A stretch of 64,000 nucleotides of DNA. It comes from Campylobacterota bacterium. Lineage in GTDB: Bacteria; Campylobacterota; Campylobacteria; Campylobacterales; Nitratiruptoraceae. The stretch covers positions 62,001 to 126,000 of the forward strand of contig JAADDW010000015.1 of the NCBI GenBank assembly GCA_013153715.1, in the 5' to 3' direction. Below are positions 1 through 64,000 of this stretch, piece after piece. Numbering within the stretch: position 1 is the stretch's first letter; each line of letters begins with the position of its first letter. Both the position numbers and the translations under genes were made by a program. The notes below the pieces were generated by a model. The model saw only the letters and a list, made by a program, of their open reading frames with translations, was not told where the DNA came from and searched no databases.

Positions 1-894
1 GCCCTCCACAGAATTGAGGGGGCCTACTCCCTCATCTTCTTGAGTCGGAGAAAGATGTTTGCCGTCCGTGATCCCCATGGCTTCCGTCCCCTCTCCATCG
101 GAAAGTTGAAGGAGGGGTGGGTCGTTGCCAGCGAGACCTGCGCCTTCGACCTCATCGGTGCCGAGTATGTGAGGGATGTGGTGCCCGGAGAGCTTGTGGT
201 CTTCGAGAAGGGCAAGGAGCCCCGTTCTATCCAGGTCTTCGAGCCGACCCCCCACAAGTGTGTCTTCGAGTATATCTACTTTGCCAGGCCGGACAGCCTC
301 ATCTACGGGAAGAGCGTCTATGAGTTGAGGAAGGCCATGGGGAGGGAGCTGGCCAAGGAGTACCCCGTCCAGGCCGATATGGTCGTTCCCGTACCCGATA
401 GCGGAGTGGCGGCGGCCCTCGGTTATGCGGAGGCCAGTGGAATTCCCTTTGAGATGGGGATCATACGGAACCACTATGTGGGGCGGACATTTATCGAGCC
501 GACCCAGTCCATCAGGGATCTCAAGGTGAAGATGAAACTCAACCCCATTAAGGAGGTGATCCGGGGGAAGCGGCTCATAGTCATTGACGATAGTATTGTG
601 CGGGGGACGACCTCCAGGAAGATTGTCGGTATCCTCAAGGAGTTTGGGGCCAAGGAGGTCCATATGCGGATTTCGGCCCCCCCCACCACGGGTCCCTGTT
701 ATTACGGAGTCGATACTCCGACCAAGGAGGAGCTCATCGCCTCCAAGATGAGTGTGGAGGAGACCAGAAGGTATATTGGAGCCGATACCTTAGCCTATCT
801 TTCAATTGAGGGACTACTGAGGAGTGTCGGTAACGATCAAAGCTACTGTATGGCATGTTTCGATGGAGATTATCCTGTCGAAAAGAGAGAGTAA
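1..894 (+). CDS. purF: Amidophosphoribosyltransferase PurF, 5'-truncated by window start
   Basis: Catalyses the first committed step of purine synthesis, transferring glutamine-derived ammonia to PRPP to give phosphoribosylamine. The frame is open from base 1 (ALHRIEGAYSL...), so the start codon and the N-terminal part of the Ntn glutaminase domain lie outside the window. Visible are the end of the glutaminase domain (FAVRDPHGFRPL) and the phosphoribosyltransferase domain with its PRPP-binding loop VIDDSIVRGTTSR. The C-terminus (SYCMACFDGDYPV) is typical of the family, so the gene looks complete at its 3' end. A radical SAM gene follows after 6 bases and is probably cotranscribed. Function is clear from motifs; only the missing N-terminus is unknown. 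Confidence 0.97.
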   Translation, partial: ALHRIEGAYSLIFLSRRKMFAVRDPHGFRPLSIGKLKEGWVVASETCAFDLIGAEYVRDVVPGELVVFEKGKEPRSIQVFEPTPHKCVFEYIYFARPDSLIYGKSVYELRKAMGRELAKEYPVQADMVVPVPDSGVAAALGYAEASGIPFEMGIIRNHYVGRTFIEPTQSIRDLKVKMKLNPIKEVIRGKRLIVIDDSIVRGTTSRKIVGILKEFGAKEVHMRISAPPTTGPCYYGVDTPTKEELIASKMSVEETRRYIGADTLAYLSIEGLLRSVGNDQSYCMACFDGDYPVEKRE

Positions 895-900
895 AGGCCT

Positions 901-1854
901 TTGCCGTTGCGAGAACTATTGACATTTGGGAGGTATCTCCGGAGAAAGTTTGGGAAGCCCATCAAGAAGATCCCCCTCGGTCTCTCTGGCTTCACCTGTC
1001 CCAACATAGATGGGCGGGTGGCCCGGGGAGGGTGTACCTTCTGCGAGAATGAATCCTTCAGCCCCAATCTGGCCCGGAGCAAGCGGCTCTTCCTCAATCC
1101 TGAGAGCCCCTCCAACCCCCTCCTGGCCACCCAGCTCCAGCAGATCGAGGAGCAGTACAACAGGACCCGCCTCCACTATCGGGAGTTAGGGTATAGGGGG
1201 TTCATCGCCTACTTCCAGGCCTTTACGAACACCTATGCCCCTCTGGAGACCCTGAAGAGGCTCTACGAGCACGCCCTCCAACAGCCAGAGTGTGTCGGTA
1301 TCAGTATTGGGACCCGGAGCGACAGCATCACCGAAGAGGTTCTGGACTACCTGGTTCAGCTGGATAGGGAGTATGAGGTTTGGGTCGAGTATGGAATTCA
1401 GAGTGTCTCCGACAGAACTCTAGAGCGGATCAATCGGGGCCACGATGTGGCCAGTGTGGAGGAGTGGATCGGGAGGACCAAGGAGCGGGGGCTCAAGGTC
1501 TGTGGCCATCTCATTTTTGGTCTCCCTGGGGAAGATAGGGAGATGATGCTCTCCACCGTGGAGAAGACGGTGGAGTGGGGATGTGACGCCATCAAAATCC
1601 ACCCCCTCTATCTGGTCAAGAATACGGCCCTTGCCATCGACTATTTCAAGGGGAGGTTTACACCGATCTCCCAGGAGGAGTATATTGAGGTTCTCCTGGA
1701 GGCCCTCAAGATGGTCCCCCAGGATATGATCATTCAGAGGGTGACGGCAGGAGTAGGGGACGAGACCCTCATCGCCCCCCAATGGTGTGCCGACAAGAAC
1801 GCCCAGCTGGGGGCGATCCGTCGGGCTCTGCTGAAGGAGGGGCTCATCTACTGA
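901..1854 (+). CDS. Radical SAM protein of the YhcC/YtqA (TIGR01212) family
   Basis: A 317-residue radical SAM protein. Cys33, Cys45 and Cys48 (TCPN...GGCTFC) would bind the 4Fe-4S cluster; the long spacing before the CxxC pair is typical of the YhcC/YtqA family rather than the canonical CxxxCxxC. The rest of the family pattern (GFIAYFQAFTNTYAP, VWVEYGIQS, HLIFGLPGE) is present. The biochemical role of the family is not firmly known to me; tRNA or sulfur chemistry has been suggested for relatives. The start is taken at TTG 901, 6 bases after the purF stop, with an AAAGG stretch just before it. No ATG is better placed, so the first few residues are uncertain. Confidence 0.85.
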   Translation: MPLRELLTFGRYLRRKFGKPIKKIPLGLSGFTCPNIDGRVARGGCTFCENESFSPNLARSKRLFLNPESPSNPLLATQLQQIEEQYNRTRLHYRELGYRGFIAYFQAFTNTYAPLETLKRLYEHALQQPECVGISIGTRSDSITEEVLDYLVQLDREYEVWVEYGIQSVSDRTLERINRGHDVASVEEWIGRTKERGLKVCGHLIFGLPGEDREMMLSTVEKTVEWGCDAIKIHPLYLVKNTALAIDYFKGRFTPISQEEYIEVLLEALKMVPQDMIIQRVTAGVGDETLIAPQWCADKNAQLGAIRRALLKEGLIY

Positions 1855-1855
1855 G

Positions 1856-2722
1856 CTACTGCTCCTCCTTCTGGGCCTGGGGCATCTTGGTCGGCTCCTT
1901 CTTCTTGTTAAACTCTTTCATGAAGGAGCTCAGCTTCTCTTTCAACTCCTCGAAAATATCCTTGGTGCTCTCCTCTCCACCTAGGATGGATTCGATCTTC
2001 TCGATCTCGTCGAGGAGCGGTTTGTAATCCTCTTCGATTCGTCCATATCCCAGGGCTTGGGCGAGGAGGAGCTGTTCTTTGGCGTAGGCTGTCAACTTCT
2101 TGAGCTCCTCTCTGTCCGCATCCTCTTTGTCCTTTGTCAACTCGCTGGCCCTCTTGATGGCCTGCTCTGCCCGGAGAATGGGGAGGGGGATGACAACCTT
2201 TTCGACGACTAGTGTCTCCAAGACCTCCACAAGGAGTCTGATGGCCTCGTCAAATTTCTCCGCTTCGATCTGGGGAACGATGGCCTTGAGGGCGACAGGA
2301 TATGTGCCGATGGGGAGGGTCGTAATGTAGATGTCGAGCTCGCTGGCTAGATTGATCATAATGTCCCTAGCGGCTTGGAGTTCTCCACTCTCAATGAGTT
2401 CCTTGACCACCCGCTTCGCTTCTATAATGTCATCTACCGTTCCGGGGAAGTCTATGATCTGCTCCTTCACATCGACGGGAACCAGTTGGAGACTGGGATC
2501 TCGGGCGATGAGAACCTCCAGCTTTCCGAGGACCTTCTCAATGGTGGCCAGAGCCTCCTCTTTATTCTTCTTCTTGAGGTGGTCGATGACCTCCATGACC
2601 ATATTGACGGCATCTACCGCCTCCTGGGCCACTTTTCTATCCTGCTCCCCTACATACTCCTCTTTGGCCTTCTCGACCTTCTGGGTCACCTCTTTCTGTT
2701 CTTCCAGTCGCTTCTTGCTCAT
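1856..2722 (-). CDS. YfdX family protein
   Basis: A 288-residue protein matching the YfdX family (PF10938). The diagnostic stretch is the run VPVDVKEQIID ... ARDIMINLASELDI ... LPIGTYPVALK ... VVIPLPILRAEQAI at roughly residues 80-195. The protein is helical and highly charged, with a probable coiled-coil tail to about residue 285. Unlike enterobacterial YfdX it shows no signal peptide, so it is probably cytoplasmic. YfdX proteins are linked to stress or acid responses in enterobacteria, but the molecular function is not established. A strong AAAGGAGG lies 7 bases before the ATG and a TATAAT box further upstream. It is convergent with the radical SAM gene, one base apart, and divergent from the gene at 2826. 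Confidence 0.85.
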   Translation of the reverse strand: MSKKRLEEQKEVTQKVEKAKEEYVGEQDRKVAQEAVDAVNMVMEVIDHLKKKNKEEALATIEKVLGKLEVLIARDPSLQLVPVDVKEQIIDFPGTVDDIIEAKRVVKELIESGELQAARDIMINLASELDIYITTLPIGTYPVALKAIVPQIEAEKFDEAIRLLVEVLETLVVEKVVIPLPILRAEQAIKRASELTKDKEDADREELKKLTAYAKEQLLLAQALGYGRIEEDYKPLLDEIEKIESILGGEESTKDIFEELKEKLSSFMKEFNKKKEPTKMPQAQKEEQ

Positions 2723-2757
2723 GTGAGCCTCCTTTGGTTTGGTTTTTTTATTTCGTA

Positions 2758-2763
2758 ATTATA
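2758..2763 (-). promoter_or_regulatory. -10 box of yfdX
   Basis: The minus strand reads TATAAT here, 36 bases upstream of the yfdX start codon. Campylobacterota sigma-70 promoters typically have a strong -10 box and a weak -35. Confidence 0.6.
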
Positions 2764-2784
2764 AGGGAATATGAGCATTAGGAC

Positions 2785-2800
2785 TGCTACTAAAGTAGCA
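2785..2800. promoter_or_regulatory. Perfect inverted repeat, candidate operator of yfdX
   Basis: TGCTACT-AA-AGTAGCA is a perfect 7-base inverted repeat with a 2-base centre. It overlaps the expected -35 position of the yfdX promoter and lies 26 bases upstream of the divergent start at 2826. The shape suits a dimeric regulator, but no regulator gene is nearby; it could also be a short RNA hairpin. Confidence 0.4.
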
Positions 2801-2825
2801 CTCCTGGGGAAAAGGGGGAGGTATA

Positions 2826-3956
2826 ATGAAATTTATGGCCAAACTTCTCCTCTCCCTCCTCTTTGCCCTCATCGCCCTCCTCCTCTCCCTCAATCTCCAC
2901 CGCTTCTTCGTTGTGGAGGAGGTTGTTCCCCAGATCGAAAGGGAGCTGGAGACCCGGGCCACCACGGAGTTTCTGGAGAGACGGATAGAGGAGGCCCTCT
3001 CCCGAAACGATCTGGAGGAGGGGAGGGAATTTCTGGAGTTGGCCCGATCTCTCCGGCGGGAGATCGATGGGGAGCTGGTTGCAGAGTTGGAGAGGAGAGA
3101 GGGGTCTGTGGAGCAGAGGTGGGAGGAGATCAAGGAGTTCACCCGAGGTTTTCTGAAGGGAGAGGCTGACGGGAGATACTCCCTGGCCGGCTCCCTCGTC
3201 TCCGATTTGACCATTGTCGGTGATCTACGGGATCTCTACAGAGAGGGGAAGCGGTACATCGGCGGAGAGGAGTATGATCCCTTCATCTTGGGGCTCTCGG
3301 CTGTCGGTGTCGGGTTGGGTCTCTCGACAGTCGCCTCCCTGGGAGGGACGGCCCCCCTCAAGAGCGGAGTCTCCCTCTTGAAAGTTGCCAGGCGGTCGAA
3401 GGCCCTTACCGGAAACTTTACGCGGAGGTTGGTTTCGAGGCTCTCCCGGAGTGTCGATCTCCGGATGGTAAAAGAGATGGACTTTACCTCACTGAGGGGT
3501 TTGAGGCGGAGCTCCTCCAAACTCTTGGAGCGGATCGATCTCTCCCCCCTCCGAAGGGTCTTGAAAGATCTGGAGGAGCTCTCCAAAAATGGATCTCCCC
3601 TGGAGACCCTGGAGATCCTCAAATATGTCGAAGATGAGAGAGATCTCCGGCGAGCCGTCAAACTCTCCCGAAAGTTTCGGGGTCGGACGGCGACGGTCCT
3701 CAAAGTTTTGGGTAAAGGGGCCCTCCGGGGGAGTAGGATTGTCGTCAAGAGGGGGAGATATTACGGACTTGTCCTCTTCTCGGCTTTCCTCTCGGTCCTC
3801 CTCTCCCTCACCTTCCTCGTCGCCTTTCTAGTTCCTTCCCTTAAGAGATTGGGCCGTCGCCGAAAGCCTCCATCACCTGGCGATCCGTCCCCGACTACAC
3901 CCTCTCCGAGTTCTCGGAGCCTTGAGGATCAGATCGGCCAGGGGGGTACGGGATGA
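2826..3956 (+). CDS. Unknown protein anchored by N- and C-terminal membrane segments
   Basis: I do not recognise this 376-residue protein. It begins with a hydrophobic segment (LLLSLLFALIALLLSL, residues 6-21) and has a second strong one near residues 316-335 (LVLFSAFLSVLLSLTFLVAFLV). Between them lie a charged helical stretch rich in Glu/Arg (30-110), a glycine-rich hydrophobic patch (GLSAVGVGLGLSTVASLGG, about 155-173) and a basic region with repeated SLSRS/SLRRV-type motifs (190-300). The last 30 residues are low-complexity Pro/Ser/Thr. The start has a good ribosome site (GGGGAGG, 3 bases before the ATG). The last 84 bases run antisense to the 3' end of the RNase T2 gene, so the low-complexity tail may be dispensable. 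Confidence 0.65.
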   Translation: MKFMAKLLLSLLFALIALLLSLNLHRFFVVEEVVPQIERELETRATTEFLERRIEEALSRNDLEEGREFLELARSLRREIDGELVAELERREGSVEQRWEEIKEFTRGFLKGEADGRYSLAGSLVSDLTIVGDLRDLYREGKRYIGGEEYDPFILGLSAVGVGLGLSTVASLGGTAPLKSGVSLLKVARRSKALTGNFTRRLVSRLSRSVDLRMVKEMDFTSLRGLRRSSSKLLERIDLSPLRRVLKDLEELSKNGSPLETLEILKYVEDERDLRRAVKLSRKFRGRTATVLKVLGKGALRGSRIVVKRGRYYGLVLFSAFLSVLLSLTFLVAFLVPSLKRLGRRRKPPSPGDPSPTTPSPSSRSLEDQIGQGGTG

Positions 3957-4532
3957 GATCTCCCCCTTGAGATTGATCCTCATCTCTGTAAGGTACCCCC
4001 TTTTACAGATAAATTTGACCCGCTTGCCGGCCCCCTTGCCGAAGGCTTTGTCAAAGACCCGCCTGATTTTGTAGGTCTGGACAATCTTCCCCCTGTGGTC
4101 GAGGAAGAATTGGCGGACGGGAGAGTCGTTGAGCTGGGAGACCAAGGCGATGGAATCGAGGAAGTAGATTTCAGGATCGCCATAACAGCTTCCGTGCTTC
4201 ACCCACTCATGGTTGTGGAGGCCGCTGAGACTTCCGGGCATGTAGGTATAGAGGAGTTCCTGGAGCTGGGGGGAGAGTTTGAGGGGGATCTTATCCCAGC
4301 GCCCCCGTTTGTCGAGGATCTTCTGGCGGGCCGAGACTTTGCAGTACTCCCTCCCCTTGGGCCAGAGGCCGTGGAGGGTAAAATTGGAGAGCCAGAAGGG
4401 AAGGGGTTTCCGACACTCCCTGTACCGTTCCACCTTACAGACAGAGGGGAACCACTGGACAGCTAGGACCGCCCTCATCTCCTTGGCGAAGAGGGAGAGG
4501 GCCAGAAGAAAGGGGAGGAGTATCTTCATCAT
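3873..4532 (-). CDS. Ribonuclease T2 family protein, secreted
   Basis: A 219-residue endoribonuclease of the T2/RNase I family. Both catalytic signatures are present: CAS1 FTLHGLWP with His54, and CAS2 HEWVKHGSC with His108, Glu109 and His113. Cysteines available for the usual disulfides lie around them. A signal peptide ([16 protein letters not shown]) sends it to the periplasm, where such enzymes degrade RNA without base preference. The ATG overlaps the hisIE stop as ATGA, with AAAGGAGC 7 bases upstream, so it is the last gene of the ilvE-to-hisIE operon. Its 3' end overlaps the convergent gene at 2826 by 84 bases, making a basic tail after the T2 fold. Confidence 0.92.
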
Positions 4533-5212
4533 TGAGCGCTCCTTTCAGCCTTCTCTCGGATACCACTCATGCCGAAACGGCTCCTCAACTCATTCCTGAT
4601 GAGCTCCGGGGAGATCTCCACAAGGGCCAGGGCGACAAGGGCATGGTAGAGGAGGTCGGCCCCCTCGTGGATAATCTCCTTCCGCTCCCGATCCTTGACG
4701 GCCAGAGAGAATTCGGCGGCCTCTTCGGCTACCTTCTTCAGTATAGCATTCTCACCTTTCTGGAAGAGTTTGGCTGTCCAGCTCTCCGTCGGATCTCCCC
4801 TCTCCTTCCGCTCCAGTATGGTATGGTAGAGGAGATCGACTATATCGTCGCCGTAGAGCTCTTTGGGATCGTCAATCTGCTCCCCTACAATCTCTCCCCT
4901 CTCAAGATCCTTATGGAAACAGCTCCTCTGCCCCGTATGGCAGGCCGCTCCCTTCTGTTCCACTTTGAGGAGGAGGGCGTCGCTGTCGCAGTCCAAGGCC
5001 ATGGAGAGGACCTTCTGGGTGTTCCCGCTCCTCTCCCCCTTCTTCCAGAGCTTCTGGCGGCTCCTGGAGTAGTAGTGGGCGTAGCCGCTCTCCACGGTCT
5101 TCTGGAAGGCCTCCCTGTTCATGTAGGCCAACATGAGGACCTCTCCACTCTCCCCCTCCTGGACAATGACCGGAATGAGGGGATTTTTCTCCCAATCGAT
5201 CTGAAACTCCAT
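4529..5212 (-). CDS. hisIE: Bifunctional phosphoribosyl-AMP cyclohydrolase / phosphoribosyl-ATP pyrophosphatase HisIE
   Basis: Catalyses the second and third steps of histidine synthesis. The N-terminal HisI domain (about 1-110) carries [12 protein letters not shown], the acidic metal site DCDSDALLL and the zinc ligands in [12 protein letters not shown]. The C-terminal HisE domain (about 120-210) carries [16 protein letters not shown] and [11 protein letters not shown]. At 227 residues it has the normal fused length. The frame stays open far upstream, but the family start is [10 protein letters not shown] at 5212, two bases after the methyltransferase stop. The gene sits in the ilvE operon, far from hisD at 49.5-50.8 kb, so histidine genes are scattered here. 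Confidence 0.95.
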
Positions 5213-5214
5213 AG

Positions 5215-5985
5215 TTACTCCTCTGTCGAAATGGGCAGATTTTCTATTATCCGTTGCTGGGCTAGTTGGCAGTAGGCCCTGTCTATCTCCACTCCTACCC
5301 CCCTCCTCTCCAGTCGGGCGGCTTCGATGAGGGTGGTCCCGCTTCCCAGGAAGGGGTCGAAGACCGTATCCCCTAGATAGCTGAAGAGCTTGATACACCG
5401 CCTCGGTAGCTCCCTGGGGAAGGGGGCGGGGTGGCCGACCCTCTTCTTGCTCTCGCCGGGGAAGGTCCAGAGACCGTTGGTCCACTCCATAAACTCCTCC
5501 TTGGTGATGTCGCTCTCCCCTCTGTAACTCTTCTTCCACTGCTCCTTGTAGAAGAGGATGATGAGCTCTACAGGGGCGATGACATAGGGAGCGCTTGCAC
5601 TCATCCAGCTCCCCCACGCCGTTCGTCGGCTGATGGTCCCCTCGTTCCAGACAATGGTACTCTGGTAACTCCACCCCGCCTCCTGGGCTACTCTGATCAG
5701 GTCGGCCCCGACGGGACGGATTCCCCCTTTGTTCTTGTCCAGGGGGACATTGAGGCAGAGCCGAGCACTGGTATTGCTCCAGCGGTAGCAGTTGGAGAGC
5801 CAGCGGTAGCTGAATTGGAGGTACTCCTCGTAGGTTAGGGTATCGGAGTGCTCATTGTAGTCGATCCCCACATTGTAGGGAGGGGAGGTGACGATGAGGT
5901 CTATGAAGGGTTTGGAGAAGAGCTGGCTGTCGAGAATATCGGCGTTGTAGATGGCGATATGCTCGTCGTGAAATAACGGTTTCAA
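5215..5985 (-). CDS. Solitary site-specific DNA methyltransferase (beta-type, TSPPY)
   Basis: An amino-methyltransferase acting on N4-cytosine or N6-adenine. The catalytic motif IV TSPPYN comes near the N-terminus and the AdoMet motif [10 protein letters not shown] near the C-terminus, which gives the beta order. SPPY is more usual for N4-cytosine enzymes, but the modified base cannot be decided from sequence. About 256 residues, with no target-recognition insert obvious beyond the central region ([17 protein letters not shown]). No restriction gene lies nearby, so it is an orphan. I prefer the TTG at 5985, preceded by AAGGAAG; an upstream GTG at 6033 overlaps the SPFH stop as GTGA and would add 16 residues. 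Confidence 0.9.
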
Positions 5986-6029
5986 GAGACTTCCTTTTCG
6001 GTTGGGAGATGGGAGGGGAGCCCCCCTCC

Positions 6030-7067
6030 TCACTGGTTGGCGGCAGAGGTCGCTTTTTTGCGGTCTGAACTGTTGATCCAGATATTGGGTACGGTGCCGC
6101 CTGGAGTCAGGAAGATTTTGGCATCTCGATTTACCTTGAGAGCCTCGTTAAACTGGCCCTGAACCTCGATCTCCTTGAGTCTCAAGAGTTCGGGAGAGAG
6201 GCTCTGGGCAATCTCTCTGTTGGCTTGGGCCTTGGCCCGGGCCTCTATCATTATTCTATCGGCCTCTCCCTGGGCTCTGATCTTCTTGGCTTCGGCCTCC
6301 CCTTTGGCTTGGGCGGCCCGCTTCTCGGCCTCCTGCTTGGCCTTCTCCACCTCATACTTCATCCGCTCCGCCTCCTGCTTCGCTATCTGGACCCTCTCGA
6401 TCTGGGCCTTGATCTTGGGGGGGAGTTTGATGGCCCTCAGCTGGACGGCGATGAGCTCTACAGGCTTGTTGGGGAGTTTGTTGATCTCCTCGGCAATGGC
6501 GTTCTGGATCTTGATGGCGATCTCATTCCTCTTGACAGGGAGATCCTCGGCCTTGTACTGTCCAATCACATTACGGACCACATCTCGGACTACAGGGTTG
6601 ATGATCTTCTCCTCCCAGTTGAGTCCCCACTCCGCTATGGTCTGGGGGGCTTTGAAGGGGTTGAGGCGATACTGGACGGTGAGTTCAATATCGACAGGGA
6701 GTCCCCGGGCGTCGAGGACCTCAATGGCCGGACGGAGGAGAACTCCTCCCCCATATCCCGGAGTATCGACACTGCTCTTGTAATTGATGACCCGAACCCG
6801 GGTATCGACTTTGATGATCTTCTGGATCCCCGGAATGAAGAAGTGGATGCCGGGCTCCAGGGGGATAGGGTCAAATTTCCCAGCGGTCACCTTGATCCCC
6901 ACCTGTCCCGATTCGATGATGGCGTAGGGTTTGGCGATGAAGAGGAGGACGGCTACGGCTATGAGGGCGTAGAGGAGGGCCGCCTTCTTCCCCCCATCCT
7001 TGAAGGGAGAGGGGTCGTCGTTTGAGGTCTCTCTTCTGTTAAAGTAGTCGTTGAGATCTGCCGGCAT
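6030..7067 (-). CDS. SPFH/prohibitin-family membrane protein
   Basis: A 345-residue protein with one transmembrane helix near the N-terminus (AALLYALIAVAVLLFIAKPY, about 29-48), followed by an SPFH domain (ESGQVGIKVTAGKF ... PGIHFFIPGIQKIIKVDTRV) and a long Ala/Glu/Lys coiled coil (about 230-300). Such proteins form large rings in the inner membrane and modulate proteases or membrane domains. The ilvE-SPFH pairing is also found in Campylobacter jejuni (Cj0269c-Cj0268c). It starts 17 bases after the ilvE stop, with an AAGGAA ribosome site. The specific partner cannot be told from the sequence. Confidence 0.9.
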   Translation of the reverse strand: MPADLNDYFNRRETSNDDPSPFKDGGKKAALLYALIAVAVLLFIAKPYAIIESGQVGIKVTAGKFDPIPLEPGIHFFIPGIQKIIKVDTRVRVINYKSSVDTPGYGGGVLLRPAIEVLDARGLPVDIELTVQYRLNPFKAPQTIAEWGLNWEEKIINPVVRDVVRNVIGQYKAEDLPVKRNEIAIKIQNAIAEEINKLPNKPVELIAVQLRAIKLPPKIKAQIERVQIAKQEAERMKYEVEKAKQEAEKRAAQAKGEAEAKKIRAQGEADRIMIEARAKAQANREIAQSLSPELLRLKEIEVQGQFNEALKVNRDAKIFLTPGGTVPNIWINSSDRKKATSAANQ

Positions 7068-7084
7068 AGCTGTTCCTTCACTAG

Positions 7085-7999
7085 TTAAATATAGGTGAGC
7101 ATAGAGTCGTACTCCCTATTTCGCCCATAGACAATATCGAAATAGGCCTCCTGGAGCCTCTCGGTCAGGGGTCCCCTCCCTCCATTTCCAATGGTCCGTC
7201 CATCGACCTCCCGGATAGGGGTGACTTCGGCCGCAGTCCCTGTGAAGAAGGCCTCGTCGGCGATATAGACCTCATCTCTAGTCACCCTCCGCCGTTCAAT
7301 GGGGATACCCATATCTTTGGCAATTCTGATAATCGTATCCTGGGTAATGGATTCCAGGGAGTTATCATTGGGAGGGCTGATGAGGACTCCATCCCTGACC
7401 AGGAAGAGACACTCTCCGCTCCCTTCGGCCACAAACCCTTCATCGTCCAGGAGGAGAGCCTCCTCATACCCCGCTCTGATCGCCTCATATTTGGCCATCT
7501 GGGAGTTGAGGTAGTTGGCTACAGCTTTGGCCTTCCCCATTGTCGATTTGACGCTGTTTCTGGCGAAGGAGGAGACCTTTACCCGAATACCTTTCTGGAG
7601 CCCCTCCTCTCCCAGATAGGCCCCCCACTTCCAGGCCGCTATGGCCACATTGACAGGAGCGTTGACATGGTAGAGTCCCATGACCCCATATCCCAGATAG
7701 ATGAGGGGGCGGATATAGACATTGGAGTCGAAGTCATTTTTCCTCAAGAGCTCTATCTGGGCCTCCATCAGTTCTTCCAGAGAGTAGGGGGCTTTGATGG
7801 CCACAATTTTAGCGGAGTTGAGTAACCGTTTGGTATGGTCTTCAAGTCGGAATATGGCCAATCCCCGATCGGTCTTGTAGGCTCGGGTCCCCTCAAAGAC
7901 CCCATTTCCGTAGTGGAGGGTATGGGTCAGAATGTGGACCTTGGCCTGGTCCCACTCTACAAGTCTGCCGTCCATCCAGATATAATCTGCCTTTTCCAC
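7085..7999 (-). CDS. ilvE: Branched-chain amino acid aminotransferase
   Basis: A class IV PLP aminotransferase of 304 residues that performs the last transamination for Val, Leu and Ile. Family signatures are the N-terminal TLHYGNGVFEGTRAY, the segment around the PLP lysine (MGKAKAVANYLNSQMA), and DDEGFVAEGSGECLFLV. It starts with GTG, preceded by AAAGGAGTAGA. It is first in a five-gene minus-strand operon (ilvE, SPFH, methyltransferase, hisIE, RNase T2). Its 5' region is a 400-base gene-free stretch with a long hairpin ending 38 bases upstream, so leader-level control is possible. Confidence 0.95.
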   Translation of the reverse strand: MEKADYIWMDGRLVEWDQAKVHILTHTLHYGNGVFEGTRAYKTDRGLAIFRLEDHTKRLLNSAKIVAIKAPYSLEELMEAQIELLRKNDFDSNVYIRPLIYLGYGVMGLYHVNAPVNVAIAAWKWGAYLGEEGLQKGIRVKVSSFARNSVKSTMGKAKAVANYLNSQMAKYEAIRAGYEEALLLDDEGFVAEGSGECLFLVRDGVLISPPNDNSLESITQDTIIRIAKDMGIPIERRRVTRDEVYIADEAFFTGTAAEVTPIREVDGRTIGNGGRGPLTERLQEAYFDIVYGRNREYDSMLTYI

Positions 8000-8037
8000 T
8001 CTACTCCTTTAAAAAGTTGTTGTGTAAAAATCTCACA

Positions 8038-8330
8038 GGGCTCTCCTCTCTCGGAGAGAGACAGAGAGATCCCCTCTCCATCTCTCTCTATCTCTCTTCT
8101 CCCTGGTACCAACTCTTCTGAAATATTTGGTCGTCCATCGACCTTTCGGAGTGCTGGACTCCGTAGCGGTTGCCGATCCCGTGGGATAGCCGCCGCTGTG
8201 GAAGCGGTGCCCCTCCACACCAGAGGAGCTCATCCCCTTCTGGGCGCCTTAAAACGGGACCCTTCCTCTAGGGGTCGGCTACTTCTATGTGCAAAGTATA
8301 CCAAATTTGGAAAGTGGGCGGGGAGGGAGG
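8038..8330 (-). ncRNA. Structured intergenic element upstream of ilvE, possible transposon-end or leader RNA
   Basis: The 416 bases between ilvE and the aldehyde dehydrogenase gene contain no convincing gene. They hold a dense set of inverted repeats: a long hairpin at 8038-8074, GGTCG/CGACC around 8129-8143, GGAGT/ACTCC at 8148-8162, GATCCC/GGGAT near 8175-8188, and ACCC/GGGGT near 8259-8275. On the minus strand the long hairpin is followed by TTTTT and then by the ilvE ribosome site. It may be an ilvE leader or attenuator, or the end of a degraded IS-type element like those at 18, 21 and 57 kb. It does not share their diagnostic sequence blocks. Orientation is assumed. Confidence 0.4.
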
Positions 8331-8415
8331 ATCCCTCGGGGTCCAATCCTGGAGGTTTCTTTGAATAACGAGATTGAGATATAATTTAAGCTAAAAGTAG
8401 CAAGAGGAGTTCTCC

Positions 8416-9830
8416 ATGGTTGAAGCGAAAATCTATTTCGGTTCCACTCCGGCGACCAAAGAGGAGGTTGTAGAGGTCCGAAGCCCCTTTGATGGGCGGG
8501 TTGTGAGTAGTTATCCCAAGTGTGACCCCTCCGACGGGGAGCGGGCCCTCCAGATTGCCCAGGAGGCCTTCCGCAGGCACCGCTTCTCCCCTCTCTCCCA
8601 GCGGATAGCGTGGCTCCGAGATGTGGCGGAGAGACTCAGGGAGCGGAAGGAGGAGTTTGCCCGAATGATCACAGATGAGGTGGGGAAACCCATTACCTTC
8701 AGCCGTATCGAAGTGGATCGGGCCATCGAGACCATAACCCTCTCCGCCGATTTTGCCCCCTCCCTGGTGGGGGAGACTATCAACACCGATGCCACTCCCA
8801 GCGGGAGGAGGACGGTCAGCTTCTACAAGAGGGTCCCCTTGGGGGTCGTTGTGGCCATCACCCCCTTCAATTTCCCCCTCAATCTCTCGGCCCATAAGTT
8901 GGCCCCAGCTCTGGTGGCGGGGAATAGTGTGGTCTATAAGCCGACTCCCGAGGCTCCAGCGACAGGGTATCTCCTGGCCCAGCTCTTCATTGAGAGTGAG
9001 TACGCCTTGGAGGATGCCCTGAGCCTTGTCTATGGAGATGCCGAAGTGGGTTCCGCCCTGGTCCAGAGTGAAATTCCGAGGAAGATCAGCTTCACGGGGA
9101 GCGTTCCTGTCGGAAAGATTATCTGTAGAAATGCGGGGATCAAGAAGGTGAGTCTCGAACTCGGAGGGAATGCGGCTACCTATCTGGATCGGAGCAGTGA
9201 TATAAGGGAGGCGGCTAGTCGGTGTGCCGTTGGAGCCTTTGTCAATAGTGGCCAGGTCTGTATCAGCCTCCAGAGGATCTATGTCCACAAGGATATATAT
9301 GAGGAGTTTGGAAGGGCCTTGGTGGAGGAGACCGAGAAGCTGAAGGTGGGAGACCCCTACGACCCCGAGACCTTCATGGGCCCCCTCATCAGCGAAGATG
9401 CGGCCCTCCGGGCCGAAAGGTGGGTGGAGAGTGCCGTCAAGGCGGGGGCCCGTCTCCTCCTGAAACCGAAGCGGGAGGGGCGCTACTTCTACCCAGCCAT
9501 TCTGGCAGATGTGACCGATGAGATGGAGATAGTCTGTGAGGAGGTCTTTGCCCCCATAGTGAGTCTGGTCAAGGTGGAGGGGTACGATGAGGCCATGGAA
9601 AAGATCAACAACTCTCCCTACGGCCTCCAGTTCTCCATCTTCACCAAAGATATAGAGCTGATCAAGAGGTTCATCGATGAGGCTGAGGCGGGGGGAGTGG
9701 TAGTCAATGATATTCCAACCCTCCGTTTCGATATTCAGCCTTACGGCGGGGTGAAGTACTCCGGGATAGGACGGGAAGGGCCGAAATTTGCCCTCCAGGA
9801 ATATACAGAGATCAAATCTGTGGTGATTGT

Positions 9831-9834
<4 letters not shown>
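8416..9834 (+). CDS. NAD(P)-dependent aldehyde dehydrogenase
   Basis: A full-length (472 residues) aldehyde dehydrogenase. The oxyanion Asn152 (ITPFNFP), general base Glu248 (SLELGGN) and catalytic Cys282 (NSGQVCIS) are all present, as is the EEVFAP motif near residue 376. The conserved features suit a non-phosphorylating enzyme of the succinate-semialdehyde or lactaldehyde dehydrogenase type; the substrate cannot be fixed from sequence. The stop codon overlaps the ATG of the next gene (ATGA at 9831), so it is translationally coupled to a diguanylate cyclase response regulator, an unusual partner. Confidence 0.92.
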
Positions 9835-11067
<1,233 letters not shown>

Positions 11068-11075
<8 letters not shown>

Positions 11076-11496
11076 GAAGAGAAGGGTTGCCGTCAGCGCC
11101 TGTCTCCTGGGGAGGAAGTGCCGTTACGACGGGGGAGATAGGCTGGATAGGGAGCTGGTCTCCCAGTTGGAAGGGTGTGAAGTGATCCCCTTCTGTCCCG
11201 AAGAGGCCATCTTGGGGGCTCCCCGGGAGACCATCGATTTAGTGGATGGGAGGGCTATTGGAAACAGGAGTGGGAGAGATTACAGCCGAGCCATTGAGGA
11301 GGAGGCCCACCGCTTCATTAGGGAGAACCCGGAGATCGATGAGATCTACCTCAAATCCAAATCCCCCAGCTGTGGCCTCGCTTCGGCCCGGCTCTACGAT
11401 GGGGATAAGAGGCTCTTATCCCAGGAGGGGACGGGGTTATTTGCAAAAGTTCTAAAAAAATGGTATAAAAGTGCAAAAATCGAGGAGAGGAGATGA
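11068..11496 (+). CDS. DUF523 family protein
   Basis: A 142-residue cysteine-containing protein of the DUF523 (YbbK-like) family. Family marks are VSACLLGRKCRYDGG at the N-terminus, VIPFCPEE near residue 50, and LKSKSPSCGL near residue 95. The conserved cysteines suggest a metal or persulfide role, but the function is not established. The TTG start at 11068 lies inside the 3' end of the cyclase gene (8-base overlap), and the stop overlaps the next start, so expression depends on coupling. Confidence 0.85.
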
Positions 11497-11975
11497 TAGA
11501 GATAGGTCGAGAGGCTCCCCCCTTCTGTCTCCCCAACCAGGATGGAGTCGAGATCTGTCTCCACGATTTGAGGGGAAAATGGGTGATCCTCTACTTCTAT
11601 CCCCGGGACAACACTCCCGGCTGTACCCGGGAGGCCCAGGAGTTCACCGAGAGGCTCCGGGATTTGGAAGAGCTGGGAGCCGTTGTAATCGGAGTGAGCC
11701 CCCAGGGGTGCGAGAGCCACAGGAGATTTGCGGAGCGCCACAATCTGGAGGTGATGCTCCTCTGTGACGAGGGGAGAGAGGTGATCAAGGAGTACGGAGC
11801 CTGGGGGAAGAAGAGGAGTTACGGCAAAGAGTATGAGGGGGTCCTTCGGAGTACGGTCCTCATCGATCCAGAGGGAAAGGTTCGGGAGGTCTGGAGAAAT
11901 GTCAGGGTCAAGGGCCATGTCGATCGGGTCTATGAGAAATTGAAAGAGAAGGTAAAGGAGGAGCGTGGAGTATAG
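11493..11975 (+). CDS. bcp: Thiol peroxidase, Bcp/PrxQ type
   Basis: A 160-residue peroxiredoxin that reduces peroxides through a cysteine thiol. The peroxidatic Cys is in NTPGCTREA near residue 44. The resolving Cys five residues later, found in E. coli Bcp, is absent. A Cys in SPQGCESHRRF near residue 74 could resolve instead, as in PrxQ enzymes with the resolving Cys on helix 3; that is inference. Two further cysteines lie near the N-terminus (PPFCLPN, VEICLHDL). The ATG is coupled to DUF523 by a 4-base overlap, preceded by GAGGAGA. Confidence 0.93.
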   Translation: MIEIGREAPPFCLPNQDGVEICLHDLRGKWVILYFYPRDNTPGCTREAQEFTERLRDLEELGAVVIGVSPQGCESHRRFAERHNLEVMLLCDEGREVIKEYGAWGKKRSYGKEYEGVLRSTVLIDPEGKVREVWRNVRVKGHVDRVYEKLKEKVKEERGV

Positions 11976-13230
11976 AAGCTATAATCTGAAGAGTTTTGTC
12001 AAACATCCCCTTGTGGCGGACCATCTCTCCGCCCAGGAGATCGAAGAGATACGGGTAGTCGCCCAGGTTTTCCCCTTCAAGGTCAACAACTATGTGATTG
12101 AGGAGCTCATCGATTGGGAAAATTACAGGAACGATCCCATCTTCAGGCTCACATTTCCCCATAGGGAGATGTTGTCTGAAGAGGATTTCCAGCGGGTCCA
12201 GAGGGCCCTTAACGATCCTGAAGAGCTTAAAAGGGTGGTGGAGGAGATCCGTCTCAAACTGAACCCCCATCCGGCCGGACAGCTCCAGAACATTCCGGAG
12301 ATCAATGGGGAGCGGCTGGAGGGGAGCCAACACAAGTATCGGGAGACCATTCTCTTCTTCCCGAAGCAGGGACAGACCTGTCACGCCTACTGTACCTTCT
12401 GCTTCAGGTGGCCCCAATTTGTCGGTATGGAGGAGCTCAAATTCGCCTCAAAGGAGGTTCAGCTCCTCATCGACTATGTGAAGGCCCATCCGGAGATTAC
12501 CGATCTCCTCTTCACAGGGGGGGATCCCCTCATTATGAGTACCCGTCTCCTGAGGGCCTATATCGAACCTCTCCTGGATGCCGCTATCCCCCATCTCAAA
12601 AATATCCGTATCGGAACTAAAACCCTCGGTTTCTGGCCCTACCGCTTCCTCACCGATCGGGATGCCGACGATCTCCTCCAGCTCTTCAGGGAGATTCGGG
12701 AAGCGGGATACCATCTGGCCTTCATGGCCCACTTCAACCACTACAGGGAGCTCCGGACGGAGGCTGTCAGAGAGGCTGTCAAACGGATCAGGGAGACCGG
12801 AGCCATCATTAGAACCCAATCCCCAGTCCTCCACCATATCAACGATGATCCCGACATCTGGGCCACAATGTGGCGGGAGCAGGTGGCCCTCGATATGATC
12901 CCCTACTATATGTTTCTGGCTCGGGATACAGGGGCCCAGCACTATTTCGGAGTTCCGTTGGCCCGGGCTTGGGAGATCTACAGGGGGGCCATCAGCCAGG
13001 TGAGCGGCCTGGCCCGAACGGCTCGGGGGCCTAGTATGAGTGCGACGCCCGGGAAGGTCGCCATCGTCGGAGTCAGCGAGATTGGAGGGGAGAAGGTTTT
13101 CGTCCTCAACATGCTCCAGGCCAAGAGGCCAGAGCTGGTGGACCGCCCCTTCTTTGCCAAGTATGATCCGGAGGCTCTCTGGCTCGACGATCTCCAGCCC
13201 GCCTTCAGTGACAAGTTTATTTTTGAGTAA
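11965..13230 (+). CDS. KamA-family radical SAM protein (lysine 2,3-aminomutase-like)
   Basis: A 421-residue radical SAM protein with Cys139, Cys143 and Cys146 (CHAYCTFC), followed by FRWPQF, and the family motif LLFTGGDPLIM. The C-terminal ATPGKVAIVG may correspond to the PLP-lysine region of aminomutases. It could isomerise lysine, glutamate or another amino acid to the beta form, which some bacteria use for osmoprotection; the substrate is not resolved by sequence. The GTG start at 11965 overlaps the bcp stop by 11 bases. It is the last gene of the operon and is followed by the rpsB promoter. Confidence 0.85.
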   Translation: MEYRSYNLKSFVKHPLVADHLSAQEIEEIRVVAQVFPFKVNNYVIEELIDWENYRNDPIFRLTFPHREMLSEEDFQRVQRALNDPEELKRVVEEIRLKLNPHPAGQLQNIPEINGERLEGSQHKYRETILFFPKQGQTCHAYCTFCFRWPQFVGMEELKFASKEVQLLIDYVKAHPEITDLLFTGGDPLIMSTRLLRAYIEPLLDAAIPHLKNIRIGTKTLGFWPYRFLTDRDADDLLQLFREIREAGYHLAFMAHFNHYRELRTEAVREAVKRIRETGAIIRTQSPVLHHINDDPDIWATMWREQVALDMIPYYMFLARDTGAQHYFGVPLARAWEIYRGAISQVSGLARTARGPSMSATPGKVAIVGVSEIGGEKVFVLNMLQAKRPELVDRPFFAKYDPEALWLDDLQPAFSDKFIFE

Positions 13231-13242
13231 ACCATATTGTGG

Positions 13243-13248
13243 TATAAT
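13243..13248 (+). promoter_or_regulatory. -10 box of the rpsB-tsf operon
   Basis: TATAAT in the context TTGTGGTATAATCC, 97 bases upstream of the rpsB start. Transcription from here would produce a leader of about 90 bases that contains the three-way junction at 13268-13313. Confidence 0.7.
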
Positions 13249-13267
13249 CCTTCGCCTAAAAAACCCA

Positions 13268-13313
13268 TGCGCTAATCCTTGAAGGGTTGCGGGTTCTCCC
13301 GTTAATGAGCGCA
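13268..13313 (+). promoter_or_regulatory. Three-way-junction RNA leader of rpsB
   Basis: The closing stem TGCGCT (13268-13273) pairs perfectly with AGCGCA (13308-13313). Inside it are two hairpins: AATCCT-tga-AGGGTT (13274-13288) and GCGGG-ttct-CCCGT (13289-13302). It ends 31 bases before the rpsB ATG. S2 represses its own operon through an rpsB leader structure in gammaproteobacteria, so an autoregulatory S2-binding site is the natural reading here; that function is inference. Confidence 0.6.
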
Positions 13314-13344
13314 GAGGCCAAACCTTAACTATCAAGGAGACCAG

Positions 13345-14205
13345 ATGGTAACGATGAAAGACCTGCTCGAATGCGGGGTCCACTTTGGACACCAGACGAG
13401 GCGGTGGAATCCGAAGATGAAGCCCTTTATCTTCGGAGTGCGGAAGAATATCCACATTATCGACCTCCAGAAGACTCTCCGCTACTTCAGATATACCTAC
13501 AATGTGGTGAGAGATGCGGCCAAGGAGGGAAAGACCATTCTCTTCGTCGGAACGAAGAAGCAGGCGAAGAACGCCATTGAGGAGCATGCCAAGAGGTGCG
13601 GTATGCCCTATGTCAACTCCCGATGGCTCGGAGGGACTCTGACCAACTTCAACACGATCAGAAAATCTATCAGGAAGCTTGAGGTGATTGAGGAGATGGA
13701 GGAGAGCGGCCAGATGGAGCTCCTCACCAAGAAAGAGGCCCTCATGCTCAAGCGGAAGAAGGAGAAGCTGGAGAACTATCTCGGCGGAATTCGGGATATG
13801 AAACAGCGGCCCGATATGCTCTTCGTCATCGATGCTGTCCGGGAACATATTGCCGTCAAGGAGGGGAACAAGCTGGGGATACCTATCATCGCCCCCCTCG
13901 ATACCAACTGTGATCCCGACCTCATCGACTACCCCATTCCCGGCAACGACGATGCCATCAGGAGTATCCAGCTCTTCTGTCGGGAGATCGCCGATGCCAT
14001 CATCGAAGGGAAAGAGTTGAGAGCCCAGGAGATGGAAGAGGGTGAAGAGGAGGATATGATCGCTCCTATCACCGAAGAGGAGAGAAGGGAACTCATTGAA
14101 GAGGCTGTCTCCGAAGAGGAGGAAGTGGTTGAAGAGGAGGTCGTCCAAGAGAATCTCCAGGAGCAGGTGAAAGAACCAGTAAAAGTGAAAGAGGAGGAGC
14201 GATAA
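13345..14205 (+). CDS. rpsB: 30S ribosomal protein S2
   Basis: Small-subunit protein S2: [25 protein letters not shown] at the N-terminus, [26 protein letters not shown] and [17 protein letters not shown] are the standard signatures. At 286 residues it is about 20 longer than in Helicobacter or Campylobacter, because of an acidic tail after residue 228 (runs such as EEGEEEDM and [12 protein letters not shown]). The ATG is preceded by AAGGAGACC. The stop overlaps the tsf start by one base (TAATG). Confidence 0.98.
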
Positions 14206-15122
14206 TGGCAGTTACAGCGGCCCAGGTAAAGGAGCTCCGAGAGAGGACCGGTGCGGGTATGATGGATTGTAAGAAGGCCCTCCAGGAGGCTAACGGCGAT
14301 ATGGAGAAGGCCATCGAGATCCTCAGGAAGAAGGGGATCGCCAAGGCGGCTAAGAAGGCCGACAGAGTGGCTAGTGAGGGGACGATCGCCGTAGAGATCG
14401 ACGCCGACGGCAAGTGTGCCTCCATTGTGGAGGTCAACTCTGAAACAGATTTCGTCGCCAAGAATGAGAATTTCCAAGGGTTGGTAGAGAGGATCAAGGG
14501 ACAGATCGCCGCCAAGCAGGTGGAGAGCGTTGAGGAGCTCTACAGGAGCGAGATAGATGGGGTCCTCTTCGAGGAGTATATGAAGGCCCAGATCGCCAAG
14601 ATCGGAGAGAATATTGTGGTCCGCCGCCTCGATCGGATCTGTGTCGATGGGCCCGGAATTGTGAGTGGCTACCTCCACATGGGCGGAAAGATCGGGGTCA
14701 TCGTAGCCGCGGCCTGTGATCGGGAGGAGACCTGCGACTCCATCAAGGATCTCCTCAAGGATATAGCGATGCATATTGCCGCCATGAACCCCCGTTACCT
14801 TGATGAGTCCTCCATTCCCCAGGAGGTGATAGAGAAGGAGAAGGAGATTGCCCGGGCCCAGTTGGAGAAGGAGGGGAAACCGGCCAACATCATTGAGAAG
14901 ATCATTCCGGGTAAGATCAAGAAATTTGTGGAGGAGAATACCCTTCTCGGTCAAAAGTTTGTGAAGGATGATAAGAAGAGTGTCCAGCAGGTCCTCCAAG
15001 AGGCCGCCAAGGCGGCAGGGGGTGAGGTCAAGATCATCGGCTTTGTCCGATATGAGTTGGGCGAGGGAATTGAGAAGAAACAGGAGGATTTTGCCGCCGA
15101 AGTTGCCGCTCAGATGAAGTAG
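14205..15122 (+). CDS. tsf: Translation elongation factor Ts
   Basis: EF-Ts, the guanine nucleotide exchange factor for EF-Tu, 305 residues. The N-terminal UBA-like domain (VKELRERTGAGMMDCKKALQEANGD) and core motif VEVNSETDFVAKN are unmistakable. The C-terminal part (IEKIIPGKIKKFVEENTLLGQKFVKDD) is conserved. It is coupled to rpsB by a one-base overlap, as expected for this two-gene operon, and the ABC ATPase gene follows 17 bases downstream, the same order as Cj1182c-Cj1181c-Cj1180c in Campylobacter jejuni. Confidence 0.98.
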   Translation: MAVTAAQVKELRERTGAGMMDCKKALQEANGDMEKAIEILRKKGIAKAAKKADRVASEGTIAVEIDADGKCASIVEVNSETDFVAKNENFQGLVERIKGQIAAKQVESVEELYRSEIDGVLFEEYMKAQIAKIGENIVVRRLDRICVDGPGIVSGYLHMGGKIGVIVAAACDREETCDSIKDLLKDIAMHIAAMNPRYLDESSIPQEVIEKEKEIARAQLEKEGKPANIIEKIIPGKIKKFVEENTLLGQKFVKDDKKSVQQVLQEAAKAAGGEVKIIGFVRYELGEGIEKKQEDFAAEVAAQMK

Positions 15123-15139
15123 GGCTGGGGGAGAGGGAT

Positions 15140-15802
15140 ATGGAGCGGCAGGGAACCTCTCCCCTCCTCTCTGTGAGAGCCCTCTCCCACCGGTTCGACT
15201 ACCAGCTCTTCGAGGACCTCTCCTTCTCCCTAGGCAAGGGGGAGAGCATGGCGGTCATCGGGAAGAGCGGGAGCGGCAAATCGACGCTCCTCCATATCTG
15301 CTCCACCCTCCTTCCGCCCCGAAAGGGAGAGGTGGAACTCTTCGGAAGGAAAGTTTACAGCCTCCCCCAGAGGGAGCTCCTTCTCATTCGGCGTTTCCAT
15401 GTCGGTATCGTCTTCCAGTCCCACTACCTCTTCAAAGGTTTCACAGCCATGGAGAATATCGAAGTAGCGGCCATTATGGCGGAGAGAGAGATAGATAGGA
15501 GGCTCCTAGAGCGCTTCGGTATTCTCCATGTTCTGGATAAAAAGGTGTCGGAACTGAGTGGGGGGGAACAGCAGAGGGTCAGCATAGCTCGGGTCTTGAG
15601 CAAGAGGCCGAAGATTATCTTTGCCGACGAGCCTACGGGAAATTTGGACGGCCAGACGGCCCAGGAGGTTATGGAGGTGATCTTCGACTATGTGAGGAGG
15701 GAGGCGGCGGCCCTCTTCCTCGTCACCCATGATGAGGAGTTGGCGAGGAGTTGCAAGAGACTCTATCGGCTGGAGGAGAGGAGATTGATCCCCCTTCAGT
15801 AG
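15140..15802 (+). CDS. ABC transporter ATP-binding protein, LolD/MacB type
   Basis: A 220-residue ATPase with Walker A GKSGSGKST, Q-loop VFQSHYLF, signature LSGGEQQR, Walker B KIIFADEPTGNLDG and switch His in LVTHD. The sequence resembles the LolD/MacB group, which drives lipoprotein release or mechanotransmission with an integral-membrane partner. That partner is not adjacent. The position after tsf is conserved in Campylobacter (Cj1180c). The last 7 bases overlap the convergent phospholipase D gene. Confidence 0.9.
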   Translation: MERQGTSPLLSVRALSHRFDYQLFEDLSFSLGKGESMAVIGKSGSGKSTLLHICSTLLPPRKGEVELFGRKVYSLPQRELLLIRRFHVGIVFQSHYLFKGFTAMENIEVAAIMAEREIDRRLLERFGILHVLDKKVSELSGGEQQRVSIARVLSKRPKIIFADEPTGNLDGQTAQEVMEVIFDYVRREAAALFLVTHDEELARSCKRLYRLEERRLIPLQ

Positions 15803-16317
15803 GGGGTGGCTTCCCGAACCATTCGGTTAAATGCCGAGAGGGCCTTCTTGGCCAATCTGTAGTCTTCGACGAAGTAGATGAGCTCATAATTCCTCTTGAA
15901 GGCCGAGTAACTCCAGTTGGCGGAGCCGAAGACCAGCCGTTTTCCATCGATGATGGCCAGTTTCATATGCATCTTTCCCATGAAGTCCCGGGTCCTCAAT
16001 TTCTTCCCCTCCAGTGTGAAAACCTCAATCCTCCTATATTTGGCGAGGTAGCCGATCTGGGAGTATCGGCTCTTGAGGGCCTGATCCCTATCGAAGATCA
16101 CCCGAACATGGACCCCCCGCTTGGCGGCACCCTTCAATCTCTTGGCTATGGTATGGTTGGTGAAGCTGTAGATGGCTACATCGATTGTACTGTGGGCCTG
16201 GTCGATCCAGCGGAGTAACTGTTTGAGTGCCTGCTGGGATTCGTAGGGCATGAAGAGGAGATCGCCGCTAAACAATTGGAGGACGAGAATCGATAATAGG
16301 AGGAGTCTTTTCACCAC
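15796..16317 (-). CDS. Phospholipase D-like nuclease, exported
   Basis: A 173-residue single-domain PLD protein, the size of Nuc-type endonucleases. One HKD motif is visible, HMKLAIIDGKRLVFGSANWS near residues 125-144; such proteins dimerise to build one active site. An N-terminal hydrophobic segment (LLLLSILVLQLFS) predicts export to the periplasm. The region STIDVAIYSFTN is family typical. It probably cleaves nucleic acid or phosphodiesters outside the cytoplasm. It stands where fliR lies in the Campylobacter version of this block, on the opposite strand to its neighbours. Confidence 0.88.
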   Translation of the reverse strand: MVKRLLLLSILVLQLFSGDLLFMPYESQQALKQLLRWIDQAHSTIDVAIYSFTNHTIAKRLKGAAKRGVHVRVIFDRDQALKSRYSQIGYLAKYRRIEVFTLEGKKLRTRDFMGKMHMKLAIIDGKRLVFGSANWSYSAFKRNYELIYFVEDYRLAKKALSAFNRMVREATPY

Positions 16318-16374
16318 CTGTCCTTTCCCGAATAGTGAGGATATTAAAGCGAAAAAAGATGAATGGGAGCGACC

Positions 16375-17475
16375 ATGAGACTGCTGTTGATCAATAAGAA
16401 TCCCGTTGTTTCCCGTATGATGCAGATGAGCGTCCCGAAGGCGGGCTTCGATATTGAGGAGTGTGAGAGCGTCTATGATCTGCCAACGGGGGAGTATGAG
16501 GTCGTTGTCATCGACGATGAGATGTACGACCAGAACTTCCTCCAGGACATCAAGCAGAATATCAAATATTACCAGCTGGGGATCATCACCTCGGCCAAGA
16601 GTGGCAACCTCCAGGATTTCGATTTTGTCCTGACCAAGCCATTTCTCCCTACCGATCTCATAGAGATTTTGAGGCGGGTCAAGGGGGAGATAGAGAATCA
16701 GAAGCAGAAGCTCCCTCCTCCTGTAGAGCCCCAGCAGAAAGATCAGGAGGAGTTTGGGAACTTTCTGAAGAGTGAGGAGAGTTTCTTAGGGACAGAGGAG
16801 CGGATTGTGGAGATAGAGGAGCCCCAGGAGGAGTCGCCCTTTGTCGTCCCCTCCCAGGATCGGGGGGGACTCTTTAAGGAGGAGGAGGTCCAGGAGGTGG
16901 CCCAGCTCTTGAAGGAGCCCTCCCCAGAGCCGACAATCTCCCTCAAGGAGGACTCCCCCTTTGGAAGGGAGGAGAGCTCCCCCTTCCCAGAGCCTGAAAT
17001 TACCCTGAAGAGTGAGGATCTCTTCGGTAAGGAGGAGAAGGTAGAGAGTGTGGAGGAGTTGGGAAAGGTGGAAAAGGAGGAGAAGGAGGATCCCTTTGCC
17101 TCCCTTGGTGCCCCCTTTGAGACCAAGGAGGAGGAGCTCTTCAAGAGCCCCTCTCCCCAACCCACCCCCCAGCCAGCTCCCGAACCTATAACCCGTCTCC
17201 AAGAGCCCCCTTCTATCGATGAGAGCCCTACCAACACCCCCATAGCCTCCTCTCCCCTCTCTACGACGGAACCCCCCATCTCGGCTGAGGCCCTCTTGGG
17301 AGAGGTTGAGGAGAAAGAGGTCGATGAGAGGGGTAAGGAGCAGAAGAAGCCGACCCTTGAGGATCTGAAGCGGGAGCTGGGCCGTCTCGATGTCCAGGGG
17401 CTCCGGGAGATTCTGGACGGCATGCAGTTGGAGATCACCATCAAGATCAGCTATCCGGACAAGAAAGATGTTTAA
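16375..17475 (+). CDS. Acidic protein with degenerate receiver domain, Cj1178c-like by position
   Basis: A 366-residue protein with three parts. Residues 1-105 resemble a receiver domain (LLLINKNPVVSRMMQ, VVVIDDEM, ITSAKSG, VLTKPF); the Asp and Lys positions are recognisable but the active site is atypical. Residues 110-320 are acidic, Pro/Ser/Glu-rich and probably disordered, with a recurring motif like LFGKEE, PFGREE and LFKEEE. The last 45 residues (PTLEDLKRELGRLDVQGLREIL...) form a helical tail. The gene directly upstream of gmk in C. jejuni (Cj1178c) also encodes a highly acidic protein. I chose the ATG at 16375 because GGGAGCG precedes it; ATG 16363 lacks a ribosome site. The stop overlaps gmk by 8 bases. 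Confidence 0.7.
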   Translation: MRLLLINKNPVVSRMMQMSVPKAGFDIEECESVYDLPTGEYEVVVIDDEMYDQNFLQDIKQNIKYYQLGIITSAKSGNLQDFDFVLTKPFLPTDLIEILRRVKGEIENQKQKLPPPVEPQQKDQEEFGNFLKSEESFLGTEERIVEIEEPQEESPFVVPSQDRGGLFKEEEVQEVAQLLKEPSPEPTISLKEDSPFGREESSPFPEPEITLKSEDLFGKEEKVESVEELGKVEKEEKEDPFASLGAPFETKEEELFKSPSPQPTPQPAPEPITRLQEPPSIDESPTNTPIASSPLSTTEPPISAEALLGEVEEKEVDERGKEQKKPTLEDLKRELGRLDVQGLREILDGMQLEITIKISYPDKKDV

Positions 17476-18091
17476 ACGGGGTGCCTGTCTCCTCCTCTCC
17501 GGCCCCAGCGGAGCGGGAAAGAGTACCCTCATCGGGGAGCTCCTCAGAGAGTTTGATGATATTTACTTCAGTATCTCCACCACAACCCGAAAGAGACGGG
17601 AGGGGGAGGTTGAGGGGAGGGATTACTATTTTGTCTCTCCCCAGGAGTTTCGGGAGGGGATTGAGAAGGGGCTCTTCCTCGAATGGGCAGAGGTCCACGG
17701 GAACTACTACGGAACCTCCCTCCAGCCCGTTCTCCAAGCCCTGGAGGAGGGGAAGTTGGTCCTCTTCGATATAGATGTCCAAGGCTTCCTCTCGGTCAAA
17801 AAGAGCCCCATCGCCTCTGTCACCACCTCTGTCTTCATCACTCCCCCTTCCCTGGAGGAGTTGAAGAGGCGGCTGGAGGAGAGGGGGAGTGACGATCCCG
17901 CCACAATAGAGAGGAGGTTGGAGAATGCCAGAAGGGAGATCGAGTATATGGGGGAGTATGACTACATTCTGGTCAATGATGACCTGGAGAGGAGCCGGAG
18001 GGAGATAGTGGCCTTCGGAACCGTCGCCCGCCTCAAACGGGATAGGGAGGAGGTGGAGGCCTTCATAGAGAGGTGGATCCATACCCATTAG
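17468..18091 (+). CDS. gmk: Guanylate kinase
   Basis: Phosphorylates GMP to GDP. The P-loop LLSGPSGAGKST is at about residues 9-20; STTTRKRREGEVEGRDYYFVS binds GMP and the LID region follows (RRLENARREIEYMGEYDYILVNDDLE). The length of 207 residues is normal. The start is MFKRGACLLL at 17468, overlapping the previous stop by 8 bases. The gene is normally followed at once by tatA and argS in Campylobacter; here nearly 400 bases of repeat-like DNA separate it from tatA. Confidence 0.97.
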   Translation: MFKRGACLLLSGPSGAGKSTLIGELLREFDDIYFSISTTTRKRREGEVEGRDYYFVSPQEFREGIEKGLFLEWAEVHGNYYGTSLQPVLQALEEGKLVLFDIDVQGFLSVKKSPIASVTTSVFITPPSLEELKRRLEERGSDDPATIERRLENARREIEYMGEYDYILVNDDLERSRREIVAFGTVARLKRDREEVEAFIERWIHTH

Positions 18092-18114
18092 TCGACTCCC
18101 GCCGAAAATTGTCT

Positions 18115-18200
18115 CTAAATTCCCCTGACTCAATCAATAGTCAGGGCTTCCCGCTTCAACGGTTGCCTCACGGCAACCTCCCCAGACTCTCCGAGTCGTT
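18115..18200 (-). repeat. Transposon-end relic, IS200/IS605 right-end/omega-RNA-like, minus orientation
   Basis: Read on the minus strand this contains three perfect hairpins in a row: GACTC-gga-GAGTC (18085-18097 range end at 18185-18197), GGTTGCC-gtga-GGCAACC (18161-18178) and, last, CCCTGACT-ctattgat-AGTCAGGG (18123-18146). The linker between the last two reads GTTGAAGCGGGAAG. This GAAGCGGGAAGC-plus-terminal-hairpin arrangement is what I know from right ends of IS200/IS605-type elements, which overlap the 3' end of tnpB and its omega RNA. No tnpB coding sequence remains. The 5' limit is not clear. Confidence 0.55.
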
Positions 18201-18211
18201 AGTCCCCTATG

Positions 18212-18235
18212 ACAGCTTGGCTATCGCTGTTTTTT
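18212..18235 (+). terminator. Possible intrinsic terminator downstream of gmk
   Basis: ACAGC-ttggctatc-GCTGT followed directly by a run of T. The stem is only 5 bp, so it is weak, but the U-tract is the only good one in this gap and it would end transcripts leaving gmk. Confidence 0.4.
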
Positions 18236-18299
18236 GTGCTATTGTATGTTTATGCAATGGGGAAATTCATCTCCCTCCGATCTTGTTTGAATTTCGTTT

Positions 18300-18430
18300 A
18301 AAAGAGGGAGGGCTGGAGCGGTCCAAACCGATGGCTGTGGAGGTAGCTCTGGCGGGATCGGCCTCTCCGGTTGGCCAGTCATCTACCGATGAAACAGGAA
18401 GCTCCCCCTTCGGGGTGGGGGAGCTCACCT
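18300..18430 (+). repeat. Transposon-end relic, IS200/IS605 right-end/omega-RNA-like, plus orientation
   Basis: On the plus strand this ends with CGATGAAACAGGAAGC and then a perfect 9-bp hairpin, AGCTCCCCC (18400-18408) and GGGGGAGCT (18417-18425), followed by CACC. Upstream lies GATGGCTGTGGAGG, also reminiscent of omega-RNA scaffolds, and an imperfect stem in the GGCCTCTCCGGTTGGCC stretch. A short open frame through it looks like the degraded 3' end of a tnpB gene, but no zinc-finger or catalytic motif survives. Its end abuts the tatA promoter. It points in the opposite direction to the relic at 18115-18200. Confidence 0.55.
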
Positions 18431-18450
18431 CAATTTTAAGAAAGTTGTTG

Positions 18451-18456
18451 TATTAT
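18451..18456 (+). promoter_or_regulatory. Possible -10 box of tatA
   Basis: TATTAT in a T-rich context 30 bases before the tatA ATG and just downstream of the transposon-end relic. It would give tatA-argS their own promoter now that gmk is separated from them. Confidence 0.45.
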
Positions 18457-18485
18457 TTTGGGTAATTTTTCCTAAAGGAGCAGAA

Positions 18486-18731
18486 ATGGGTATGCCGAGT
18501 ATGCCTGAGTTACTGGTAATTCTTGCTATTGTGGTACTCCTCTTCGGAGCCAAGAAGATCCCCGAGCTGGCTAAAGGGATCGGAAGCGGAATCAAGAATT
18601 TCAAGAAGGCCATGAGGGAGGATGACGATGAAGTTGCCCAGACGACCCCTCCCAAAGAGGTGGAGAGGAAGGAACAGCAGGCCCAGGCCACTCCTCCCCA
18701 ACAGCAACCCTCTCAAGAGCCGAAAGCCTAG
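18486..18731 (+). CDS. tatA: Twin-arginine translocase subunit TatA
   Basis: An 81-residue protein with the TatA layout: a short N-terminal transmembrane helix ([16 protein letters not shown]), the hinge motif [14 protein letters not shown], an amphipathic helix, and a polar tail rich in Gln and Pro. It forms the pore of the Tat system, which the molybdoenzyme at 40.7-44.0 kb needs for export. The ATG has an AAAGGAG ribosome site. argS follows 21 bases after the stop, as in Campylobacter. Confidence 0.96.
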
Positions 18732-18752
18732 AGAGAGTCTGAAGGAGAGAGA

Positions 18753-20336
18753 TTGAAAAGGCGGGTGACGGAGGAGATAGAGAAGGGGCTGGGGAGAGAG
18801 GTTGTCCTTGAGAGACCCAAGGAGAAGAAGTTCGGACACTACGCTACACCCATCGCTTTCTCCCTTGCCAAGGAGCTCCGGAAGAGCCCTATCCTCATTG
18901 CCGATGAGCTCGCCAAGAGCTTTGAGGAGAACCCTCTCTTCGAGGAGGTCCAAGCTGTCAAGGGGTATGTCAACTTCCGTCTGAGTGAGGAGTTCCTGGA
19001 CAGTTACGCCACCTGGGTTCTGAAAAATGAGGGGGAGTTTGGGAGACAGCAGATGGGAGAACATATCCATCTGGAGTTTGTCAGCGCCAATCCGACGGGC
19101 CCCCTCCATATTGGACATGCCCGGGGGGCCGTTGTGGGGGAGGCCCTGGCCCGACTGGGGAGACATTTGGGGAATATGGTCCTCAAGGAGTACTATATCA
19201 ACGATGCAGGGAACCAGATCTACCTCCTGGGGCTCTCCATCTACTTGACCGGTCGCCAGCTCCTGGGATTCGATGTCCAGTTTCCCGATGAGTACTATCG
19301 GGGGGACTATATTGGAGAGTTGGCCAGAGAGGCCATAGAGGAGTTTGGAGAGGATGCCTTTGGAGAGGAGAGTCTCATTGAGAGCCTGAGTGAGTGGGGC
19401 AAAGAGCGACTTATGGAGCTGATCCGCTCCGATCTGAAACGGGTCGGTATCCAATTTGATCGGTTCGTCAGTGAGAAGGAGCTTTACGAGAGGTGGGAAG
19501 AGGTCTTGGCCATTCTCGTTGAGAGAGATGCGGTCTATGAGAAGGAGGGAAAGCTCTGGCTCCGTTCCACCCTCTACGGAGATGAGAAGGATAGGGTTAT
19601 CGTCAGGGAGGATGGGCGTCCTACCTATCTGGCCGGGGATATTATCTACCACTTTACCAAATTTGAGGAGGGGTTCGACCGCTATATCAATATCTGGGGA
19701 GCCGACCACCACGGCTACATAGCCCGAGTCAAGGCGGCCATCAAATTCCTCGGTTTCGATCCCGACCGGTTGGAGGTGATTCTGGCCCAGATGGTCAGTC
19801 TCCTGAAGGGGGGAGAGCCTCTGAAGATGAGCAAGCGGGCCGGGAATTTCATTCTCATGAGGGAGGTTGTCGATGAGATTGGGGAGGATGCCCTCAAGTT
19901 CATCTTCCTCTCCAAGAAGAGCGATACCCATCTGGAGTTCGATGTCGATATTCTCAAGAGGGAGGATAGTTCCAATCCGGTCTACTACATCAACTACGCC
20001 CATGCCCGGATCAACTCTCTCATGGAGAAGAGCGGAAGGAGTCCCGAAACCCTCGGCGATGTGCCTCTGATCGGCCTCAACGATGATGCCAAGGATCTCC
20101 TCTTCAACGCCCTCCTCCTGCCGGAGATCATTGAGGACGCCTTCATCAGGAGGGAGATCCAGAGACTCACAGACTATCTCAAGGCCCTTGCGGCCCAGTT
20201 CCACAGTTTCTACAACAGGTACAGGGTTCTCGGCAGTGAGTCGGAGGAGCAGTACCTCAAGCTCTTCCTCGTCGTCGCTCTCTCTATTAGAGTCGGTCTG
20301 GGGCTCCTCGGTATCGAGGCCAAGAAGAAGATGTGA
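18753..20336 (+). CDS. argS: Arginyl-tRNA synthetase
   Basis: Class I aminoacyl-tRNA synthetase, 527 residues. HIGH is at residues 119-122 (NPTGPLHIGHARGA) and the KMSK loop is intact (LKMSKRAGNF). The C-terminal DALR anticodon domain starts around residue 415 (INYAHARINSLM). The start is TTG at 18753 with GAAGGAGAGA directly upstream; no ATG fits the family N-terminus better. Confidence 0.97.
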   Translation: MKRRVTEEIEKGLGREVVLERPKEKKFGHYATPIAFSLAKELRKSPILIADELAKSFEENPLFEEVQAVKGYVNFRLSEEFLDSYATWVLKNEGEFGRQQMGEHIHLEFVSANPTGPLHIGHARGAVVGEALARLGRHLGNMVLKEYYINDAGNQIYLLGLSIYLTGRQLLGFDVQFPDEYYRGDYIGELAREAIEEFGEDAFGEESLIESLSEWGKERLMELIRSDLKRVGIQFDRFVSEKELYERWEEVLAILVERDAVYEKEGKLWLRSTLYGDEKDRVIVREDGRPTYLAGDIIYHFTKFEEGFDRYINIWGADHHGYIARVKAAIKFLGFDPDRLEVILAQMVSLLKGGEPLKMSKRAGNFILMREVVDEIGEDALKFIFLSKKSDTHLEFDVDILKREDSSNPVYYINYAHARINSLMEKSGRSPETLGDVPLIGLNDDAKDLLFNALLLPEIIEDAFIRREIQRLTDYLKALAAQFHSFYNRYRVLGSESEEQYLKLFLVVALSIRVGLGLLGIEAKKKM

Positions 20337-20363
20337 GAAGGGGGTATAGGTGGAGAGAACTCT

Positions 20364-20708
20364 ATGAACCGCCGTCTGGAGAGGATTAGGGGGGTCCTGG
20401 AGGAGAAGAAGGGGGAGGATGTTGTGGTCGTCGATATGCGGCCCAGCGACTACTTTGTCGATTGGGTCGTCATAGCCACCGCCACCAGCGATCGCCATAC
20501 GGCCGCCCTTCTGGAGAGTCTCAAGGAGAAGCTCAAACCTGCAGGGGAGGAGTTTCTCAAGATCGATGAGGGGGATGAGTGGATCGTCGTGGATCTGGGA
20601 GATATTGTGATCCACCTCATGACCGAGCCCTATCGGCGGAAGTACCAGATTGAGGAGTTTCTCTCCCAATTGCTCGCCGATAGAAGCGGACGAGGGCGGG
20701 AGCGATAG
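20364..20708 (+). CDS. rsfS: Ribosomal silencing factor RsfS (Iojap)
   Basis: A 114-residue RsfS protein, which binds L14 and blocks subunit joining in stationary phase. The family core is GEDVVVVDMRPSDYFVDWVVIATATSDRHTAAL, continuing with DEGDEWIVVDLGDIVIHLMTEPYRRKYQIEEF. It follows argS by 27 bases. In C. jejuni rsfS (Cj1405) lies just after nadD on the same strand; here it is convergent with nadD and their last 92 bases overlap antisense. Confidence 0.95.
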   Translation: MNRRLERIRGVLEEKKGEDVVVVDMRPSDYFVDWVVIATATSDRHTAALLESLKEKLKPAGEEFLKIDEGDEWIVVDLGDIVIHLMTEPYRRKYQIEEFLSQLLADRSGRGRER

Positions 20709-21204
20709 GTTTGGGCAGGAGACGGCGGCGGACTCTTCGGCGTATCATGGTGGAGCTGATGGGGAGATTGAGGGAGATCGTCTTGTAGCGGCTCTTGGGG
20801 ATCCTCCGTCCCCGGGTGAAGACGATAAATTCCACCTTCTTATCGAGCCTTCTGAACTCCCTCCACCTGGGGAGGGAGGGAAGATTGTCGCTCCCGATGA
20901 GGTAGTAGATCTTCTTCGGCCTCAATCTCCTCTGGATGTAGGTAACGCTCTCTATTGCATAGACCTGCCGTCCCTGCCTCACCTCGAAATCCAAGACCCG
21001 CACCCTTTTCTCGGTGAGGAAGAGTTTCTTGAGCCAGCGGAGCCTCAGCTGGGGAGGGGCTGTGAAGCTCTCCTTGAAGGGGTTGAGGTAGGTGGGAACG
21101 ATGAGGAGGAGATCTATATCCAGCTCCTCCAGAGCCTTTGTGACAATTGTCCTGTGTCCCCTGTGAGGGGGATCGAAACTTCCTCCAAAGATGGCTACCT
21201 TCAT
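20617..21204 (-). CDS. nadD: Nicotinate-nucleotide adenylyltransferase
   Basis: Makes deamido-NAD from nicotinate mononucleotide. The nucleotidyltransferase motifs are GGSFDPPHRGH at residues 6-16 and ISSTMIRRRV near residue 155. The start MKVAIFGGSFDPPHRGH at 21204 is the family start although the frame is open further upstream through a repeat element. There is no strong ribosome site before it, because the repeat at 21205-21640 ends within about 15 bases. About 15 extra basic residues at the C-terminus lie in the overlap with rsfS. It is divergent from gapA, as in C. jejuni. Confidence 0.94.
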   Translation of the reverse strand: MKVAIFGGSFDPPHRGHRTIVTKALEELDIDLLLIVPTYLNPFKESFTAPPQLRLRWLKKLFLTEKRVRVLDFEVRQGRQVYAIESVTYIQRRLRPKKIYYLIGSDNLPSLPRWREFRRLDKKVEFIVFTRGRRIPKSRYKTISLNLPISSTMIRRRVRRRLLPKPIAPALVRFYRRAIGRETPQSGTSADRARS

Positions 21205-21640
21205 CGAAATTTTCAAGCGCGATACCCCTACTTTGGGGGAGGGCGCTCTACTTCCTCCTTTCTTCAAATGTGATAAATATCCCTCTGGAAGCGACACCAG
21301 ACGGGGCAACTACCCCAGACCCAAACCATCCAGAATGGCGGCTCTCAGGCGATGAACCTTGTCGTCTGCGAGACTCTCGACCAAACCGCTCTCTGATGGA
21401 GGCGGGGCTCCTTCCATAGGGCAAGCATCTCCACTCCACCCCAGCGACCGTCAGATCGGACACTCCGCCAGCTCTCCCATCTTTGGGGGCCAATATCTCT
21501 ATTTCAAAATAGAGAGAGTGGGGAGTCTCTCCGCTCCTCGGTAGATCGAGGGGGATCGATGCCCATCCCTGACCATGCCTCCAAGTCCCCTTTGGGTGGG
21601 GGTTTGGCCTTGGAGGGAGACTACTCCCTCTCCGCTCCCC
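21205..21640 (-). repeat. Structured repeat element, copy 1 (upstream of nadD), tnpB/omega-RNA-like end
   Basis: The 582 bases between nadD and gapA hold no gene. From nadD outwards: a terminal hairpin with GCGC/GCGC ends (21217-21246), CTACTTCCTCCTTTCTTCA (21248-21266), a GGGG/CCCC stem (21303-21316), CCATCCAGAATGGCGGCT (21326-21343) then AGGCGATG, and an ATCGA/TCGAT stem (21545-21560) followed by GCCCATCCCTGAC (21561-21573). The same blocks occur in the same order at 57343-57660, where the stems have different sequences but still pair. It reads like the remnant 3' end of a TnpB-type element oriented on the minus strand; a host non-coding RNA is the alternative. Bases 21640-21757 show nothing specific. 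Confidence 0.6.
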
Positions 21641-21757
21641 TAGGGATGGCTCCCTCGGGTCGGCCCTCTGCGGCTGTTCCCATATCTCTCTCTCCCTGTG
21701 GCCCCCTTGCTCAATTTTCCCCCTCTCCCATCTCTACTCTTTTCCCCTGTTGTTGTG

Positions 21758-21763
21758 TATAAT
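21758..21763 (+). promoter_or_regulatory. -10 box of the gapA operon
   Basis: TATAAT in TTGTGTATAATACT, 24 bases before the gapA ATG. It gives a short leader containing the GAAGGGGG ribosome site. Confidence 0.7.
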
Positions 21764-21786
21764 ACTCCAAATCCGAAGGGGGTGCA

Positions 21787-22773
21787 ATGGTAGAGATCGC
21801 TATCAACGGATTTGGGAGAATTGGGCGGGCCCTCTTTCGAGAGGCCTTTCGGAGGGGAGATGTGCAGGTTGTGGCCATCAACGATCTCATGGCTCCGGAG
21901 ATGGCCGCCTATCTCCTCAAGTTCGACTCGGTCCACGGAGAGTTTGAGGGAGAGGTTATTCCGAGGGAGAGGAGCCTCATTGTGGAGGGGCGGGAGATCC
22001 GCTACAGCCGTTTCGACCACCCCTCTTCCATCGATCTCCCCCGAGTCGATCTGGTCATAGAGGCGACAGGCCGTTTCACCAACAGTCGGGAGAGCGAGGG
22101 CCACCTCCGCTACGGGGAGAAGGTGATCATTTCGGCTCCAGCCACCGATGAGACCCCAACCTATGTCTACGGCATCAACCACCTCGATTACAGGGGGGAG
22201 AGAATTATCTCCAACGCCTCCTGCACAACCAACGCCTTGGCCCCCATTGCCAAGGCCATCGATGAGGCCTTTGGAATAGAACGGGCCTTCATGACGACGA
22301 TCCATAGCTACACCATCGACCAGAACCTTCTGGACAGCGACCATCGGAGAGATCGGAGGAGAGCCCGGGCCGCCGCTGTCAATATTATCCCGACCACTAC
22401 GGGGGCGGCCAAGGCGATCTACAAAGTTCTCCCCTCCCTCAAGGGAAGATTTGATGGCCGGAGCGTCCGGGTCCCTGTGGCCGATGTGAGCCTCATGGAT
22501 CTAGCCATCGTCGTCAAGAGGGAGACGACCCTCCAAGAGGTGGATAGGGTCCTCCGCCAGGCCGCCTCCGCTCTCCCCCAGATATTGGCGATCGATGACT
22601 CCTATCGGGTCTCCAGCGACCTCCTCGGCTCTCCCTTTAGCTCCGTTGTGGCAGGCGATTTGACGCAGATCATCGGCAAAAACTTCATTAAAGTAATGTC
22701 TTGGTATGATAACGAATACGGTTACGCCAATAGGCTCTTGGATATGGCGAAGTTCATCAGTAAAGGAGAGTGA
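21787..22773 (+). CDS. gapA: Glyceraldehyde-3-phosphate dehydrogenase
   Basis: NAD(P)-binding GFGRIGR at residues 8-14 and the catalytic Cys146 in [12 protein letters not shown] identify phosphorylating GAPDH; 328 residues is normal. The substrate-binding region [13 protein letters not shown] is present. It is first in a coupled operon gapA-pgk-tpiA-fabI with its own promoter, the same order as Cj1403c-Cj1400c. In an autotrophic lineage it would mainly serve gluconeogenesis. Confidence 0.97.
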
Positions 22774-23969
22774 TGCATATTCGGTCGATCAAGGAGCTCG
22801 ATCTCGCCCCCGGAAGCAGTGTCTTCATTCGATGCGATTTCAATGTGCCGATGGACGAGTATGGAAATATCACCGACGATCGGAGGATTAGAGCGGCCCT
22901 TCCCACTATCCGCTACTGCCTCGATAACGATTGTAAGGTGGTCCTGGCCAGCCATCTCGGGAGGCCCAAAGGCTTCGATGAGCGGTACTCTTTGAGGCCT
23001 GTGGCCAAGAGGCTCCATAAGCTCTTGAAACAGGATGTGGTTATGGCCTCCGATGTGGTGGGCCCCGATGCCCAGGAGAAATTTGACCGATTGGAGCCGG
23101 GGGATGTAATGCTCCTGGAGAATCTCCGCTTCGAGCCCGGTGAGACGGCGGACGATATGGAATTTGCCAAAAAGTTGGCCCATTTTGGGGAGTTCTATGT
23201 CAACGACGCCTTTGGGGTCTGCCACAGGGCCCACGCATCGGTCCACGCCATTGCGACACTCTACGATGGAGATCACAAGGCGGCGGGCTTCCTCCTCCTC
23301 AAGGAGATCAAATATCTCTACAAGCTCTTGGAACACCCTGTCCGCCCCTTTCTGGCCATTATCGGAGGGAGCAAGGTCTCCAGCAAATTGGGAGCCCTGG
23401 TCAATCTCCTCCCCAAGGTGGATAAGATGATCATCGGAGGGGCCATGGCCTTCACCTTCCTCAAAGCCCTCGGGGAGGAGGTTGGGAAGAGTCTGGTGGA
23501 AGATGAGCTTATCGACGATGCCCGGAAGATTATGGAGGAGGCCCATGCCCGGGGGGTCAAATTCTATCTCCCTGTAGATTTTGTCGTCGCTCCGGAGTTG
23601 AGTGAAGATGCTCCGGTTAAATATGTGACCTATCAGGAGATACCTAAAGAGTGGATGGGGCTCGATATTGGTCTCGCCTCTACCAGACTCTTCCGGGAGG
23701 CTCTCAACGATGTCCAGACCATTATCTGGAACGGTCCCATGGGGGTCTTTGAGATAGATAAGTTTGCCCGGGGGAGTATGAAGCTGGCCAACTATGTGGC
23801 CGAGAGCTACGCCACCAAGATTATTGGAGGAGGGGATACGGCGAGCCTTGTGAGTAAGGCGGGAGTCGATGATGAGATGACCTTCATCTCCACGGGAGGT
23901 GGAGCCAGTCTGGAGCTTCTGGAAGGGAAGGAACTCCCCGGTATTAAGGTTCTGATGGTGGAGGATTGA
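22773..23969 (+). CDS. pgk: Phosphoglycerate kinase
   Basis: Interconverts 1,3-bisphosphoglycerate and 3-phosphoglycerate. Signatures: [20 protein letters not shown] at the N-terminus, [17 protein letters not shown], the hinge region and the C-terminal nucleotide loop [11 protein letters not shown] and [15 protein letters not shown]. The ATG at 22773 overlaps the gapA stop by one base; an immediately preceding GTG (22770) could also be used. tpiA starts two bases after the stop. Confidence 0.97.
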
Positions 23970-23970
23970 G

Positions 23971-25514
<1,544 letters not shown>

Positions 25515-25551
25515 ATTTGAGAAAAATTACTAAAATTTAAGAAAAGTTTGC

Positions 25552-25557
25552 TATAAT
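25552..25557 (+). promoter_or_regulatory. -10 box of the porin gene
   Basis: TATAAT in an AT-rich upstream region (periodic A/T tracts from 25515), 43 bases before the ATG. Its match to consensus and the AT-rich upstream DNA fit a very strong promoter. Confidence 0.7.
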
Positions 25558-25599
25558 TTTTCTTGTGAACATATAAATTACCAGAATAAAGGAGTAAAA

Positions 25600-26865
25600 A
25601 TGAGACTGGCAAAATTGAGTCTTGCTGCTATAGTCGCTCTCGGTGTTAGCGCTTTTGCAGATGTAGAAAATGTAAAATTTAGTGGAGATGCTAAACTCTT
25701 TTACGGGACAAATGATGCGGACCCCTATGACCTCTTTGATCAAGATAACTCCTATGGACAGGCAGGGGCCACTATTGCTATGAGCGCAGATCTCGCCGAC
25801 GGAGTTGCCGGTAAGATCTCTGTCACAGGTCTCTCTACACTGGGACTTGAAAACAACCTTGTCAGCGGTGTCTGGGCAGGAGCCCTCAGCAGAGATGGAG
25901 GCGTTGTAGCAACCTCTTCCCAGTGGTGGGTGAATGAGGCGTGGCTCGCCAAAACATTTGGAAATACAACTATCAAAATCGGTCGCCAAGAGCTCGATAC
26001 ACCCCTCGCTTTCACTGAGAAGTGGAACATTGCGGCCAATACATTTGATGCGGCTGTCATCTTGAACAACGACCTTCCTGAGACAACCCTCGTCGGTGCA
26101 TGGGTCGGTCGAGGAAACGGTGCTCCTGGCGGTCAAGTGGTCTATGGTATCAACAGCGGTAGCGATCCCTTCGATACCTACGGAAGTGCTATCGATGATG
26201 CCTACGGACTTCCAGGATTGGCAGATGGTGCCTACGCTGTGGCGGCTGTGACCAAATTGATTCCTATGACAACAGCCCAAGTATGGTACTACAATGTCTG
26301 TAATATTGCCGATGCATGGTGGGCCCAAGCCGATGTAGATCTCAAAGATGTCGTTCCTGGTGTCAACGGAGGTCTCCAGTTCGCCTACATCGAGCCAGCC
26401 GATAAGGTTGAGAAGGCTGTCGGTGCCAAACTTGACGAGTCTCAAGCGTGGGCTGTCAAATTGGGATACAACCTTGACGGTCTCAAATTGGCGGCGGCTT
26501 ACTCAGCTACCGATGAGGATGGAGTTGTCGTCATCGCCAACACTGCGACAGGTGCCCAAGTAGGTTCCCAGTCCAAACTCTACACTGAGGCGTGGTGGAA
26601 CTATGGCTATGTCGGTCTTCCAGATACCAACGCCTTCATGGTGAGTGCTGGATATGACCTTGAGGATGTGGCCAACTTCTACGCCCAGTACACAAATGCC
26701 GATACAGGAAAGAACAATAGGGATATGAGCGAGTTCGCACTCACTGCTAGTAAGTCCTTTGGAAATCTGGATACAACTCTCGCTTATATCTATACAGATG
26801 CCGACGATCAGAACGACGGAAGTAGCTACAACACTATTCAACTCTACCTCACATACAACTTCTAA
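25600..26865 (+). CDS. Major outer-membrane porin (MOMP/OprD-like, Campylobacterota type)
   Basis: A 421-residue beta-barrel protein with a signal peptide (MRLAKLSLAAIVALGVSAFA) and alternating beta strands ending in the aromatic C-terminus YLTYNF that the BAM complex recognises. FSGDAKLFYGTND and the segment WWVNEAWLAKTFGNTTIKIGRQ, which continues LDTP, are typical of this porin family. Codon usage is more AT-rich than in neighbouring genes, as expected for a very highly expressed gene. The ribosome site AAAGGAG lies 6 bases before the ATG. It stands alone with its own promoter, and a 7-bp hairpin follows the stop. Confidence 0.92.
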   Translation: MRLAKLSLAAIVALGVSAFADVENVKFSGDAKLFYGTNDADPYDLFDQDNSYGQAGATIAMSADLADGVAGKISVTGLSTLGLENNLVSGVWAGALSRDGGVVATSSQWWVNEAWLAKTFGNTTIKIGRQELDTPLAFTEKWNIAANTFDAAVILNNDLPETTLVGAWVGRGNGAPGGQVVYGINSGSDPFDTYGSAIDDAYGLPGLADGAYAVAAVTKLIPMTTAQVWYYNVCNIADAWWAQADVDLKDVVPGVNGGLQFAYIEPADKVEKAVGAKLDESQAWAVKLGYNLDGLKLAAAYSATDEDGVVVIANTATGAQVGSQSKLYTEAWWNYGYVGLPDTNAFMVSAGYDLEDVANFYAQYTNADTGKNNRDMSEFALTASKSFGNLDTTLAYIYTDADDQNDGSSYNTIQLYLTYNF

Positions 26866-26870
26866 TCCTC

Positions 26871-26889
26871 TCCGGGCTCCCCGCCCGGA
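26871..26889 (+). terminator. Hairpin after the porin gene
   Basis: TCCGGGC-tcccc-GCCCGGA is a perfect 7-bp GC-rich stem six bases after the porin stop. There is no U-tract, so it may protect the porin mRNA 3' end or attenuate read-through into the gene at 26902 rather than terminate fully. Confidence 0.45.
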
Positions 26890-26901
26890 CAAAGGTTCAC
26901 C

Positions 26902-27465
26902 ATGAGAAGAGCTCTACTTCCGCTCCTCCTCATCTCCCTCCTCTCTGCCGACTCCTATGTGACCCTTGACAATGGGAAGACGGTCCATCTCAAAGATGAT
27001 GGAACCTGGGAAGAGGTCAAGGTTATCAAGAAGGGGGAGAAGGAGATCGTCCTGAAGAATGACGGGACCTGGGAGGAGATCAATCCAAAAGATGTGGAGA
27101 GTGCCAATATCATCACCAACAAGGCCGATGAGAAGTTCAAGAGTACCCCCCTCGGAAAGGCCCTCCTCGGAAAGTGGGTGAGCGACGATGGAGATGAGTA
27201 TCTCATCTTCACTCCGACAACGGCCACCCTCAAAATCAGACAGGAGAGGGGGTTCCGTACATTTACGGGAAAGTGGCGGATCGAAAAGTTGGATGAGAAG
27301 GAGAGGAGTCTCACAGTCAATATAGCCGAAGGGGCCCGTCTCGGATTTGTCACCTTTGGAGGAGCAATGAGGAAGCTCCGTTTCAGCGAGGATCTCCAGA
27401 CCCTCTACGATGAGAGTGAGAAATTGAGCAATATGAGGGTCTATCGACTCCACAAGGTGAGATGA
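26902..27465 (+). CDS. Exported protein with tandem DGTWEE repeats (DUF3157-like)
   Basis: A 187-residue protein with a signal peptide (RRALLPLLLISLLSA). Two copies of the short motif V-L-(K/D)-x-x-G-(K)-x-V-x-L-K-D/N-DGTWEE lie at about residues 19-37 and 45-60. Such motifs occur in periplasmic proteins annotated as DUF3157. The rest (LGKWVSDDGDEYLIFTPTTATLKI) looks like a lipocalin-type beta domain that measures about 90 residues. Function is unknown. Its stop overlaps the permease start by 4 bases (ATGA). Confidence 0.7.
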   Translation: MRRALLPLLLISLLSADSYVTLDNGKTVHLKDDGTWEEVKVIKKGEKEIVLKNDGTWEEINPKDVESANIITNKADEKFKSTPLGKALLGKWVSDDGDEYLIFTPTTATLKIRQERGFRTFTGKWRIEKLDEKERSLTVNIAEGARLGFVTFGGAMRKLRFSEDLQTLYDESEKLSNMRVYRLHKVR

Positions 27466-28424
27466 GAAGAGTTATTTTGAGGAAGGTGGCCTACATTCTG
27501 GTCATGCTCTTCCTCATCTCCCTCATCTCCTTTTTCGCTATCCATCTAGCTCCCAACTCCTTTTTGAGTGCGGGGGAACTCAATCCCAATATCACTCCGG
27601 AGAACCTTCAACATCTCAAGGAGATCTACGGTCTCGACCGCCCCCTCTGGGAGCAGTATCTCTCCTGGCTCTGGGCGATGGTCCACTTCGACTTCGGTAT
27701 CAGCTTCGCCACAGGGAGGAGCGTTACCGACGAGATTCTCCAACGGCTCCCCATCACCCTCGGGATCAATATTACCTCTATGGTCATCACCTTCCTCCTC
27801 GCCCTCTACCTCGGGATTGAGGCGGCCCTCAAAGAGGAGAGCTGGCTGGACCGCTTTATCAGAAAGTGGGCCCTCCTCTCCTTCTCCATGCCCAGTTTCT
27901 ATCTTGCCCTCCTCCTCATCCTCTTCCTCAGTGTCCAGCTCCAGCTCTTCCCTATTAGCGGCCTCCACTCCCTGGAGCCCAAGGAGGGGATAGAGGCCTT
28001 TCTCGACCTCCTCTGGCACCTGGTTCTTCCCATCTTTGTCGTTGTCTTCGGAGGGTTCGGCACATTCTCCCAGTATATCCGCTCCCTCACCTTAGAGATT
28101 TTGAAGAGTAACTATATCCTCTTTGCCCGGGCCCGAGGAATTGAGGGGAGGGATCTGGTCAGGTACTACATTCTCCCCAATCTGAAACCTCCCCTCATTA
28201 CCGTCCTCGGACTCTCCCTTCCCGGAATTATTGGAGGGAGCGTCATTCTGGAGTCCATCTTCTCTATCAACGGTATGGGGCTCCTCTTCTATCAAGCGGC
28301 TCTGGCACGGGACTATCCGGTCATTATGGGAATTCTGATTATTACAGCCTTCCTCACCCTTTTGGGGAATGTGATTGCCGACCTGCTCCTCTACAAGTTG
28401 AACCCCTATGCCGCTTCGCCGTAG
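27462..28424 (+). CDS. DppB-type ABC transporter permease, solitary
   Basis: A 320-residue inner-membrane permease with about six transmembrane helices and the ABC-permease EAA-like loop LFARARGIEGRDLVRYYILPNLKPPLI. The N-terminus (RKVAYILVMLFLISLISFFAIHLAP) and the large first periplasmic loop are typical of DppB/OppB. No DppC, ATPase or binding-protein gene is adjacent, so any partners lie elsewhere. It is coupled to the exported DGTWEE protein, which might act with it. It is convergent with nusA, one base apart. Confidence 0.88.
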   Translation: MRRVILRKVAYILVMLFLISLISFFAIHLAPNSFLSAGELNPNITPENLQHLKEIYGLDRPLWEQYLSWLWAMVHFDFGISFATGRSVTDEILQRLPITLGINITSMVITFLLALYLGIEAALKEESWLDRFIRKWALLSFSMPSFYLALLLILFLSVQLQLFPISGLHSLEPKEGIEAFLDLLWHLVLPIFVVVFGGFGTFSQYIRSLTLEILKSNYILFARARGIEGRDLVRYYILPNLKPPLITVLGLSLPGIIGGSVILESIFSINGMGLLFYQAALARDYPVIMGILIITAFLTLLGNVIADLLLYKLNPYAASP

Positions 28425-28425
28425 A

Positions 28426-29532
28426 TCACTCCTTGAAGAGGTCGGCAAGGGTAATTTTGGGCTCCTCCTTCTTGACCTCTCCGCTCTCGATGGCCTCCCC
28501 TTTCTCCACTAACTCTATCTCGAAACCTGTCAGCATGGAGGCGAGGCGGATATTGATTCCTCCCTTCCCGATGGCCTTCGATTTCTGATCGGGAGGGAGG
28601 GTGACAATGGCCTTGTCTCCATCGATTTTGACACTGGTGATGATGGCCGGGGAGAGGCTCCGGGCGACAAATATCTCCGGAATGGGAGAGTACTCGATGC
28701 AGTCGATATTCTCCCCCTTCAGCTCCTTACTGACCGCATTGATTCGGACCCCTTTGACCCCGACACAGGCTCCGACAGGGTCTATTTTGGGGCTGTGGGA
28801 GGTGACGGCCACCTTGGCCCGCTCTCCGGGGATCCGTGCCACCTTCTCCACAGTGACCAGACCATCTTTGATCTCGGGGACCTCCAGTTTCAGGAGCTCC
28901 TCAAGGAATTTGGGAGTTGTTCGGGAGAGTTCGAGGTAGAAACCGTGGACTCTATCTACATTGACCCGTCGGAGAATTGCCTTGACCACATCGGCCGGCT
29001 TGAAACTCTCCCCCTTGATCCTGTATCTCTTGGGGAGGATCCCCTTGACCTCATCGATGTCCAGATAGGTATTCTCTTCGGAGTCGATCCGGGTCACCGT
29101 CCCGCTCACAATGGTTCCCACCTTCCTCTTGTACTTCTCGAAGAGTTGGTTCTCGATGAGCCTCTGAATATGGTACTCTATCTCGTTGTGGAGGCGCATG
29201 GCCGCCGTCCGTCCGAAACTCTCAAGGTCCACAGGGTAGCGAAGCTCATCTCCTATCTCTATCTCTCCATCTATCTCTCTGGCTTCTCCTATGGAGATGT
29301 ATCGGTCTGGATCCTCTTTGGCCCTCTCATCGTCATCATCTACAACGAGAATCTTCTGATAGAGTTCGATCCCTTTGGTCTGGGGATTGATGAGGGCTTC
29401 AAACTCTTTCTCCTCTCCGTGGAGCGATTGGGCCGTTCTGACGAAAGCTCTCTTGATCGCATCTTCTACCTGCTCTGTTGGGAGACCCTTCTCGTGGGCT
29501 ATGGAGTCAATAATATCTACGATTTTCTCCAT
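28426..29532 (-). CDS. nusA: Transcription termination/antitermination factor NusA
   Basis: A 368-residue RNA polymerase-binding factor: N-terminal domain (MEKIVDIIDSIAHEKGL), an S1 domain (VGTIVSGTVTRID...VKGILPKRYRIKGE), and KH domains with DPVGACVGVKGVRINAVSKEL and KAIGKGGINIRLAS. The start at 29532 is set by the family N-terminus; an upstream extension of 23 codons has no ribosome site. The E. coli C-terminal repeats are absent, as usual in Campylobacterota. Confidence 0.96.
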   Translation of the reverse strand: MEKIVDIIDSIAHEKGLPTEQVEDAIKRAFVRTAQSLHGEEKEFEALINPQTKGIELYQKILVVDDDDERAKEDPDRYISIGEAREIDGEIEIGDELRYPVDLESFGRTAAMRLHNEIEYHIQRLIENQLFEKYKRKVGTIVSGTVTRIDSEENTYLDIDEVKGILPKRYRIKGESFKPADVVKAILRRVNVDRVHGFYLELSRTTPKFLEELLKLEVPEIKDGLVTVEKVARIPGERAKVAVTSHSPKIDPVGACVGVKGVRINAVSKELKGENIDCIEYSPIPEIFVARSLSPAIITSVKIDGDKAIVTLPPDQKSKAIGKGGINIRLASMLTGFEIELVEKGEAIESGEVKKEEPKITLADLFKE

Positions 29533-29590
29533 TGTTGTAAAGTCCTTTAGGTGGGGTTCGCTACTCTTTTGGAGGCTTTGGAGCATCTCT

Positions 29591-29596
29591 ATTATA
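29591..29596 (-). promoter_or_regulatory. -10 box of nusA
   Basis: TATAAT on the minus strand in GACTATAATAGAG, 59 bases before the nusA ATG. It is back to back with the promoter at 29643. Confidence 0.6.
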
Positions 29597-29642
29597 GTCA
29601 AATTTATCTTTATTTAAGATAAAGGTTGGAAACTTTTTTTGA

Positions 29643-29648
29643 TATAAT
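29643..29648 (+). promoter_or_regulatory. -10 box of the HP0268-miaB operon
   Basis: TATAAT in TTTGATATAATTGC after a run of seven T. Transcription from here would begin near 29655 and leave about 205 bases of leader. Confidence 0.65.
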
Positions 29649-29654
29649 TGCAGA

Positions 29655-29859
29655 TTACCAAAACCCGCCATAAAGCCTATCCCTTCGGGTGTAGGGAGAT
29701 GGGCGATGGAGGATTGGATAGGGTCGGAAGAACCGACCGTGGCCCAGGCGGCACGGGAGTGTGAGAGCCGCCATCTGGGGCCAGAGATCCCGTTACGGGG
29801 AATACCAAGGAGAGGTGTCTGATGAGGAGACTCTCGACCTCCAGAGTGAAAGGGGAGTG
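29655..29859 (+). ncRNA. Structured 5' leader of the HP0268-miaB operon
   Basis: About 205 untranslated bases with at least four helices. CTATCC (29677-29682) pairs with GGATAG (29716-29721). GGTCGG-aagaa-CCGACC is at 29722-29738. TGGCCC (29740-29745) pairs with GGGCCA (29778-29783) around an inner GGCGGC/GCCGCC stem (29747-29772). CCCG-tta-CGGG is at 29789-29799. There is no U-tract, so it is more likely a leader than an independent terminated RNA. It does not match SRP RNA, tmRNA, RNase P or a riboswitch class I can recognise. Confidence 0.55.
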
Positions 29860-30105
29860 ATGGAATTGAAACTGGCACGCTCAGAGTTGAATGGGGAGCC
29901 AAAGAGTATCTCCCTCCAGGAGATAGAGGAAGCCGTGAAGAGAGAGGGGAATAAGATCTTCTACTTCGACAGGGAGAACTCCCATAAGGATCTGATGAAT
30001 TTGGTTGACTATTTCGAGGAGCGGGGATATAGCGTCTATTTTCGGGAGGTCCGTTACGGACTGGATGAGAATGACTACATCTACGAGGTCCACATTCTCC
30101 AATGA
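29860..30105 (+). CDS. HP0268-family small protein
   Basis: An 81-residue protein matching Helicobacter pylori HP0268, for which nuclease activity has been reported. Shared features are the central [20 protein letters not shown] and the C-terminal [12 protein letters not shown]. The frame is open for 33 codons upstream, but the ATG at 29860 has AAAGGGGAG before it and matches the family N-terminus (MELKLARSE). The stop overlaps the miaB start by 4 bases, the order found in H. pylori (HP0268-HP0269). Confidence 0.88.
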
Positions 30106-31400
30106 GAAAACTCTACATCGAAACCCTCGGCTGTGCCATGAATGTACGGGACAGCGAGCATATTATTGCCGAACTCACCGAGAAGGAGGGGTTCCAGCTG
30201 GTGGAGGATCCCAAGGAGGCCGATCTCCTCTTGATCAACACATGCAGTGTTCGGGAGAAGCCTGTCCATAAGCTCTTCAGTGAGATCGGCTACCTCAACA
30301 AGATCAAGAGGGAGGGGGCCAAGATAGGGGTCTGCGGCTGTACCGCCTCCCATCTGGGAGAGGAGATTATCAAGAGAGCTCCCTATGTCAGTTTCGTTCT
30401 CGGTGCCAGAAATGTATCGAAGATCCGAGATGTGCTGGAGAGGGAGGGGGCTGTCGAGGTTGACATCGACCACGATGAGAGTCAGTACGCCTTCAGCGAT
30501 TACCGCTCCTCTCCCTACAAGGCCCTCATCAATATCTCCATCGGATGCGACAAGAGGTGTACCTTCTGTATCGTCCCCTACACCCGGGGAGATGAGATCT
30601 CCATCCCTCCGGAACTCATTGTGAGGGAGGTGGAGAGGGCGGTGGCCGGAGGGGCCAAAGAGATCTTCCTCCTCGGTCAGAATGTCAACAACTACGGGCG
30701 GCGGTTCAGCGACAGGGAGCGGAAGATAGACTTTACCGATCTCCTGAAGATGGTGAGCGAAGTCGATGGGGTAGAGCGGATCCGTTTCACCTCTCCCCAC
30801 CCCCTCCATATGGATGACCGCTTCCTCCAGGAGTTCGCCACCAATCCCAAGATCTGCAAGTCGATGCATATGCCCCTCCAGAGCGGGAGTACCCGAATCC
30901 TCCGCCGTATGAAGAGGGGATATACCAAGGAGTGGTTCCTGGATCGGGCGCAGAGGTTGAGGGAGATGGTTCCCACTGTTCGGATCTCCACCGATATTAT
31001 TGTCGGTTTTCCAGGGGAGGAGGAGAGGGATTTTGAGGAGACTATCGAGGTGGTCCGGAAGGTCCAGTTTGAACAGATTTTCAGCTTCAAATACTCCCCC
31101 CGCCCCCTGACACCGGCCAGAGAGTATCGGGATCAGGTTCCCGATGAGGTGGCGGGGAGGAGATTGAGCCTCCTCCAGGAGCTCCACCTCCAGATGCTCG
31201 ACGAGATCTCCGAGAGGGAGATGGGAAAGATCCATCAGGTCTATTTCGACGAACTGAAGCCCGGAGGCTATGTGGCGGGGCGGAGCGATAACAACTGGAT
31301 CGTCAAGGTGAAGGGGAGCGAAGAGCTCCTGGGAGAGATGAGAGCGGTCAGAATTACCAAGACAGGCAGATTGGCTCTGGAGGGTGAGCCCGTTGCTTAA
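30102..31400 (+). CDS. miaB: tRNA-2-methylthio-N6-dimethylallyladenosine synthase MiaB
   Basis: A 432-residue radical SAM methylthiotransferase modifying A37 of tRNAs. The N-terminal UPF0004 domain binds an auxiliary cluster ([19 protein letters not shown]), and the radical SAM cysteines are in [22 protein letters not shown] domain closes the protein ([21 protein letters not shown]). It is coupled to HP0268 upstream and overlaps the DUF374 gene by 17 bases downstream. Confidence 0.96.
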
Positions 31401-32016
31401 GAGGCTCCTCCTCTGGATTGTTCCCCCTTTGGGGAGCGCCATTATCAGGGGGCTCTATCTCAGTTGCAGGAGGGAGTTCCACCTCCCCAAGGGGGAGATC
31501 GACCCCTCCCGCCCCTATATCTTCGTCTTCTGGCATGGAGCCCTTCTGATGCAGTTCTTCCCCTACAGGCGGTTACGGGGAGATCACAAGGTGGCGGTCA
31601 TCATCAGTGAACATCTGGACGGGGAACTCATTGTCCGGATCAGTAAGAGGTTTGGGGTCGAGGCCATTAGGGGGTCATCGAGGCGGGGAGGTGTGAAGGC
31701 TCTCATCGGGGCTCTGAGAATGGTGGAGCGGGGGTACGATGTGGCCATTACCCCTGATGGTCCCCGGGGACCAAGGTACAGCGTTGCTCCGGGAGTTATC
31801 GCCCTGGCCCGAAAAAGCGGGGCACCCATTATCCCCCTTGGTTATGTTCCGTCCAGCTATTGGCAACTCAAGAGTTGGGACGGCTTCATCATACCCAAAC
31901 CCTTTTCAAAAATCGATTTCTATATCGGGGAGCCATTTCGGATTGACGGGTTATCCGATGGAGAGGCGGAGCTCGTCGTGAGAGACCATCTGATGAAGGT
32001 GAGCAAGAGAGATTGA
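31384..32016 (+). CDS. DUF374 lysophospholipid acyltransferase-family protein
   Basis: A 210-residue protein of the DUF374 group within the acyltransferase superfamily, with [14 protein letters not shown] as the catalytic region, [11 protein letters not shown], and [15 protein letters not shown]. It probably acylates a membrane lipid or lipid A precursor at the inner membrane. The GTG start at 31384 lies inside miaB. The same gene follows miaB in H. pylori (HP0270). Confidence 0.88.
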
Positions 32017-32023
32017 GGGTGCC

Positions 32024-33043
32024 GTGGCTAAAGAGTGCATCATCTTAGATCTCCCCCAGCAGGAGATCGATTATCAGAGTGTTCAGGATGGGACTTTTGT
32101 AGAGGTGGAGCACGAAGATGGATGGTATGTCCGCATCCCCAAGTCGAAGATCGATCAGCTCCTCGATCTCTATAGCGATGTTGCAATTATCTCCCCCTAC
32201 AGTCTCCTCTATGTCGAGTATAAGAGGAGGAGGGAGGAGGGGGCCCTCTGGGTCTATGTCCATAGGGAACATATCTATTTCGCCACCTTTCTCCAGGGGC
32301 GGCTCCTCTCCTATCAGGCCCTCCGTTCCAGCTATGACAACGATCTTGAGAGCGGTATCAAGGCCTTCCTCTCCGATTTCTACAGGGGAGATGAGAGTTA
32401 CTTCGTCGAGAGGATAGAGATTTTCCACAGCGGAGGGGGGTTCTATGAGGATCCCGATCTGGGTGACAGGCTCCTCCTCCCTGTCTTCTTCCACCAGATA
32501 GAGCCTGAGAAGGTCTGTTCCGATCTGGACCTCTCCCGCTACCTCTTCCCTGTGGGGAGACGGGAGAGGAGTACGGTCTCCCTCGGGATTAATAGACGCT
32601 TTGTTGTAGGAGTCGGTCTGGGGATCCTCCTCCTGCTGGCGGCCTACGACCTCTATCTCCGCTACCAGAGCCACAGCTACGAGGAGAAGATCAAGGAGAT
32701 GATCTCCCAGCAGAGCCAGCTGGCCAACGAGACCAACCAGTACCAGAGTAAGATATTGCAGATCGGGATCATCAAACCGATTATTGTGAGAATAGGGGAC
32801 AGAAATGAGGTTCTGGAGAGCAAGTTGAAGAGCCTCTTCGATCTGGTCCCCGACGATACCTATCTTACCTACTTTGCCCTCTACGACCACAAACTGGTTA
32901 TTGAAGGGGTGAGCAAGTCGAAGAAGAGTTTTCTGGACTCCCTCCACCGACGGCTCATAGAGGTCTATCCCAAGGGGGAGTATAAGATTAAGAGGGAGAG
33001 AGATGGCTACCATTTCAAGGCTCTCTATGAGGAGGAGAAATGA
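32024..33043 (+). CDS. PilN-like membrane protein (fimbrial assembly/GspL-PilN type)
   Basis: A 339-residue bitopic protein. Residues 1-185 form a cytoplasmic domain. A transmembrane helix follows (VVGVGLGILLLLAAYDLYL, about 194-212), then a coiled coil (YEEKIKEMISQQSQLANETNQYQSKILQ) and a small ferredoxin-like domain (LFDLVPDDTYLTYFALYDHKLVIEGVS). This is the layout of PilN/GspL C-terminal parts, and with the next gene forms a PilN-PilO-like pair. Sequence identity is too low to name the system. The GTG start is assumed. Confidence 0.6.
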   Translation: MAKECIILDLPQQEIDYQSVQDGTFVEVEHEDGWYVRIPKSKIDQLLDLYSDVAIISPYSLLYVEYKRRREEGALWVYVHREHIYFATFLQGRLLSYQALRSSYDNDLESGIKAFLSDFYRGDESYFVERIEIFHSGGGFYEDPDLGDRLLLPVFFHQIEPEKVCSDLDLSRYLFPVGRRERSTVSLGINRRFVVGVGLGILLLLAAYDLYLRYQSHSYEEKIKEMISQQSQLANETNQYQSKILQIGIIKPIIVRIGDRNEVLESKLKSLFDLVPDDTYLTYFALYDHKLVIEGVSKSKKSFLDSLHRRLIEVYPKGEYKIKRERDGYHFKALYEEEK

Positions 33044-33558
33044 TAGCTCCCGCTAAGTTGGACAGGGGGAGTCTCTATCTGGTCCTCGTGATGCTCCTGG
33101 CCATTCTGGCCATCTACCTTGTGGCTGATTTCGTCATCATGGAGGACTTTGACCGCTATGTGGAGGCCAAGAGGCGGTACGATCAGCAGAAGAGGCTCCA
33201 GAGGGCGGTCATGGAGAATAACCAGAATGTGAGGATGCGCTTTGCCGCTCTGAAGAGGTATGAACCCTATCTCATGATGATGAAGCGGCGCTATGACAAT
33301 AGGGAGCTGGAGGATATTCTCAAGGGCTTCTTCGATCTCATCTCATTGGATCAGATGGAGCTCAGAAACGATGGGAAGGTGATGCAGAGCCGTTATGTCG
33401 TCTGGGTCCGCATGGAGAGTCCCAGGAGCCTCTTTGACTTCCTCCACACCATCAGGGAGCACCGCTACCCCTTTGAGATTGTTCTCCCTCTGGAGATGAA
33501 AAAAGTTGGCGATAAGATTGAAGCCAATTTCGAGCTCGATCTCTATACTCTCCAATAA
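33040..33558 (+). CDS. PilO-like membrane protein
   Basis: A 172-residue bitopic protein: one transmembrane helix (LYLVLVMLLAILAIYLVADFVI, about 12-33), a coiled coil (RYVEAKRRYDQQKRLQRAVMENNQN) and a small alpha/beta domain (VVWVRMESPRSLFDFLHTIREHRYPFEIVLPLEMKK), as in PilO. It overlaps the PilN-like gene by 4 bases (ATGA). Its last 107 bases are antisense to the 3' end of tilS. No PilM, PilQ or pilus ATPase gene is in the window. Confidence 0.6.
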   Translation: MIAPAKLDRGSLYLVLVMLLAILAIYLVADFVIMEDFDRYVEAKRRYDQQKRLQRAVMENNQNVRMRFAALKRYEPYLMMMKRRYDNRELEDILKGFFDLISLDQMELRNDGKVMQSRYVVWVRMESPRSLFDFLHTIREHRYPFEIVLPLEMKKVGDKIEANFELDLYTLQ

Positions 33559-34549
33559 GGGAGAGGGAGAGTCTCTCCCGATAGAGATAGCCCCTGAGGG
33601 GAGGGGGAATGCGGGCCCTCCTCATCTCCTCCCTGGCTGTTTTGGGAATTCTCTGTGAGACAAAGGGGGCTATCATGATGGTTGTCCCATCTATCCCGTA
33701 GCCAAATTTTCCTGCCAGGACACCGACCCTGCTCCGCCAGATCTCCTCTATCTGTTTCGTCGAGGGAATGTAGTTGAGGGCCTTGAAGGTCTGGAGGAGG
33801 AGCCGCCTCCTCTGGTTGATTTCGGGATGGAAGGGGGCGATGGAGAGCTCTCCGATCCTGTAGATGGGGAGCTCCTTGAGGAGGGTCTCCCGATCCTGGA
33901 GGAGATAGGTGAATGTGCGGGCCACTCCGGCGGCATACCGCTCTATAAAGCTATCGGTAAATGTGTGGCGGATGGCGTTTCGGAGGTAGGTGGTCTCCCA
34001 GTTGGTCCTATCTTGAAAGTAGGTGATCTTCCGAGTCTCCAGGTAGCGGAGAATATCCCCCTTGGGGGTGAGGAGGAGGGGGCGGACCACCTTGTAGGTG
34101 GAGCGGAGGGAGATGGGTTCCATACCGATCAGTTCCACACACCCCGCCCCTTTGGCAAACTGCATCATGAACCACTCCAGAAGGTCGTTGAGCTGATGGG
34201 CTGTCAGGAGATGGGTGTACCCCTCTCTCTCGATAATCTCCTCGAAGAAGCGGTATCGGAGTGTTCGGGCTTCGGCTTCAAAGTTCCCCCTCTCTACAGA
34301 GACCCTTCTCTGGAAGACCCTCTTCCCGTACCGCTCCCCCAATTCAAGGGCGTAGGCCACCTCCCTCCCACTCTCCTCCCGAACTCCGTAGTCGACAATA
34401 GCGATGTCGAAGGGGATCTTCTGCTCCAGGAGGAGGAAAAAGAGGGCCGAAGAGTCGCTCCCTCCAGAGAATGCCAGGAGATTTTTCCCCCTCCGGAGCT
34501 CCTCAAGGCCGAGAAGTGATATGTCCGATGAGGTCTGTCCCGGCGACAT
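33452..34549 (-). CDS. tilS: tRNA(Ile)-lysidine synthase TilS
   Basis: Adds lysine to C34 of tRNA-Ile. The PP-loop LLAFSGGSDSSALFFLL is at about residues 22-38, with DYGVREES and TAHQLNDLLEWF following. The family fold probably ends near PPLRGYLYRE; about 38 further residues run over the convergent pilO-like gene. The start at 34549 (MSPGQTSSD) overlaps rimO by 47 bases and has GTGGAG upstream. The rimO-tilS pairing also occurs in C. jejuni. Confidence 0.93.
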   Translation of the reverse strand: MSPGQTSSDISLLGLEELRRGKNLLAFSGGSDSSALFFLLLEQKIPFDIAIVDYGVREESGREVAYALELGERYGKRVFQRRVSVERGNFEAEARTLRYRFFEEIIEREGYTHLLTAHQLNDLLEWFMMQFAKGAGCVELIGMEPISLRSTYKVVRPLLLTPKGDILRYLETRKITYFQDRTNWETTYLRNAIRHTFTDSFIERYAAGVARTFTYLLQDRETLLKELPIYRIGELSIAPFHPEINQRRRLLLQTFKALNYIPSTKQIEEIWRSRVGVLAGKFGYGIDGTTIMIAPFVSQRIPKTAREEMRRARIPPPLRGYLYRERLSLSLIGEYRDRARNWLQSYRQLFSSPEGEQSQRGSGAP

Positions 34550-35810
34550 CGGTAATCTCCACCCTGTACCTCTGGGAGGGGATGAGACTCTCAATGTGGC
34601 TATCGTTGATGAGAACCTCTCCATCTACTTTGGGAGCCCATCGGTAGTCCCGTCCACTCAAGAGGAGGGGGCTCTCCTCACTCATTCCGTCCAGATAGCA
34701 GACAATCTCCCTGCCCACCAGGCTCCTCAAATTGCGGGCCAGCTTCCTCTCCACAATCTCCCCCAGCTCTTGGGAGCGGGCCTCGATAATCTCCTGAGGG
34801 ACCTTTTTCTCCATGGAAAAGGCTCTGGTCCCCTCCTCTTCGGAGTAGGCAAAGATGGAGACCCTGTCGAAGGGGAACTCCTCTATAAACTCCTTGAGCT
34901 TCTGGAACTGGGCCTCATCCTCCCCTGGATGTCCCACGATAACCGCCGTTCTGAGGAAACTCTCGGGGAGATCTCTCATCTTCTCCAGAAGTTCCAGGGT
35001 CCTTTGGGCTCCAATTCCCCGACCCATGATCTTGAGCATCGGGTCACTAATATGTTGGATCGGCATATCGAAGTAGTTGACAAATAGGGGAGAATGGGCG
35101 ATCCGATCTATGAGCTCCTCCGTCGTGGTGGAGGGGTAGAGGTAGAGGATACGGGCACTCTCGACTCCCCCTATTTTCTCGACAGCCTCTATGAGTTTGA
35201 TGAGGCCCTCCCGTATTCCGAAGTCGTAGAGGTAGGAGCTACTATCTTGGGAGACGAAGGTAAAATCCTTGTACCCCTTGGCTACAAGCCTCTCTATCTC
35301 CCTGACGACGGAGTCGAGGGGTCTCGATTGGAGTCTCCCCTTGAAGGAGGGGATCGCACAGAAACTGCACCGCTGGTTACACCCTTCACTCAGTTTGATA
35401 TAGGCGTGGTAGGTAGAGCCTGTGACTACCCGCTCCTCATCGTCGATGAGATAGACTCTGGGGGAGAAGCGGCTCCTCTTCTCGGCCAGGAGCCGATCTA
35501 TCCTGTCGTAATCCCCCACCCCTGTAAAGAGATCTACTTCGGGAAGCTCCTTCTGAAGCTCCTCCCTGTACCGCTGGCTCAGACAGCCCGCCACAACCAG
35601 GAGGGAGTCCCTCTTCCTCCTCTGATGGAGGGAGAAGATAGTCTCCAGAGACTCCCGTTTGGCCGCTTCGATAAAGCCGCAGGTGTTGACGATGAGCACA
35701 TCTGCCTCCTCGGGGGAGTCGGTGATCTCCATCTCCTTCAATCTTCCCAGCATGACCTCGGTATCTATGAGGTTCTTTGTGCACCCGAGGGAGACGATGT
35801 GGAGCTTCAT
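34503..35810 (-). CDS. rimO: Ribosomal protein S12 methylthiotransferase RimO
   Basis: A 435-residue radical SAM methylthiotransferase acting on Asp88 of S12. N-terminal cluster cysteines are in SLGCTKNLIDTE and NTCGFIEAA, with the third in VVAGCLSQRY; the radical SAM cluster is in LSEGCNQRCSFCAIPSFKG. DYRWAPKVDGEVLINDSHI in the TRAM domain is RimO-like. It overlaps the diguanylate cyclase gene by 4 bases upstream and tilS downstream. Confidence 0.95.
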   Translation of the reverse strand: MKLHIVSLGCTKNLIDTEVMLGRLKEMEITDSPEEADVLIVNTCGFIEAAKRESLETIFSLHQRRKRDSLLVVAGCLSQRYREELQKELPEVDLFTGVGDYDRIDRLLAEKRSRFSPRVYLIDDEERVVTGSTYHAYIKLSEGCNQRCSFCAIPSFKGRLQSRPLDSVVREIERLVAKGYKDFTFVSQDSSSYLYDFGIREGLIKLIEAVEKIGGVESARILYLYPSTTTEELIDRIAHSPLFVNYFDMPIQHISDPMLKIMGRGIGAQRTLELLEKMRDLPESFLRTAVIVGHPGEDEAQFQKLKEFIEEFPFDRVSIFAYSEEEGTRAFSMEKKVPQEIIEARSQELGEIVERKLARNLRSLVGREIVCYLDGMSEESPLLLSGRDYRWAPKVDGEVLINDSHIESLIPSQRYRVEITDVAGTDLIGHITSRP

Positions 35811-36880
35811 TCTATCACCACCACTCTATTTTTACCCTCCTGTTTGGCCCGGTAGAGGGCCCTATCGACTCGGGTAAAGATGGTGTCTATGGTGTCGTCC
35901 CTTCGGACCCCTGTGACGCCGAAGCTGGCGGTGAGTCTGATCTCCCCTTCGGGGGTGGCAAAGTTCCTGTTGGCTATGGCGTTTCTGAGCCGTTCCGCCA
36001 CAATCTCCCCCTCCCGGGCTGTGGCCCCCGGGACGAGGACGGCAAACTCCTCTCCTCCGATCCGAGCGGAGATGTTGTTGGCTCTCAGAAAGGTCTTTAG
36101 GATCATGGCTATCTCTTTCAGGACATGGTCACCTACAGGGTGTCCATATTTGTCGTTAATCTGTTTGAAATTGTCTATATCGAAGAGTATGAGGGCGAAG
36201 GGGTAGCCCCTGGTCTGGTATTCGTTGATCATCTCCAGAATGGCCCTCTCGAAGCGGCGGCGGTTGACTAGGCCGGTCAGGAAGTCGATCTCCGCCTCGG
36301 CCCTGGCTGAGATCAGCTCCCCCTGGAGCTTCACCACATCGGCGTGGTACTTCCTCAACTCGTTGAGGAGCATGCTGTTCTCCCGTCGGAGCATCTCCAG
36401 CTCATCGAGGATCCGTTTGATATAGACCCTGATCTCGTCACTCTCTATCTCTTCGCTCTCGTGGACAATCTCCTCTTTGTGGGAGAGAATATTCTCGTTG
36501 TGGTTATCCAAGGTGTTGATCACTTCACTCAGCTTCCTTTCGATAACTTCGGCTATCCGAGCTAGCTTTTTGACCATTCCCTTGGGGCGGGTATCCACAT
36601 CTTCCTCCGCCCTCTCTTTGACCTCATCGTAGGGTTCGTCGTAGTGCTCTTTGAAGAGACCGAGAATCTCTAGATCGTTGAGTTCCCGGCCACTCTCCAC
36701 AATGGAGCAGAAGACATAGAACCACCGCTCGTAATTGCGGGGAGTCATGACTATGTTGTTGCGGATCATGAAGTTCAACTGCTTACGGACAATCTCCATA
36801 ATTGTCCGTATCTCTTTCTGGGAGAGTTTTGAATCCCCCTCCAGTTTTGAAAAGAGCTGGCAGATCTTCTCCCTCTCCAA
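35807..36880 (-). CDS. Diguanylate cyclase with N-terminal helical sensor region
   Basis: A 357-residue protein. Residues 1-185 are helical with a coiled coil (EMLRRENSMLLNELRKYHADVVKLQ) and no membrane segment or known sensor. The GGDEF domain (about 190-357) has IDFLTGLVNRRRFE, FDIDNFKQINDKYGHPVGD and the active GGEEF. An RxxD inhibitory site is not obvious. The start is TTG 36880, preceded by AAGGACTCGG, with a TATAAT box 26 bases further up. A second GGDEF protein lies at 9.8 kb, so cyclic di-GMP signalling is active here. Confidence 0.9.
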   Translation of the reverse strand: MEREKICQLFSKLEGDSKLSQKEIRTIMEIVRKQLNFMIRNNIVMTPRNYERWFYVFCSIVESGRELNDLEILGLFKEHYDEPYDEVKERAEEDVDTRPKGMVKKLARIAEVIERKLSEVINTLDNHNENILSHKEEIVHESEEIESDEIRVYIKRILDELEMLRRENSMLLNELRKYHADVVKLQGELISARAEAEIDFLTGLVNRRRFERAILEMINEYQTRGYPFALILFDIDNFKQINDKYGHPVGDHVLKEIAMILKTFLRANNISARIGGEEFAVLVPGATAREGEIVAERLRNAIANRNFATPEGEIRLTASFGVTGVRRDDTIDTIFTRVDRALYRAKQEGKNRVVVIE

Positions 36881-36905
36881 TCCGAGTCCTTGAATATTTT
36901 GTCTG

Positions 36906-36911
36906 ATTATA
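36906..36911 (-). promoter_or_regulatory. -10 box of the diguanylate cyclase-rimO-tilS operon
   Basis: TATAAT on the minus strand (GTTATAATCAG), 26 bases before the TTG start codon. Confidence 0.6.
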
Positions 36912-36972
36912 ACACATATAACAAATTATCGGTTTTCAGGGAATTTTGTGAGAGGTTGCCAGGAAAAAGTGC

Positions 36973-36978
36973 TACAAT
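36973..36978 (+). promoter_or_regulatory. -10 box of the exported protein gene at 37000
   Basis: TACAAT in GTGCTACAATAAG, 22 bases before the ATG; an AAAGGAGG ribosome site lies between. Confidence 0.55.
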
Positions 36979-36999
36979 AAGAAAAAAAGGAGGAAAACG

Positions 37000-37626
37000 A
37001 TGAAGAGACTCTTTCTGCTCTGCTTCGCCTTTCTCCTCTCCTTTGCCGGATATAGCGGCTTCATGGAGCCGAAGCCCGGAGCGTGGGCCAAGTATAAGGT
37101 CCTCATGGGAAAGGAGGAGGGGGTAACGACTGTCAAGTACCTTGGAGAGAGTGAGTACAAGGGGAAAAAGGTGAATGTTGTCGAGATAGAGACCCTGATT
37201 GAGGGGCTCCCCATTGTGACCCAGCAGTGGAGCGCCGTTGACGATGAGAGTATTGTCAAGAAGGTGATCACCAAGACCCCCCAGGGAACGATCTGTATGA
37301 GTGAGGAGATGTACCGCTCCATGGGATCCGACGAGGGGCCCGATTTCCATCTGAAAACACCTAAGGAGTATAGCCCCAAGAAGCCTGTGAAGCAGGGAAC
37401 CTATACTCTCCCCAATGGGAAGAAGGTGGAGGTGGCCATCTTCAAAGATGGAGAGAGAGAGGTCTGGGTGAGCAGTCAGGTCCCCTTTGGAATTGTGAAG
37501 GTGGTGGAGGATGGAAAGGTGGTCATGGAGCTCATCGATTTTGGATTGGAGGGGGCCAAGGCCAAAATCCCCCTCAAAGAGGCCGCCACCTGCACCCCTA
37601 CCCTCCTCCCTTTCCCTATGCTCTAA
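37000..37626 (+). CDS. Exported protein of unknown function
   Basis: A 208-residue protein with a clear signal peptide (MKRLFLLCFAFLLSFAGYSG) and an otherwise soluble, beta-rich sequence (AKYKVLMGKEEGVTTVKYLGESEYKGKKVNVVEIET...). It has a strong ribosome site (AAAGGAGG) and its own promoter, so it is likely a well-expressed periplasmic or surface protein. I do not recognise the family. It is convergent with the gene at 37623, overlapping by 4 bases. Confidence 0.75.
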   Translation: MKRLFLLCFAFLLSFAGYSGFMEPKPGAWAKYKVLMGKEEGVTTVKYLGESEYKGKKVNVVEIETLIEGLPIVTQQWSAVDDESIVKKVITKTPQGTICMSEEMYRSMGSDEGPDFHLKTPKEYSPKKPVKQGTYTLPNGKKVEVAIFKDGEREVWVSSQVPFGIVKVVEDGKVVMELIDFGLEGAKAKIPLKEAATCTPTLLPFPML

Positions 37627-38102
37627 CTCTCCTGGGAGGAGAGGGGGGCTCCCCCCTCGAAATTGGTGAGAATTCTCTCCATGAGGGCCCGGAGCTCCCT
37701 ATTTCTCTCTATCCTCCACTCCCATATCTCCCAGGAGTGGGGAAAGTGGGTGGCCAGCTCCCGATAGATGGCGATCTTCTCATCGGCCACCCTGTTAATA
37801 ATGGAGAAGAGCCGTTCCAGCTCCTCTTTAGAGGTGACTGCTCGGAGAATGTCCCGGAGCATCCGCTTCCTCTCCCTGATCTGGACATCTTCCCCGAACT
37901 CTAAACCTATCACCTTGAGATCGAGACGGCTCAAATAGATTCCAGATCGGGCGGGGGGGAGGAGCTCCTTCTGGAGAGTCTCGATAAATCCCTCTCCCTC
38001 GACTCCATCGTCTCCACAGGTGAGGGAGCAGGTCTCCTCTTCCCCCTTCTTCCTCTTGATACTCTCAAACTCCTCTCTCACCCGGTTAAGGTCAAATTCC
38101 AT
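37623..38102 (-). CDS. Unknown helical protein of the molybdoenzyme accessory group
   Basis: A 159-residue, strongly charged, helical protein without signal peptide or membrane segment. A CSLTC pair lies near residue 25-30 and several Glu/Arg helices follow (IRERKRMLRDILRAVTSKEELERLFSIINRVADEKIAIYREL). I do not recognise it. The start at 38102 has AAGGAAGGAG upstream; a longer reading from 38168 crosses a 7-bp hairpin (38140-38160) and is less likely. It is the last of four genes torD, Fe-S protein, unknown, unknown. Confidence 0.6.
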   Translation of the reverse strand: MEFDLNRVREEFESIKRKKGEEETCSLTCGDDGVEGEGFIETLQKELLPPARSGIYLSRLDLKVIGLEFGEDVQIRERKRMLRDILRAVTSKEELERLFSIINRVADEKIAIYRELATHFPHSWEIWEWRIERNRELRALMERILTNFEGGAPLSSQES

Positions 38103-38177
38103 CTTTTCTCCTTCCTTGGTCTCGCTCCGTGGGAATACCCTCTCCCCATCTATGGGAGAGGTGGTCAAGGGGTCCCT

Positions 38178-38540
38178 CTACAGGTGGGGCTTCACCTCCT
38201 CTCTGATGATTGTGAGGAGCTCCCTGTCATCGATGGGTCTCATATGGGGTGAGGTGACAAAGACCATCTCCCCTCCCCTCTTGAGGGCGGCTATCAGGTA
38301 TCCGTCGAGACCAAAATATTCAGCCCCTCTCCTCTGGTATTCGGCCATGAAGATGGTGATCTCCACCTTGGAGGCTGGGAGATTGGAGATAAAGGTATCG
38401 AAGTGGGCCTCATCTATGTTGATGCCGATGGCCATGAGCCCCTCTGGGGCGATCTCTCCGTTGACGGTGGAGATAAACCTCTTTCCGAAGGCATCCCGTC
38501 CAGCCACGGCGATAAGTCTCTTTCCGTGGATCTCACTCAT
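38178..38540 (-). CDS. Unknown small protein of the molybdoenzyme accessory group
   Basis: A 120-residue soluble protein (KRLIAVAGRDAFGKRFISTVNGEI ... IGINIDEAHFDTFISNLPASKVEITIF ... GYLIAALKRGGEMVFVTSP). No known family recognised; the pattern of short strands and helices suggests an alpha/beta fold. The ATG overlaps the stop of the Fe-S protein gene as ATGA, so it is made with it and with TorD. That ties it to molybdoenzyme maturation by context only. Confidence 0.65.
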   Translation of the reverse strand: MSEIHGKRLIAVAGRDAFGKRFISTVNGEIAPEGLMAIGINIDEAHFDTFISNLPASKVEITIFMAEYQRRGAEYFGLDGYLIAALKRGGEMVFVTSPHMRPIDDRELLTIIREEVKPHL

Positions 38541-39595
38541 AGGAGCCCCCACAATTCCCTAGCTCCCTCCTCTTCGGCTCCACATCTGGCGCAGAGAGTC
38601 TCTCCGCGGGAGGGGGTAAACCACTTTCCACAATCTTCACATCGGCTCATCTGGAAGGAGATGAGGACTTTCTGGCTCGGTTCAAAGAACTCCTGGGTAT
38701 CGAAATAGTCGGCCACAGAGATACTCCCTTTCTCACAGATGTCGTGGCAGAGGTGACAGCGGATGCAGACCATGGGCTCCAGAAGGATCTTACTCTCTCT
38801 CCCGTCGGTTGAGAGGGCCTGGGTCGGGCAGATGCGGTAGCAGAGGGAACAGTTATCGCAACTCCCATCGATCTCCTTGTCACTGATGAAGGAGAGATGT
38901 TCATTCTCCAGATAGCGGTACTCCCTGGGCTTAGGGACCCTCTGGAGGAGGGAGAAGAGGAGCTTCCGCCTGTCGGGGACCTCCCTCCTCTTCATCTCCT
39001 CCAAGGCCCTCTGGTCTAGGGGGATTTTCCCCCTCTCCGCCTCAATCTCCCTCTCGATCTCCCCCTTCACCTCCCCTATTCCTCCGGGGGTGAAGAGTCG
39101 GAAGAACTCCCTCCGCCTCTCCTCTTTCGGCTCCAGAGCCAGCTCTTCGCCTCTGATAGGAGGGCGGTCTAGGGCCTCCAGAACATAGGAGGCCTCGGCT
39201 CTGCTCCTTTCGATCTGGGGGAGGGAGAGGGGAGCGATGGGACATTCTCGGCAGTGGCCTAGATCGAGGGTGACCTCCTTCACAAGCCCAAAGATGACCA
39301 GATACTCTGGATGGAGCCCGGCGAGACAGCTGAAGTTCTCCCTGCAGGAGATGGTCCCCTTCTCGCTCTGGAGGAAGGAGAGGGCGAACTCTATGGGGTT
39401 GAGGGAGGGGAGTGTCAAGGCCTCGGTGGGACAGACCCCCATGCAGGCTCCACAGTCGGTACAGAGGTCTGGAGAGAGCTGGACCCCTCCCTCCTCAACT
39501 GTGAGGGCTTTTGGGGAACAGATCTCCTGGCAGGAGCGGCAGGTGCTCGCTCTGGAGATGTAGGGGAGACAGCGGCCCGGGTTCAGTCGGATCAC
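38537..39595 (-). CDS. Multi-cluster 4Fe-4S protein with C-terminal zinc ribbon
   Basis: A 352-residue cytoplasmic ferredoxin-like protein. Cluster motifs: CRSCQEIC and CTDCGACMGVCP near the N-terminus; CRENFSC and CRECP further on; CDNCSLCYRICP and CIRCHLCHDIC near residues 245-290; and a zinc-ribbon-like CEDCGK...CARCG at the C-terminus. The GTG start overlaps the torD stop (GTGA). Proteins of this type accompany TorD-like chaperones in Campylobacterota formate dehydrogenase and related clusters, where a role in cofactor or cluster assembly is plausible but not proven. Confidence 0.75.
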   Translation of the reverse strand: MIRLNPGRCLPYISRASTCRSCQEICSPKALTVEEGGVQLSPDLCTDCGACMGVCPTEALTLPSLNPIEFALSFLQSEKGTISCRENFSCLAGLHPEYLVIFGLVKEVTLDLGHCRECPIAPLSLPQIERSRAEASYVLEALDRPPIRGEELALEPKEERRREFFRLFTPGGIGEVKGEIEREIEAERGKIPLDQRALEEMKRREVPDRRKLLFSLLQRVPKPREYRYLENEHLSFISDKEIDGSCDNCSLCYRICPTQALSTDGRESKILLEPMVCIRCHLCHDICEKGSISVADYFDTQEFFEPSQKVLISFQMSRCEDCGKWFTPSRGETLCARCGAEEEGARELWGLL

Positions 39596-40197
39596 AGCTC
39601 CACCCTATTGAGATACTCGTAATCTTCCAGGAGGAATTCGAGGGTCAGTTTCGCCCCATCTCTGTAGAAAGGGGTCCTGGCCTGTTCCGCTACATTGATG
39701 AGGTAGAGGGGGGCAAATTGGAGGAGATGGTTTCGGAGGAACTCCCTCTCCTCCCTTGCAAGGGCCCTCACCGCCTCCCTATCTCCGTGGGCTTCCGCCT
39801 TCTCGTGGGCCTGGGTGAGGAGTTTCATGAACTCCAGCTCCACACCGATATGGTCGGGACTGACAACCCTGGCCCGATCGAGATCGACCCGAAACCCAAA
39901 GTTATTGTAGATCTGGACCACGGGGTTGGCCCCTCCACTCTCAATCATTCCGTCATCCCGCCTGTAGAAGCTCTCGTAAGGGATGAGATGCATAATGGCG
40001 ATCTCTGTATAGTCCACATTGAGGACCTCATCGATCAGTCTGGAGCGGCTCCTCTTCTGGCGCTCCTCCCAGCTGTAGTAAGTGGGGAAGAGCTCCTTGA
40101 AGTTGGGGAGTTCCTCGATCTTCCTCAGAGTCTCTGGATCCATCTCTCCGATGAAGAGGCGGGAGAGGAGATCGTAGTAGGCTGGTCTCGCTTCCAA
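39592..40197 (-). CDS. TorD/DmsD-family molybdoenzyme chaperone
   Basis: A 201-residue helical chaperone that would bind the TAT leader of the neighbouring molybdoenzyme and hold it for cofactor insertion. Family features are the N-terminal ARPAYYDLLSRLF and the motif VSPDHIGVELEFMKLLTQ. The TTG start has AAGGAGCGG upstream. It starts a four-gene minus-strand set with the Fe-S protein and two unknowns. Confidence 0.88.
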   Translation of the reverse strand: MEARPAYYDLLSRLFIGEMDPETLRKIEELPNFKELFPTYYSWEERQKRSRSRLIDEVLNVDYTEIAIMHLIPYESFYRRDDGMIESGGANPVVQIYNNFGFRVDLDRARVVSPDHIGVELEFMKLLTQAHEKAEAHGDREAVRALAREEREFLRNHLLQFAPLYLINVAEQARTPFYRDGAKLTLEFLLEDYEYLNRVEL

Positions 40198-40327
40198 TTC
40201 CGCTCCTTCTCATATTCTCCTAAAGATGTTATACCAAAAATCCCCTCTCCAAGACAACTCAGGAGGATTGATGGAGGAGATGAGTTGAGCTGATTGATCT
40301 CCCCTTCTCTCTCCAAGATTTTTGAGT

Positions 40328-40333
40328 TATACT
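40328..40333 (+). promoter_or_regulatory. -10 box of the cytochrome c gene
   Basis: TATACT in GAGTTATACTAGG, 31 bases before the cytochrome ATG. The opposite direction (torD) shares the same 170-base gap. Confidence 0.5.
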
Positions 40334-40363
40334 AGGGGGATTTTTCGGTGGAAAGGAGAGGTT

Positions 40364-40723
40364 ATGAGGTCTATCTCTCTTCTACTCCTCTTGACAGCCC
40401 TCCTCTGGGGAGGGGAAGGGGTGAAAGAGGGTGAAGGGAAACGGCTCTTCACCCAATTGGGGTGTTATGGATGTCACGGAGTCGGCGGCGTCGGGACCAA
40501 CGACTTTCCCAGACTGGCCGGGAAGCCCAAGGGGTATCTCATAGATCGGCTCAGGGAGTATCGGGAGGAAAAGAGGGTTTCGGCGAGGGCCCAGATGATG
40601 GCCCCCTTTGCCAAAAACCTTACAGATCGGGAGATAGAGGCGATCGCCGATTATCTCTCTACCAGCTCCTCCGAAGATCTGGAGCGGTACGATGAGGAGT
40701 ACGATCTGACCGATCCCATGTAG
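40364..40723 (+). CDS. Small class I cytochrome c, periplasmic
   Basis: A 119-residue monohaem cytochrome with signal peptide (MRSISLLLLLTALLWG), haem-binding CYGCH near residue 34, and a Met ligand probably in AQMMAPFAKNL. The overall pattern (RLFTQLGCYGCHGVGGVGTNDFPRLAGK) is that of cytochrome c553-type electron carriers. The start at 40364 has GGAAAGGAGAGG before it. Its position beside the molybdoenzyme operon suggests it donates or accepts its electrons. Confidence 0.88.
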   Translation: MRSISLLLLLTALLWGGEGVKEGEGKRLFTQLGCYGCHGVGGVGTNDFPRLAGKPKGYLIDRLREYREEKRVSARAQMMAPFAKNLTDREIEAIADYLSTSSSEDLERYDEEYDLTDPM

Positions 40724-40739
40724 TGGGTTCGGAGGGGGC

Positions 40740-43700
40740 TCATGCCCCCTCTCTCCCTTTGTACATGGGGTTGCGGTAGGCCTCTTCACTGAGGGGGACG
40801 GCGGGACGGGGCATGTGCATGGGGCGACGATATTTGATCTCTTCTGTGAGGGGTCGGGTCAACTTATCCCTCCAGGCTTGGTAAATTTTGAAGTTGTTTT
40901 CATAGTTGACATAGACATCGCCCAAGCGGTCGGTCGGTTTCGCCCTCTCAATGACGACTTTGTGGTGCCATGCGTGGTTCCCCGCAATCGGGTCTGGGTG
41001 GACAGGAGCGACGGCGTTCTGCCATGCCCCTGTGAGGCCGTCCCACCAGATATGTTCGAGATCTTTGTTGATCTCTTTGAACTGCCATGTTTCGGGCCTT
41101 CTCTTGAGCCCCTTGTCTATTCCTTCCCTCGCCCTCATTTTACCTATCTTGCCGTCCATGGTCATTGTGTAGAGGGGTGCACCCAGTCCGAGGACACCCA
41201 ATTTGTGCTGGAAGCCCGGAATATCGACGGCATTTTTGAGCTTCCACCGCCCCGCATGGTGGCTACAGGCGAGGACACCGGGCCGTGTCGCCTCTGTGGG
41301 GACGGCCATGGCTACGAAATAGCCGCTCTCCAGTCCGCTCACTGTGTCGACAATCTTGACCCGAATTTTATCTCCCCGTCTGATACCGAGCCGTCGAGCG
41401 TCGCTGGTATGGATCCAGATGGGGTTATGGTTGACACTGATCTCCATGAGGTGTTTGGAGTTGACGCTCCGGGTATGGATCATGTAGGGGAGGCGGTAGA
41501 TGGTGTTGAGGGCGAACTCGTTGTCCCCCTTGAGATAGTCGTGGTGGACCTGGGTGACGATATGGACCATCTCCTTCCTCTCTCCCTCGTTTCTGGGGTA
41601 GATGGGGATGGCGTACTCGGGCCAGCGGTAATCGACCATCCAGTCGACGAAGAAGTCGAGGCGCTTGTCTGGGGTGTGGAAGCCTTGGTAGATCTTGTCG
41701 CCGATCTTCACTCCAATCGACTTCCTGTGGCCATGGTGATCGACCCAGAGGACCCCATCTTCGTCGATGATCACCTCATCTTTCGGATATTTGTGGCCGT
41801 GGACGATATAGTTCTCCCCGTCAAACTGGACCTCTCGCTCCTGGGGTTTGTAGATGTTGGTCTCTTCGGTGAAGGCTCCCCGATCCCTCATGAACTCGTA
41901 GCAGGGATATTTGCTCTTGGGATAGGCGGCTTCGGCGGCCTTCTTCAGATTGGGGAGGAGGCTGAAGGCGGCCTGGTAGAACTCTGGAATGGTGATAGCC
42001 CTAGTGGGATCCTCCTTGCTGGCCCAGTACTGCTTGACACCCAGCTTTCCGTCGGGATCGACATAGTGGACCATAAGGTTGGCCCAGAACTCGATCTCTT
42101 CCCAAATCTCTCCGAGACCCGCCTTCATATGGGCTTCCAGGGTAGCTCGGGTGGGGTCCTTGGGCTTCCACCCCATCTTCTCAAGGGCGACCCTGAGGGC
42201 TGGCTGACGGAAGGCCACCCACTTTTCGGGCTTCGTCGGTTCGCTCTGCTGGTCGTGGCGCTCTCCCGCCAACCCTGTGGGGAGGACGAAGTCGCAGTAC
42301 CAGTTGGTCTCACTCCATGTGGGGGAGAGGTTGAAGCTCAATTCGATGAGGTCCTCCCGTTTGAGGGCTTCGATCCAGCGGAAGCCATCGGGGTTGATCC
42401 AGACCGGGTTATACATTCGGGGGACCCAGACCTTGAGGCGGGAGGGGATTTTGAAGCCCCGGGCCCTCCACTTCTTCTTCCACTCCTCATCCATGAGGAG
42501 GTGGGGGAGGAGGAAGCTCATCTCATAGGTTGAGAGGGGGTATTCAGGGGGCCACGGATACTCGTTCCAGACCTTCACTTTGGGTGGCTTCTTTCCGTTG
42601 GAGAGGGCCGCTTTGAACCACTTTCCGTTGACACTGGCTTTGTGCCAATGGTGCCAGCTCACACCTCCTATGTCTCCCCGGAGAGCTCCCCTCAAGGCTA
42701 GGGCGAGGAAGCCGGTCCGGGTATTCATCCACCCTCCCCGGTGGCCGATTGTTCCAGCCCGCCAGAGGTAGGTGGCAATTCTATCCCCGGCATCGATGAA
42801 CATCTCCCAGAGCTCCTCCAATTTATTCTCCTGCCCCTCGATACGGCACTCTTTGACGACAAACTCTGTTGTGTAGGGGGCGTAGAGCTCCTTGAGGAGT
42901 TCTATGAAACTCTCGTAGCTCTCATCTTTGGGGAGCTTTTTGATATACCCCTTCTCCTTAATGAAGTTGAGGTACTCCCTGTTCCGCATGAACTTCTTCC
43001 AGTTGATCCAGTTCCGGACAAAGTCGTGGTCCACCAGGTCCTCCCCATTCTTCCCTTTCTCGTTGAGGACTCTGTTGGCCAGCCAGAGGTAGAGGGCCGC
43101 TTCGGTTCCGGGCCACAAGGGGAGCCAGAGGTCGGCCATACCTGCAGAGTTGGAGAGGCGGGGATCGATGACCACCAGTTTGGCCCCCTTCTTCCGTGCG
43201 TCGGCAATGTATCCGGCGCTCTGTTGAAAGTAGTGACCCGCATCGGCGGCGTGGGAGGATTGGAGGAAGATGAGCTTGGCATTGGCCCAATCCGGAGAGT
43301 TTCTGTCATCGTTGGCCCACTGGATCGATCCTTGGCGGGCTCCAGCACTACAGATATTGGTATGGGAGTCGTAGCCGTCGAAGCCGAGGGTGTGGGGAAG
43401 TCGGGCTCCGAAGCCGTTCTCGTTGGGCCGCCCCACATGGTAGATAAACTGCTTCCTCGCCTCTTCGTCCCCCTGCTCCAGGAGTTCTCGGATTTTGGCT
43501 CCGATCTCCTTCATGGCATCGTCCCAGGTGACTCGGACCCATTTCCCCTCGCCCCTCTTGCTTCCGGGTGCTCTGCGGAGGGGGAAGGGGACCCGATCGG
43601 GATCGTACATCTGGCTCCAAGTTCCATACCCTTTGGCACAGTTCCGTCCCCGGCTCCCTGTGTGGAGGGGGTTCCCCATATACTTTTTGACCACCATGCT

Positions 43701-44051
43701 CTTCTTATCGACCCAGGCGGTGAGACCGCACCCAGCCTCGCAGTTGCTACAGACCGTCGGGACAATAATGTACTCGTTGACATAGATACCCTCAGGGTTC
43801 TCCTCGCTCTGGACCCCTTTCCGATCGATACCTCCCCGTTTCCAGTCGTCTCCATCTAGTTCCTTGAAGCTGTCCCACTCCTCCAGGGAGGGGTAGAAGG
43901 AGAGGGTCTTGGGGGTGTTGGTGAAGGAGAGCTCCTCCTGTCGAGGGTTGGCTTGGGCTATGGCTGTGAAGACCCCCTTACTCAGTGTGAGGGTGGCTAC
44001 CGTTGCCGCACTCCCTTTGAGAAAGTTTCTTCTACTCTCAAGAAAACTCAT
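40740..44051 (-). CDS. Molybdopterin oxidoreductase catalytic subunit (PsrA/PhsA-like, CISM family)
   Basis: An 1103-residue periplasmic molybdoenzyme. The TAT signal SRRNFLKGSAAT starts at residue 6. Cys101, Cys104, Cys108 and Cys138 (CSNCEAGCG ... RNCAKGYG) bind a 4Fe-4S cluster. The likely Mo ligand is Cys234 in HTNICSAGARQG. A molydopterin dinucleotide-binding domain closes the protein. It is longer than polysulfide or thiosulfate reductases (about 750-800), with inserts around residues 350-420 and 640-860. With the NrfD-like and Fe-S subunits it forms a complex iron-sulfur molybdoenzyme; a sulfur, arsenic or other oxyanion substrate cannot be told apart here. Confidence 0.88.
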   Translation of the reverse strand: MSFLESRRNFLKGSAATVATLTLSKGVFTAIAQANPRQEELSFTNTPKTLSFYPSLEEWDSFKELDGDDWKRGGIDRKGVQSEENPEGIYVNEYIIVPTVCSNCEAGCGLTAWVDKKSMVVKKYMGNPLHTGSRGRNCAKGYGTWSQMYDPDRVPFPLRRAPGSKRGEGKWVRVTWDDAMKEIGAKIRELLEQGDEEARKQFIYHVGRPNENGFGARLPHTLGFDGYDSHTNICSAGARQGSIQWANDDRNSPDWANAKLIFLQSSHAADAGHYFQQSAGYIADARKKGAKLVVIDPRLSNSAGMADLWLPLWPGTEAALYLWLANRVLNEKGKNGEDLVDHDFVRNWINWKKFMRNREYLNFIKEKGYIKKLPKDESYESFIELLKELYAPYTTEFVVKECRIEGQENKLEELWEMFIDAGDRIATYLWRAGTIGHRGGWMNTRTGFLALALRGALRGDIGGVSWHHWHKASVNGKWFKAALSNGKKPPKVKVWNEYPWPPEYPLSTYEMSFLLPHLLMDEEWKKKWRARGFKIPSRLKVWVPRMYNPVWINPDGFRWIEALKREDLIELSFNLSPTWSETNWYCDFVLPTGLAGERHDQQSEPTKPEKWVAFRQPALRVALEKMGWKPKDPTRATLEAHMKAGLGEIWEEIEFWANLMVHYVDPDGKLGVKQYWASKEDPTRAITIPEFYQAAFSLLPNLKKAAEAAYPKSKYPCYEFMRDRGAFTEETNIYKPQEREVQFDGENYIVHGHKYPKDEVIIDEDGVLWVDHHGHRKSIGVKIGDKIYQGFHTPDKRLDFFVDWMVDYRWPEYAIPIYPRNEGERKEMVHIVTQVHHDYLKGDNEFALNTIYRLPYMIHTRSVNSKHLMEISVNHNPIWIHTSDARRLGIRRGDKIRVKIVDTVSGLESGYFVAMAVPTEATRPGVLACSHHAGRWKLKNAVDIPGFQHKLGVLGLGAPLYTMTMDGKIGKMRAREGIDKGLKRRPETWQFKEINKDLEHIWWDGLTGAWQNAVAPVHPDPIAGNHAWHHKVVIERAKPTDRLGDVYVNYENNFKIYQAWRDKLTRPLTEEIKYRRPMHMPRPAVPLSEEAYRNPMYKGREGA

Positions 44052-44060
44052 ATCTGCTCC

Positions 44061-45023
44061 TTAGCTCAGAGGTAGTAGTTGTGGGATGATCAGCCAGACA
44101 TGTTTGGTGATGTAGAGCCCCACAATGGCTAGAACACCTGCCAGGAAGAGGAGGGAACCGCTCCTCGATTTGAGACTGAGATAGACCAGGGCCATCGGAA
44201 TAATGAAGGCGATCCACTGGCCGGCCCAGAACATGGCGGAGTAGGGTCCCTCTTTGACAGCGGTGAGAATTGCCGCTACCTCTTCGGCCTTCATCGCTCC
44301 GAAGTAGTACTCTCCCATATAGATCACAAAGCTCAGGAAGGCGCTGACCCCCAGCATGATAGCCAGGTCTCGCTTCACCTCGTAGCTCCACTTCTGCCCT
44401 ATGATGAGATAGACGGCACTCCCTGTCAGAATGGCGGCCAGGAGCATCTGGACCAGCTCCGTCGGAGTCTGCCAGAGCTCCCGAGCTGTCGCCTCTCCCA
44501 TGATGGTAGCTGTATACATTGTGACGGGGAGGGCGAGGACGACGGCTACCTTGAGGAGCTTATTGTAGAGGGAGTCGCTCAAGAACTCCATCTCCGCCAA
44601 CTTCCGACAGAAACGGGGCATCTTCTCCTTTCGGGCCACCACGAAGGAGCGGAGACCGATGAGCATCATGATGAAGATGACCGCTGTGAAGAGTGTGGCT
44701 AACCATGCACCTACAGTAATGGCGCTGGTCCAGTTGGGGTAGGCGAAGATGTGCCACATTCTCAAGGGTTGGTGGAGATCCAGAAGTGTAAAGAGGAGGA
44801 AGATATTGAGGAAGATAAAGGAGATGAGGGGCATGGAGACCTTAACGCTCTCTCCCACCTCTCTCCCGTGGCGAGCCAGGAGGTAGGCTCCCACAAGAAC
44901 CACTCCCGTTCCAATACTCTTGGCCCACATGTTGAGGGTGATCATCCACCCCCAGATCACTTGGGGAATGGGCACATCGAGGGTAACGATGGCGTTGGTC
45001 GCCGCAACAGTATGTTCTACCAT
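44061..45023 (-). CDS. NrfD/PsrC-like membrane anchor subunit
   Basis: A 320-residue protein with eight or nine transmembrane helices, starting PQVIWGWMITLNMWAKSIGTG. It matches the NrfD/PsrC type that exchanges electrons with the quinone pool and holds the complex in the inner membrane. It contains no haem-ligand pattern. The ATG overlaps the Fe-S subunit stop by one base (TAATG) with AGGAGG before it, and the catalytic-subunit gene follows 9 bases after the stop. Confidence 0.88.
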   Translation of the reverse strand: MVEHTVAATNAIVTLDVPIPQVIWGWMITLNMWAKSIGTGVVLVGAYLLARHGREVGESVKVSMPLISFIFLNIFLLFTLLDLHQPLRMWHIFAYPNWTSAITVGAWLATLFTAVIFIMMLIGLRSFVVARKEKMPRFCRKLAEMEFLSDSLYNKLLKVAVVLALPVTMYTATIMGEATARELWQTPTELVQMLLAAILTGSAVYLIIGQKWSYEVKRDLAIMLGVSAFLSFVIYMGEYYFGAMKAEEVAAILTAVKEGPYSAMFWAGQWIAFIIPMALVYLSLKSRSGSLLFLAGVLAIVGLYITKHVWLIIPQLLPLS

Positions 45024-45667
45024 TAGTGACCTCCTATATGGTCTAGATGGGTGATTTTGTTGAAGAGGTTATACCCTTCTTCCCGCTTCGATGCGAGGGG
45101 GTTGAGGTGGACCTGGCCGCCACCCACATAGAAGTGTTTCGGATGGGTATTCTTCTCGGGCTTCCGCACCTGGACCCCTCCCTCTTTCTGGTGGCGCATA
45201 ATGTATTGGGAGATCTGGCTGGCGGGATCGTCGAGGTCGCCAAAGATGTTGGCTTCCACGGGACAGGCGACGACGCAGGCGGGCATCATGGAGCTCGCCA
45301 CCCTGTGGGCGCAGAAGGTACACTTGTCCGCCGTATTGGTGACGGGATCCATGTAGATCGCTCCGTAGGGACAGGCCATCATACAGCCAGCACAGCCGAT
45401 ACACCGCTCCTTATCGATATTGACGATGCCGTTTTCCAGATAGTGGAGGGCACTGACGGGACAGATCCGCTCACAGGGAGCATCTTCGCAGTGGTTACAA
45501 CGGAGGGGAGTATAGGTCCTCTTCGTTTCGGGATAGACTCCTACATCGACATATTTGACCCGGAGCCTCCAGCTGTGGAGCGGTACCTGGTTCTCCACTT
45601 TACACGCTACCTCGCACCCTTTACACCCCATACAGAGGTTGAGGTCGACCAAGAAGCCCAGCTTCAT
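45023..45667 (-). CDS. Electron-transfer Fe-S subunit (PsrB/DmsB type)
   Basis: A 214-residue ferredoxin-type subunit with four 4Fe-4S clusters: CMGCKGCEVACK (near residues 12-23), CNHCEDAPCERICP, CIGCAGCMMACP, and CTFC with ACVVACP. It would carry electrons between the NrfD subunit and the catalytic subunit. No TAT signal is present; it would be co-exported with the catalytic subunit. The start at 45667 has AAAGGAG upstream. It is the first gene of the operon. Confidence 0.93.
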   Translation of the reverse strand: MKLGFLVDLNLCMGCKGCEVACKVENQVPLHSWRLRVKYVDVGVYPETKRTYTPLRCNHCEDAPCERICPVSALHYLENGIVNIDKERCIGCAGCMMACPYGAIYMDPVTNTADKCTFCAHRVASSMMPACVVACPVEANIFGDLDDPASQISQYIMRHQKEGGVQVRKPEKNTHPKHFYVGGGQVHLNPLASKREEGYNLFNKITHLDHIGGH

Positions 45668-45717
45668 CGCTACTCCTTTGAAAGATAAGCTTTGCCTATA
45701 AAAAGCATAAGCCATCA

Positions 45718-45740
45718 AAATAGCGAAAGTCCCGCTATTT
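45718..45740. promoter_or_regulatory. Inverted repeat upstream of the molybdoenzyme operon
   Basis: AAATAGCG-aaagtcc-CGCTATTT has perfect 8-base arms. It lies 50-73 bases before the first gene. A TATAGA -10-like box sits just upstream on the minus strand, so the repeat is either an operator or a hairpin at the 5' end of the mRNA. The rest of the 229-base gap, to 45896, shows no gene. Confidence 0.4.
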
Positions 45741-45896
45741 CGTAGCTTTCTATAGTCTAACATCTGTAACTTAACCTTCACTAAATCTCTCTCCGAGAAG
45801 GGAAGGGGAGATCCAAATTTCTCTCAAGAGTTGATATAAAAAGAGATTTCCTTCAATATGACTGATAACTAGCTTGCAAAATCTTGATAAGGAAGA

Positions 45897-46643
45897 TCAG
45901 CGGATGAGGTGGCTAATCAGTTTGAGAGGTGTTATATCGAAGTAGATATTCCGTCGGGGAACCCTGCACCTGCAGATCTCATTGGGGTCCCTCAGGGGCT
46001 GTTTCGGGAGGCGGAACCCTTTGGGAAAAAATTTTTTCGGGTGGGCCAGAGCTCCGACCTTGACCCTCTTCTCCCGTGCCGCAAGGGCTATAGGGTAGCT
46101 CCCGACCTTGTGGATGAGGCCGAAGCTCCCTACTCCATCGGCTCCAAAGAGGACCAGCTCCACCTCTTGGACGAAGAAGGGGGCCGCTCCGTCGATAATG
46201 AGTTCTACGGAGATCCCCTCCTCCCAGAGCCTCTTGGCCAGCTCCACCCCCTCCCTTTTGGGACGGGATTCCGTCACCATGACTCGGCTCACCCTGGATC
46301 GGAGAATTGCCTCCAGGAGGGCGGAGCTAAATGAGTGGACCAGGAGGGAGCGGTCGGCTATGAGGGCGACTGCCGACTCCACGACCTTCTGGTGCTCTCT
46401 CTCAAACTCTTCCCACCATCTCTGGCAGAAGCTCTTCCGATCCTCCCCCTCTTGGAGGGCTTTGTGGAGATCGACCAGGAAGTTATAGATCGATGCCATG
46501 TAGGGCTGGGTCCCCCAGGCCAGGGAGAGGAAGCGCTGGATATTGTCGGCCTCCAGGGCGACCTCAATGAGTTTTCTGGTTAGATAGGTGGCTCCATGGC
46601 TGTTATCCCTTTTGATCTCTTCCAGTCTCTCTATCCAGTTCAC
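45897..46643 (-). CDS. eIF-2B alpha/beta/delta-like protein
   Basis: A 248-residue protein of the eIF-2B/MtnA/ribose-1,5-bisphosphate isomerase superfamily. Indicative segments are LLVHSFSSALLEAI, MVTESRPKREGVELAKRLWEEGISVELIIDGAAPFFV and the typical LVLFGADGVGSFGLIHKVGSYPIALAARE. In bacteria such proteins are isomerases of sugar phosphates; the substrate is unknown here. The C-terminus (EICRCRVPRRNIYFDITP) is also superfamily-like. The start overlaps the SplB-like stop by 4 bases. Confidence 0.8.
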   Translation of the reverse strand: MNWIERLEEIKRDNSHGATYLTRKLIEVALEADNIQRFLSLAWGTQPYMASIYNFLVDLHKALQEGEDRKSFCQRWWEEFEREHQKVVESAVALIADRSLLVHSFSSALLEAILRSRVSRVMVTESRPKREGVELAKRLWEEGISVELIIDGAAPFFVQEVELVLFGADGVGSFGLIHKVGSYPIALAAREKRVKVGALAHPKKFFPKGFRLPKQPLRDPNEICRCRVPRRNIYFDITPLKLISHLIR

Positions 46644-47872
46644 AGGAGTCCTTTGATTTTGGCGAGGTAGCTGTACTTCATGGCCAGTTCAAAGCTCTCA
46701 TTTGTGGGGTAGTCGTAGCCGAACACCCTTTTCCAGAGGGAGTGGTCCTCCATGCAGAGGTAGAAAAAGAGTTTTCCGTGCCACGGCTTGAGGGAGTTGT
46801 AGCCCAGGGAGAAGAGCTCCTCCTTGATCTGGAGGGGGTAGGAGAGTTTGCCGTTGCTCTCTACGAAGGGCATCTGGAGAACTTTACTCCTGATGGCCCG
46901 TTGCCTGAGCCTCTTGATGACAGGTTTGATGAATGTGAGGGTCCCGAAGCTGACCATGGCCACCAGACGGGGATCAAATCTCTCAAGGAGCTCTTGGAAG
47001 AGGGCTCCATACTCCTCCTGCCACCCTTGGTAATGGATCATCGGGTGGAAGTGGAAGCCGATGAGCCTCCCTTTGTCGTGGATCTTCTGGGCCGCATCCA
47101 GCCGTCTCTCCAGGGAGGCTGTGAACCGCTCCTCCTTTTCGATGATGGTCTGGGGGTTGAGGCTCCAGGTGGTGATGATGTTGGGGGGGTAGTCGTGGTC
47201 CAGGAGATAACCGACATTGTCGCTCTTGGTCTTGAGTTCGAGGATCACATTGGGATAGGTCCGGGCAAAGGAGATAAGGGCCTCCAAAATCCCCTCCCTG
47301 TTGCCCCACATGAGGGAGTCGCTACTCTGTCCCGTTCCGATATGGTAGATTTCCCGACGGTCGATGGGGAGGGAGAGGAGTTTCTCTTTAACTCCCCGAT
47401 TGAAGGTGACGGTCTCCTGGTTGTAGAAGCTCTGGATCGAGCAGTAACTGCAGTCGAAGCCGCAGGATTCCACAAGATCGAGGGTCCAGAGATTACAGCA
47501 TCGGGTCTTTGGACTCGCCACGGGGCAGAGACCGAAGCCGACCTTCTTCTCCTCCTCCCTGAACCGAATTCTCTCTCCCCTCTCCCTCTCAATCTGGAAG
47601 TTCCTGTAGCTCTTGGGTCTCTCCCGAATCTCCCGATACCTCTCCCTGATGCGGGAGAGGAGCTCCCTCCTCTCCCGACGGTCCTCCCAGATCTCCCTGA
47701 TGGTCTCCTCACCCCACATCTGGAGATCGACGGCCATATCGCAGAGCTCCTTGAACTGGCTGTGGGAGAACCTGTAGCGGAGGGCCTTCTCCTCCAGAAA
47801 TTTCTGGGTCTCTGGAGTCAGGGAGCCAAAATGGGTTCGGGCCCTCTTCGCCTCAAAATCGTAACCCTTCAC
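46640..47872 (-). CDS. Spore photoproduct lyase-like radical SAM protein
   Basis: A 410-residue radical SAM protein with the cluster motif CGFDCSYC near residue 137 and SplB-type segments (LWTLDLVESCGFDCSYC, LELKTKSDNVG, ITTWSLNPQTII, SFGTLTFIKPVI, LCMEDHSLWKRVFGYDYPTNE). Spore photoproduct lyase repairs thymine lesions in spores, but this lineage does not sporulate, so another substrate is likely. The GTG start overlaps the phosphate transporter stop (GTGA). It is in an operon with hisD, PiT and the eIF-2B-like gene. Confidence 0.85.
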   Translation of the reverse strand: MKGYDFEAKRARTHFGSLTPETQKFLEEKALRYRFSHSQFKELCDMAVDLQMWGEETIREIWEDRRERRELLSRIRERYREIRERPKSYRNFQIERERGERIRFREEEKKVGFGLCPVASPKTRCCNLWTLDLVESCGFDCSYCSIQSFYNQETVTFNRGVKEKLLSLPIDRREIYHIGTGQSSDSLMWGNREGILEALISFARTYPNVILELKTKSDNVGYLLDHDYPPNIITTWSLNPQTIIEKEERFTASLERRLDAAQKIHDKGRLIGFHFHPMIHYQGWQEEYGALFQELLERFDPRLVAMVSFGTLTFIKPVIKRLRQRAIRSKVLQMPFVESNGKLSYPLQIKEELFSLGYNSLKPWHGKLFFYLCMEDHSLWKRVFGYDYPTNESFELAMKYSYLAKIKGLL

Positions 47873-49500
47873 GGCAGGAGCATACCCCTAATCATGAAAT
47901 AGAACATGGCGGCCAAAACTGCGGCGGCGGGGACCGTAATGAGCCAGGCGGCCACAATCATCTTGAGGGCACTCCGTTGGACAAGCTCATATTTTTTCAA
48001 GGCTTTGAGGGCCTTCTTCTCTATCTTCGTCAGCTTGATCTCTCCATCTACCAGCTCGGCGATAACCTCCTTCTCCTTGTTGATCTTCTCGATGAGGGCC
48101 TTGACCAGGAAGGGGTCGGCCTTCTTGGGATCTCCAAGGGCCTCCAGGGCCCGCTCATACTCGGCCAGCTTCTCCATCTCCTCCTCCAGGCGGGCCCGTT
48201 TGAACTCCTCCTTGAGCTCCTCTTCGCTCTTTCTCTCCTCCTCTTCCAACCGCATGAGGTACTCCCTGAGAAAACCGACTCCAAAGATTCCTCCGACTGC
48301 GATATGGGTCGAGCTCACAGGGAGTCCCAGGGCAGAGGCGATAATGACGGTAATGGCCGCCGCCAGGGCGACGCAGAAGGCTCTAATCTGGTCGAGCTCC
48401 GTAATTCCCTTTCCCACCTTTTTGATCAGTTTGGGACCGTAGAGGGCCAGCCCCAGGGAGATTCCGAGGGCTCCGACCAGCATGACCCAGAGGGGGATGG
48501 GGGCTTTCTTCCCAAATTCACCGCTCATGATGGCGTCGTTGATCCCTGCCAGGGGTCCGACGGCGTTGGCCACATCGTTGGCCCCGTGGGCAAAGCTGAG
48601 AAGGGCGGCGCTGAAGATGAGGGGGATTGTAAAGAGCTGATTGATGGACTCCCGCTCATTGGGGAGTCTATCGGCCCTCTCGGCAATTCTCGGCTTGACG
48701 AAGAGATAGACGGCCACAGCTATTCCCAAACCGATGAGGATGGCCAGGGGGAGGGGGACTTTGATGATATGTTTGAGCCCCTTGACAATGAGGTAACTCC
48801 CAAAGGCCCAGCTCATGATGGCGATATAGAGGGGAACCCATTTTTTGGCCGCTGTGATCTTATCTTCCCGAAAGATAACATTCCTCTTGATGATGTAGAG
48901 GAACCCGGCGGCAATGAGTCCCCCTAGAACGGGGGAGATGACCCAGCTGGCGGCGATCTTTCCCATGGTGGACCAGTTGACCATGGTAAACCCTGCGGCG
49001 GCGATACCGGCTCCCATCACCCCTCCCACAATGGAGTGGGTTGTGGAGACAGGGGCTCCCATGGCGGTGGCGAGGTTGAGCCAGATGGCCCCTGCCAGAA
49101 GGGCCGCCATCATGATCCAGATGAAGGTCTGGGTATCGGCGATCATGGAGGGATCGATAATCCCCTTCCGTATCGTCCCCACCACATCGGCCCCCGCAAT
49201 GAGGGCTCCTGCGGCCTCGAAGATGGCGGCTATGATGATGGCTCCCATGAGGGAGAGGGCTCCGCTCCCGACGGCGGGTCCTACATTGTTGGCTACATCA
49301 TTGGCCCCGATATTCATCGCCATATAGCCTCCGAAGATGGCGGCTATGACGAGGAGGTACCTATGTTCGATCCCCCCGGCGTGGAGGGAGGCATAGATCA
49401 TCACTCCGGCGATGAAGAGGAGGGCGATGACGATCCGACCTGCGTCGCTGAGGTCGAACTTTCTGGCACGCTTCACCTCGGGAATATGTTTGAGATCCAT
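47869..49500 (-). CDS. PiT-family inorganic phosphate transporter
   Basis: A 543-residue membrane transporter. The duplicated PiT signature appears as GANDVANNVGPAVG near residue 66 and GANDVANAVGPL near residue 313, with VSTTHSIVGGVMG and VSSTHIAVGGIFG following each. About ten transmembrane helices. A long charged cytosolic segment (about 400-515, EEEERKSEEELKEEFKRARLEEE...) precedes the final helix. It moves phosphate with H+ or Na+. The ATG overlaps the hisD stop by one base. Confidence 0.95.
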   Translation of the reverse strand: MDLKHIPEVKRARKFDLSDAGRIVIALLFIAGVMIYASLHAGGIEHRYLLVIAAIFGGYMAMNIGANDVANNVGPAVGSGALSLMGAIIIAAIFEAAGALIAGADVVGTIRKGIIDPSMIADTQTFIWIMMAALLAGAIWLNLATAMGAPVSTTHSIVGGVMGAGIAAAGFTMVNWSTMGKIAASWVISPVLGGLIAAGFLYIIKRNVIFREDKITAAKKWVPLYIAIMSWAFGSYLIVKGLKHIIKVPLPLAILIGLGIAVAVYLFVKPRIAERADRLPNERESINQLFTIPLIFSAALLSFAHGANDVANAVGPLAGINDAIMSGEFGKKAPIPLWVMLVGALGISLGLALYGPKLIKKVGKGITELDQIRAFCVALAAAITVIIASALGLPVSSTHIAVGGIFGVGFLREYLMRLEEEERKSEEELKEEFKRARLEEEMEKLAEYERALEALGDPKKADPFLVKALIEKINKEKEVIAELVDGEIKLTKIEKKALKALKKYELVQRSALKMIVAAWLITVPAAAVLAAMFYFMIRGMLLP

Positions 49501-50795
49501 TATCTATCCTTCAGGCGCTCTTCTATAGACTGGGCGTGGGCTTGGAGCCCCTCTACATAGGCGAGGGTAGCCGCTACCCCTCCAATCTCCTCTACTGCTT
49601 CGGGGCTGAAGGAGATGATGGAGCTCTTCTTGAGAAAGTGCTCTGTGGAGAGGGGGCTGTAGAAGCGGGCCGTTCCCCCTGTGGGGAGTGTGTGGTTGGG
49701 GCCTGCAATATAGTCTCCGATGGGTTCTGGGGTAAATTCCCCGAGGAAGATGGCCCCTGCATCTCTGATCTTCGGGAGGAGTTGGAAAGGGTCTGCCGTC
49801 ATGATCTCCAGATGTTCCGGAGCTATTCTATTCATCAGCTCGATCCCCTCCTCCATTGAGGAGGTCACAATGATAGCCCCCCGCTCTTCGATGGAGCGGG
49901 TTGCGATCTCCCGGCGCTCCAGCCCCTGGAGGAGGGTGGAGAGCTCTCTCTGGACCGCCTGGGCCAGCTCCCGACTGGGGGTGATGAGAATGGAGCTCGC
50001 CATCTCGTCATGTTCCGCCTGGCTCAAGAGATCGATGGCTACATAGCGGGGATTTGCCCCTCCATCTGCCAGAATACCGATCTCGCTGGGTCCGGCGATC
50101 ATGTCGATATTGACCTCTCCATAGACCAATTTCTTGGCTGTGGCGACGAAGATATTCCCCGGTCCTGTAATCACATCGACCTTGGGGATTGTCTCTGTGC
50201 CGAAGGCGAGGGCCCCGATGGCGCTGGCTCCCCCCACTTTGTAGACCTGTTGGAAGCCGCAGAGGTGGCAGGCGGCCAGGAGGAGGGGGTTGGGCTCATT
50301 CTCCGGTGTAGGGGTTGTGACGACAATCTCTTTGACACCGGCGACGATGGCCGGAATTCCGTTCATCAGGAGACTGCTGGGATAGGCCGCTTTGCCGCCC
50401 GGAATGTAGAGCCCCGCCCTCTCGACGGGGGTTACCTTCTGTCCCAGAATGGTCCCGTTCTCTTCACAGTCGATCCACGATTTGGGGAGCTGTTTCCGGT
50501 GGTAGGCCTCAATTCTCTCATAGGCTGTGTGGAGGGCCTCCCTGACCTGTGGATCTAGCTCCCTGTATGCCCGTTCCATCTCTCCAGGATCGATGAGGAG
50601 TTCCTCGCTCCTCCGGGGCTCCCATCTGTCAAATTGGGCGATATGGGCCATGAGGGCACGATCCCCCTCCTCCCTGATCTCCTTCAGGATCTTCTGGACA
50701 ACGGGGGTCACCTCCTCCATATCCATCTGGGCCCGGTCGAGAATCCTTTGAAACTCCCTGTCGAACCCGGGATCTTCTGTCGCTAGTACTCTCAT
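49500..50795 (-). CDS. hisD: Histidinol dehydrogenase
   Basis: A 431-residue zinc enzyme for the last two steps of histidine synthesis. Signatures: PVERAGLYIPGGKAAYPSS, VDVITGPGNIFVATAKK, DMIAGPSEIGILAD, LLSQAEHDEMASSILIT and IAGPNHTLPTGGTARF. The zinc ligands in the QAEHD and NRIAPEHLE regions are present. It leads the operon hisD-PiT-SplB-eIF2B-like and follows the PLP enzyme gene by one base. Confidence 0.97.
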   Translation of the reverse strand: MRVLATEDPGFDREFQRILDRAQMDMEEVTPVVQKILKEIREEGDRALMAHIAQFDRWEPRRSEELLIDPGEMERAYRELDPQVREALHTAYERIEAYHRKQLPKSWIDCEENGTILGQKVTPVERAGLYIPGGKAAYPSSLLMNGIPAIVAGVKEIVVTTPTPENEPNPLLLAACHLCGFQQVYKVGGASAIGALAFGTETIPKVDVITGPGNIFVATAKKLVYGEVNIDMIAGPSEIGILADGGANPRYVAIDLLSQAEHDEMASSILITPSRELAQAVQRELSTLLQGLERREIATRSIEERGAIIVTSSMEEGIELMNRIAPEHLEIMTADPFQLLPKIRDAGAIFLGEFTPEPIGDYIAGPNHTLPTGGTARFYSPLSTEHFLKKSSIISFSPEAVEEIGGVAATLAYVEGLQAHAQSIEERLKDR

Positions 50796-50796
50796 C

Positions 50797-51681
50797 TTAC
50801 TCCCCGATTATGGTTTTGGCGATTGTACCAAACTTTGCCTTGTATCTTGCTATCATAGTCTCGTTACCCAGGAGTCCCCCCTGGTGGATGTAGAGGAGCT
50901 TCTCACCAAAGAGGTTGTGGGCCTTGAGGGTGATGAAGCCGACCGGATCGTAGAGGAGATCGAACTCTATCCCGCTCCCCCCGACTATCTCTCCCCATAT
51001 CTCCCATAATTCTCGGGAGAGCCGTCCAAAGGGATACCGCCTGGGTGGTTCCAGAATGGTTGGATGGCAGGAGCTGTCCGGCTCCAAGGTGGAGAACTGC
51101 CTCTGGAGATACTCCCTCCCTCCGACACAGGGGACCGTGAGGACCCGATACTCGGGGAGATATTTCTGGAGAAAGAGGGCTGTCGTCCCTGTCCCCGATG
51201 GGAGGAAGATGGTGATCTCCCTCCCCCTTGCCCACTGCCGAATTTCCTGGGCCAGAAGAGCAATTCCCAAGGCCGCCTCCTCTGTCCGCCCCCCTTCCGG
51301 TAGGATGAGAGAGGAGCCGTGGAGAATTGTGCGGGAGAGGAGGTTCCGCTCCTCGATGGGAAACTCCTCGATGGGGCGGAGTTCCATGCCCAGCTCCAGG
51401 GCCCCTTTGAGATTACCTGCCGGATTTTCCACGGCCCGGCGGTCGAAGCGGGCGTAGTAGATGAAGGACCACCTCCGCTTCCGGGCAATGTGGGCGAGGC
51501 TGTACATGGCGTTGGAGTGGAGGGAGCCGTAGGAGATAAGGGTATCGATGGGGAGTGGAGTGTGGAGGAGAAAGTGGAGTTTTCTCCCCTTGTTTCCACC
51601 GATGTGGGGGTCGAGAAGATCGTCCCTCTTCAACCAGAAGGGATAGGGTTTTGAGATGAACTCTACAGGTGTCGGCTCCAT
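50797..51681 (-). CDS. PLP-dependent enzyme, ACC deaminase/D-cysteine desulfhydrase family
   Basis: A 294-residue fold-type II PLP enzyme. KRDDLLDPHIGGNKGRKL near residue 18 contains the PLP lysine, and FLPSGTGTTALFLQ near residue 160 binds the phosphate. Family members deaminate ACC or desulfhydrate D-cysteine; the specificity is not clear. The upstream region contains no strong ribosome site, so the mRNA may be nearly leaderless. One base separates its stop from the hisD start. Confidence 0.85.
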   Translation of the reverse strand: MEPTPVEFISKPYPFWLKRDDLLDPHIGGNKGRKLHFLLHTPLPIDTLISYGSLHSNAMYSLAHIARKRRWSFIYYARFDRRAVENPAGNLKGALELGMELRPIEEFPIEERNLLSRTILHGSSLILPEGGRTEEAALGIALLAQEIRQWARGREITIFLPSGTGTTALFLQKYLPEYRVLTVPCVGGREYLQRQFSTLEPDSSCHPTILEPPRRYPFGRLSRELWEIWGEIVGGSGIEFDLLYDPVGFITLKAHNLFGEKLLYIHQGGLLGNETMIARYKAKFGTIAKTIIGE

Positions 51682-51770
51682 AGGAGAGAGTATAGTCTCC
51701 TCCGGTTACAAATTGGCGACATGGTGGAGATGGAGAGGGTAAAATCGGTTTCGGAGATGCCCCCTTCCTC

Positions 51771-51792
51771 CCCCTCCGGAGAGTGGGAGGGG
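51771..51792 (-). terminator. Hairpin directly after fba
   Basis: On the minus strand CCCCTCC-cactctcc-GGAGGGG, a perfect 7-bp stem within a few bases of the fba stop. No U-tract follows, so termination is only suggested. The rest of the 110-base gap to the PLP enzyme shows nothing. Confidence 0.35.
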
Positions 51793-52869
51793 TCAGTTGA
51801 CATTGAGACTACGGAGATCCCTGTAGGCTTGGAGGACCCGTTCCTTCATACTCTTCTCCCCTTCTCGAAGCCATTTACGGGGATCGTAGTATTTCTTGTT
51901 GGGTTTATCCTCACCCTCTGGGTTGCCTATCTGGCTCTGGAGATAGTCGTGGTACCGTTCGATATACCCTTTGACGCCGCTCCAGAAGGCCCACTGGGTG
52001 TCGGTATCGATATTCATCTTGACGACGCCGTAGTCGATGGCTTCGTGGATCTTCTCTAACTCGCTTCCACTCCCTCCATGGAAGACGAAACTGACGGGCT
52101 TCTCCTTCTCGATACCGAGGTGGGTTCGGATATACTCCTGGGAGTTTTTGAGGATAATGGGTTCCAGTCTGACGCTCCCCGGTTTATAGACCCCGTGGAC
52201 ATTGCCGAAGCTGGCGGCAATGGTGAAGTAGGGACTGATCTTGCTGAGCCGCTGGTAGGCGAGGGCCACCTCTTCGGGCTGGGTATAGAGCTTGGCGTTC
52301 TCTATCCCTGTGTTGTCGACCCCATCTTCTTCCCCCCCTGTCACTCCCAGCTCTATCTCTAGGTGCATGCCCAGGGGAGCCATCCGCTTCAGATACTCTT
52401 CGCAGGTGGATAGGTTCTCCTCCAGAGGCTCCTCGGAGAGATCGAGCATATGGGAGCTAAAGAGGGGACGGCCATGGAGTCTGAAATACTCCTCCCCAGC
52501 GGCCAGGAGTCCATCGATCCACGGGAGGAGTTTCCGTGCGGCGTGGTCGGTGTGGAGTACTACACTCACCCCGTAGGCCTCGGCTAGAATATGGATATGT
52601 TTGGCGGCGGAGATGGCTCCGAGTATCGCCCCCTTCTGATCGCTGTTGTCCAACCCTTTACCGGCCCAGAAGTGGGCTCCCCCGTTGCTCAGCTGGATAA
52701 TGATGGGAGAGTTGGCCTCCCGTGCCGCCTCCATGACGGCGTTGGCCGAGTTGGTCCCGACCACATTGATGGCGGGAAGGGCGAAATTATGCTCCTTGGC
52801 ATACTCGTAGAGTCGGAGAAGATCGTCACCCCAGACCACTCCGGGCTTGAGGAATTGAGAGACCCCCAT
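51793..52869 (-). CDS. fba: Fructose-bisphosphate aldolase, class II
   Basis: A 358-residue zinc aldolase. HTDHAARK near residue 104 holds the catalytic Asp and a zinc His, LEIELGVTGGEEDGVDNT near residue 172 the conserved Glu, and FVFHGGSGS and VVKMNIDTDTQWA the remaining phosphate and zinc sites. It works with the gapA-pgk-tpiA enzymes, chiefly in gluconeogenesis. It follows the PEB4-like gene on the same strand, the same arrangement as peb4-fba in C. jejuni and HP0175-HP0176. Confidence 0.97.
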   Translation of the reverse strand: MGVSQFLKPGVVWGDDLLRLYEYAKEHNFALPAINVVGTNSANAVMEAAREANSPIIIQLSNGGAHFWAGKGLDNSDQKGAILGAISAAKHIHILAEAYGVSVVLHTDHAARKLLPWIDGLLAAGEEYFRLHGRPLFSSHMLDLSEEPLEENLSTCEEYLKRMAPLGMHLEIELGVTGGEEDGVDNTGIENAKLYTQPEEVALAYQRLSKISPYFTIAASFGNVHGVYKPGSVRLEPIILKNSQEYIRTHLGIEKEKPVSFVFHGGSGSELEKIHEAIDYGVVKMNIDTDTQWAFWSGVKGYIERYHDYLQSQIGNPEGEDKPNKKYYDPRKWLREGEKSMKERVLQAYRDLRSLNVN

Positions 52870-52878
52870 GGAACCCCC

Positions 52879-53697
52879 TTAGAGCATCTTTTTGATCTTG
52901 GCGTGTCTCTTCAACTTTTCAGCCTCTTTTCTCACCCTCTCTTGAAACTTCTCCATGTGGAGCTGTTGTTTGATCCGCTCCTTCACCTTCTCGAAAGGGA
53001 TGGTGGAGGCCGGTTTCTTCTCCTCTACATAGATCACATGGTAGCCAAACTGGGTCTTGACAGGCTCTTTGGTGAACTGGCCCGGTCGGAGGGAGAAGGC
53101 GGCATCGCTGAAGGGTTTGACCATCTGTCCCCGTCGGAAGAAGCCGAGATCTCCTCCCCTCTTTCCGCTGGGGCCGACAGATTTGGTCTTGGCGAGCTCA
53201 ATAAATTTCTCCTTCAGTTGGGATTTGGGAGTCTTCTCTAGCTCTTTGATAATCTCCTTGGCTTCCGATTCGCTCTTGACCAGAATGTGGCGGGCGTGGA
53301 CCATCTCTGGCTGTTTGAACTGCTCTTTATGTTTATTGTAGTAGGATTTGGCTTCGCTGTCGGTGATGGTAATCGCCTCGTACTGCTTTCGCATCCAGGT
53401 TTCAAGGGCAAGGTCTCCCTTCAACTTCTGGAGAGCCTCTTTGAACTCTTTGGTATGCTCAATTCCACTCTTGATCGCCTTCTCTTTGAGGAGCTCCCTC
53501 TCGATGGCCTGTTCCACAACTTTCTCTTTGATCTGGGGAGGGAGCTGTTCAAAGCGCATACCGCTCTGGGCCAAGATGGGAGCTATATCATCTGTGGTGA
53601 TCTTCTTCCCATTCACCTCGGCAATAACCTGGGCGGCCACAGCACTCCCTGCCGTGAGAGCGAGGGCTACCAAACCTCCGACGATGTAGTGCTTCAT
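52879..53697 (-). CDS. PEB4/Cbf2-like periplasmic peptidyl-prolyl isomerase
   Basis: A 272-residue parvulin-type chaperone. A signal peptide (YIVGGLVALALTAGSAVA) is followed by a SurA-like N-terminal domain (EVNGKKITTDDIAPIL, residues 25-125) and a parvulin domain (MVHARHILVKSESEAKEII ... GGDLGFFRRGQMVKPFSDAAFSL ... GYHVIYVEEKK, about 130-230). It assists outer-membrane protein folding. It precedes fba by 9 bases. Confidence 0.93.
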   Translation of the reverse strand: MKHYIVGGLVALALTAGSAVAAQVIAEVNGKKITTDDIAPILAQSGMRFEQLPPQIKEKVVEQAIERELLKEKAIKSGIEHTKEFKEALQKLKGDLALETWMRKQYEAITITDSEAKSYYNKHKEQFKQPEMVHARHILVKSESEAKEIIKELEKTPKSQLKEKFIELAKTKSVGPSGKRGGDLGFFRRGQMVKPFSDAAFSLRPGQFTKEPVKTQFGYHVIYVEEKKPASTIPFEKVKERIKQQLHMEKFQERVRKEAEKLKRHAKIKKML

Positions 53698-53750
53698 TCA
53701 CCTATCCTTTTTCAGAAATTCGCCAAATTATAGCCAAAAAAGTTAACCAG

Positions 53751-54464
53751 TTACTTCATGTTATGATAGACATTCTGGACATCGTCATTCTCCTCCAGGG
53801 TCTCGATGAGCCGCTCCACCTTTTCGGCAGTTCCATCGTCGACATCGATCTCGTTGGAGGCCACAAGGCCGACGGTACTCTCCAAAATCTTGGCTCCCGC
53901 CTTTTCCACCGCCTCCAGGACCTTATTGAAATCTGCAGGATCGCTCTCGATGACCAGAACCTCATCGAACTCCAAAATATCGCTGGCTCCCCCCTCCAGG
54001 GCGGCCTCCATAATCTCATCCTCCCTCTCGTCCCGCTCTACGGTGATGACCCCCTTCTTCTCGAACATCCAGGAGACACTCCCGCTGGTACCGAGGCTCC
54101 CTCCATGTTTGGTGAAGGCGTGGCGGACTGCGGCAACGGTCCTGTTCTTGTTGTCGGTGAGGCATTCAACCATAACGGCGACCCCGCCGGGGCCGTACCC
54201 CTCGTAGACCACCTCCTCATATTTGACTCCGGGGAGGTTTCCACTAGCCTTATCGATGGCCCGCTTAATATTTTCCTGGGGCATGGAGACCGCCTTGGCC
54301 CTCTCGATGGCGAGACGGAGGGCCGCATTGGTATCTGGGTTGGGTCCCCCGTCCCGAACGGCTGTCATAATATCTCGGACGGCCCTGGTAAAGAGTTTCC
54401 CCTTTTTGGCGTCCTCTTTGGCTTTAATATGTTTGACTTTTGACCATTTATTGTGACCTGCCAT
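53751..54464 (-). CDS. YebC/PmpR-family protein
   Basis: A 237-residue protein with the family start [18 protein letters not shown] and conserved [11 protein letters not shown] and [19 protein letters not shown]. YebC proteins act as transcription regulators or, in more recent work, as factors relieving ribosome stalling. The frame is open far upstream through nth antisense, but the MAGHNKW start at 54464 is universal in the family. It lies between nth and the PEB4-like gene, which adjoin in C. jejuni. Confidence 0.95.
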
Positions 54465-54515
54465 GGGTGCTCCTGAAGAGAATTTGGCTAGAATTATAAC
54501 AAAAAAAGGGTTGGC

Positions 54516-55154
54516 ATGGTCTGGCGCACCCCCCAAGAGATCGAAGAGATCAAGAGACGCTTCCTCCGCCACTATCCCCAAGCCCGGACAGAGTTGGACT
54601 ACCGCAATCTCTACGAGCTTCTGGTGGCTGTAATCCTCTCGGCCCAGTGTACCGACAAACGGGTCAATCTCATCACTCCCAAGCTCTTTGAGAGGTACCC
54701 CGATGTAGCCTCCCTGGCCAGAGCGGAGAGGAGGGAGGTAGAGGAGCTCATCAGGAGCTGTTCCTTCTTCAAGAACAAGGCCAAATATCTCATCGAAATG
54801 GCCCAGATGGTTATGGAGCGGTATGGCGGGGAGATCCCTGGCGATGAGCGGGAGCTCATGAAGCTCCCCGGAGTGGGACGGAAGAGTGCCCATGTGGTCA
54901 TGATCGAATATTTCGGCAAGAATCTCATGGCTGTCGATACCCATGTCTTTCGGGTCGCCCACCGGTTGGGATTGAGCGATTCCAAAACCCCCAAAGGGAC
55001 AGAGGAGGACCTGGTCATGGCTTTCAGGAGCGACCTCCCCAGACTCCACCAGGCTATGGTTCTCTTTGGCCGCTATATCTGCACGGCCCGAACCCCTAAG
55101 TGCTCCGACTGCTTTCTCTCCGATCTCTGTGAGAGTGATGAGAAGGGAGAGTGA
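54516..55154 (+). CDS. nth: Endonuclease III
   Basis: A 212-residue base-excision glycosylase/AP lyase. The helix-hairpin-helix [12 protein letters not shown] contains catalytic Lys123, and Asp141 is in [11 protein letters not shown]. The 4Fe-4S ligands are Cys189, Cys196, Cys199 and Cys205 (C-x6-C-x2-C-x5-C). It is divergent from yebC, and its last 59 bases are antisense to the 3' end of the histidine kinase gene. Confidence 0.96.
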
Positions 55155-56286
55155 AGGGTATGCGGAAGATATTGACCCCATGGGAGTGGGTGTAGTGGAG
55201 CTCCAGTCGGTGTTTGGAGAGAATCTGCTCCACGATGAGGAGGCCGAGACCGCTCCCTCGAGTTCCCCCCTTTCCTAGAGGTTCCCCGTAGCTGACTATC
55301 TCTATCACTCCCCCTCTGGAGAGGATTTTGATGGGGAAGGCCGTCGAGTAGCGGAGACCGTTGTCGATAAGGTTCTTCAAGGCGATGGAGAGGAGCTCAC
55401 GATCTCCCCTGATTGTGAAGGGTTCGCTCTCAATCTCTATCTTCTCCTCATCGTCAATACAGCACCTCTCCAGGGCCGAGAGGAGGAGGGTTTCGCTCTC
55501 CATCTCCTCCTCCTTGAGATGGGCGATCGTGATTGTGTGGAGATCCAGAACCCTTTTTGTCAGCCTCTCGATCTGATCAATGGCCCTTTTGAGGGAGGAG
55601 AGATCCCTCCGTTCCAGGGCGAAACGGCTCTTGGCCAAGGGGGTTTTGAGCTCATGACCAATGAAGCGGAGGAGGTGTTCCCTTTCGAGAATACTCTCCT
55701 CTATCTTCTCGGCCATGAGATTGAAACTCTCCGCCACCCTCTCCAGCTCTGCACCTCCTCGGGGTTCGACTCTCGTTGTGTACTCCCCTCGGGCAAATTG
55801 GCGGATGGAGCGGGAGAGCTCCTTGAGGGGGTGGAGGAGTGTGACGACCGAGAGGTAGAGGAGAATGAGAATGAGGGCGTCCAAGATGATGAGGAGATTG
55901 ATGGTGAGGTACTCCCTGTGGAAGCTTCCCTGACTCTTGTCGTAGAGGGAGATTGTTCTCCCGAGGTAGGTGAGGAGAAGGGAGAGATGGTGGTCTCTCC
56001 TCTCGATGATTGAGATATGGCCGAAGAGGATTTTTCTCTGGAGGATGGTCTCCCCCTCTTCCCTCCCCTCCTCCATCTCAAATCCTAACTCCCGTGCCCT
56101 CTCTCTCAAGAGGTTGTGGCGGTCCATGGCTAAGAGGGGGAGGAGTTCTCGGGCTGTCACGAGGTAGCGGTTGATTATGAGCTCCCTATTCTTTCCCTGG
56201 TAGAGCTGTTCCAGATAGAGACCGAGCCCCACCATGAGGGAGAGTCCCAGGAGGAAGAGGAGACTCACCTTTGTGAAGATGCTCAT
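55096..56286 (-). CDS. Sensor histidine kinase
   Basis: A 396-residue kinase. Two transmembrane helices (about 5-27 and 128-150) bracket a periplasmic sensor of roughly 100 residues. HAMP follows ([22 protein letters not shown]), then DHp with His211 in [15 protein letters not shown], and an ATP domain with [12 protein letters not shown] and [13 protein letters not shown]. The sensor contains several His ([15 protein letters not shown]) but no obvious family. It forms an operon with the response regulator (4-base overlap) and the CpxP-like gene; ArsS- or CpxA-like in type. The last about 20 residues lie over nth. Confidence 0.92.
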
Positions 56287-56951
56287 TGGTCGGGGGGAGG
56301 GGAGATGAATTTGTACCCTATTCCCCAGACCGACTTTATATATCGGGGGTTTCTGGGGTCGTCACCGATCTTCTGACGGATATTGCTGATGTGCATATCG
56401 ACAGTTCTGTTCCTCGTATCTGGAGGGAGGGAGGTGGAGTGGATCAGCTGTTCCCGGGAGAGGGGCTTCCCCCTGTTCTCTGCGAGGAGTGTGAAGAGTT
56501 CAAACTCTGTCGGTGTGAAGTCGATGGGATAGCCATCTATGGAGACCCTCCTGTTCTCCTGATCGATGGTAAACTCCCCTACCTGGATGGTTTCCCTCTT
56601 CCTCCGACGGAGGATGGCCTCTACCCGAAGGACCAGCTCCCTCGGTTCGTAGGGTTTAGCCAGATAGTCCCAGGCTCCCAGTTCAAAACCGATAATCTTG
56701 TTCCCTATATCTCCCCGAGCTGTGGAGATGATGACGGGGATCTCCTTGGAGAGCCTCTTGAGGAAGTCGAATCCATCCAGCTTGGGGAGGGTGAGATCCA
56801 ATATGATGAGGTCGAACTCCCTCTCTTCCACAAGTTTGAGGGCCTCTTCGGGATCGGCGGTCCCCTCTGCCGAGTAGCCGAACCTCTCCAGATACTCCCT
56901 GATCATCTCCTCCATCTCCCGATCATCCTCAATAATGAGAATTCTACTCAA
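56283..56951 (-). CDS. OmpR-family response regulator
   Basis: A 222-residue regulator: receiver domain with EDD at 8-10, phospho-acceptor Asp52 and Lys99 (AKPYEP), then a winged-helix domain (TPTEFELFTLLAENRGKPLSREQLI ... DMHISNIRQKIGDDPRNPRYIKSVWGIGYKF). The start is taken as TTG at 56951, which overlaps the CpxP-like stop by 8 bases and has GGAGTGGGAAG before it; the frame is open a few codons more. It probably controls this operon in response to envelope stress. Confidence 0.93.
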   Translation of the reverse strand: MSRILIIEDDREMEEMIREYLERFGYSAEGTADPEEALKLVEEREFDLIILDLTLPKLDGFDFLKRLSKEIPVIISTARGDIGNKIIGFELGAWDYLAKPYEPRELVLRVEAILRRRKRETIQVGEFTIDQENRRVSIDGYPIDFTPTEFELFTLLAENRGKPLSREQLIHSTSLPPDTRNRTVDMHISNIRQKIGDDPRNPRYIKSVWGIGYKFISPPPDQ

Positions 56952-57342
56952 CTTCCCACTCCTTGTAGTAACGGGCAAATTTGCGGCGCTGTTCCGGAGT
57001 CAGAATAGAGTGGAGCGACGCAAAAAAGTCCCTCTCCAGGGCCATCTTCAACTGTTGAAGGGAGCAGTAGAGCCTCTCATACTCCTCCCTGTCAAACTCC
57101 CTCTTCTGGAAGAGCTGACGGAGCCGCTCCTCTAGCTCCCTCTCTCTCCTGTAGAGATGGGTCAGCTGTTTCCGCCGCTGGAGAAGGAGTTCCCTAATCC
57201 TCTCCTTCTGGTTTGGAGAGAGGTGGAGGAAGGAGAGATCGTAGGGAATATGGTCGTGGTCGTCGGAGTACTCCTCCCCATACTCCCCTTCACTTCCAAA
57301 GAGGGAGAGGATGAGGAGGAGAGTGAGAAAAACCCCTCTCAT
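56944..57342 (-). CDS. CpxP/Spy-like periplasmic protein
   Basis: A 132-residue exported helical protein: signal peptide (MRGVFLTLLLILSLFG), a His/Asp/Glu-rich stretch near residues 20-33 (EEYSDDHDHIPYD), and a helical hairpin rich in Arg/Glu ending in SILTPEQRRKFARYY, the LTxxQ motif of the Spy/CpxP family. It probably inhibits the kinase or acts as chaperone; the His/Asp stretch could bind metal. It begins an operon with the regulator and kinase. Its ATG lies directly at the end of the repeat element 57343-57660, whose terminal hairpin ends 11 bases upstream. Confidence 0.8.
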   Translation of the reverse strand: MRGVFLTLLLILSLFGSEGEYGEEYSDDHDHIPYDLSFLHLSPNQKERIRELLLQRRKQLTHLYRRERELEERLRQLFQKREFDREEYERLYCSLQQLKMALERDFFASLHSILTPEQRRKFARYYKEWEVE

Positions 57343-57660
57343 CGCTCTTTTCCCACCGATCTTCCAGGCGTGGGAGATCGGTGCTACTTCCTCCTTTCTT
57401 CACAATGTGATAGATATGCCTCTGGAGGCCAACGGCCTCAAACTCAAGCCATCCAAAATGGTGGCTATCCAGCAAGGCGATGGGCCTTACTGTGTGCCGA
57501 AGGAGGGCTCTAGATCCGCCTAGCTTAAGACTATCTCCTCAACGCCGACACACCTCTTGGTCACCTATTTTTAACAGGCTCTCTAGGGGTACCTCAACTA
57601 CCCAGTGGAGTTGAGGCCTATCCCTGACTACCCCCGCCTTTGGAGATGGAGTATTGCCCT
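57343..57660 (-). repeat. Structured repeat element, copy 2 (upstream of cpxP-like gene), tnpB/omega-RNA-like end
   Basis: The 316-base gap between cytochrome b and the cpxP-like gene carries the same ordered blocks as 21205-21640. A perfect 9-bp terminal hairpin CACCGATCT/AGATCGGTG (57354-57383) comes first. Then come CTACTTCCTCCTTTCTTCA (57384-57402, identical to copy 1), a GAGGCC-aac-GGCCTC stem (57425-57439), CCATCCAAAATGGTGGCT (57449-57466) and AGGCGATG, and a CTCAAC/GTTGAG stem (57593-57615) with GCCTATCCCTGAC (57616-57628). Helices differ in sequence from copy 1 but keep pairing. No protein-coding gene is evident. Confidence 0.6.
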
Positions 57661-58753
57661 ATCCCTTCGGTAATCGGATCTCTCTATCTTCTATCATACC
57701 CTTTTCTATATTTCGGTGACAAGCTTTGCAGTTAGATTTGGATCGGGCCCTCTTGAAACTCTCCTGGGAGATGGAGGAGTGCTTCTCCTTCCAAAAGGGG
57801 GTCTCCGTAATGGCGAGGGGCTCCCTCCCCTGGAGGCTCTTGAGAATGTAGAAGGCCGCCTCCTTTGTAGAGTTCTGGGCGCTCCTCTGGACCAGAAAGT
57901 TTTCAATGGCCCTCCTCTCCTCCTCTTCTAGAGAGGCGTCATCCCCAAAGTGGTTTTCCAGATCCGCCATAATCCGCTTCCACGAGCCTGCTGGCAGGAG
58001 GAAGGGGGGATAGAGGGTGTGGCAGGCGCCACACTCATTGGCGAAGGAGGGGTGGATGAGGGAGTACTCCTCCTCTTCATAGAGAGATTCTGTCAAGGGA
58101 GAGGAGTTGAGGAGGGCGACAAAGGGGGTGGCGAGGGCGGCTGTGAGGAAGAGGGTGGCAAGGAGTTTCTGGAAAGGTGTGAGTTCCACACTCTCGGCCT
58201 CTATATTTTTATACCCTGTCACCATAGATTTCAATACCCCCCGCTCCCGATGGAGGAGGAGATCGATAACCACCCCTCCGATATGGAGAGCTATGAGGAA
58301 GAGGGTCAGATAGGCTAGGGTTTCGTGGATCTCCTCGAAGAGCTCCATCTCCTTGAAGAGGGGAGAGTGGAGGGAGGAGGCGAGTCCCCTCCCCTCCTGA
58401 ATTCCGTAGGTCAGAACTCCGGAGATGACGGTGAGGGTTATGGATATGATGATCCCCACCATGACAAAGGAGGCCGCCGGGTTGTGGGAGGGGTAGGGGG
58501 TCTTCGGGTCTCCCATGAAGTGGAGGAGTTCCCGAAAGTTGAGGGGCCAATCTCTGAAGCGGGAGTATCGGGGCCCCAGGAAGCCCCAGAGAATGCGGAA
58601 GAGGATGAGAAGACCAATTCCGTAACCGAAGGCTGTGTGGATGGGGAGGAGGTGCTCCTCAGAGGAGCTGATGAAGACCACCGCCATATAGACAACGAGG
58701 AGCCAGTGGAAAAGCCGTGTCGGCACTGTCCAGATATAACTTCTCTTTTCCAT
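57659..58753 (-). CDS. Cytochrome b561-type protein fused to a diheme cytochrome c domain
   Basis: A 364-residue fusion. Residues 1-185 are a four-helix cytochrome b561-like membrane domain with histidines in PTRLFHWLLVVYM, LLPIHTAFGYG, ELFEEIHETLAYLTLFLIALHIGG. After a fifth hydrophobic segment (LLATLFLTAALATPFVALL) the C-terminal part is a DHC domain with haem sites CGACH and CKACH and the signature SWKRIMADLENHFGDDASLEEEE. It would link the quinone pool to the small cytochromes encoded next to it. The start at 58753 has GAGGAGGAGAG upstream; an alternative start 33 bases earlier overlaps the DHC gene. Confidence 0.85.
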   Translation of the reverse strand: MEKRSYIWTVPTRLFHWLLVVYMAVVFISSSEEHLLPIHTAFGYGIGLLILFRILWGFLGPRYSRFRDWPLNFRELLHFMGDPKTPYPSHNPAASFVMVGIIISITLTVISGVLTYGIQEGRGLASSLHSPLFKEMELFEEIHETLAYLTLFLIALHIGGVVIDLLLHRERGVLKSMVTGYKNIEAESVELTPFQKLLATLFLTAALATPFVALLNSSPLTESLYEEEEYSLIHPSFANECGACHTLYPPFLLPAGSWKRIMADLENHFGDDASLEEEERRAIENFLVQRSAQNSTKEAAFYILKSLQGREPLAITETPFWKEKHSSISQESFKRARSKSNCKACHRNIEKGMIEDREIRLPKG

Positions 58754-58782
58754 ACTCTCCTCCTCTCGCCCTGAACTCTTTT

Positions 58783-59268
58783 TCAATCTTCCCAGGGCCC
58801 GTAATTGGGAATGGAGATGGGCTCATACTCTCCCCTCTGGGCTCTGGGATGGCAGGCCGTGCAGTTGGCGAAACTCTTGACCTCCCTCTGTTTGACAAGC
58901 CTCTTTGGAATTTCTCTGTGCTCCTTTTTGAAGTAGGGAGTTTCGCTGATTCGGAGGGGGGTCTCATTGGGGGGAACACTCTGGGCAAACTCCCCTAACT
59001 CCTCTGCTCCCCTCCTATCTCCGCTCCTCTCTTTCAGATACTCTGTGAGAAGTCTCCTCTCTCTCTCCTCCACCGTGGCATCCACTCCGAAGTGGTCCTC
59101 CAAATTCCCCATGATCTTCTCCCAGGACCTGGCTGGGAGGAGTTGGGGCTGGTAGGCCATATGGCATTCAGAACAGAGGGTTCTGTAGAGAGATGTCCCA
59201 TTATGATCTTGAGATGCCCCTCCAGCTCCGATTATGAGGGCGATGAGAACGACTCTTTTGATGAACAT
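58783..59268 (-). CDS. Diheme cytochrome c (DHC family)
   Basis: A 161-residue periplasmic cytochrome of the DHC family (PF09626). A hydrophobic N-terminus (MFIKRVVLIALIIGAGGA) is followed by haem sites CSECH and CTACH and the hallmark SWEKIMGNLEDHFGVDATVEE, which closely resembles the fused domain of the downstream gene. DHC proteins are partners of the SHP/DUF1924 cytochrome encoded just upstream. The start at 59268 is chosen for the signal peptide; the frame is open 14 codons further. Confidence 0.88.
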   Translation of the reverse strand: MFIKRVVLIALIIGAGGASQDHNGTSLYRTLCSECHMAYQPQLLPARSWEKIMGNLEDHFGVDATVEERERRLLTEYLKERSGDRRGAEELGEFAQSVPPNETPLRISETPYFKKEHREIPKRLVKQREVKSFANCTACHPRAQRGEYEPISIPNYGPWED

Positions 59269-59281
59269 GGTCTCCCCCTTT

Positions 59282-59686
59282 TCAGAAGTTGAGAATGTAG
59301 AGGAGAACATCCCCCTTTTCCTGGGGGGTTCCCTCCCGTCCGTAGGTATCTTTGAAGTTCCTCCTGAGCCACTTCTTCACCTTTTTAATATCCTGGAGCC
59401 GCTCCCCATTGGCTCGGGGGGCGAGGGGAGCTATCTTCTTCCCTGTGAAGATCTGTTCTCCCCACTGGGTCAGGTCTCGGGTGTGACAGCTGGTACAGGC
59501 CATCTTCTTCCCCCTCTTCCCCCGTTGGAGAGAGGTGAAGATCCGCTCTCCCCGCTCCTTGCTGAATCCTGTGAAATTGGGATCCCGCTCCTTGGCCTCC
59601 CGAGCCAGCTCCTGGAGGTAGCCCTCGATGGCCCCTCCAAAGCTGAGGGTGGCTACAAGGAGGGTGGTTGCTATTCCTCCAACCAT
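59282..59686 (-). CDS. DUF1924 cytochrome c (SHP-like)
   Basis: A 134-residue exported monohaem cytochrome of the DUF1924/SHP type: signal peptide (MVGGIATTLLVATLSFGGA), haem site CTSCH in KKMACTSCHTRDLTQWG, and C-terminal LRRNFKDTYGREGTPQEKGDVLLYILNF. SHP haem proteins have an unusual haem ligation and can bind oxygen or NO. The start at 59686 is preceded by AAAAGGAGGAGAG. It is the first gene of the three-cytochrome operon. Confidence 0.88.
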   Translation of the reverse strand: MVGGIATTLLVATLSFGGAIEGYLQELAREAKERDPNFTGFSKERGERIFTSLQRGKRGKKMACTSCHTRDLTQWGEQIFTGKKIAPLAPRANGERLQDIKKVKKWLRRNFKDTYGREGTPQEKGDVLLYILNF

Positions 59687-59793
59687 TCTCTCCTCCTTTT
59701 TCCGATCTCTCACAGACAATTATGACGGAAAGGGATCAAGGGAGCCAGTCGATTTTCTTGAAGATTTCTTGACAATTTATGGGGGAGGGAGGA

Positions 59794-60189
59794 TCAAATC
59801 TTGTCGATCACCCACTTTCCGTAGCGGTAGGAGAGTTCTACTCTATCACACCGTCTCTTGATCTCTCCAGGAGAGAAGTTACCAAATTTCCGACCCAGGA
59901 GGGCGACGAGACCCACATCGAAGCGGGCCAGGAAGGAGTTGGGGTTCCGCTTGATCCGTTCTACCAGGGAGCTATAGCTGGTGAGGAAGCGGAAGGTGTA
60001 ACAGACCTCTGCCACGGCTCTATTGGAGGAGAGGGATTTGAGGGAGCGGACTTGGACATCGAGAGGTTGGACGATTTCGATTGAGGAAAAGGGGGTGAAG
60101 TAGCCGATGAGGAGCCTCCGTACCTCCTCTTCCTTCAACTCTTTGGAACTGCATCCGACGAGGAGGAGAATTAGGAGGAGCCACCGCAC
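59794..60189 (-). CDS. Small lipoprotein of unknown function
   Basis: A 131-residue protein with a lipobox in MRWLLLILLLVGCSS, so lipid attachment at Cys13 is predicted. The mature part (EEEVRRLLIGYFTPFSSIEIVQPLDVQVRSL ... AVAEVCYTFRFL ... KWVIDKI) resembles small DUF4878/NTF2-like exported domains but I cannot assign it. The GTG start lies inside the end of pepD (19-base overlap). Confidence 0.7.
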   Translation of the reverse strand: MRWLLLILLLVGCSSKELKEEEVRRLLIGYFTPFSSIEIVQPLDVQVRSLKSLSSNRAVAEVCYTFRFLTSYSSLVERIKRNPNSFLARFDVGLVALLGRKFGNFSPGEIKRRCDRVELSYRYGKWVIDKI

Positions 60190-61427
60190 AGGAGCTCCTT
60201 GAGGAGCAGATAGATCGGCTGGATAGTCTCAATTTTGACCCTCTCCTCCCGAGAGTGGGGGAACTCGATGTCGGGTCCTATGGAGACGATCTCCATCGTC
60301 GGGAACTTCTGGGCTATGATGGCCGTTTCGAGGCCTGCGTGAACTGCTCTGTAGGCCAGATCGGGGGTGTATCTGCTATAGATCCTCCAGACCTCTCTGG
60401 CAAACTCTCCTATTTGGGGTTGCCAGGGGGGATAGTCGTTGTGGCTCTCCTGCTCCACACCGAAACCGAGGAGGAGGGCCCTATTCTCCCGTTCCAGCCG
60501 TTCCAGCTCCCTCTTTTCCATGGCTCGGAGGGAGAGGGTGAGGGTGACCCTCTCCTCGGAGGTCTGGACAATGGCCAAGTTCTGACTCATTTGGGGAAGG
60601 TCGAGTTCCCTGTTCCACCCCCGTACCCCGTGGGGGATGGCCAGGAGGAGGGCGATGAGGTTGAGGTCCTGGACAATGATGGGGAGGGGATCGACAGGGG
60701 TTATGGTGAACCCTTCCCGTGGTTCAACCTCTCCCCAAACTACGGCTCTGGCCGAAGCGGGAATGGCATTGGGCCGCTCTCCCCCCTGGATAGAGGCAAT
60801 TCGGAGGTCCTGGGTGGCCAGATAGTGGAGGAGCTCCTTGAGGGCGTTGGGAATGGGCTTGTCGATGTCAACCCCCGAATGTCCCCCCTTCCCCTGGTAG
60901 GAGATCTCCCAGAAGGGACCCTCGACCCTCTCCCTCTCGATGTAGAGAGTCCCCTCCAGGTCCAGTCCTCCGGCCGATCCGACAAAGATGGCTCCAAACT
61001 CTTCGCTATCCAGATTGATAAGTCGGTGGGCGTGGAGTTTGAGCTCCAGATTGCGGGCGCCTACTAGACCGATCTCCTCATCATTGGTGAAGAGGTACTC
61101 CGCCTCGACCCCCTCCTCCATGAGGGCCAACATGAGGGCTACTCCGATCCCGTTGTCGGCTCCGAGAGAGGAGTTCCGTGCCTTCAGGTAGCCTCCCTCC
61201 TCCAGAACCTCTATCTTGGGGGCCTCTCCAAGGCAGACCATATCGTAGTGGGCCTGGAGAGCTATGGAGCGGCGGGAGCGGTAACAGAGGATATTTCCCG
61301 CCCTGTCGATGAGGGCTTTGAATCCGTGGTTCTGGGCAAATGTGGCGATATACTCCCGCATCTCCTCTGTCCGACCGGAGCAGTGGGGAATTGCGGTGAG
61401 CTCCCTGAATATCTGGAGGACCCGCAC
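60171..61427 (-). CDS. pepD: Aminoacyl-histidine dipeptidase (cytosol non-specific dipeptidase)
   Basis: A 418-residue M20C metallopeptidase that cleaves dipeptides. The two-zinc site is visible: His60 and Asp62 (LQAHYDMV), Asp91 (LGADNGIG), Glu117/118 (TNDEEIG) and the Asp in NLDSEEFG, with a His late in the sequence (YRAVHAGLETAII). Length is shorter than E. coli PepD (485). It follows the host-attachment-type gene with a one-base overlap. Confidence 0.94.
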   Translation of the reverse strand: MRVLQIFRELTAIPHCSGRTEEMREYIATFAQNHGFKALIDRAGNILCYRSRRSIALQAHYDMVCLGEAPKIEVLEEGGYLKARNSSLGADNGIGVALMLALMEEGVEAEYLFTNDEEIGLVGARNLELKLHAHRLINLDSEEFGAIFVGSAGGLDLEGTLYIERERVEGPFWEISYQGKGGHSGVDIDKPIPNALKELLHYLATQDLRIASIQGGERPNAIPASARAVVWGEVEPREGFTITPVDPLPIIVQDLNLIALLLAIPHGVRGWNRELDLPQMSQNLAIVQTSEERVTLTLSLRAMEKRELERLERENRALLLGFGVEQESHNDYPPWQPQIGEFAREVWRIYSRYTPDLAYRAVHAGLETAIIAQKFPTMEIVSIGPDIEFPHSREERVKIETIQPIYLLLKELLCGGSS

Positions 61428-61924
61428 TAGAAGTGTCTCCCCCGCTCTTTAAAGATCTCCGGGAGCTTCTGGCGGTCACTCTTGGTCAGATCCTCTTCAA
61501 TGTAGCGAAAGAGTTTTCTAGTCACATCGGGATATTTGGGGGCCAAATTTTCCACCTGTTGCCAGACCCGTTTGAAGATGGTCTCTGGGAGGGCGAGAAA
61601 ATATTTGGGTGGATTGTACTCCTGGACGAAGCGGGCTATATCGTGGGCGATGGCCCTGATCACATCCTCTTCCAGTTTCTCTTCGATCCCGTGCTTCTCG
61701 GCGATACCGCCGCTGGTCCTGTTGGGAGATTTGAACCGCCCCGCCTCATCGGTGACAATATCCTTGACCTTCCAGTGGGCCTCCACGTAGTCAATGGCGT
61801 TGACCAGGTCCAGTTTAATATTCTGGGGTTTTAATCCCGCCTCCGCTTCCAGATCCCTCGGCTCTGCCCTATAGACCTTCATCTCTCCAAGATTTGCAAC
61901 GATAACCAGATCCCCGACTTTCAT
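61427..61924 (-). CDS. Host attachment protein-family (PF10116-like)
   Basis: A 165-residue soluble protein resembling the host attachment family: VIVANLGEMKVYRAEP, DEAGRFKSPNRTSGGIAEKHGIEEKLEEDVIRAIAHDIARFVQE, LALPETIFKRVWQQV and a final IEEDLTKSD. Despite the family name no role in attachment is evident in this organism; related folds resemble eRF1/Pelota domains. The ATG at 61924 overlaps the galU stop as ATGA. Confidence 0.75.
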   Translation of the reverse strand: MKVGDLVIVANLGEMKVYRAEPRDLEAEAGLKPQNIKLDLVNAIDYVEAHWKVKDIVTDEAGRFKSPNRTSGGIAEKHGIEEKLEEDVIRAIAHDIARFVQEYNPPKYFLALPETIFKRVWQQVENLAPKYPDVTRKLFRYIEEDLTKSDRQKLPEIFKERGRHF

Positions 61925-62772
61925 CGCTTCCCCTTTTTTTCTGGTATTGTAGCATGTTTCGCCTTTCGGTAGAAGTAGTTGGTAGCCTCCACAAAGCCAT
62001 CGACACTCCCACAATCAAACCGCTTTCCCCGAAATTTATAGGCCAGGACCATTCCCTTCTGGGCCTGGACCTTCAGGGCGTCTGTCAGCTGGATCTCCCC
62101 TCCCACTCCGGGGGGAGTGTGGCGGAGAATGTCGAAGATGTCGGGGGTCAAGATGTACCGCCCGATGACGGCTAGATTGCTGGGAGCCTCCTTGGGGTCC
62201 GGCTTCTCTACCATATCTTTGACCACATAGATTCCATCTTCCAGCTCTTTAGCGGCCACAACCCCATATTTTTGGGTCTCTTGGGGCTCCACCTCCATAA
62301 CCGCCACAATGGAGCAACGGAATTTTTGGTAGAGATCGACCATCTGGGCGAGGACCCCTTTCCCCTCTCCTTCACAGAGGTCGTCGGCCAGGACAACTCC
62401 AAAGGGTTCGTTCCCGATGAGGGTCTCTCCCACCAGGACGGCGTGGCCCAACCCCTTCATCTCCTTCTGGCGGGTGTAGGTAAAGGTGTAGTGCTCCACG
62501 AGCTGGCGGATCTCGTCGAGGAGGTGCTCCTTGGAGCTCCCCCTGATCTGGTGTTCCAGTTCGTAGCTGATGTCGAAGTGGTCCTCAATGGCCCTCTTCC
62601 CCCGTCCTGTGATGATGGCCATTGTATCCATACCGGCTTCGATAGCCTCTTCGACCCCGTACTGGATGAGGGGTTTGTTGACTATGGGGAGCATCTCCTT
62701 GGGGATGGCCTTGGTGGCTGGGAGAAACCGGGTTCCATATCCTGCCGCTGGAAAGAGACATTTCCGTATCAT
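61921..62772 (-). CDS. galU: UTP-glucose-1-phosphate uridylyltransferase
   Basis: A 283-residue nucleotidyltransferase: LFPAAGYGTRFLPATKAIPKEMLPIVNKPLIQYGVEEA at the N-terminus, ITGRGKRAIEDHFD, GLGHAVLVGE, VVLADDLCE and PPGVGGEIQLTDAL are GalU signatures. It makes UDP-glucose for surface sugars. The start at 62772 (MIRKCLFPAAG) overlaps the membrane protein stop as ATGA. Confidence 0.96.
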   Translation of the reverse strand: MIRKCLFPAAGYGTRFLPATKAIPKEMLPIVNKPLIQYGVEEAIEAGMDTMAIITGRGKRAIEDHFDISYELEHQIRGSSKEHLLDEIRQLVEHYTFTYTRQKEMKGLGHAVLVGETLIGNEPFGVVLADDLCEGEGKGVLAQMVDLYQKFRCSIVAVMEVEPQETQKYGVVAAKELEDGIYVVKDMVEKPDPKEAPSNLAVIGRYILTPDIFDILRHTPPGVGGEIQLTDALKVQAQKGMVLAYKFRGKRFDCGSVDGFVEATNYFYRKAKHATIPEKKGKR

Positions 62773-63323
62773 CTTCTTCGCCTTTTGAATGATCTGATGA
62801 GGAGCCAAATTATACCAACTTCGACGGCGAGAAGGAGGTAGTGGAGGAGATAGACCTGCTCCTCCTTCGGCCCCTCTACACTCTTATAGAAGAGATAGCT
62901 CCCAACCAGTCCGATGAGGTAGCCCATCTGTTTGGAGATGTCAACCTTGGTCAGATAGGAGGCCCGTCGGACCAGGAGGGTTTCGGCCCTGACGAGGTAG
63001 GCCCCGAAGATGAAAGTGAGCTGGTAGCCGCTGTAGATGAGGAGGGCGGTCATGTAGGTGTAGGGGTGGATGAGGAAGAGGAGAACCAGGAGGAGAATGG
63101 TTACCTCCACCCCGAGGGCGATGAGAAAGTAGTGGTAGAGGTCCATAATTCGGTGGTAGAGGCGGGCGATCCCCATCATGCCGAGGGCGAGGAAGATCCC
63201 CCCGGCAGAGTAGATAGAGGGTTCTAGGGGCTGGTAGATGGTGAAGATACTCCCCACCGAAAGCCCCGTAAAGAGGGAGTTGAGGAGCTTGTATCGGAGG
63301 TAGGGGCGGAGCTGGAGCCTCAA
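62769..63323 (-). CDS. Unknown integral membrane protein
   Basis: A 184-residue protein with five or six hydrophobic segments (for example GGIFLALGMMGIARL, YFLIALGVEVTILLLVLLFLI, TALLIYSGYQLTFIFGAYLV, YLLHYLLLAVEVGIIWLLI) and a basic C-terminus. I do not recognise the family; it is about half the length of a typical MFS transporter. It is coupled by a 4-base overlap to the TonB receptor gene upstream and to galU downstream. Confidence 0.65.
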   Translation of the reverse strand: MRLQLRPYLRYKLLNSLFTGLSVGSIFTIYQPLEPSIYSAGGIFLALGMMGIARLYHRIMDLYHYFLIALGVEVTILLLVLLFLIHPYTYMTALLIYSGYQLTFIFGAYLVRAETLLVRRASYLTKVDISKQMGYLIGLVGSYLFYKSVEGPKEEQVYLLHYLLLAVEVGIIWLLIRSFKRRRR

Positions 63324-64000
63324 TAGGTCGCCCTTATGCCGATATAAAAGCTCCTGTCGGGGGTCGCATATCCGGCCACCTCCTGATAGAAGCGGTCAAA
63401 GAGGTTCTCAATCTTGAAGAAGCCGCTGATATGGTCGGCGAAGCGGTGGTCCACCATAAGGTTGGTCACATTGTAGCTCCCGATTTTGCTTCCATCTATA
63501 TCCCGCCGCTCTCCGATGTAGGAGCCGTTGAGGTTGAGGGTATCCTCCTCTGTAGGATACCAGGTCAGAGAGTAGCTGACCTTCTCCTTTGCCCGTCGGG
63601 GGAGCCGTCTCCCATTACTATCCTCTGGGTCGAGATAGGTATATCCCAGCTGGAGGGAGAGCTGATCCCAGAGTGTCTTCTGGAGTTGGAGCTCCCATCC
63701 TTTGAAGTGGCTGGTCCCAGAGGCGTTGTAATAGTAGTCGTTGGGGGTTGTGTAGTTGCCGTCTGGGTCGTTCCACTGGATCAGATCCTCTACCCTGTTG
63801 TGGAAGTAGGTCACCTTGAAGAACTCTCCCTCCAGGGAGAGGGTGTAGCCCATGCTCTTTTCGGGTTGGAGATTTTCGGTGGCGTTGTAGTTCAGTTGGA
63901 AAATAGAAGGGGCTTTGTAGCCCGTTCCCAAGTTGGCGGCGATGGCAAGGTTGTAGGGAAGTCTGTATTTGGCCCCCACTTTGAAGGTGAAGCGGTCATC
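63320..64000 (-). CDS. TonB-dependent outer-membrane receptor, BtuB-like, truncated by window end
   Basis: The C-terminal 226 residues of a TonB-dependent receptor; the frame is open to base 64000, so the plug domain and most of the barrel lie outside. Barrel strands alternate and end in the aromatic residue Tyr (FYIGIRATY). GTGYKAPSIFQLNY, NLQPEKSMGYTLSLE, and IENLFDRFYQEVAGYATPDRSFYIG match BtuB-type receptors, so cobalamin or a similar ligand is plausible. It starts a run with the membrane protein and galU. Confidence 0.88.
   Translation of the reverse strand, partial: DDRFTFKVGAKYRLPYNLAIAANLGTGYKAPSIFQLNYNATENLQPEKSMGYTLSLEGEFFKVTYFHNRVEDLIQWNDPDGNYTTPNDYYYNASGTSHFKGWELQLQKTLWDQLSLQLGYTYLDPEDSNGRRLPRRAKEKVSYSLTWYPTEEDTLNLNGSYIGERRDIDGSKIGSYNVTNLMVDHRFADHISGFFKIENLFDRFYQEVAGYATPDRSFYIGIRATY

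Follow-up and report, generated by a model that had tools for sequence, protein, structure and literature searches.

Two probable miniature IS200/IS605-derived elements, head-to-head at a TTTAAA palindrome between gmk and tatA in a Campylobacterota genome

The spacer between gmk and tatA in a Nitratiruptoraceae genome is most probably occupied by mobile DNA of a known kind. Positions 18115–18428 of the window, the 64,000-nucleotide stretch of DNA that was analysed, are read as two non-autonomous IS200/IS605-derived miniature elements (PATE/MITE type) placed head-to-head at one TTTAAA, with a probability of about 0.86. In each unit, a short left end would lead directly into the tail of tnpB, a segment that doubles as the omega-RNA scaffold, and then into the right end. 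The features of the region are as follows, with coordinates in the window, strand, and the basis of each assignment.

17468–18091, plus: gmk (guanylate kinase), the upstream neighbour; reading frame, with homologues in 30 of 31 genomes searched.
18115–18302, minus: miniature IS605-derived element 1, with its right end at 18115 and its left end at ~18302; apparent from homology to units of genomes G009 and G015 and to a copy on contig C7 of the same genome.
18123–18146, minus: right-end hairpin of element 1, perfect over 8 bp; inverted-repeat scan, and covariation (helix 2).
18146–18163, minus: conserved right-end motif ACCGTTGAAGCGGGAAGC of element 1; alignment, and recurrence of the motif after tnpB in G009 and G015.
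18161–18178, minus: scaffold stem GGTTGCC-GTGA-GGCAACC of element 1, perfect over 7 bp; covariation (helix 1).
18268–18302, minus: left-end remnant of element 1, comprising the inner hairpin arm and the outer AAACGAAATTCAAAC, the other arm being lost; alignment with intact left ends.
18297–18302, no strand: palindromic TTTAAA, the inferred common target of both insertions; TTTAA precedes seven of eight units in relatives, and TTTAAACCTCA is the empty junction.
18302–18428, plus: probable miniature IS605-derived element 2, with its right end at ~18426–18428; covariance-model match (E 6e-4), and a start that aligns to a 108-bp unit.
18342–18387, plus: scaffold stem of element 2; single-sequence fold.
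18385–18402, plus: conserved right-end motif ACCGATGAAACAGGAAGC of element 2; sequence and alignment.
18400–18425, plus: right-end hairpin of element 2, perfect over 9 bp; inverted-repeat scan.
18427–18465, plus: ancestral right flank with an undamaged conserved block upstream of tatA; matches ACCTCATATTAAGAAAG...TATTATTTT of relatives.
18486–18731, plus: tatA, the downstream neighbour; reading frame, with gene order identical in relatives.

The preliminary description held that DNA had been inserted between gmk and tatA, and comparison of this junction in related genomes bears that out. The spacer measures 394 nt in the genome under study and 47–72 nt in 13 genomes of the same genus (47 nt in G008), a surplus of ~320 nt, and the inserted stretch can be refined to ~18115–18428. 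Three relatives, G001, G010, and G012, carry the junction TTTAAACCTCA free of any insert. The right flank of the insert, beginning at 18427 (ACCTCA), is ACCTCAATTTTAAGAAAG and matches ACCTCATATTAAGAAAG of G001 and G012, where it lies 3′ of TTTAA. The left flank of the window is not alignable to the relatives, and the empty-site evidence comes mainly from the right side. Among the 14 genus members read, the two-unit insert is present only in the genome of the window.

The insertions lie on the 3′ side of a fixed short motif and have no duplicated target, with TTTAA at 18297–18301 and the uninserted TTTAAACCTCA in the three relatives. Since the hexamer TTTAAA at 18297–18302 reads TTTAA on either strand, and both left ends adjoin this palindrome, one insertion on each strand would give the head-to-head order. 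The same junction has also been invaded in G004, a different species of the genus, whose gmk–tatA spacer is 227 nt long and holds an IS605-type miniature element of ~160 nt (L075, contig C52 of G004) with TTAC as its target. The left end of that element resembles the one beside tnpA on another G004 contig (C59), and its right end is 84% identical to the end that follows tnpB in G004. By these likenesses, the G004 insertion is an independent event of a different IS605 lineage.

The right ends identify the family of the two units. Both motifs and both perfect hairpins that had been described are present in the sequence at the positions given for them. The hairpin of element 1 has arms at 18123–18130 and 18139–18146, and that of element 2, which overlaps motif ACCGATGAAACAGGAAGC, has arms at 18400–18408 and 18417–18425; each encloses an 8-nt loop. 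The minus and plus motif blocks form an inverted repeat at 83%. Right ends of the minus type follow tnpB on G009 contigs C69 and C50 and on G015 contig C121. In G009, a genome of the same genus, the block starts ~33 nt after the match to the TnpB zinc ribbon, and the reading frame extends into the block. This recurrence, with the covariation given next, speaks against a chance resemblance.

An alignment of 14 homologous minus-type ends contains two stems, in which 96.9% of the cells in 15 base pairs are paired and 9 of the 15 pairs have changes on both sides. The covariation values were reached in none of 500 shuffles, and sliding the partners abolishes the signal. The minus-type scaffold thus has the signature of a conserved paired structure that terminates at the right end. 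A covariance model, R1, was built from this alignment with the plus end left out. R1 finds 15 ends at E ≤ 0.01 in the genome of the window, and it matches the plus end at E 6e-4 although that end is absent from the model. Across 200 genomes of the order, it also has hits in G056, G055, and G043, which represent three further genera; these hits lie 46–49 nt beyond the match to the TnpB zinc ribbon. Because none of these three contributed to R1, the identity of the right end is independently supported. The earlier proposal that these are IS605-type right ends overlapping the TnpB guide RNA is therefore upheld by homologous ends after tnpB in G009, G015, and the three additional genera, and both ends of the insert are recognizable as IS200/IS605-type right ends that overlap the putative guide-RNA scaffold. 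The omega-RNA model search proposed earlier brought no such support: Rfam yielded no meaningful match to the stretch at gathering or permissive thresholds. The candidate RAGATH-32 scored 13 bits against a cut-off of 41.8 and was rejected.

Element 1 is homologous along its full length, apart from one arm of the left hairpin, to gene-less units of ~226 bp in G009 and G015 and to a copy on C7. A search of the same genome with the inserted stretch returns further copies on C7 (75% identity over most of element 1) and on C35. The gene-less units of G009 and G015 occupy eight sites and combine this right end with a left end whose hairpin is intact (AATTCTCCCTCTAAAATC...GATTTAGAGGGAGATGAATT); TTTAA stands directly 5′ of seven of the eight. 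At its terminus, element 1 reads AATTTAG where the units of the relatives read AGTTCAC. The left end of this type adjoins tnpA on G009 contig C37 and lies ahead of tnpB on G015 contigs C211 and C60, a position that identifies it as the parent elements' own left end.

The internal join between left end and right end is what separates a miniature element from a ruin. Element 1 shares this join with copies on C7, in G009 and G015, and, by inspection, on contig C48 of G104, a member of another family. Altogether, the short minus-type unit with the common join is found at ~10 sites besides the window, in four genomes. A join common to so many sites implies that the internal deletion came first and that the short unit spread later. 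It is improbable, then, that both units are ruins of full IS605 elements from which tnpA and tnpB were deleted after insertion, since separate deletions would not converge on an identical join in copies from different sites and species. In favor of such deletions are the uncertain left boundary of the plus unit and the presence, on C45 and C23 of this genome, of tnpB tails that have decayed but carry this right end. The preliminary description had likewise supposed these very copies to have lost their tnpA and tnpB, and for element 1 the shared join leaves that supposition without support. Because the join recurs elsewhere, element 1 itself appears to have jumped as a gene-less miniature element and not to be the leftover of a full one.

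Element 2 is most likely a miniature element of a second subfamily, although this assignment is less certain than that of element 1. Its start aligns over 45 nt to a 108-bp unit of the same genome, with a score above all 500 of 500 shuffles; the likeness to this closest full-length kin is ~73% over those 45 nt. Partial copies of element 2 lie on C19, C11, and C14. No clear left hairpin is present in element 2, and RNAalifold gave no convincing consensus on four plus-type sequences, so the scaffold stem listed above is a single-sequence fold. A plus-strand reading frame was considered as a TnpB tail (score 34); 45 of 1000 shuffles reached that score, and the frame was dropped as evidence.

The 108-bp unit has a history of its own. 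It is gene-less and near-identical at five sites in the genome of the window: G000:C27:191-298 (L094), C3:28679-28786 (L099), C3:1-102 (L120), C37:13778-13879 (L119), and C43:10733-10823 (L097). Several of the five sit at contig ends. Near-identity at five places argues for recent copying, and the unit was thus apparently mobile not long ago, in an assembly without tnpA. Its sequence is also identical at 100 of 108 positions to the right end of a TnpB element with a 401-aa frame in a Desulfurobacteriaceae metagenome bin (L122, JALWGN010000029.1, ~345-560, minus strand). This likeness would reflect either transfer across phyla or a mis-binned contig.

The enzymes of the family are scarce in the genome of the window. 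No match to a Y1 (HUH) TnpA was found in its assembly, nor is there such a gene inside a unit. No OrfB domain was found in the assembly either; the full-length tnpB copies that the preliminary description suggested looking for are represented only by C-terminal TnpB scraps. The decayed tnpB tails on C45 and C23 (L101, G000:C45:7512-7598; L102, G000:C23:47661-47754) are probable remains of former full elements. The assembly consists of 48 contigs and breaks at related repeats, and multi-copy elements may be missing from it; tnpA and tnpB are nonetheless likely to be absent from the genome. In element 1, the alignment also shows disruption of a promoter-like box that the units of the relatives possess. 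Because there is no TnpA, only scraps of TnpB remain, and both the left end and the promoter of the minus unit are broken, the two units are most likely inert where they now stand.

How such units would have moved follows from the known behavior of the family. The TnpA of IS200/IS605 elements transfers the unit in single-stranded form to a position 3′ of a short motif, and TnpB is directed to that motif plus flank by an RNA made from the tnpB tail and the right end (PMC8612924, PMC11870625). By analogy, a Y1 TnpA acting in trans would have carried the units, single-stranded, to the place 3′ of TTTAA. A transcript spanning the scaffold, the right end, and part of the flank would match the unoccupied site beside TTTAA, and TnpB provided in trans could thereby bring back a copy that had been lost. 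The miniature elements would fit the role of passengers that use TnpA, and perhaps TnpB, in trans.

Upstream of the omega-RNA scaffold, the copies in G009 and G015 (L007, L008, L010, L012–L016) share a uniform box of extended −10-like type, which reads TGCTATAAT in seven of the eight. Such copies may be self-contained guide-RNA units, and tnpB is present in their genomes. It is unlikely that the genus carries mobile guide-only elements, composed of a left end, their own promoter, scaffold, and right end without a protein, which guide TnpB in trans; if it does, a full element's TnpB would protect gene-less copies, and the G009 and G015 copies, whose scaffold is intact, would be the active form and the window copy a dead one. 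That the window units themselves are omega-RNA genes still serving TnpB in trans is very improbable. Conservation of the scaffold and right-end structure and the uniform promoter-like box of the relatives' copies speak for such service; however, the box is disrupted in the window copy, and scraps are all that was found of TnpB in its genome.

Between the window copy and C35, 1 of 30 stem positions differs, against 13 of 44 remaining positions. This shows that the stems have been constrained over the interval since the two copies' common ancestor, mobile phase included, and does not demonstrate constraint after insertion. The perfect stems had been thought to exceed what simple decay would leave, a view that the relics of the same family in this genome do not support, as their stems range from perfect to broken. 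Intact stems are expected, as the structure was kept up throughout the family's mobile period. Most improbable of all is that the units are retained for a host function in the gmk–tatA spacer, whether as regulatory RNA, insulator, or terminator: the stems are intact in both units and change less than the rest, but the insert is confined to one of the 14 genus members, the constraint may go back to the time of mobility, related ends at other loci of the genome have decayed, and terminator-like calls are no more numerous than in shuffles, with none on the gmk strand here. Only one such call falls at the site, and it is the plus hairpin taken in the reverse orientation.

Read as two miniature elements, the unannotated insertion is accounted for as ordinary mobile DNA. 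The comparison also shows that right-end/omega-RNA segments have spread through the genus as gene-less units, so that neither special survival of decay nor a guide-RNA gene should be the default reading of a solo end. Should the G009 and G015 copies with promoters be transcribed in the presence of an active TnpB, they would offer a natural setting in which to test trans protection of non-autonomous elements by TnpB.

Several known systems share the plan of the window units. In ISDra2, the reRNA derives from the 3′ end of tnpB and the right end, the guide comes from the flank, and the TAM equals the insertion motif (PMC8612924). The likeness lies in the arrangement of tnpB tail and right end, whereas the window units have neither tnpA nor tnpB, their inferred insertion motif TTTAA differs from that of ISDra2, and their guide role is putative. 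The G004 miniature element has the same junction and the same plan but belongs to another IS605 lineage, with target TTAC. The PATEs of Haloquadratum walsbyi are short and transposase-free, have ends related to the IS605 type, make no target duplication, and in some cases arose by loss of the core (PMC3119063). Those are archaeal elements, whereas here an omega-RNA scaffold is recognizable through covariation. A common internal join at different sites, a trait of PATEs and IS605-derived MITEs, is seen in the minus type and weakly in the plus type. Of the palindromes that PATEs have near their termini, the right ones are perfect in the window, and the left ones are intact in the relatives but damaged in the minus unit of the window. 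Nearly the plan of the window units recurs in a PATE-like element from Halanaerobium hydrogeniformans, composed of 28 nt of left end, the last 58 nt of tnpB, and the whole right end (PMC7290912). That element is a single copy with which the present family contrasts in occupying several sites and species and in the damaged left hairpin of its window copy. By their sequence features, the window elements belong to the known PATE kind.

Follow-up and report, generated by a model that had tools for sequence, protein, structure and literature searches.

Decayed TnpB-type transposon copies beside start codons, with left ends that probably serve as replacement ribosome-binding sites

Two gaps and their features

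The stretch of DNA analysed here (the window, 64,000 nucleotides) comes from a Nitratiruptor genome (Campylobacterota) that harbours a multi-copy element family of TnpB type (OrfB_IS605). At 21.2 and 57.3 kb the window has two gaps that share ordered blocks of sequence; a sequence-only reading had pointed these blocks out, and they are indeed there. Each gap opens at the start codon of a minus-strand gene, with the following features:

21202-21204, minus strand: start codon (ATGA context) of a nadD-like gene, 20617-21204 (ORF of 195 aa; CTP_transf_like PF01467, E 2.2e-18)
21205-21266, minus strand: left end (LE) of element 1, in outward direction the putative nadD 5' leader (sequence, aligned left ends)
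21248-21266, plus strand: 19-mer CTACTTCCTCCTTTCTTCA, identical in both copies, inside the left end (motif search)
21280-21355, plus strand: decayed tnpB 5' end, codons ...KPSRMAALRR and a stop (frame +1 against the intact TnpB N-terminus RNRLKLKPSKMQAI; start of the ghost approximate)
21522-21609, plus strand: decayed right end (RE)/omega-RNA 3' region of element 1 (aligned with intact right ends; outer border approximate)
57340-57342, minus strand: start codon of a small Metal_resist/LTXXQ gene, 56944-57342 (PF13801, E 4.5e-9)
57343-57402, minus strand: left end of element 2 in outward direction (with hairpin CACCGATC/GATCGGTG and AAAGGAGG)
57416-57523, plus strand: tnpB ghost MPLEANGLKLKPSKMVAIQQGDGPYCVPKEGSRSA and a stop (frame translation against intact TnpB)
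57573-57658, plus strand: decayed right end/omega-RNA 3' region of element 2 (aligned with intact right ends; outer border approximate)

On inspection of the sequence, the insertion point of element 1 lies immediately upstream of the nadD-like start codon. Read outward, its left end runs from AAAGGAGG (21254-21261) through a hairpin, AGCGC/GCGCT (21216-21220 pairing with 21243-21247), to TGAAAATTTCG-ATG. In element 2, AAAGGAGG is the antisense of the 19-mer at 57384-57402, and the hairpin pairs 57354-57361 with 57376-57383. The 19-mer occurs twice without a mismatch; shuffled sequences, searched with up to three mismatches, averaged 0.05 matches, and none of 100 reached two.

A family of TnpB-type elements

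Further copies were found both in the same genome and in related ones. Elsewhere in the host genome lie two long copies, 93% and 84% identical to the 21.2-kb element, along with several weaker ones. Related internally deleted copies that keep both ends (L001-L003, 84-93% identical) resemble non-autonomous IS200/IS605 derivatives of PATE/MITE type; they share with that type the internal deletion and the retention of both ends in several related copies, and the present family differs in that the left end alone often remains at gene starts. Intact tnpB genes occur in relatives of the same genus, where one codes for a protein of 437 aa that has OrfB_IS605 and Cas12f1-like_TNB domains (PF01385, 67.7 bits against a cut-off of 30.5; PF07282, 42.5 bits against 26.3). 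Its matches to solved chains named OrfB and Cas12f are weak (best E 7.6e-6). The RuvC D-E-D triad is incomplete: the aspartates of RuvC-I and RuvC-III are present, and the RuvC-II glutamate is replaced by glycine in all five aligned proteins.

An intact element runs from the LE hairpin through a promoter-like box, tnpB and the omega-RNA region to an RE hairpin ending ...GTTGAC, as it does in 11 of 13 aligned relatives. Against this layout the shared blocks find their places: the 19-mer belongs to the left end, CCATCCARAATGGYGGCT to tnpB codons (KPSKMVA) and the last block to the right end, in the omega-RNA region. The assignment to a TnpB-type element, proposed in the sequence-only reading, is thus borne out by the intact relative. 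The same reading had taken the blocks for a pair of selected RNAs, at the omega-RNA/right end of an element from which no tnpB remained. The omega-RNA/right-end part of this is partly right. Yet codons from the 5' part of tnpB can still be read at 57416-57523, and by alignment the two window copies are mainly left end and tnpB ghosts, not omega-RNA, their conserved blocks being codons and transposon ends of two decayed elements.

No intact TnpB was found in the host genome (completeness 98%), and the cognate TnpA was likewise not found there (PF01797, no matches). Among 16 genomes of the genus, five have PF01797 matches (10 places); the four strong loci, which alone were read closely, belong to another, differently ended element. 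The Y1 TnpA genes of G008 and G013 were rejected as partners because of those different ends.

Insertion between Shine-Dalgarno sequence and start codon

Empty sites at four genes (hdh, a ferredoxin gene, purN and a C-N hydrolase gene) match the filled junctions and show that insertion proceeds without target duplication. Comparing empty with filled sites places the insertion point immediately 3' of TCAT, where it splits the Shine-Dalgarno (SD) sequence from the ATG. TCAT adjoins the left end in 15 of 15 relatives. Its reverse complement is ATGA, and for this reason most of the copies read lie exactly between the SD of an opposite-strand gene and its ATG. HEARO/IscB omega-RNA elements insert next to ATGA or GTGA, a target that likewise resembles ATGA on one strand; the protein here, however, is TnpB rather than IscB, and no Rfam family matches the window.

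A start codon adjoins the left end in 13 of the 15 relatives in which that end could be read and in 8 of 12 copies of the host genome, the latter tally being biased because the LE motif itself had served to find some of them; the starts of nadD and pyrB are among them. Two of the relatives and four of the own copies lie away from start codons. As a crude measure of chance, the window has 54 permissible TCAT sites, of which 13 (~24%) are so placed; this gives p 6e-7 for 13/15 and 0.002 for 8/12; under a harsher null of 60%, the probability of 13/15 is 0.03. This placement, together with an outward-facing SD, is the main regularity of the family and was absent from the sequence-only reading.

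An alternative account of the placement is that these are plain decayed IS200/IS605-type relics, whose position follows only from the TCAT target and from purging of insertions elsewhere. With TCAT at the left ends of all 15 relatives, any start codon that has A as its next base is a natural target. The low crude chance share speaks against this account, as do features of the left end itself.

The left end as a probable leader

Read outward, the left end offers AAGAAAGGAGG, complementary to the tail of 16S rRNA, and then the hairpin. AAGGAG is invariant in all 17 aligned left ends, and in 11 of 11 leaders computed the outward SD is strong (duplex of -12.5 to -15.6 kcal/mol), at about 47 to 84 nt upstream of the ATG. 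Some copies have a second SD right at the LE tip, e.g. AAAGGATTG-ATG; in 6 of the 11 leaders the SD near the tip is weak, at -1.6 to -1.8 kcal/mol. Among own copies, all 8 at starts carry AAGGAGG, as does 1 of the 4 elsewhere (one-sided Fisher 0.018, with several of the eight found via the motif); that one copy, L003, has it in a shifted register.

We propose the following sequence of events. The element inserts 3' of TCAT, in most copies read between the SD and the ATG of an opposite-strand gene, and its left end would act as a replacement ribosome-binding site (RBS) and leader, offering the outward AAGAAAGGAGG. The hairpin could bring AAGAAAGGAGG nearer to the start codon, helped in some copies by the added tip SD. 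Such a replacement would let the element sit before genes such as nadD, pyrB, purN and acpS. Once tnpB and the right end had decayed, the host would retain the left end as a leader; this would account for the 19-mer being better preserved than any other part of the two window copies. Against the proposal stand the distance of the strong SD from the ATG, its pairing in 5 of the 11 leaders and the weakness of the tip SD in 6.

If the elements are plain relics, AAGGAGG would be incidental, because CCTCCTTTC would be a left-end element for transposition or a promoter element. The box does adjoin a TATAAT-like sequence of tnpB, it is also kept in intact mobile copies, where host selection need not act, and AAGGAGG is common in this genome (31 plus-strand and 18 minus-strand occurrences in the window). 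On the other hand, in one relic reduced to its left end the native SD forms a weaker duplex (-1.5 kcal/mol) than the SD of the empty site (-5.9 kcal/mol).

A different possibility is a cis-regulatory leader RNA, for example a hairpin that controls translation by hiding and exposing the SD; the element would have spread this RNA, and hosts would retain it for regulating their genes. In the predicted ensemble, 5 of 11 leaders have the strong SD largely base-paired (unpaired probability at most 0.20), in others a long hairpin keeps it accessible, and the consensus structure of the alignment pairs the SD with a hairpin arm. That structure, however, has only five pairs, none of which shows a double change, and we therefore claim no conserved leader fold. 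Moreover, the hairpin varies widely in sequence and length between copies, there is no relation among the host genes, and the window contains no Rfam match that attains the gathering score. We regard regulation of this kind as quite unlikely.

Left ends outlast right ends

Two models of equal information, each of 75 positions (R1 for the left end, R2 for the right), were searched against the same 16 genomes at E<=1e-3. After 13 contig-truncated matches had been dropped, at least 14 LE-only sites stood against at least one RE-only site, these counts being lower bounds since 150 first-look candidates were scored per genome in both searches. In 3 of the 14, a decayed right end is still visible by alignment. 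After decay, then, the left end outlasts the right, which counts against plain relics.

One LE relic is common to G008 and G013. Its leader is 65/70 identical (93%), against 47/71 (66%) for the adjoining noncoding DNA and 42/60 for third codon positions; in this one pair of species, the leader evolves more slowly than its flank. This too weighs against plain relics, an explanation that we hold to be unlikely, if less so than a regulatory leader.

Taken with the placement and the outward SD, the left end appears to survive as the host gene's new leader and ribosome-binding site; most likely, the element brings a built-in replacement RBS that hosts later keep. For the window itself, we consider it probable that each gap contains a dead copy, deleted internally, of a TnpB-only IS200/IS605-type transposon, whose left end the host has kept as a replacement RBS leader. 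We are evenly divided on the broader proposition that the left end is a portable RBS leader, targeted to the reverse complement of ATGA, supplying a new RBS even to likely essential genes and domesticated after the element's death across several species of the genus.

That insertion sequences carry promoters with them is common knowledge; by placing an RBS precisely at a start codon, a transposon would gain tolerance by another route, and the motif targeted by an RNA-guided nuclease element would be connected with the initiation of translation. Empty site, full element and left-end relic would form natural before-and-after sets for following RBS replacement. A caution also follows: in such genomes, conserved intergenic blocks that lie by start codons can turn out to be ends of transposons rather than regulatory RNAs.

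The omega-RNA region

By homology to known TnpB elements, we infer an omega-RNA role for the right end. In the family's 3' ends (16 sequences), 90.5% of cells are paired and covariation is 0.140 against a shuffled mean of 0.105 (none of 500 as high), falling to at most 0.067 when the structure is slid. Double changes occur in 8 of 39 pairs, a number reached by 56 of 500 shuffles and exceeded (10) with the structure slid by -1 column. The fold z of the region is -4.6. A structured RNA conserved by covariation, made of the tnpB 3' end and the right end, is thus moderately supported for the family; it does not hold for the two window copies.

There, the right end of element 1 gives a weak match to the RE model (E 0.36) and that of element 2 gives none at E<=0.5. 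An alignment of 12 very diverged sequences, eight of them right ends of the host genome, yields almost no consensus structure (four pairs, -0.17 kcal/mol); judged by this alignment, the omega-RNA part of the window copies is decayed. Nor are the compensatory stems proposed earlier supported. GGGG/CCCC against GAGGCC/GGCCTC falls, in our frame reading, in decayed tnpB codons, and ATCGA/TCGAT against CTCAAC/GTTGAG shows no double change in 16 family members, four of its six pairs never varying and one being unpaired in 15 of 16.

These results bear on whether the gaps could be two orphan omega-RNAs still acting in trans with TnpB. TnpB-less elements with promoter-like box, omega-RNA region and right end do exist in a relative (G008, L064-L066), as do short forms in the host genome (L006, L015). 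The window copies, however, lack most omega-RNA helices, and the nearly complete host genome yielded no intact TnpB to partner them; we find this reading very improbable. A free non-coding RNA on the plus strand, with its own promoter, was dropped once intact tnpB had turned up in a relative. At the gathering threshold, Rfam gave no matches in the window; a lax search of seven loci of the host genome returned a neighbouring tmRNA (with permuted-tmRNA matches over it), a tRNA and low-scoring miRNA and lncRNA families.

Relation to known systems

ISDra2 of Deinococcus radiodurans, an IS200/IS605-family element with TnpB and reRNA (Karvelis 2021, PMC8612924), has several traits in common with the present elements: ends that are in part palindromic, duplication-free insertion 3' of a short motif, TnpB, and a guide RNA derived from the 3' end of tnpB together with the right end. 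The target differs (TTGAT there, TCAT/TTCAT here), as do the lack of a detected tnpA, the start-codon placement, the left end with its outward SD and the absence of the RuvC-II glutamate from its usual place. In a survey of 59 TnpB orthologs (Nety 2023, PMC10278001), AmaTnpB has the TAM TCAC, sharing with our elements a four-base motif of TCAY type; clades with a rearranged RuvC-II triad are described there, one member being active, and 'derived' TnpBs share the RuvC-III motif NADXN with the present proteins. A text search of that paper returned neither 'start codon' nor 'TCAT'. The literature searched (titles and abstract openings, with few subscription papers covered) contained no description of start-codon insertion by TnpB elements.

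A class-wide search (397 genomes out of a larger group, E<=1e-80) added one further element, in G401, which does not lie at a start codon. Many contigs of G007, G008 and G013 break inside tnpB.

Identity and decay of the window elements

The two window elements are decayed copies of a TnpB-type (OrfB_IS605) element that targets TCAT. Position, sequence and retention suggest that its left end (LE) works as a ribosome-binding site for the adjoining gene and has been retained for that reason. The window spans bases 62001-126000 on contig 26 of a 1.5 Mb genome that is 98% complete. The sequence blocks reported earlier as common to the two gaps were found where they had been placed. More copies do occur elsewhere in this genome, full-length at 93% and 84% identity and weaker on other contigs.

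Features in the window
About 21.2 kb: element L001, at the nadD-like gene
About 57.3 kb: element L004, at the Metal_resist gene
21326 and 57449: second shared block, KPSKMVA codons from the tnpB start
57416 onward: MPLEANGLKLKPSKMVA
21561 and 57616: third shared block, within the right end (RE) when aligned with intact right ends
21496-21515: near-perfect inverted repeat TCTCTATTTCAAAATAGAGA, within the long copies L001-L003

Twelve copies in the window genome are clear (L001-L007, L014, L015, L017, L022 and L193), with the LE alone recognised in L017; the weaker LE-like places L018 and L027, at ORF starts, were left out of this count. The sequence-only reading had held that no tnpB remains. 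Comparison with an intact element corrects this, as the second block and the sequence from 57416 belong to the gene, and in the short copies L006 and L015 the tnpB start is fused to the TnpB C-terminus (SNGLHGELKSLYATR). A lone internal tnpB fragment containing a stop (L048, G000:C11:240-359, residues about 64-122) was also seen.

An intact TnpB of 437 aa, with its Pfam domains identified, lies behind a matching LE in the same-genus genome G007. Across 16 genus genomes, TnpB matches at E<=1e-3 occurred in five, at 84-100% in three of them (G007, G008 and G013); the window genome, also among the five, has no intact TnpB and three relic matches in this search.

Ends, target and empty sites

Oriented with the element, the left side runs TCAT, then the junction, then C-AATCCTTTCAGCG-hairpin-CGCCTACTTCCTCCTTTC-...-TATAAT...-ATG(tnpB), and the right side ends in CCTCCAAGCCTCCCCGTTTACGGGGAGGTAGTTGAC directly before the flank. 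TCAT precedes the LE in 15/15 left ends from relatives, and TTCAT in 12/15. Empty sites in close relatives, that is, the same gene start without the element, confirm the junctions at four genes. At two of these (ferredoxin and hydrolase), the two ends are on separate contigs and were matched via their flanks.

Filled and empty sites
hdh: filled L041; empty L110, L111, L113, L115
Ferredoxin gene: filled L059 and L046; empty L125, L126
purN: filled L047; empty L138, L139
Carbon-nitrogen hydrolase gene: filled L057 and L054; empty L112

Comparing empty with filled sites, insertion is immediately 5' of the ATG, zero target bases are duplicated, and the native Shine-Dalgarno (SD) sequence is displaced to the far, RE side of the element.

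Placement at start codons

The LE abuts the start codon of an opposite-strand gene in 13 of the 15 relatives' copies with a readable LE; the two that do not are L058, judged by eye to sit inside another element, and L269, behind the 3' end of a gene. Eight of the 12 copies in the window genome do likewise, at nadD and Metal_resist (named by Pfam) and at a small ORF, a GGDEF gene, a transporter-like ORF, pyrB, ppk2 and a methyltransferase gene (named by reading translations). The other four are L003 (beside a tRNA), L005 (beside tmRNA), L022 and L193. Relatives are the better sample for this tally because some own copies were detected through the LE motif; the relatives' copies were detected through TnpB or DNA similarity.

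A rough gene call puts 13 TCAT sites of the window at start codons and 41 in other noncoding DNA, a chance share of 24% that may differ in the relatives' own genomes. At this share, P = 6e-7 for 13/15 and 0.002 for 8/12; at a harsh 60%, P = 0.03 for 13/15. The TnpB-less elements L064, L065 and L066 (G008) are all three located at start codons. L086, upstream of ppk2 in G004, carries a AAGGAGGAAGTAGGGCaataaGCCC leader; in the window genome this gene bears relic L015, and the two may go back to one old insertion.

The left end as a putative leader

In the direction of the host gene, the usual order in the LE is AAGAAAGGAGG or ACGAAAGGAGG, then AAGTAG, a hairpin and TGAAA...ATG. AAGGAG is invariant in 17/17 aligned leaders; three own left ends that are longer or less regular (L006, L014 and L017) were omitted from this alignment and contain the motif too. 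AGAAAGGAGG is the complement of the presumed 10-nt 16S 3' tail with which duplex energies were computed. These energies are -12.5 to -15.6 kcal/mol for the distal SD (11 leaders), -5.5 to -11.7 kcal/mol for native SDs of empty sites (n=8) and -1.6 to -9.4 kcal/mol for the tip-proximal region of the leaders. The tip is AAGGA or AAAGGA(G), then 3-6 nt and ATG, in L041, L045, L059, L065 and L073 (Nautiliaceae). The distal SD is mostly paired in 5/11 predicted folds and mostly unpaired in some others.

Retention of left ends after decay

An LE model (R1) and an RE model (R2), both 75 positions long with 0.753 bits of information at each position, were searched against the 16 genomes, scoring 150 first-look candidates per genome. 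At E<=1e-3, there were at least 35 R1 and at least 21 R2 matches, confined to G000 (the window genome), G004 (R1 only), G007, G008 and G013. Contig-end matches (7 LE, 6 RE) were removed, and two ends counted as a pair if the model for the opposite end scored E<=0.5 close by, which gave 14 pairs in each direction. Among the best 150 candidates per genome, this left 14 LE-only sites versus one RE-only site, L022, which is away from a start codon. Of these 14, 11 lie directly at the start of an ORF, and three (L003, L004 and L007) still show a decayed RE to the eye or in an alignment.

Comparison with empty sites covered five LE-only relics. For example, in L206 the AAAGGA of the empty site is now AAAAGA, and at a ppiD-like gene of G004 the native SD is lost, with the LE after the native -10-like sequence. 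A relic before a helicase-like gene is common to G008 and G013 and absent from G011; between the two genomes its leader is identical at 65/70 positions, versus 47/71 in adjoining noncoding DNA and 42/60 at third codon positions.

The omega-RNA region

Good folding (z -4.6) is seen for the tnpB 3' end together with the RE in the intact family, and a five-helix structure leaves 90.5% of cells paired over 16 members. Covariation in these members is 0.140 versus 0.105 in shuffles (0/500 equal or above), with slid versions at or below 0.067. Weighing against this, double-change pairs number 8, a count reached by 56/500 shuffles, and sliding the structure by -1 gives 10. For the window copies and the other own right ends, the alignment yields almost no structure. 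The TnpB-less elements of G008 keep the LE, a promoter-like box, the omega-RNA region and the RE; L064 and L066 have in common an extra hairpin-like insert between the box and the omega-RNA region.

TnpB and related elements

The RuvC-I and RuvC-III aspartates are present in TnpB (IDFGIDN and NADVN). The RuvC-II position is GD, not ED, in alignments with three solved OrfB-named chains, and the residue is G in 5/5 aligned homologues. Inactivity should not be assumed, because Nety 2023 (PMC10278001) describes RuvC-II-rearranged clades and one active member.

Relatives occur at 59% in a Nautiliaceae genome and at 56% in G401, from another family of the order. In a class-wide sample, 2/397 genomes passed E<=1e-80, namely G401 and the already known G008. 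A TnpA domain search of the own and genus genomes found no cognate TnpA. G008 and G013 also contain another IS605-type element, which has a Y1 TnpA (L153, L154, L158 and L161); by eye, its LE comes after TTTTTTAC in 3/4 copies, and the TCAT-type copy L058 seems inserted into an element of this kind. G008 and G011 also contain a further TnpB lineage that is distant (34-43% identical) and has different ends (L043, L061, L062, L063, L068 and L069); it is multi-copy in G008.
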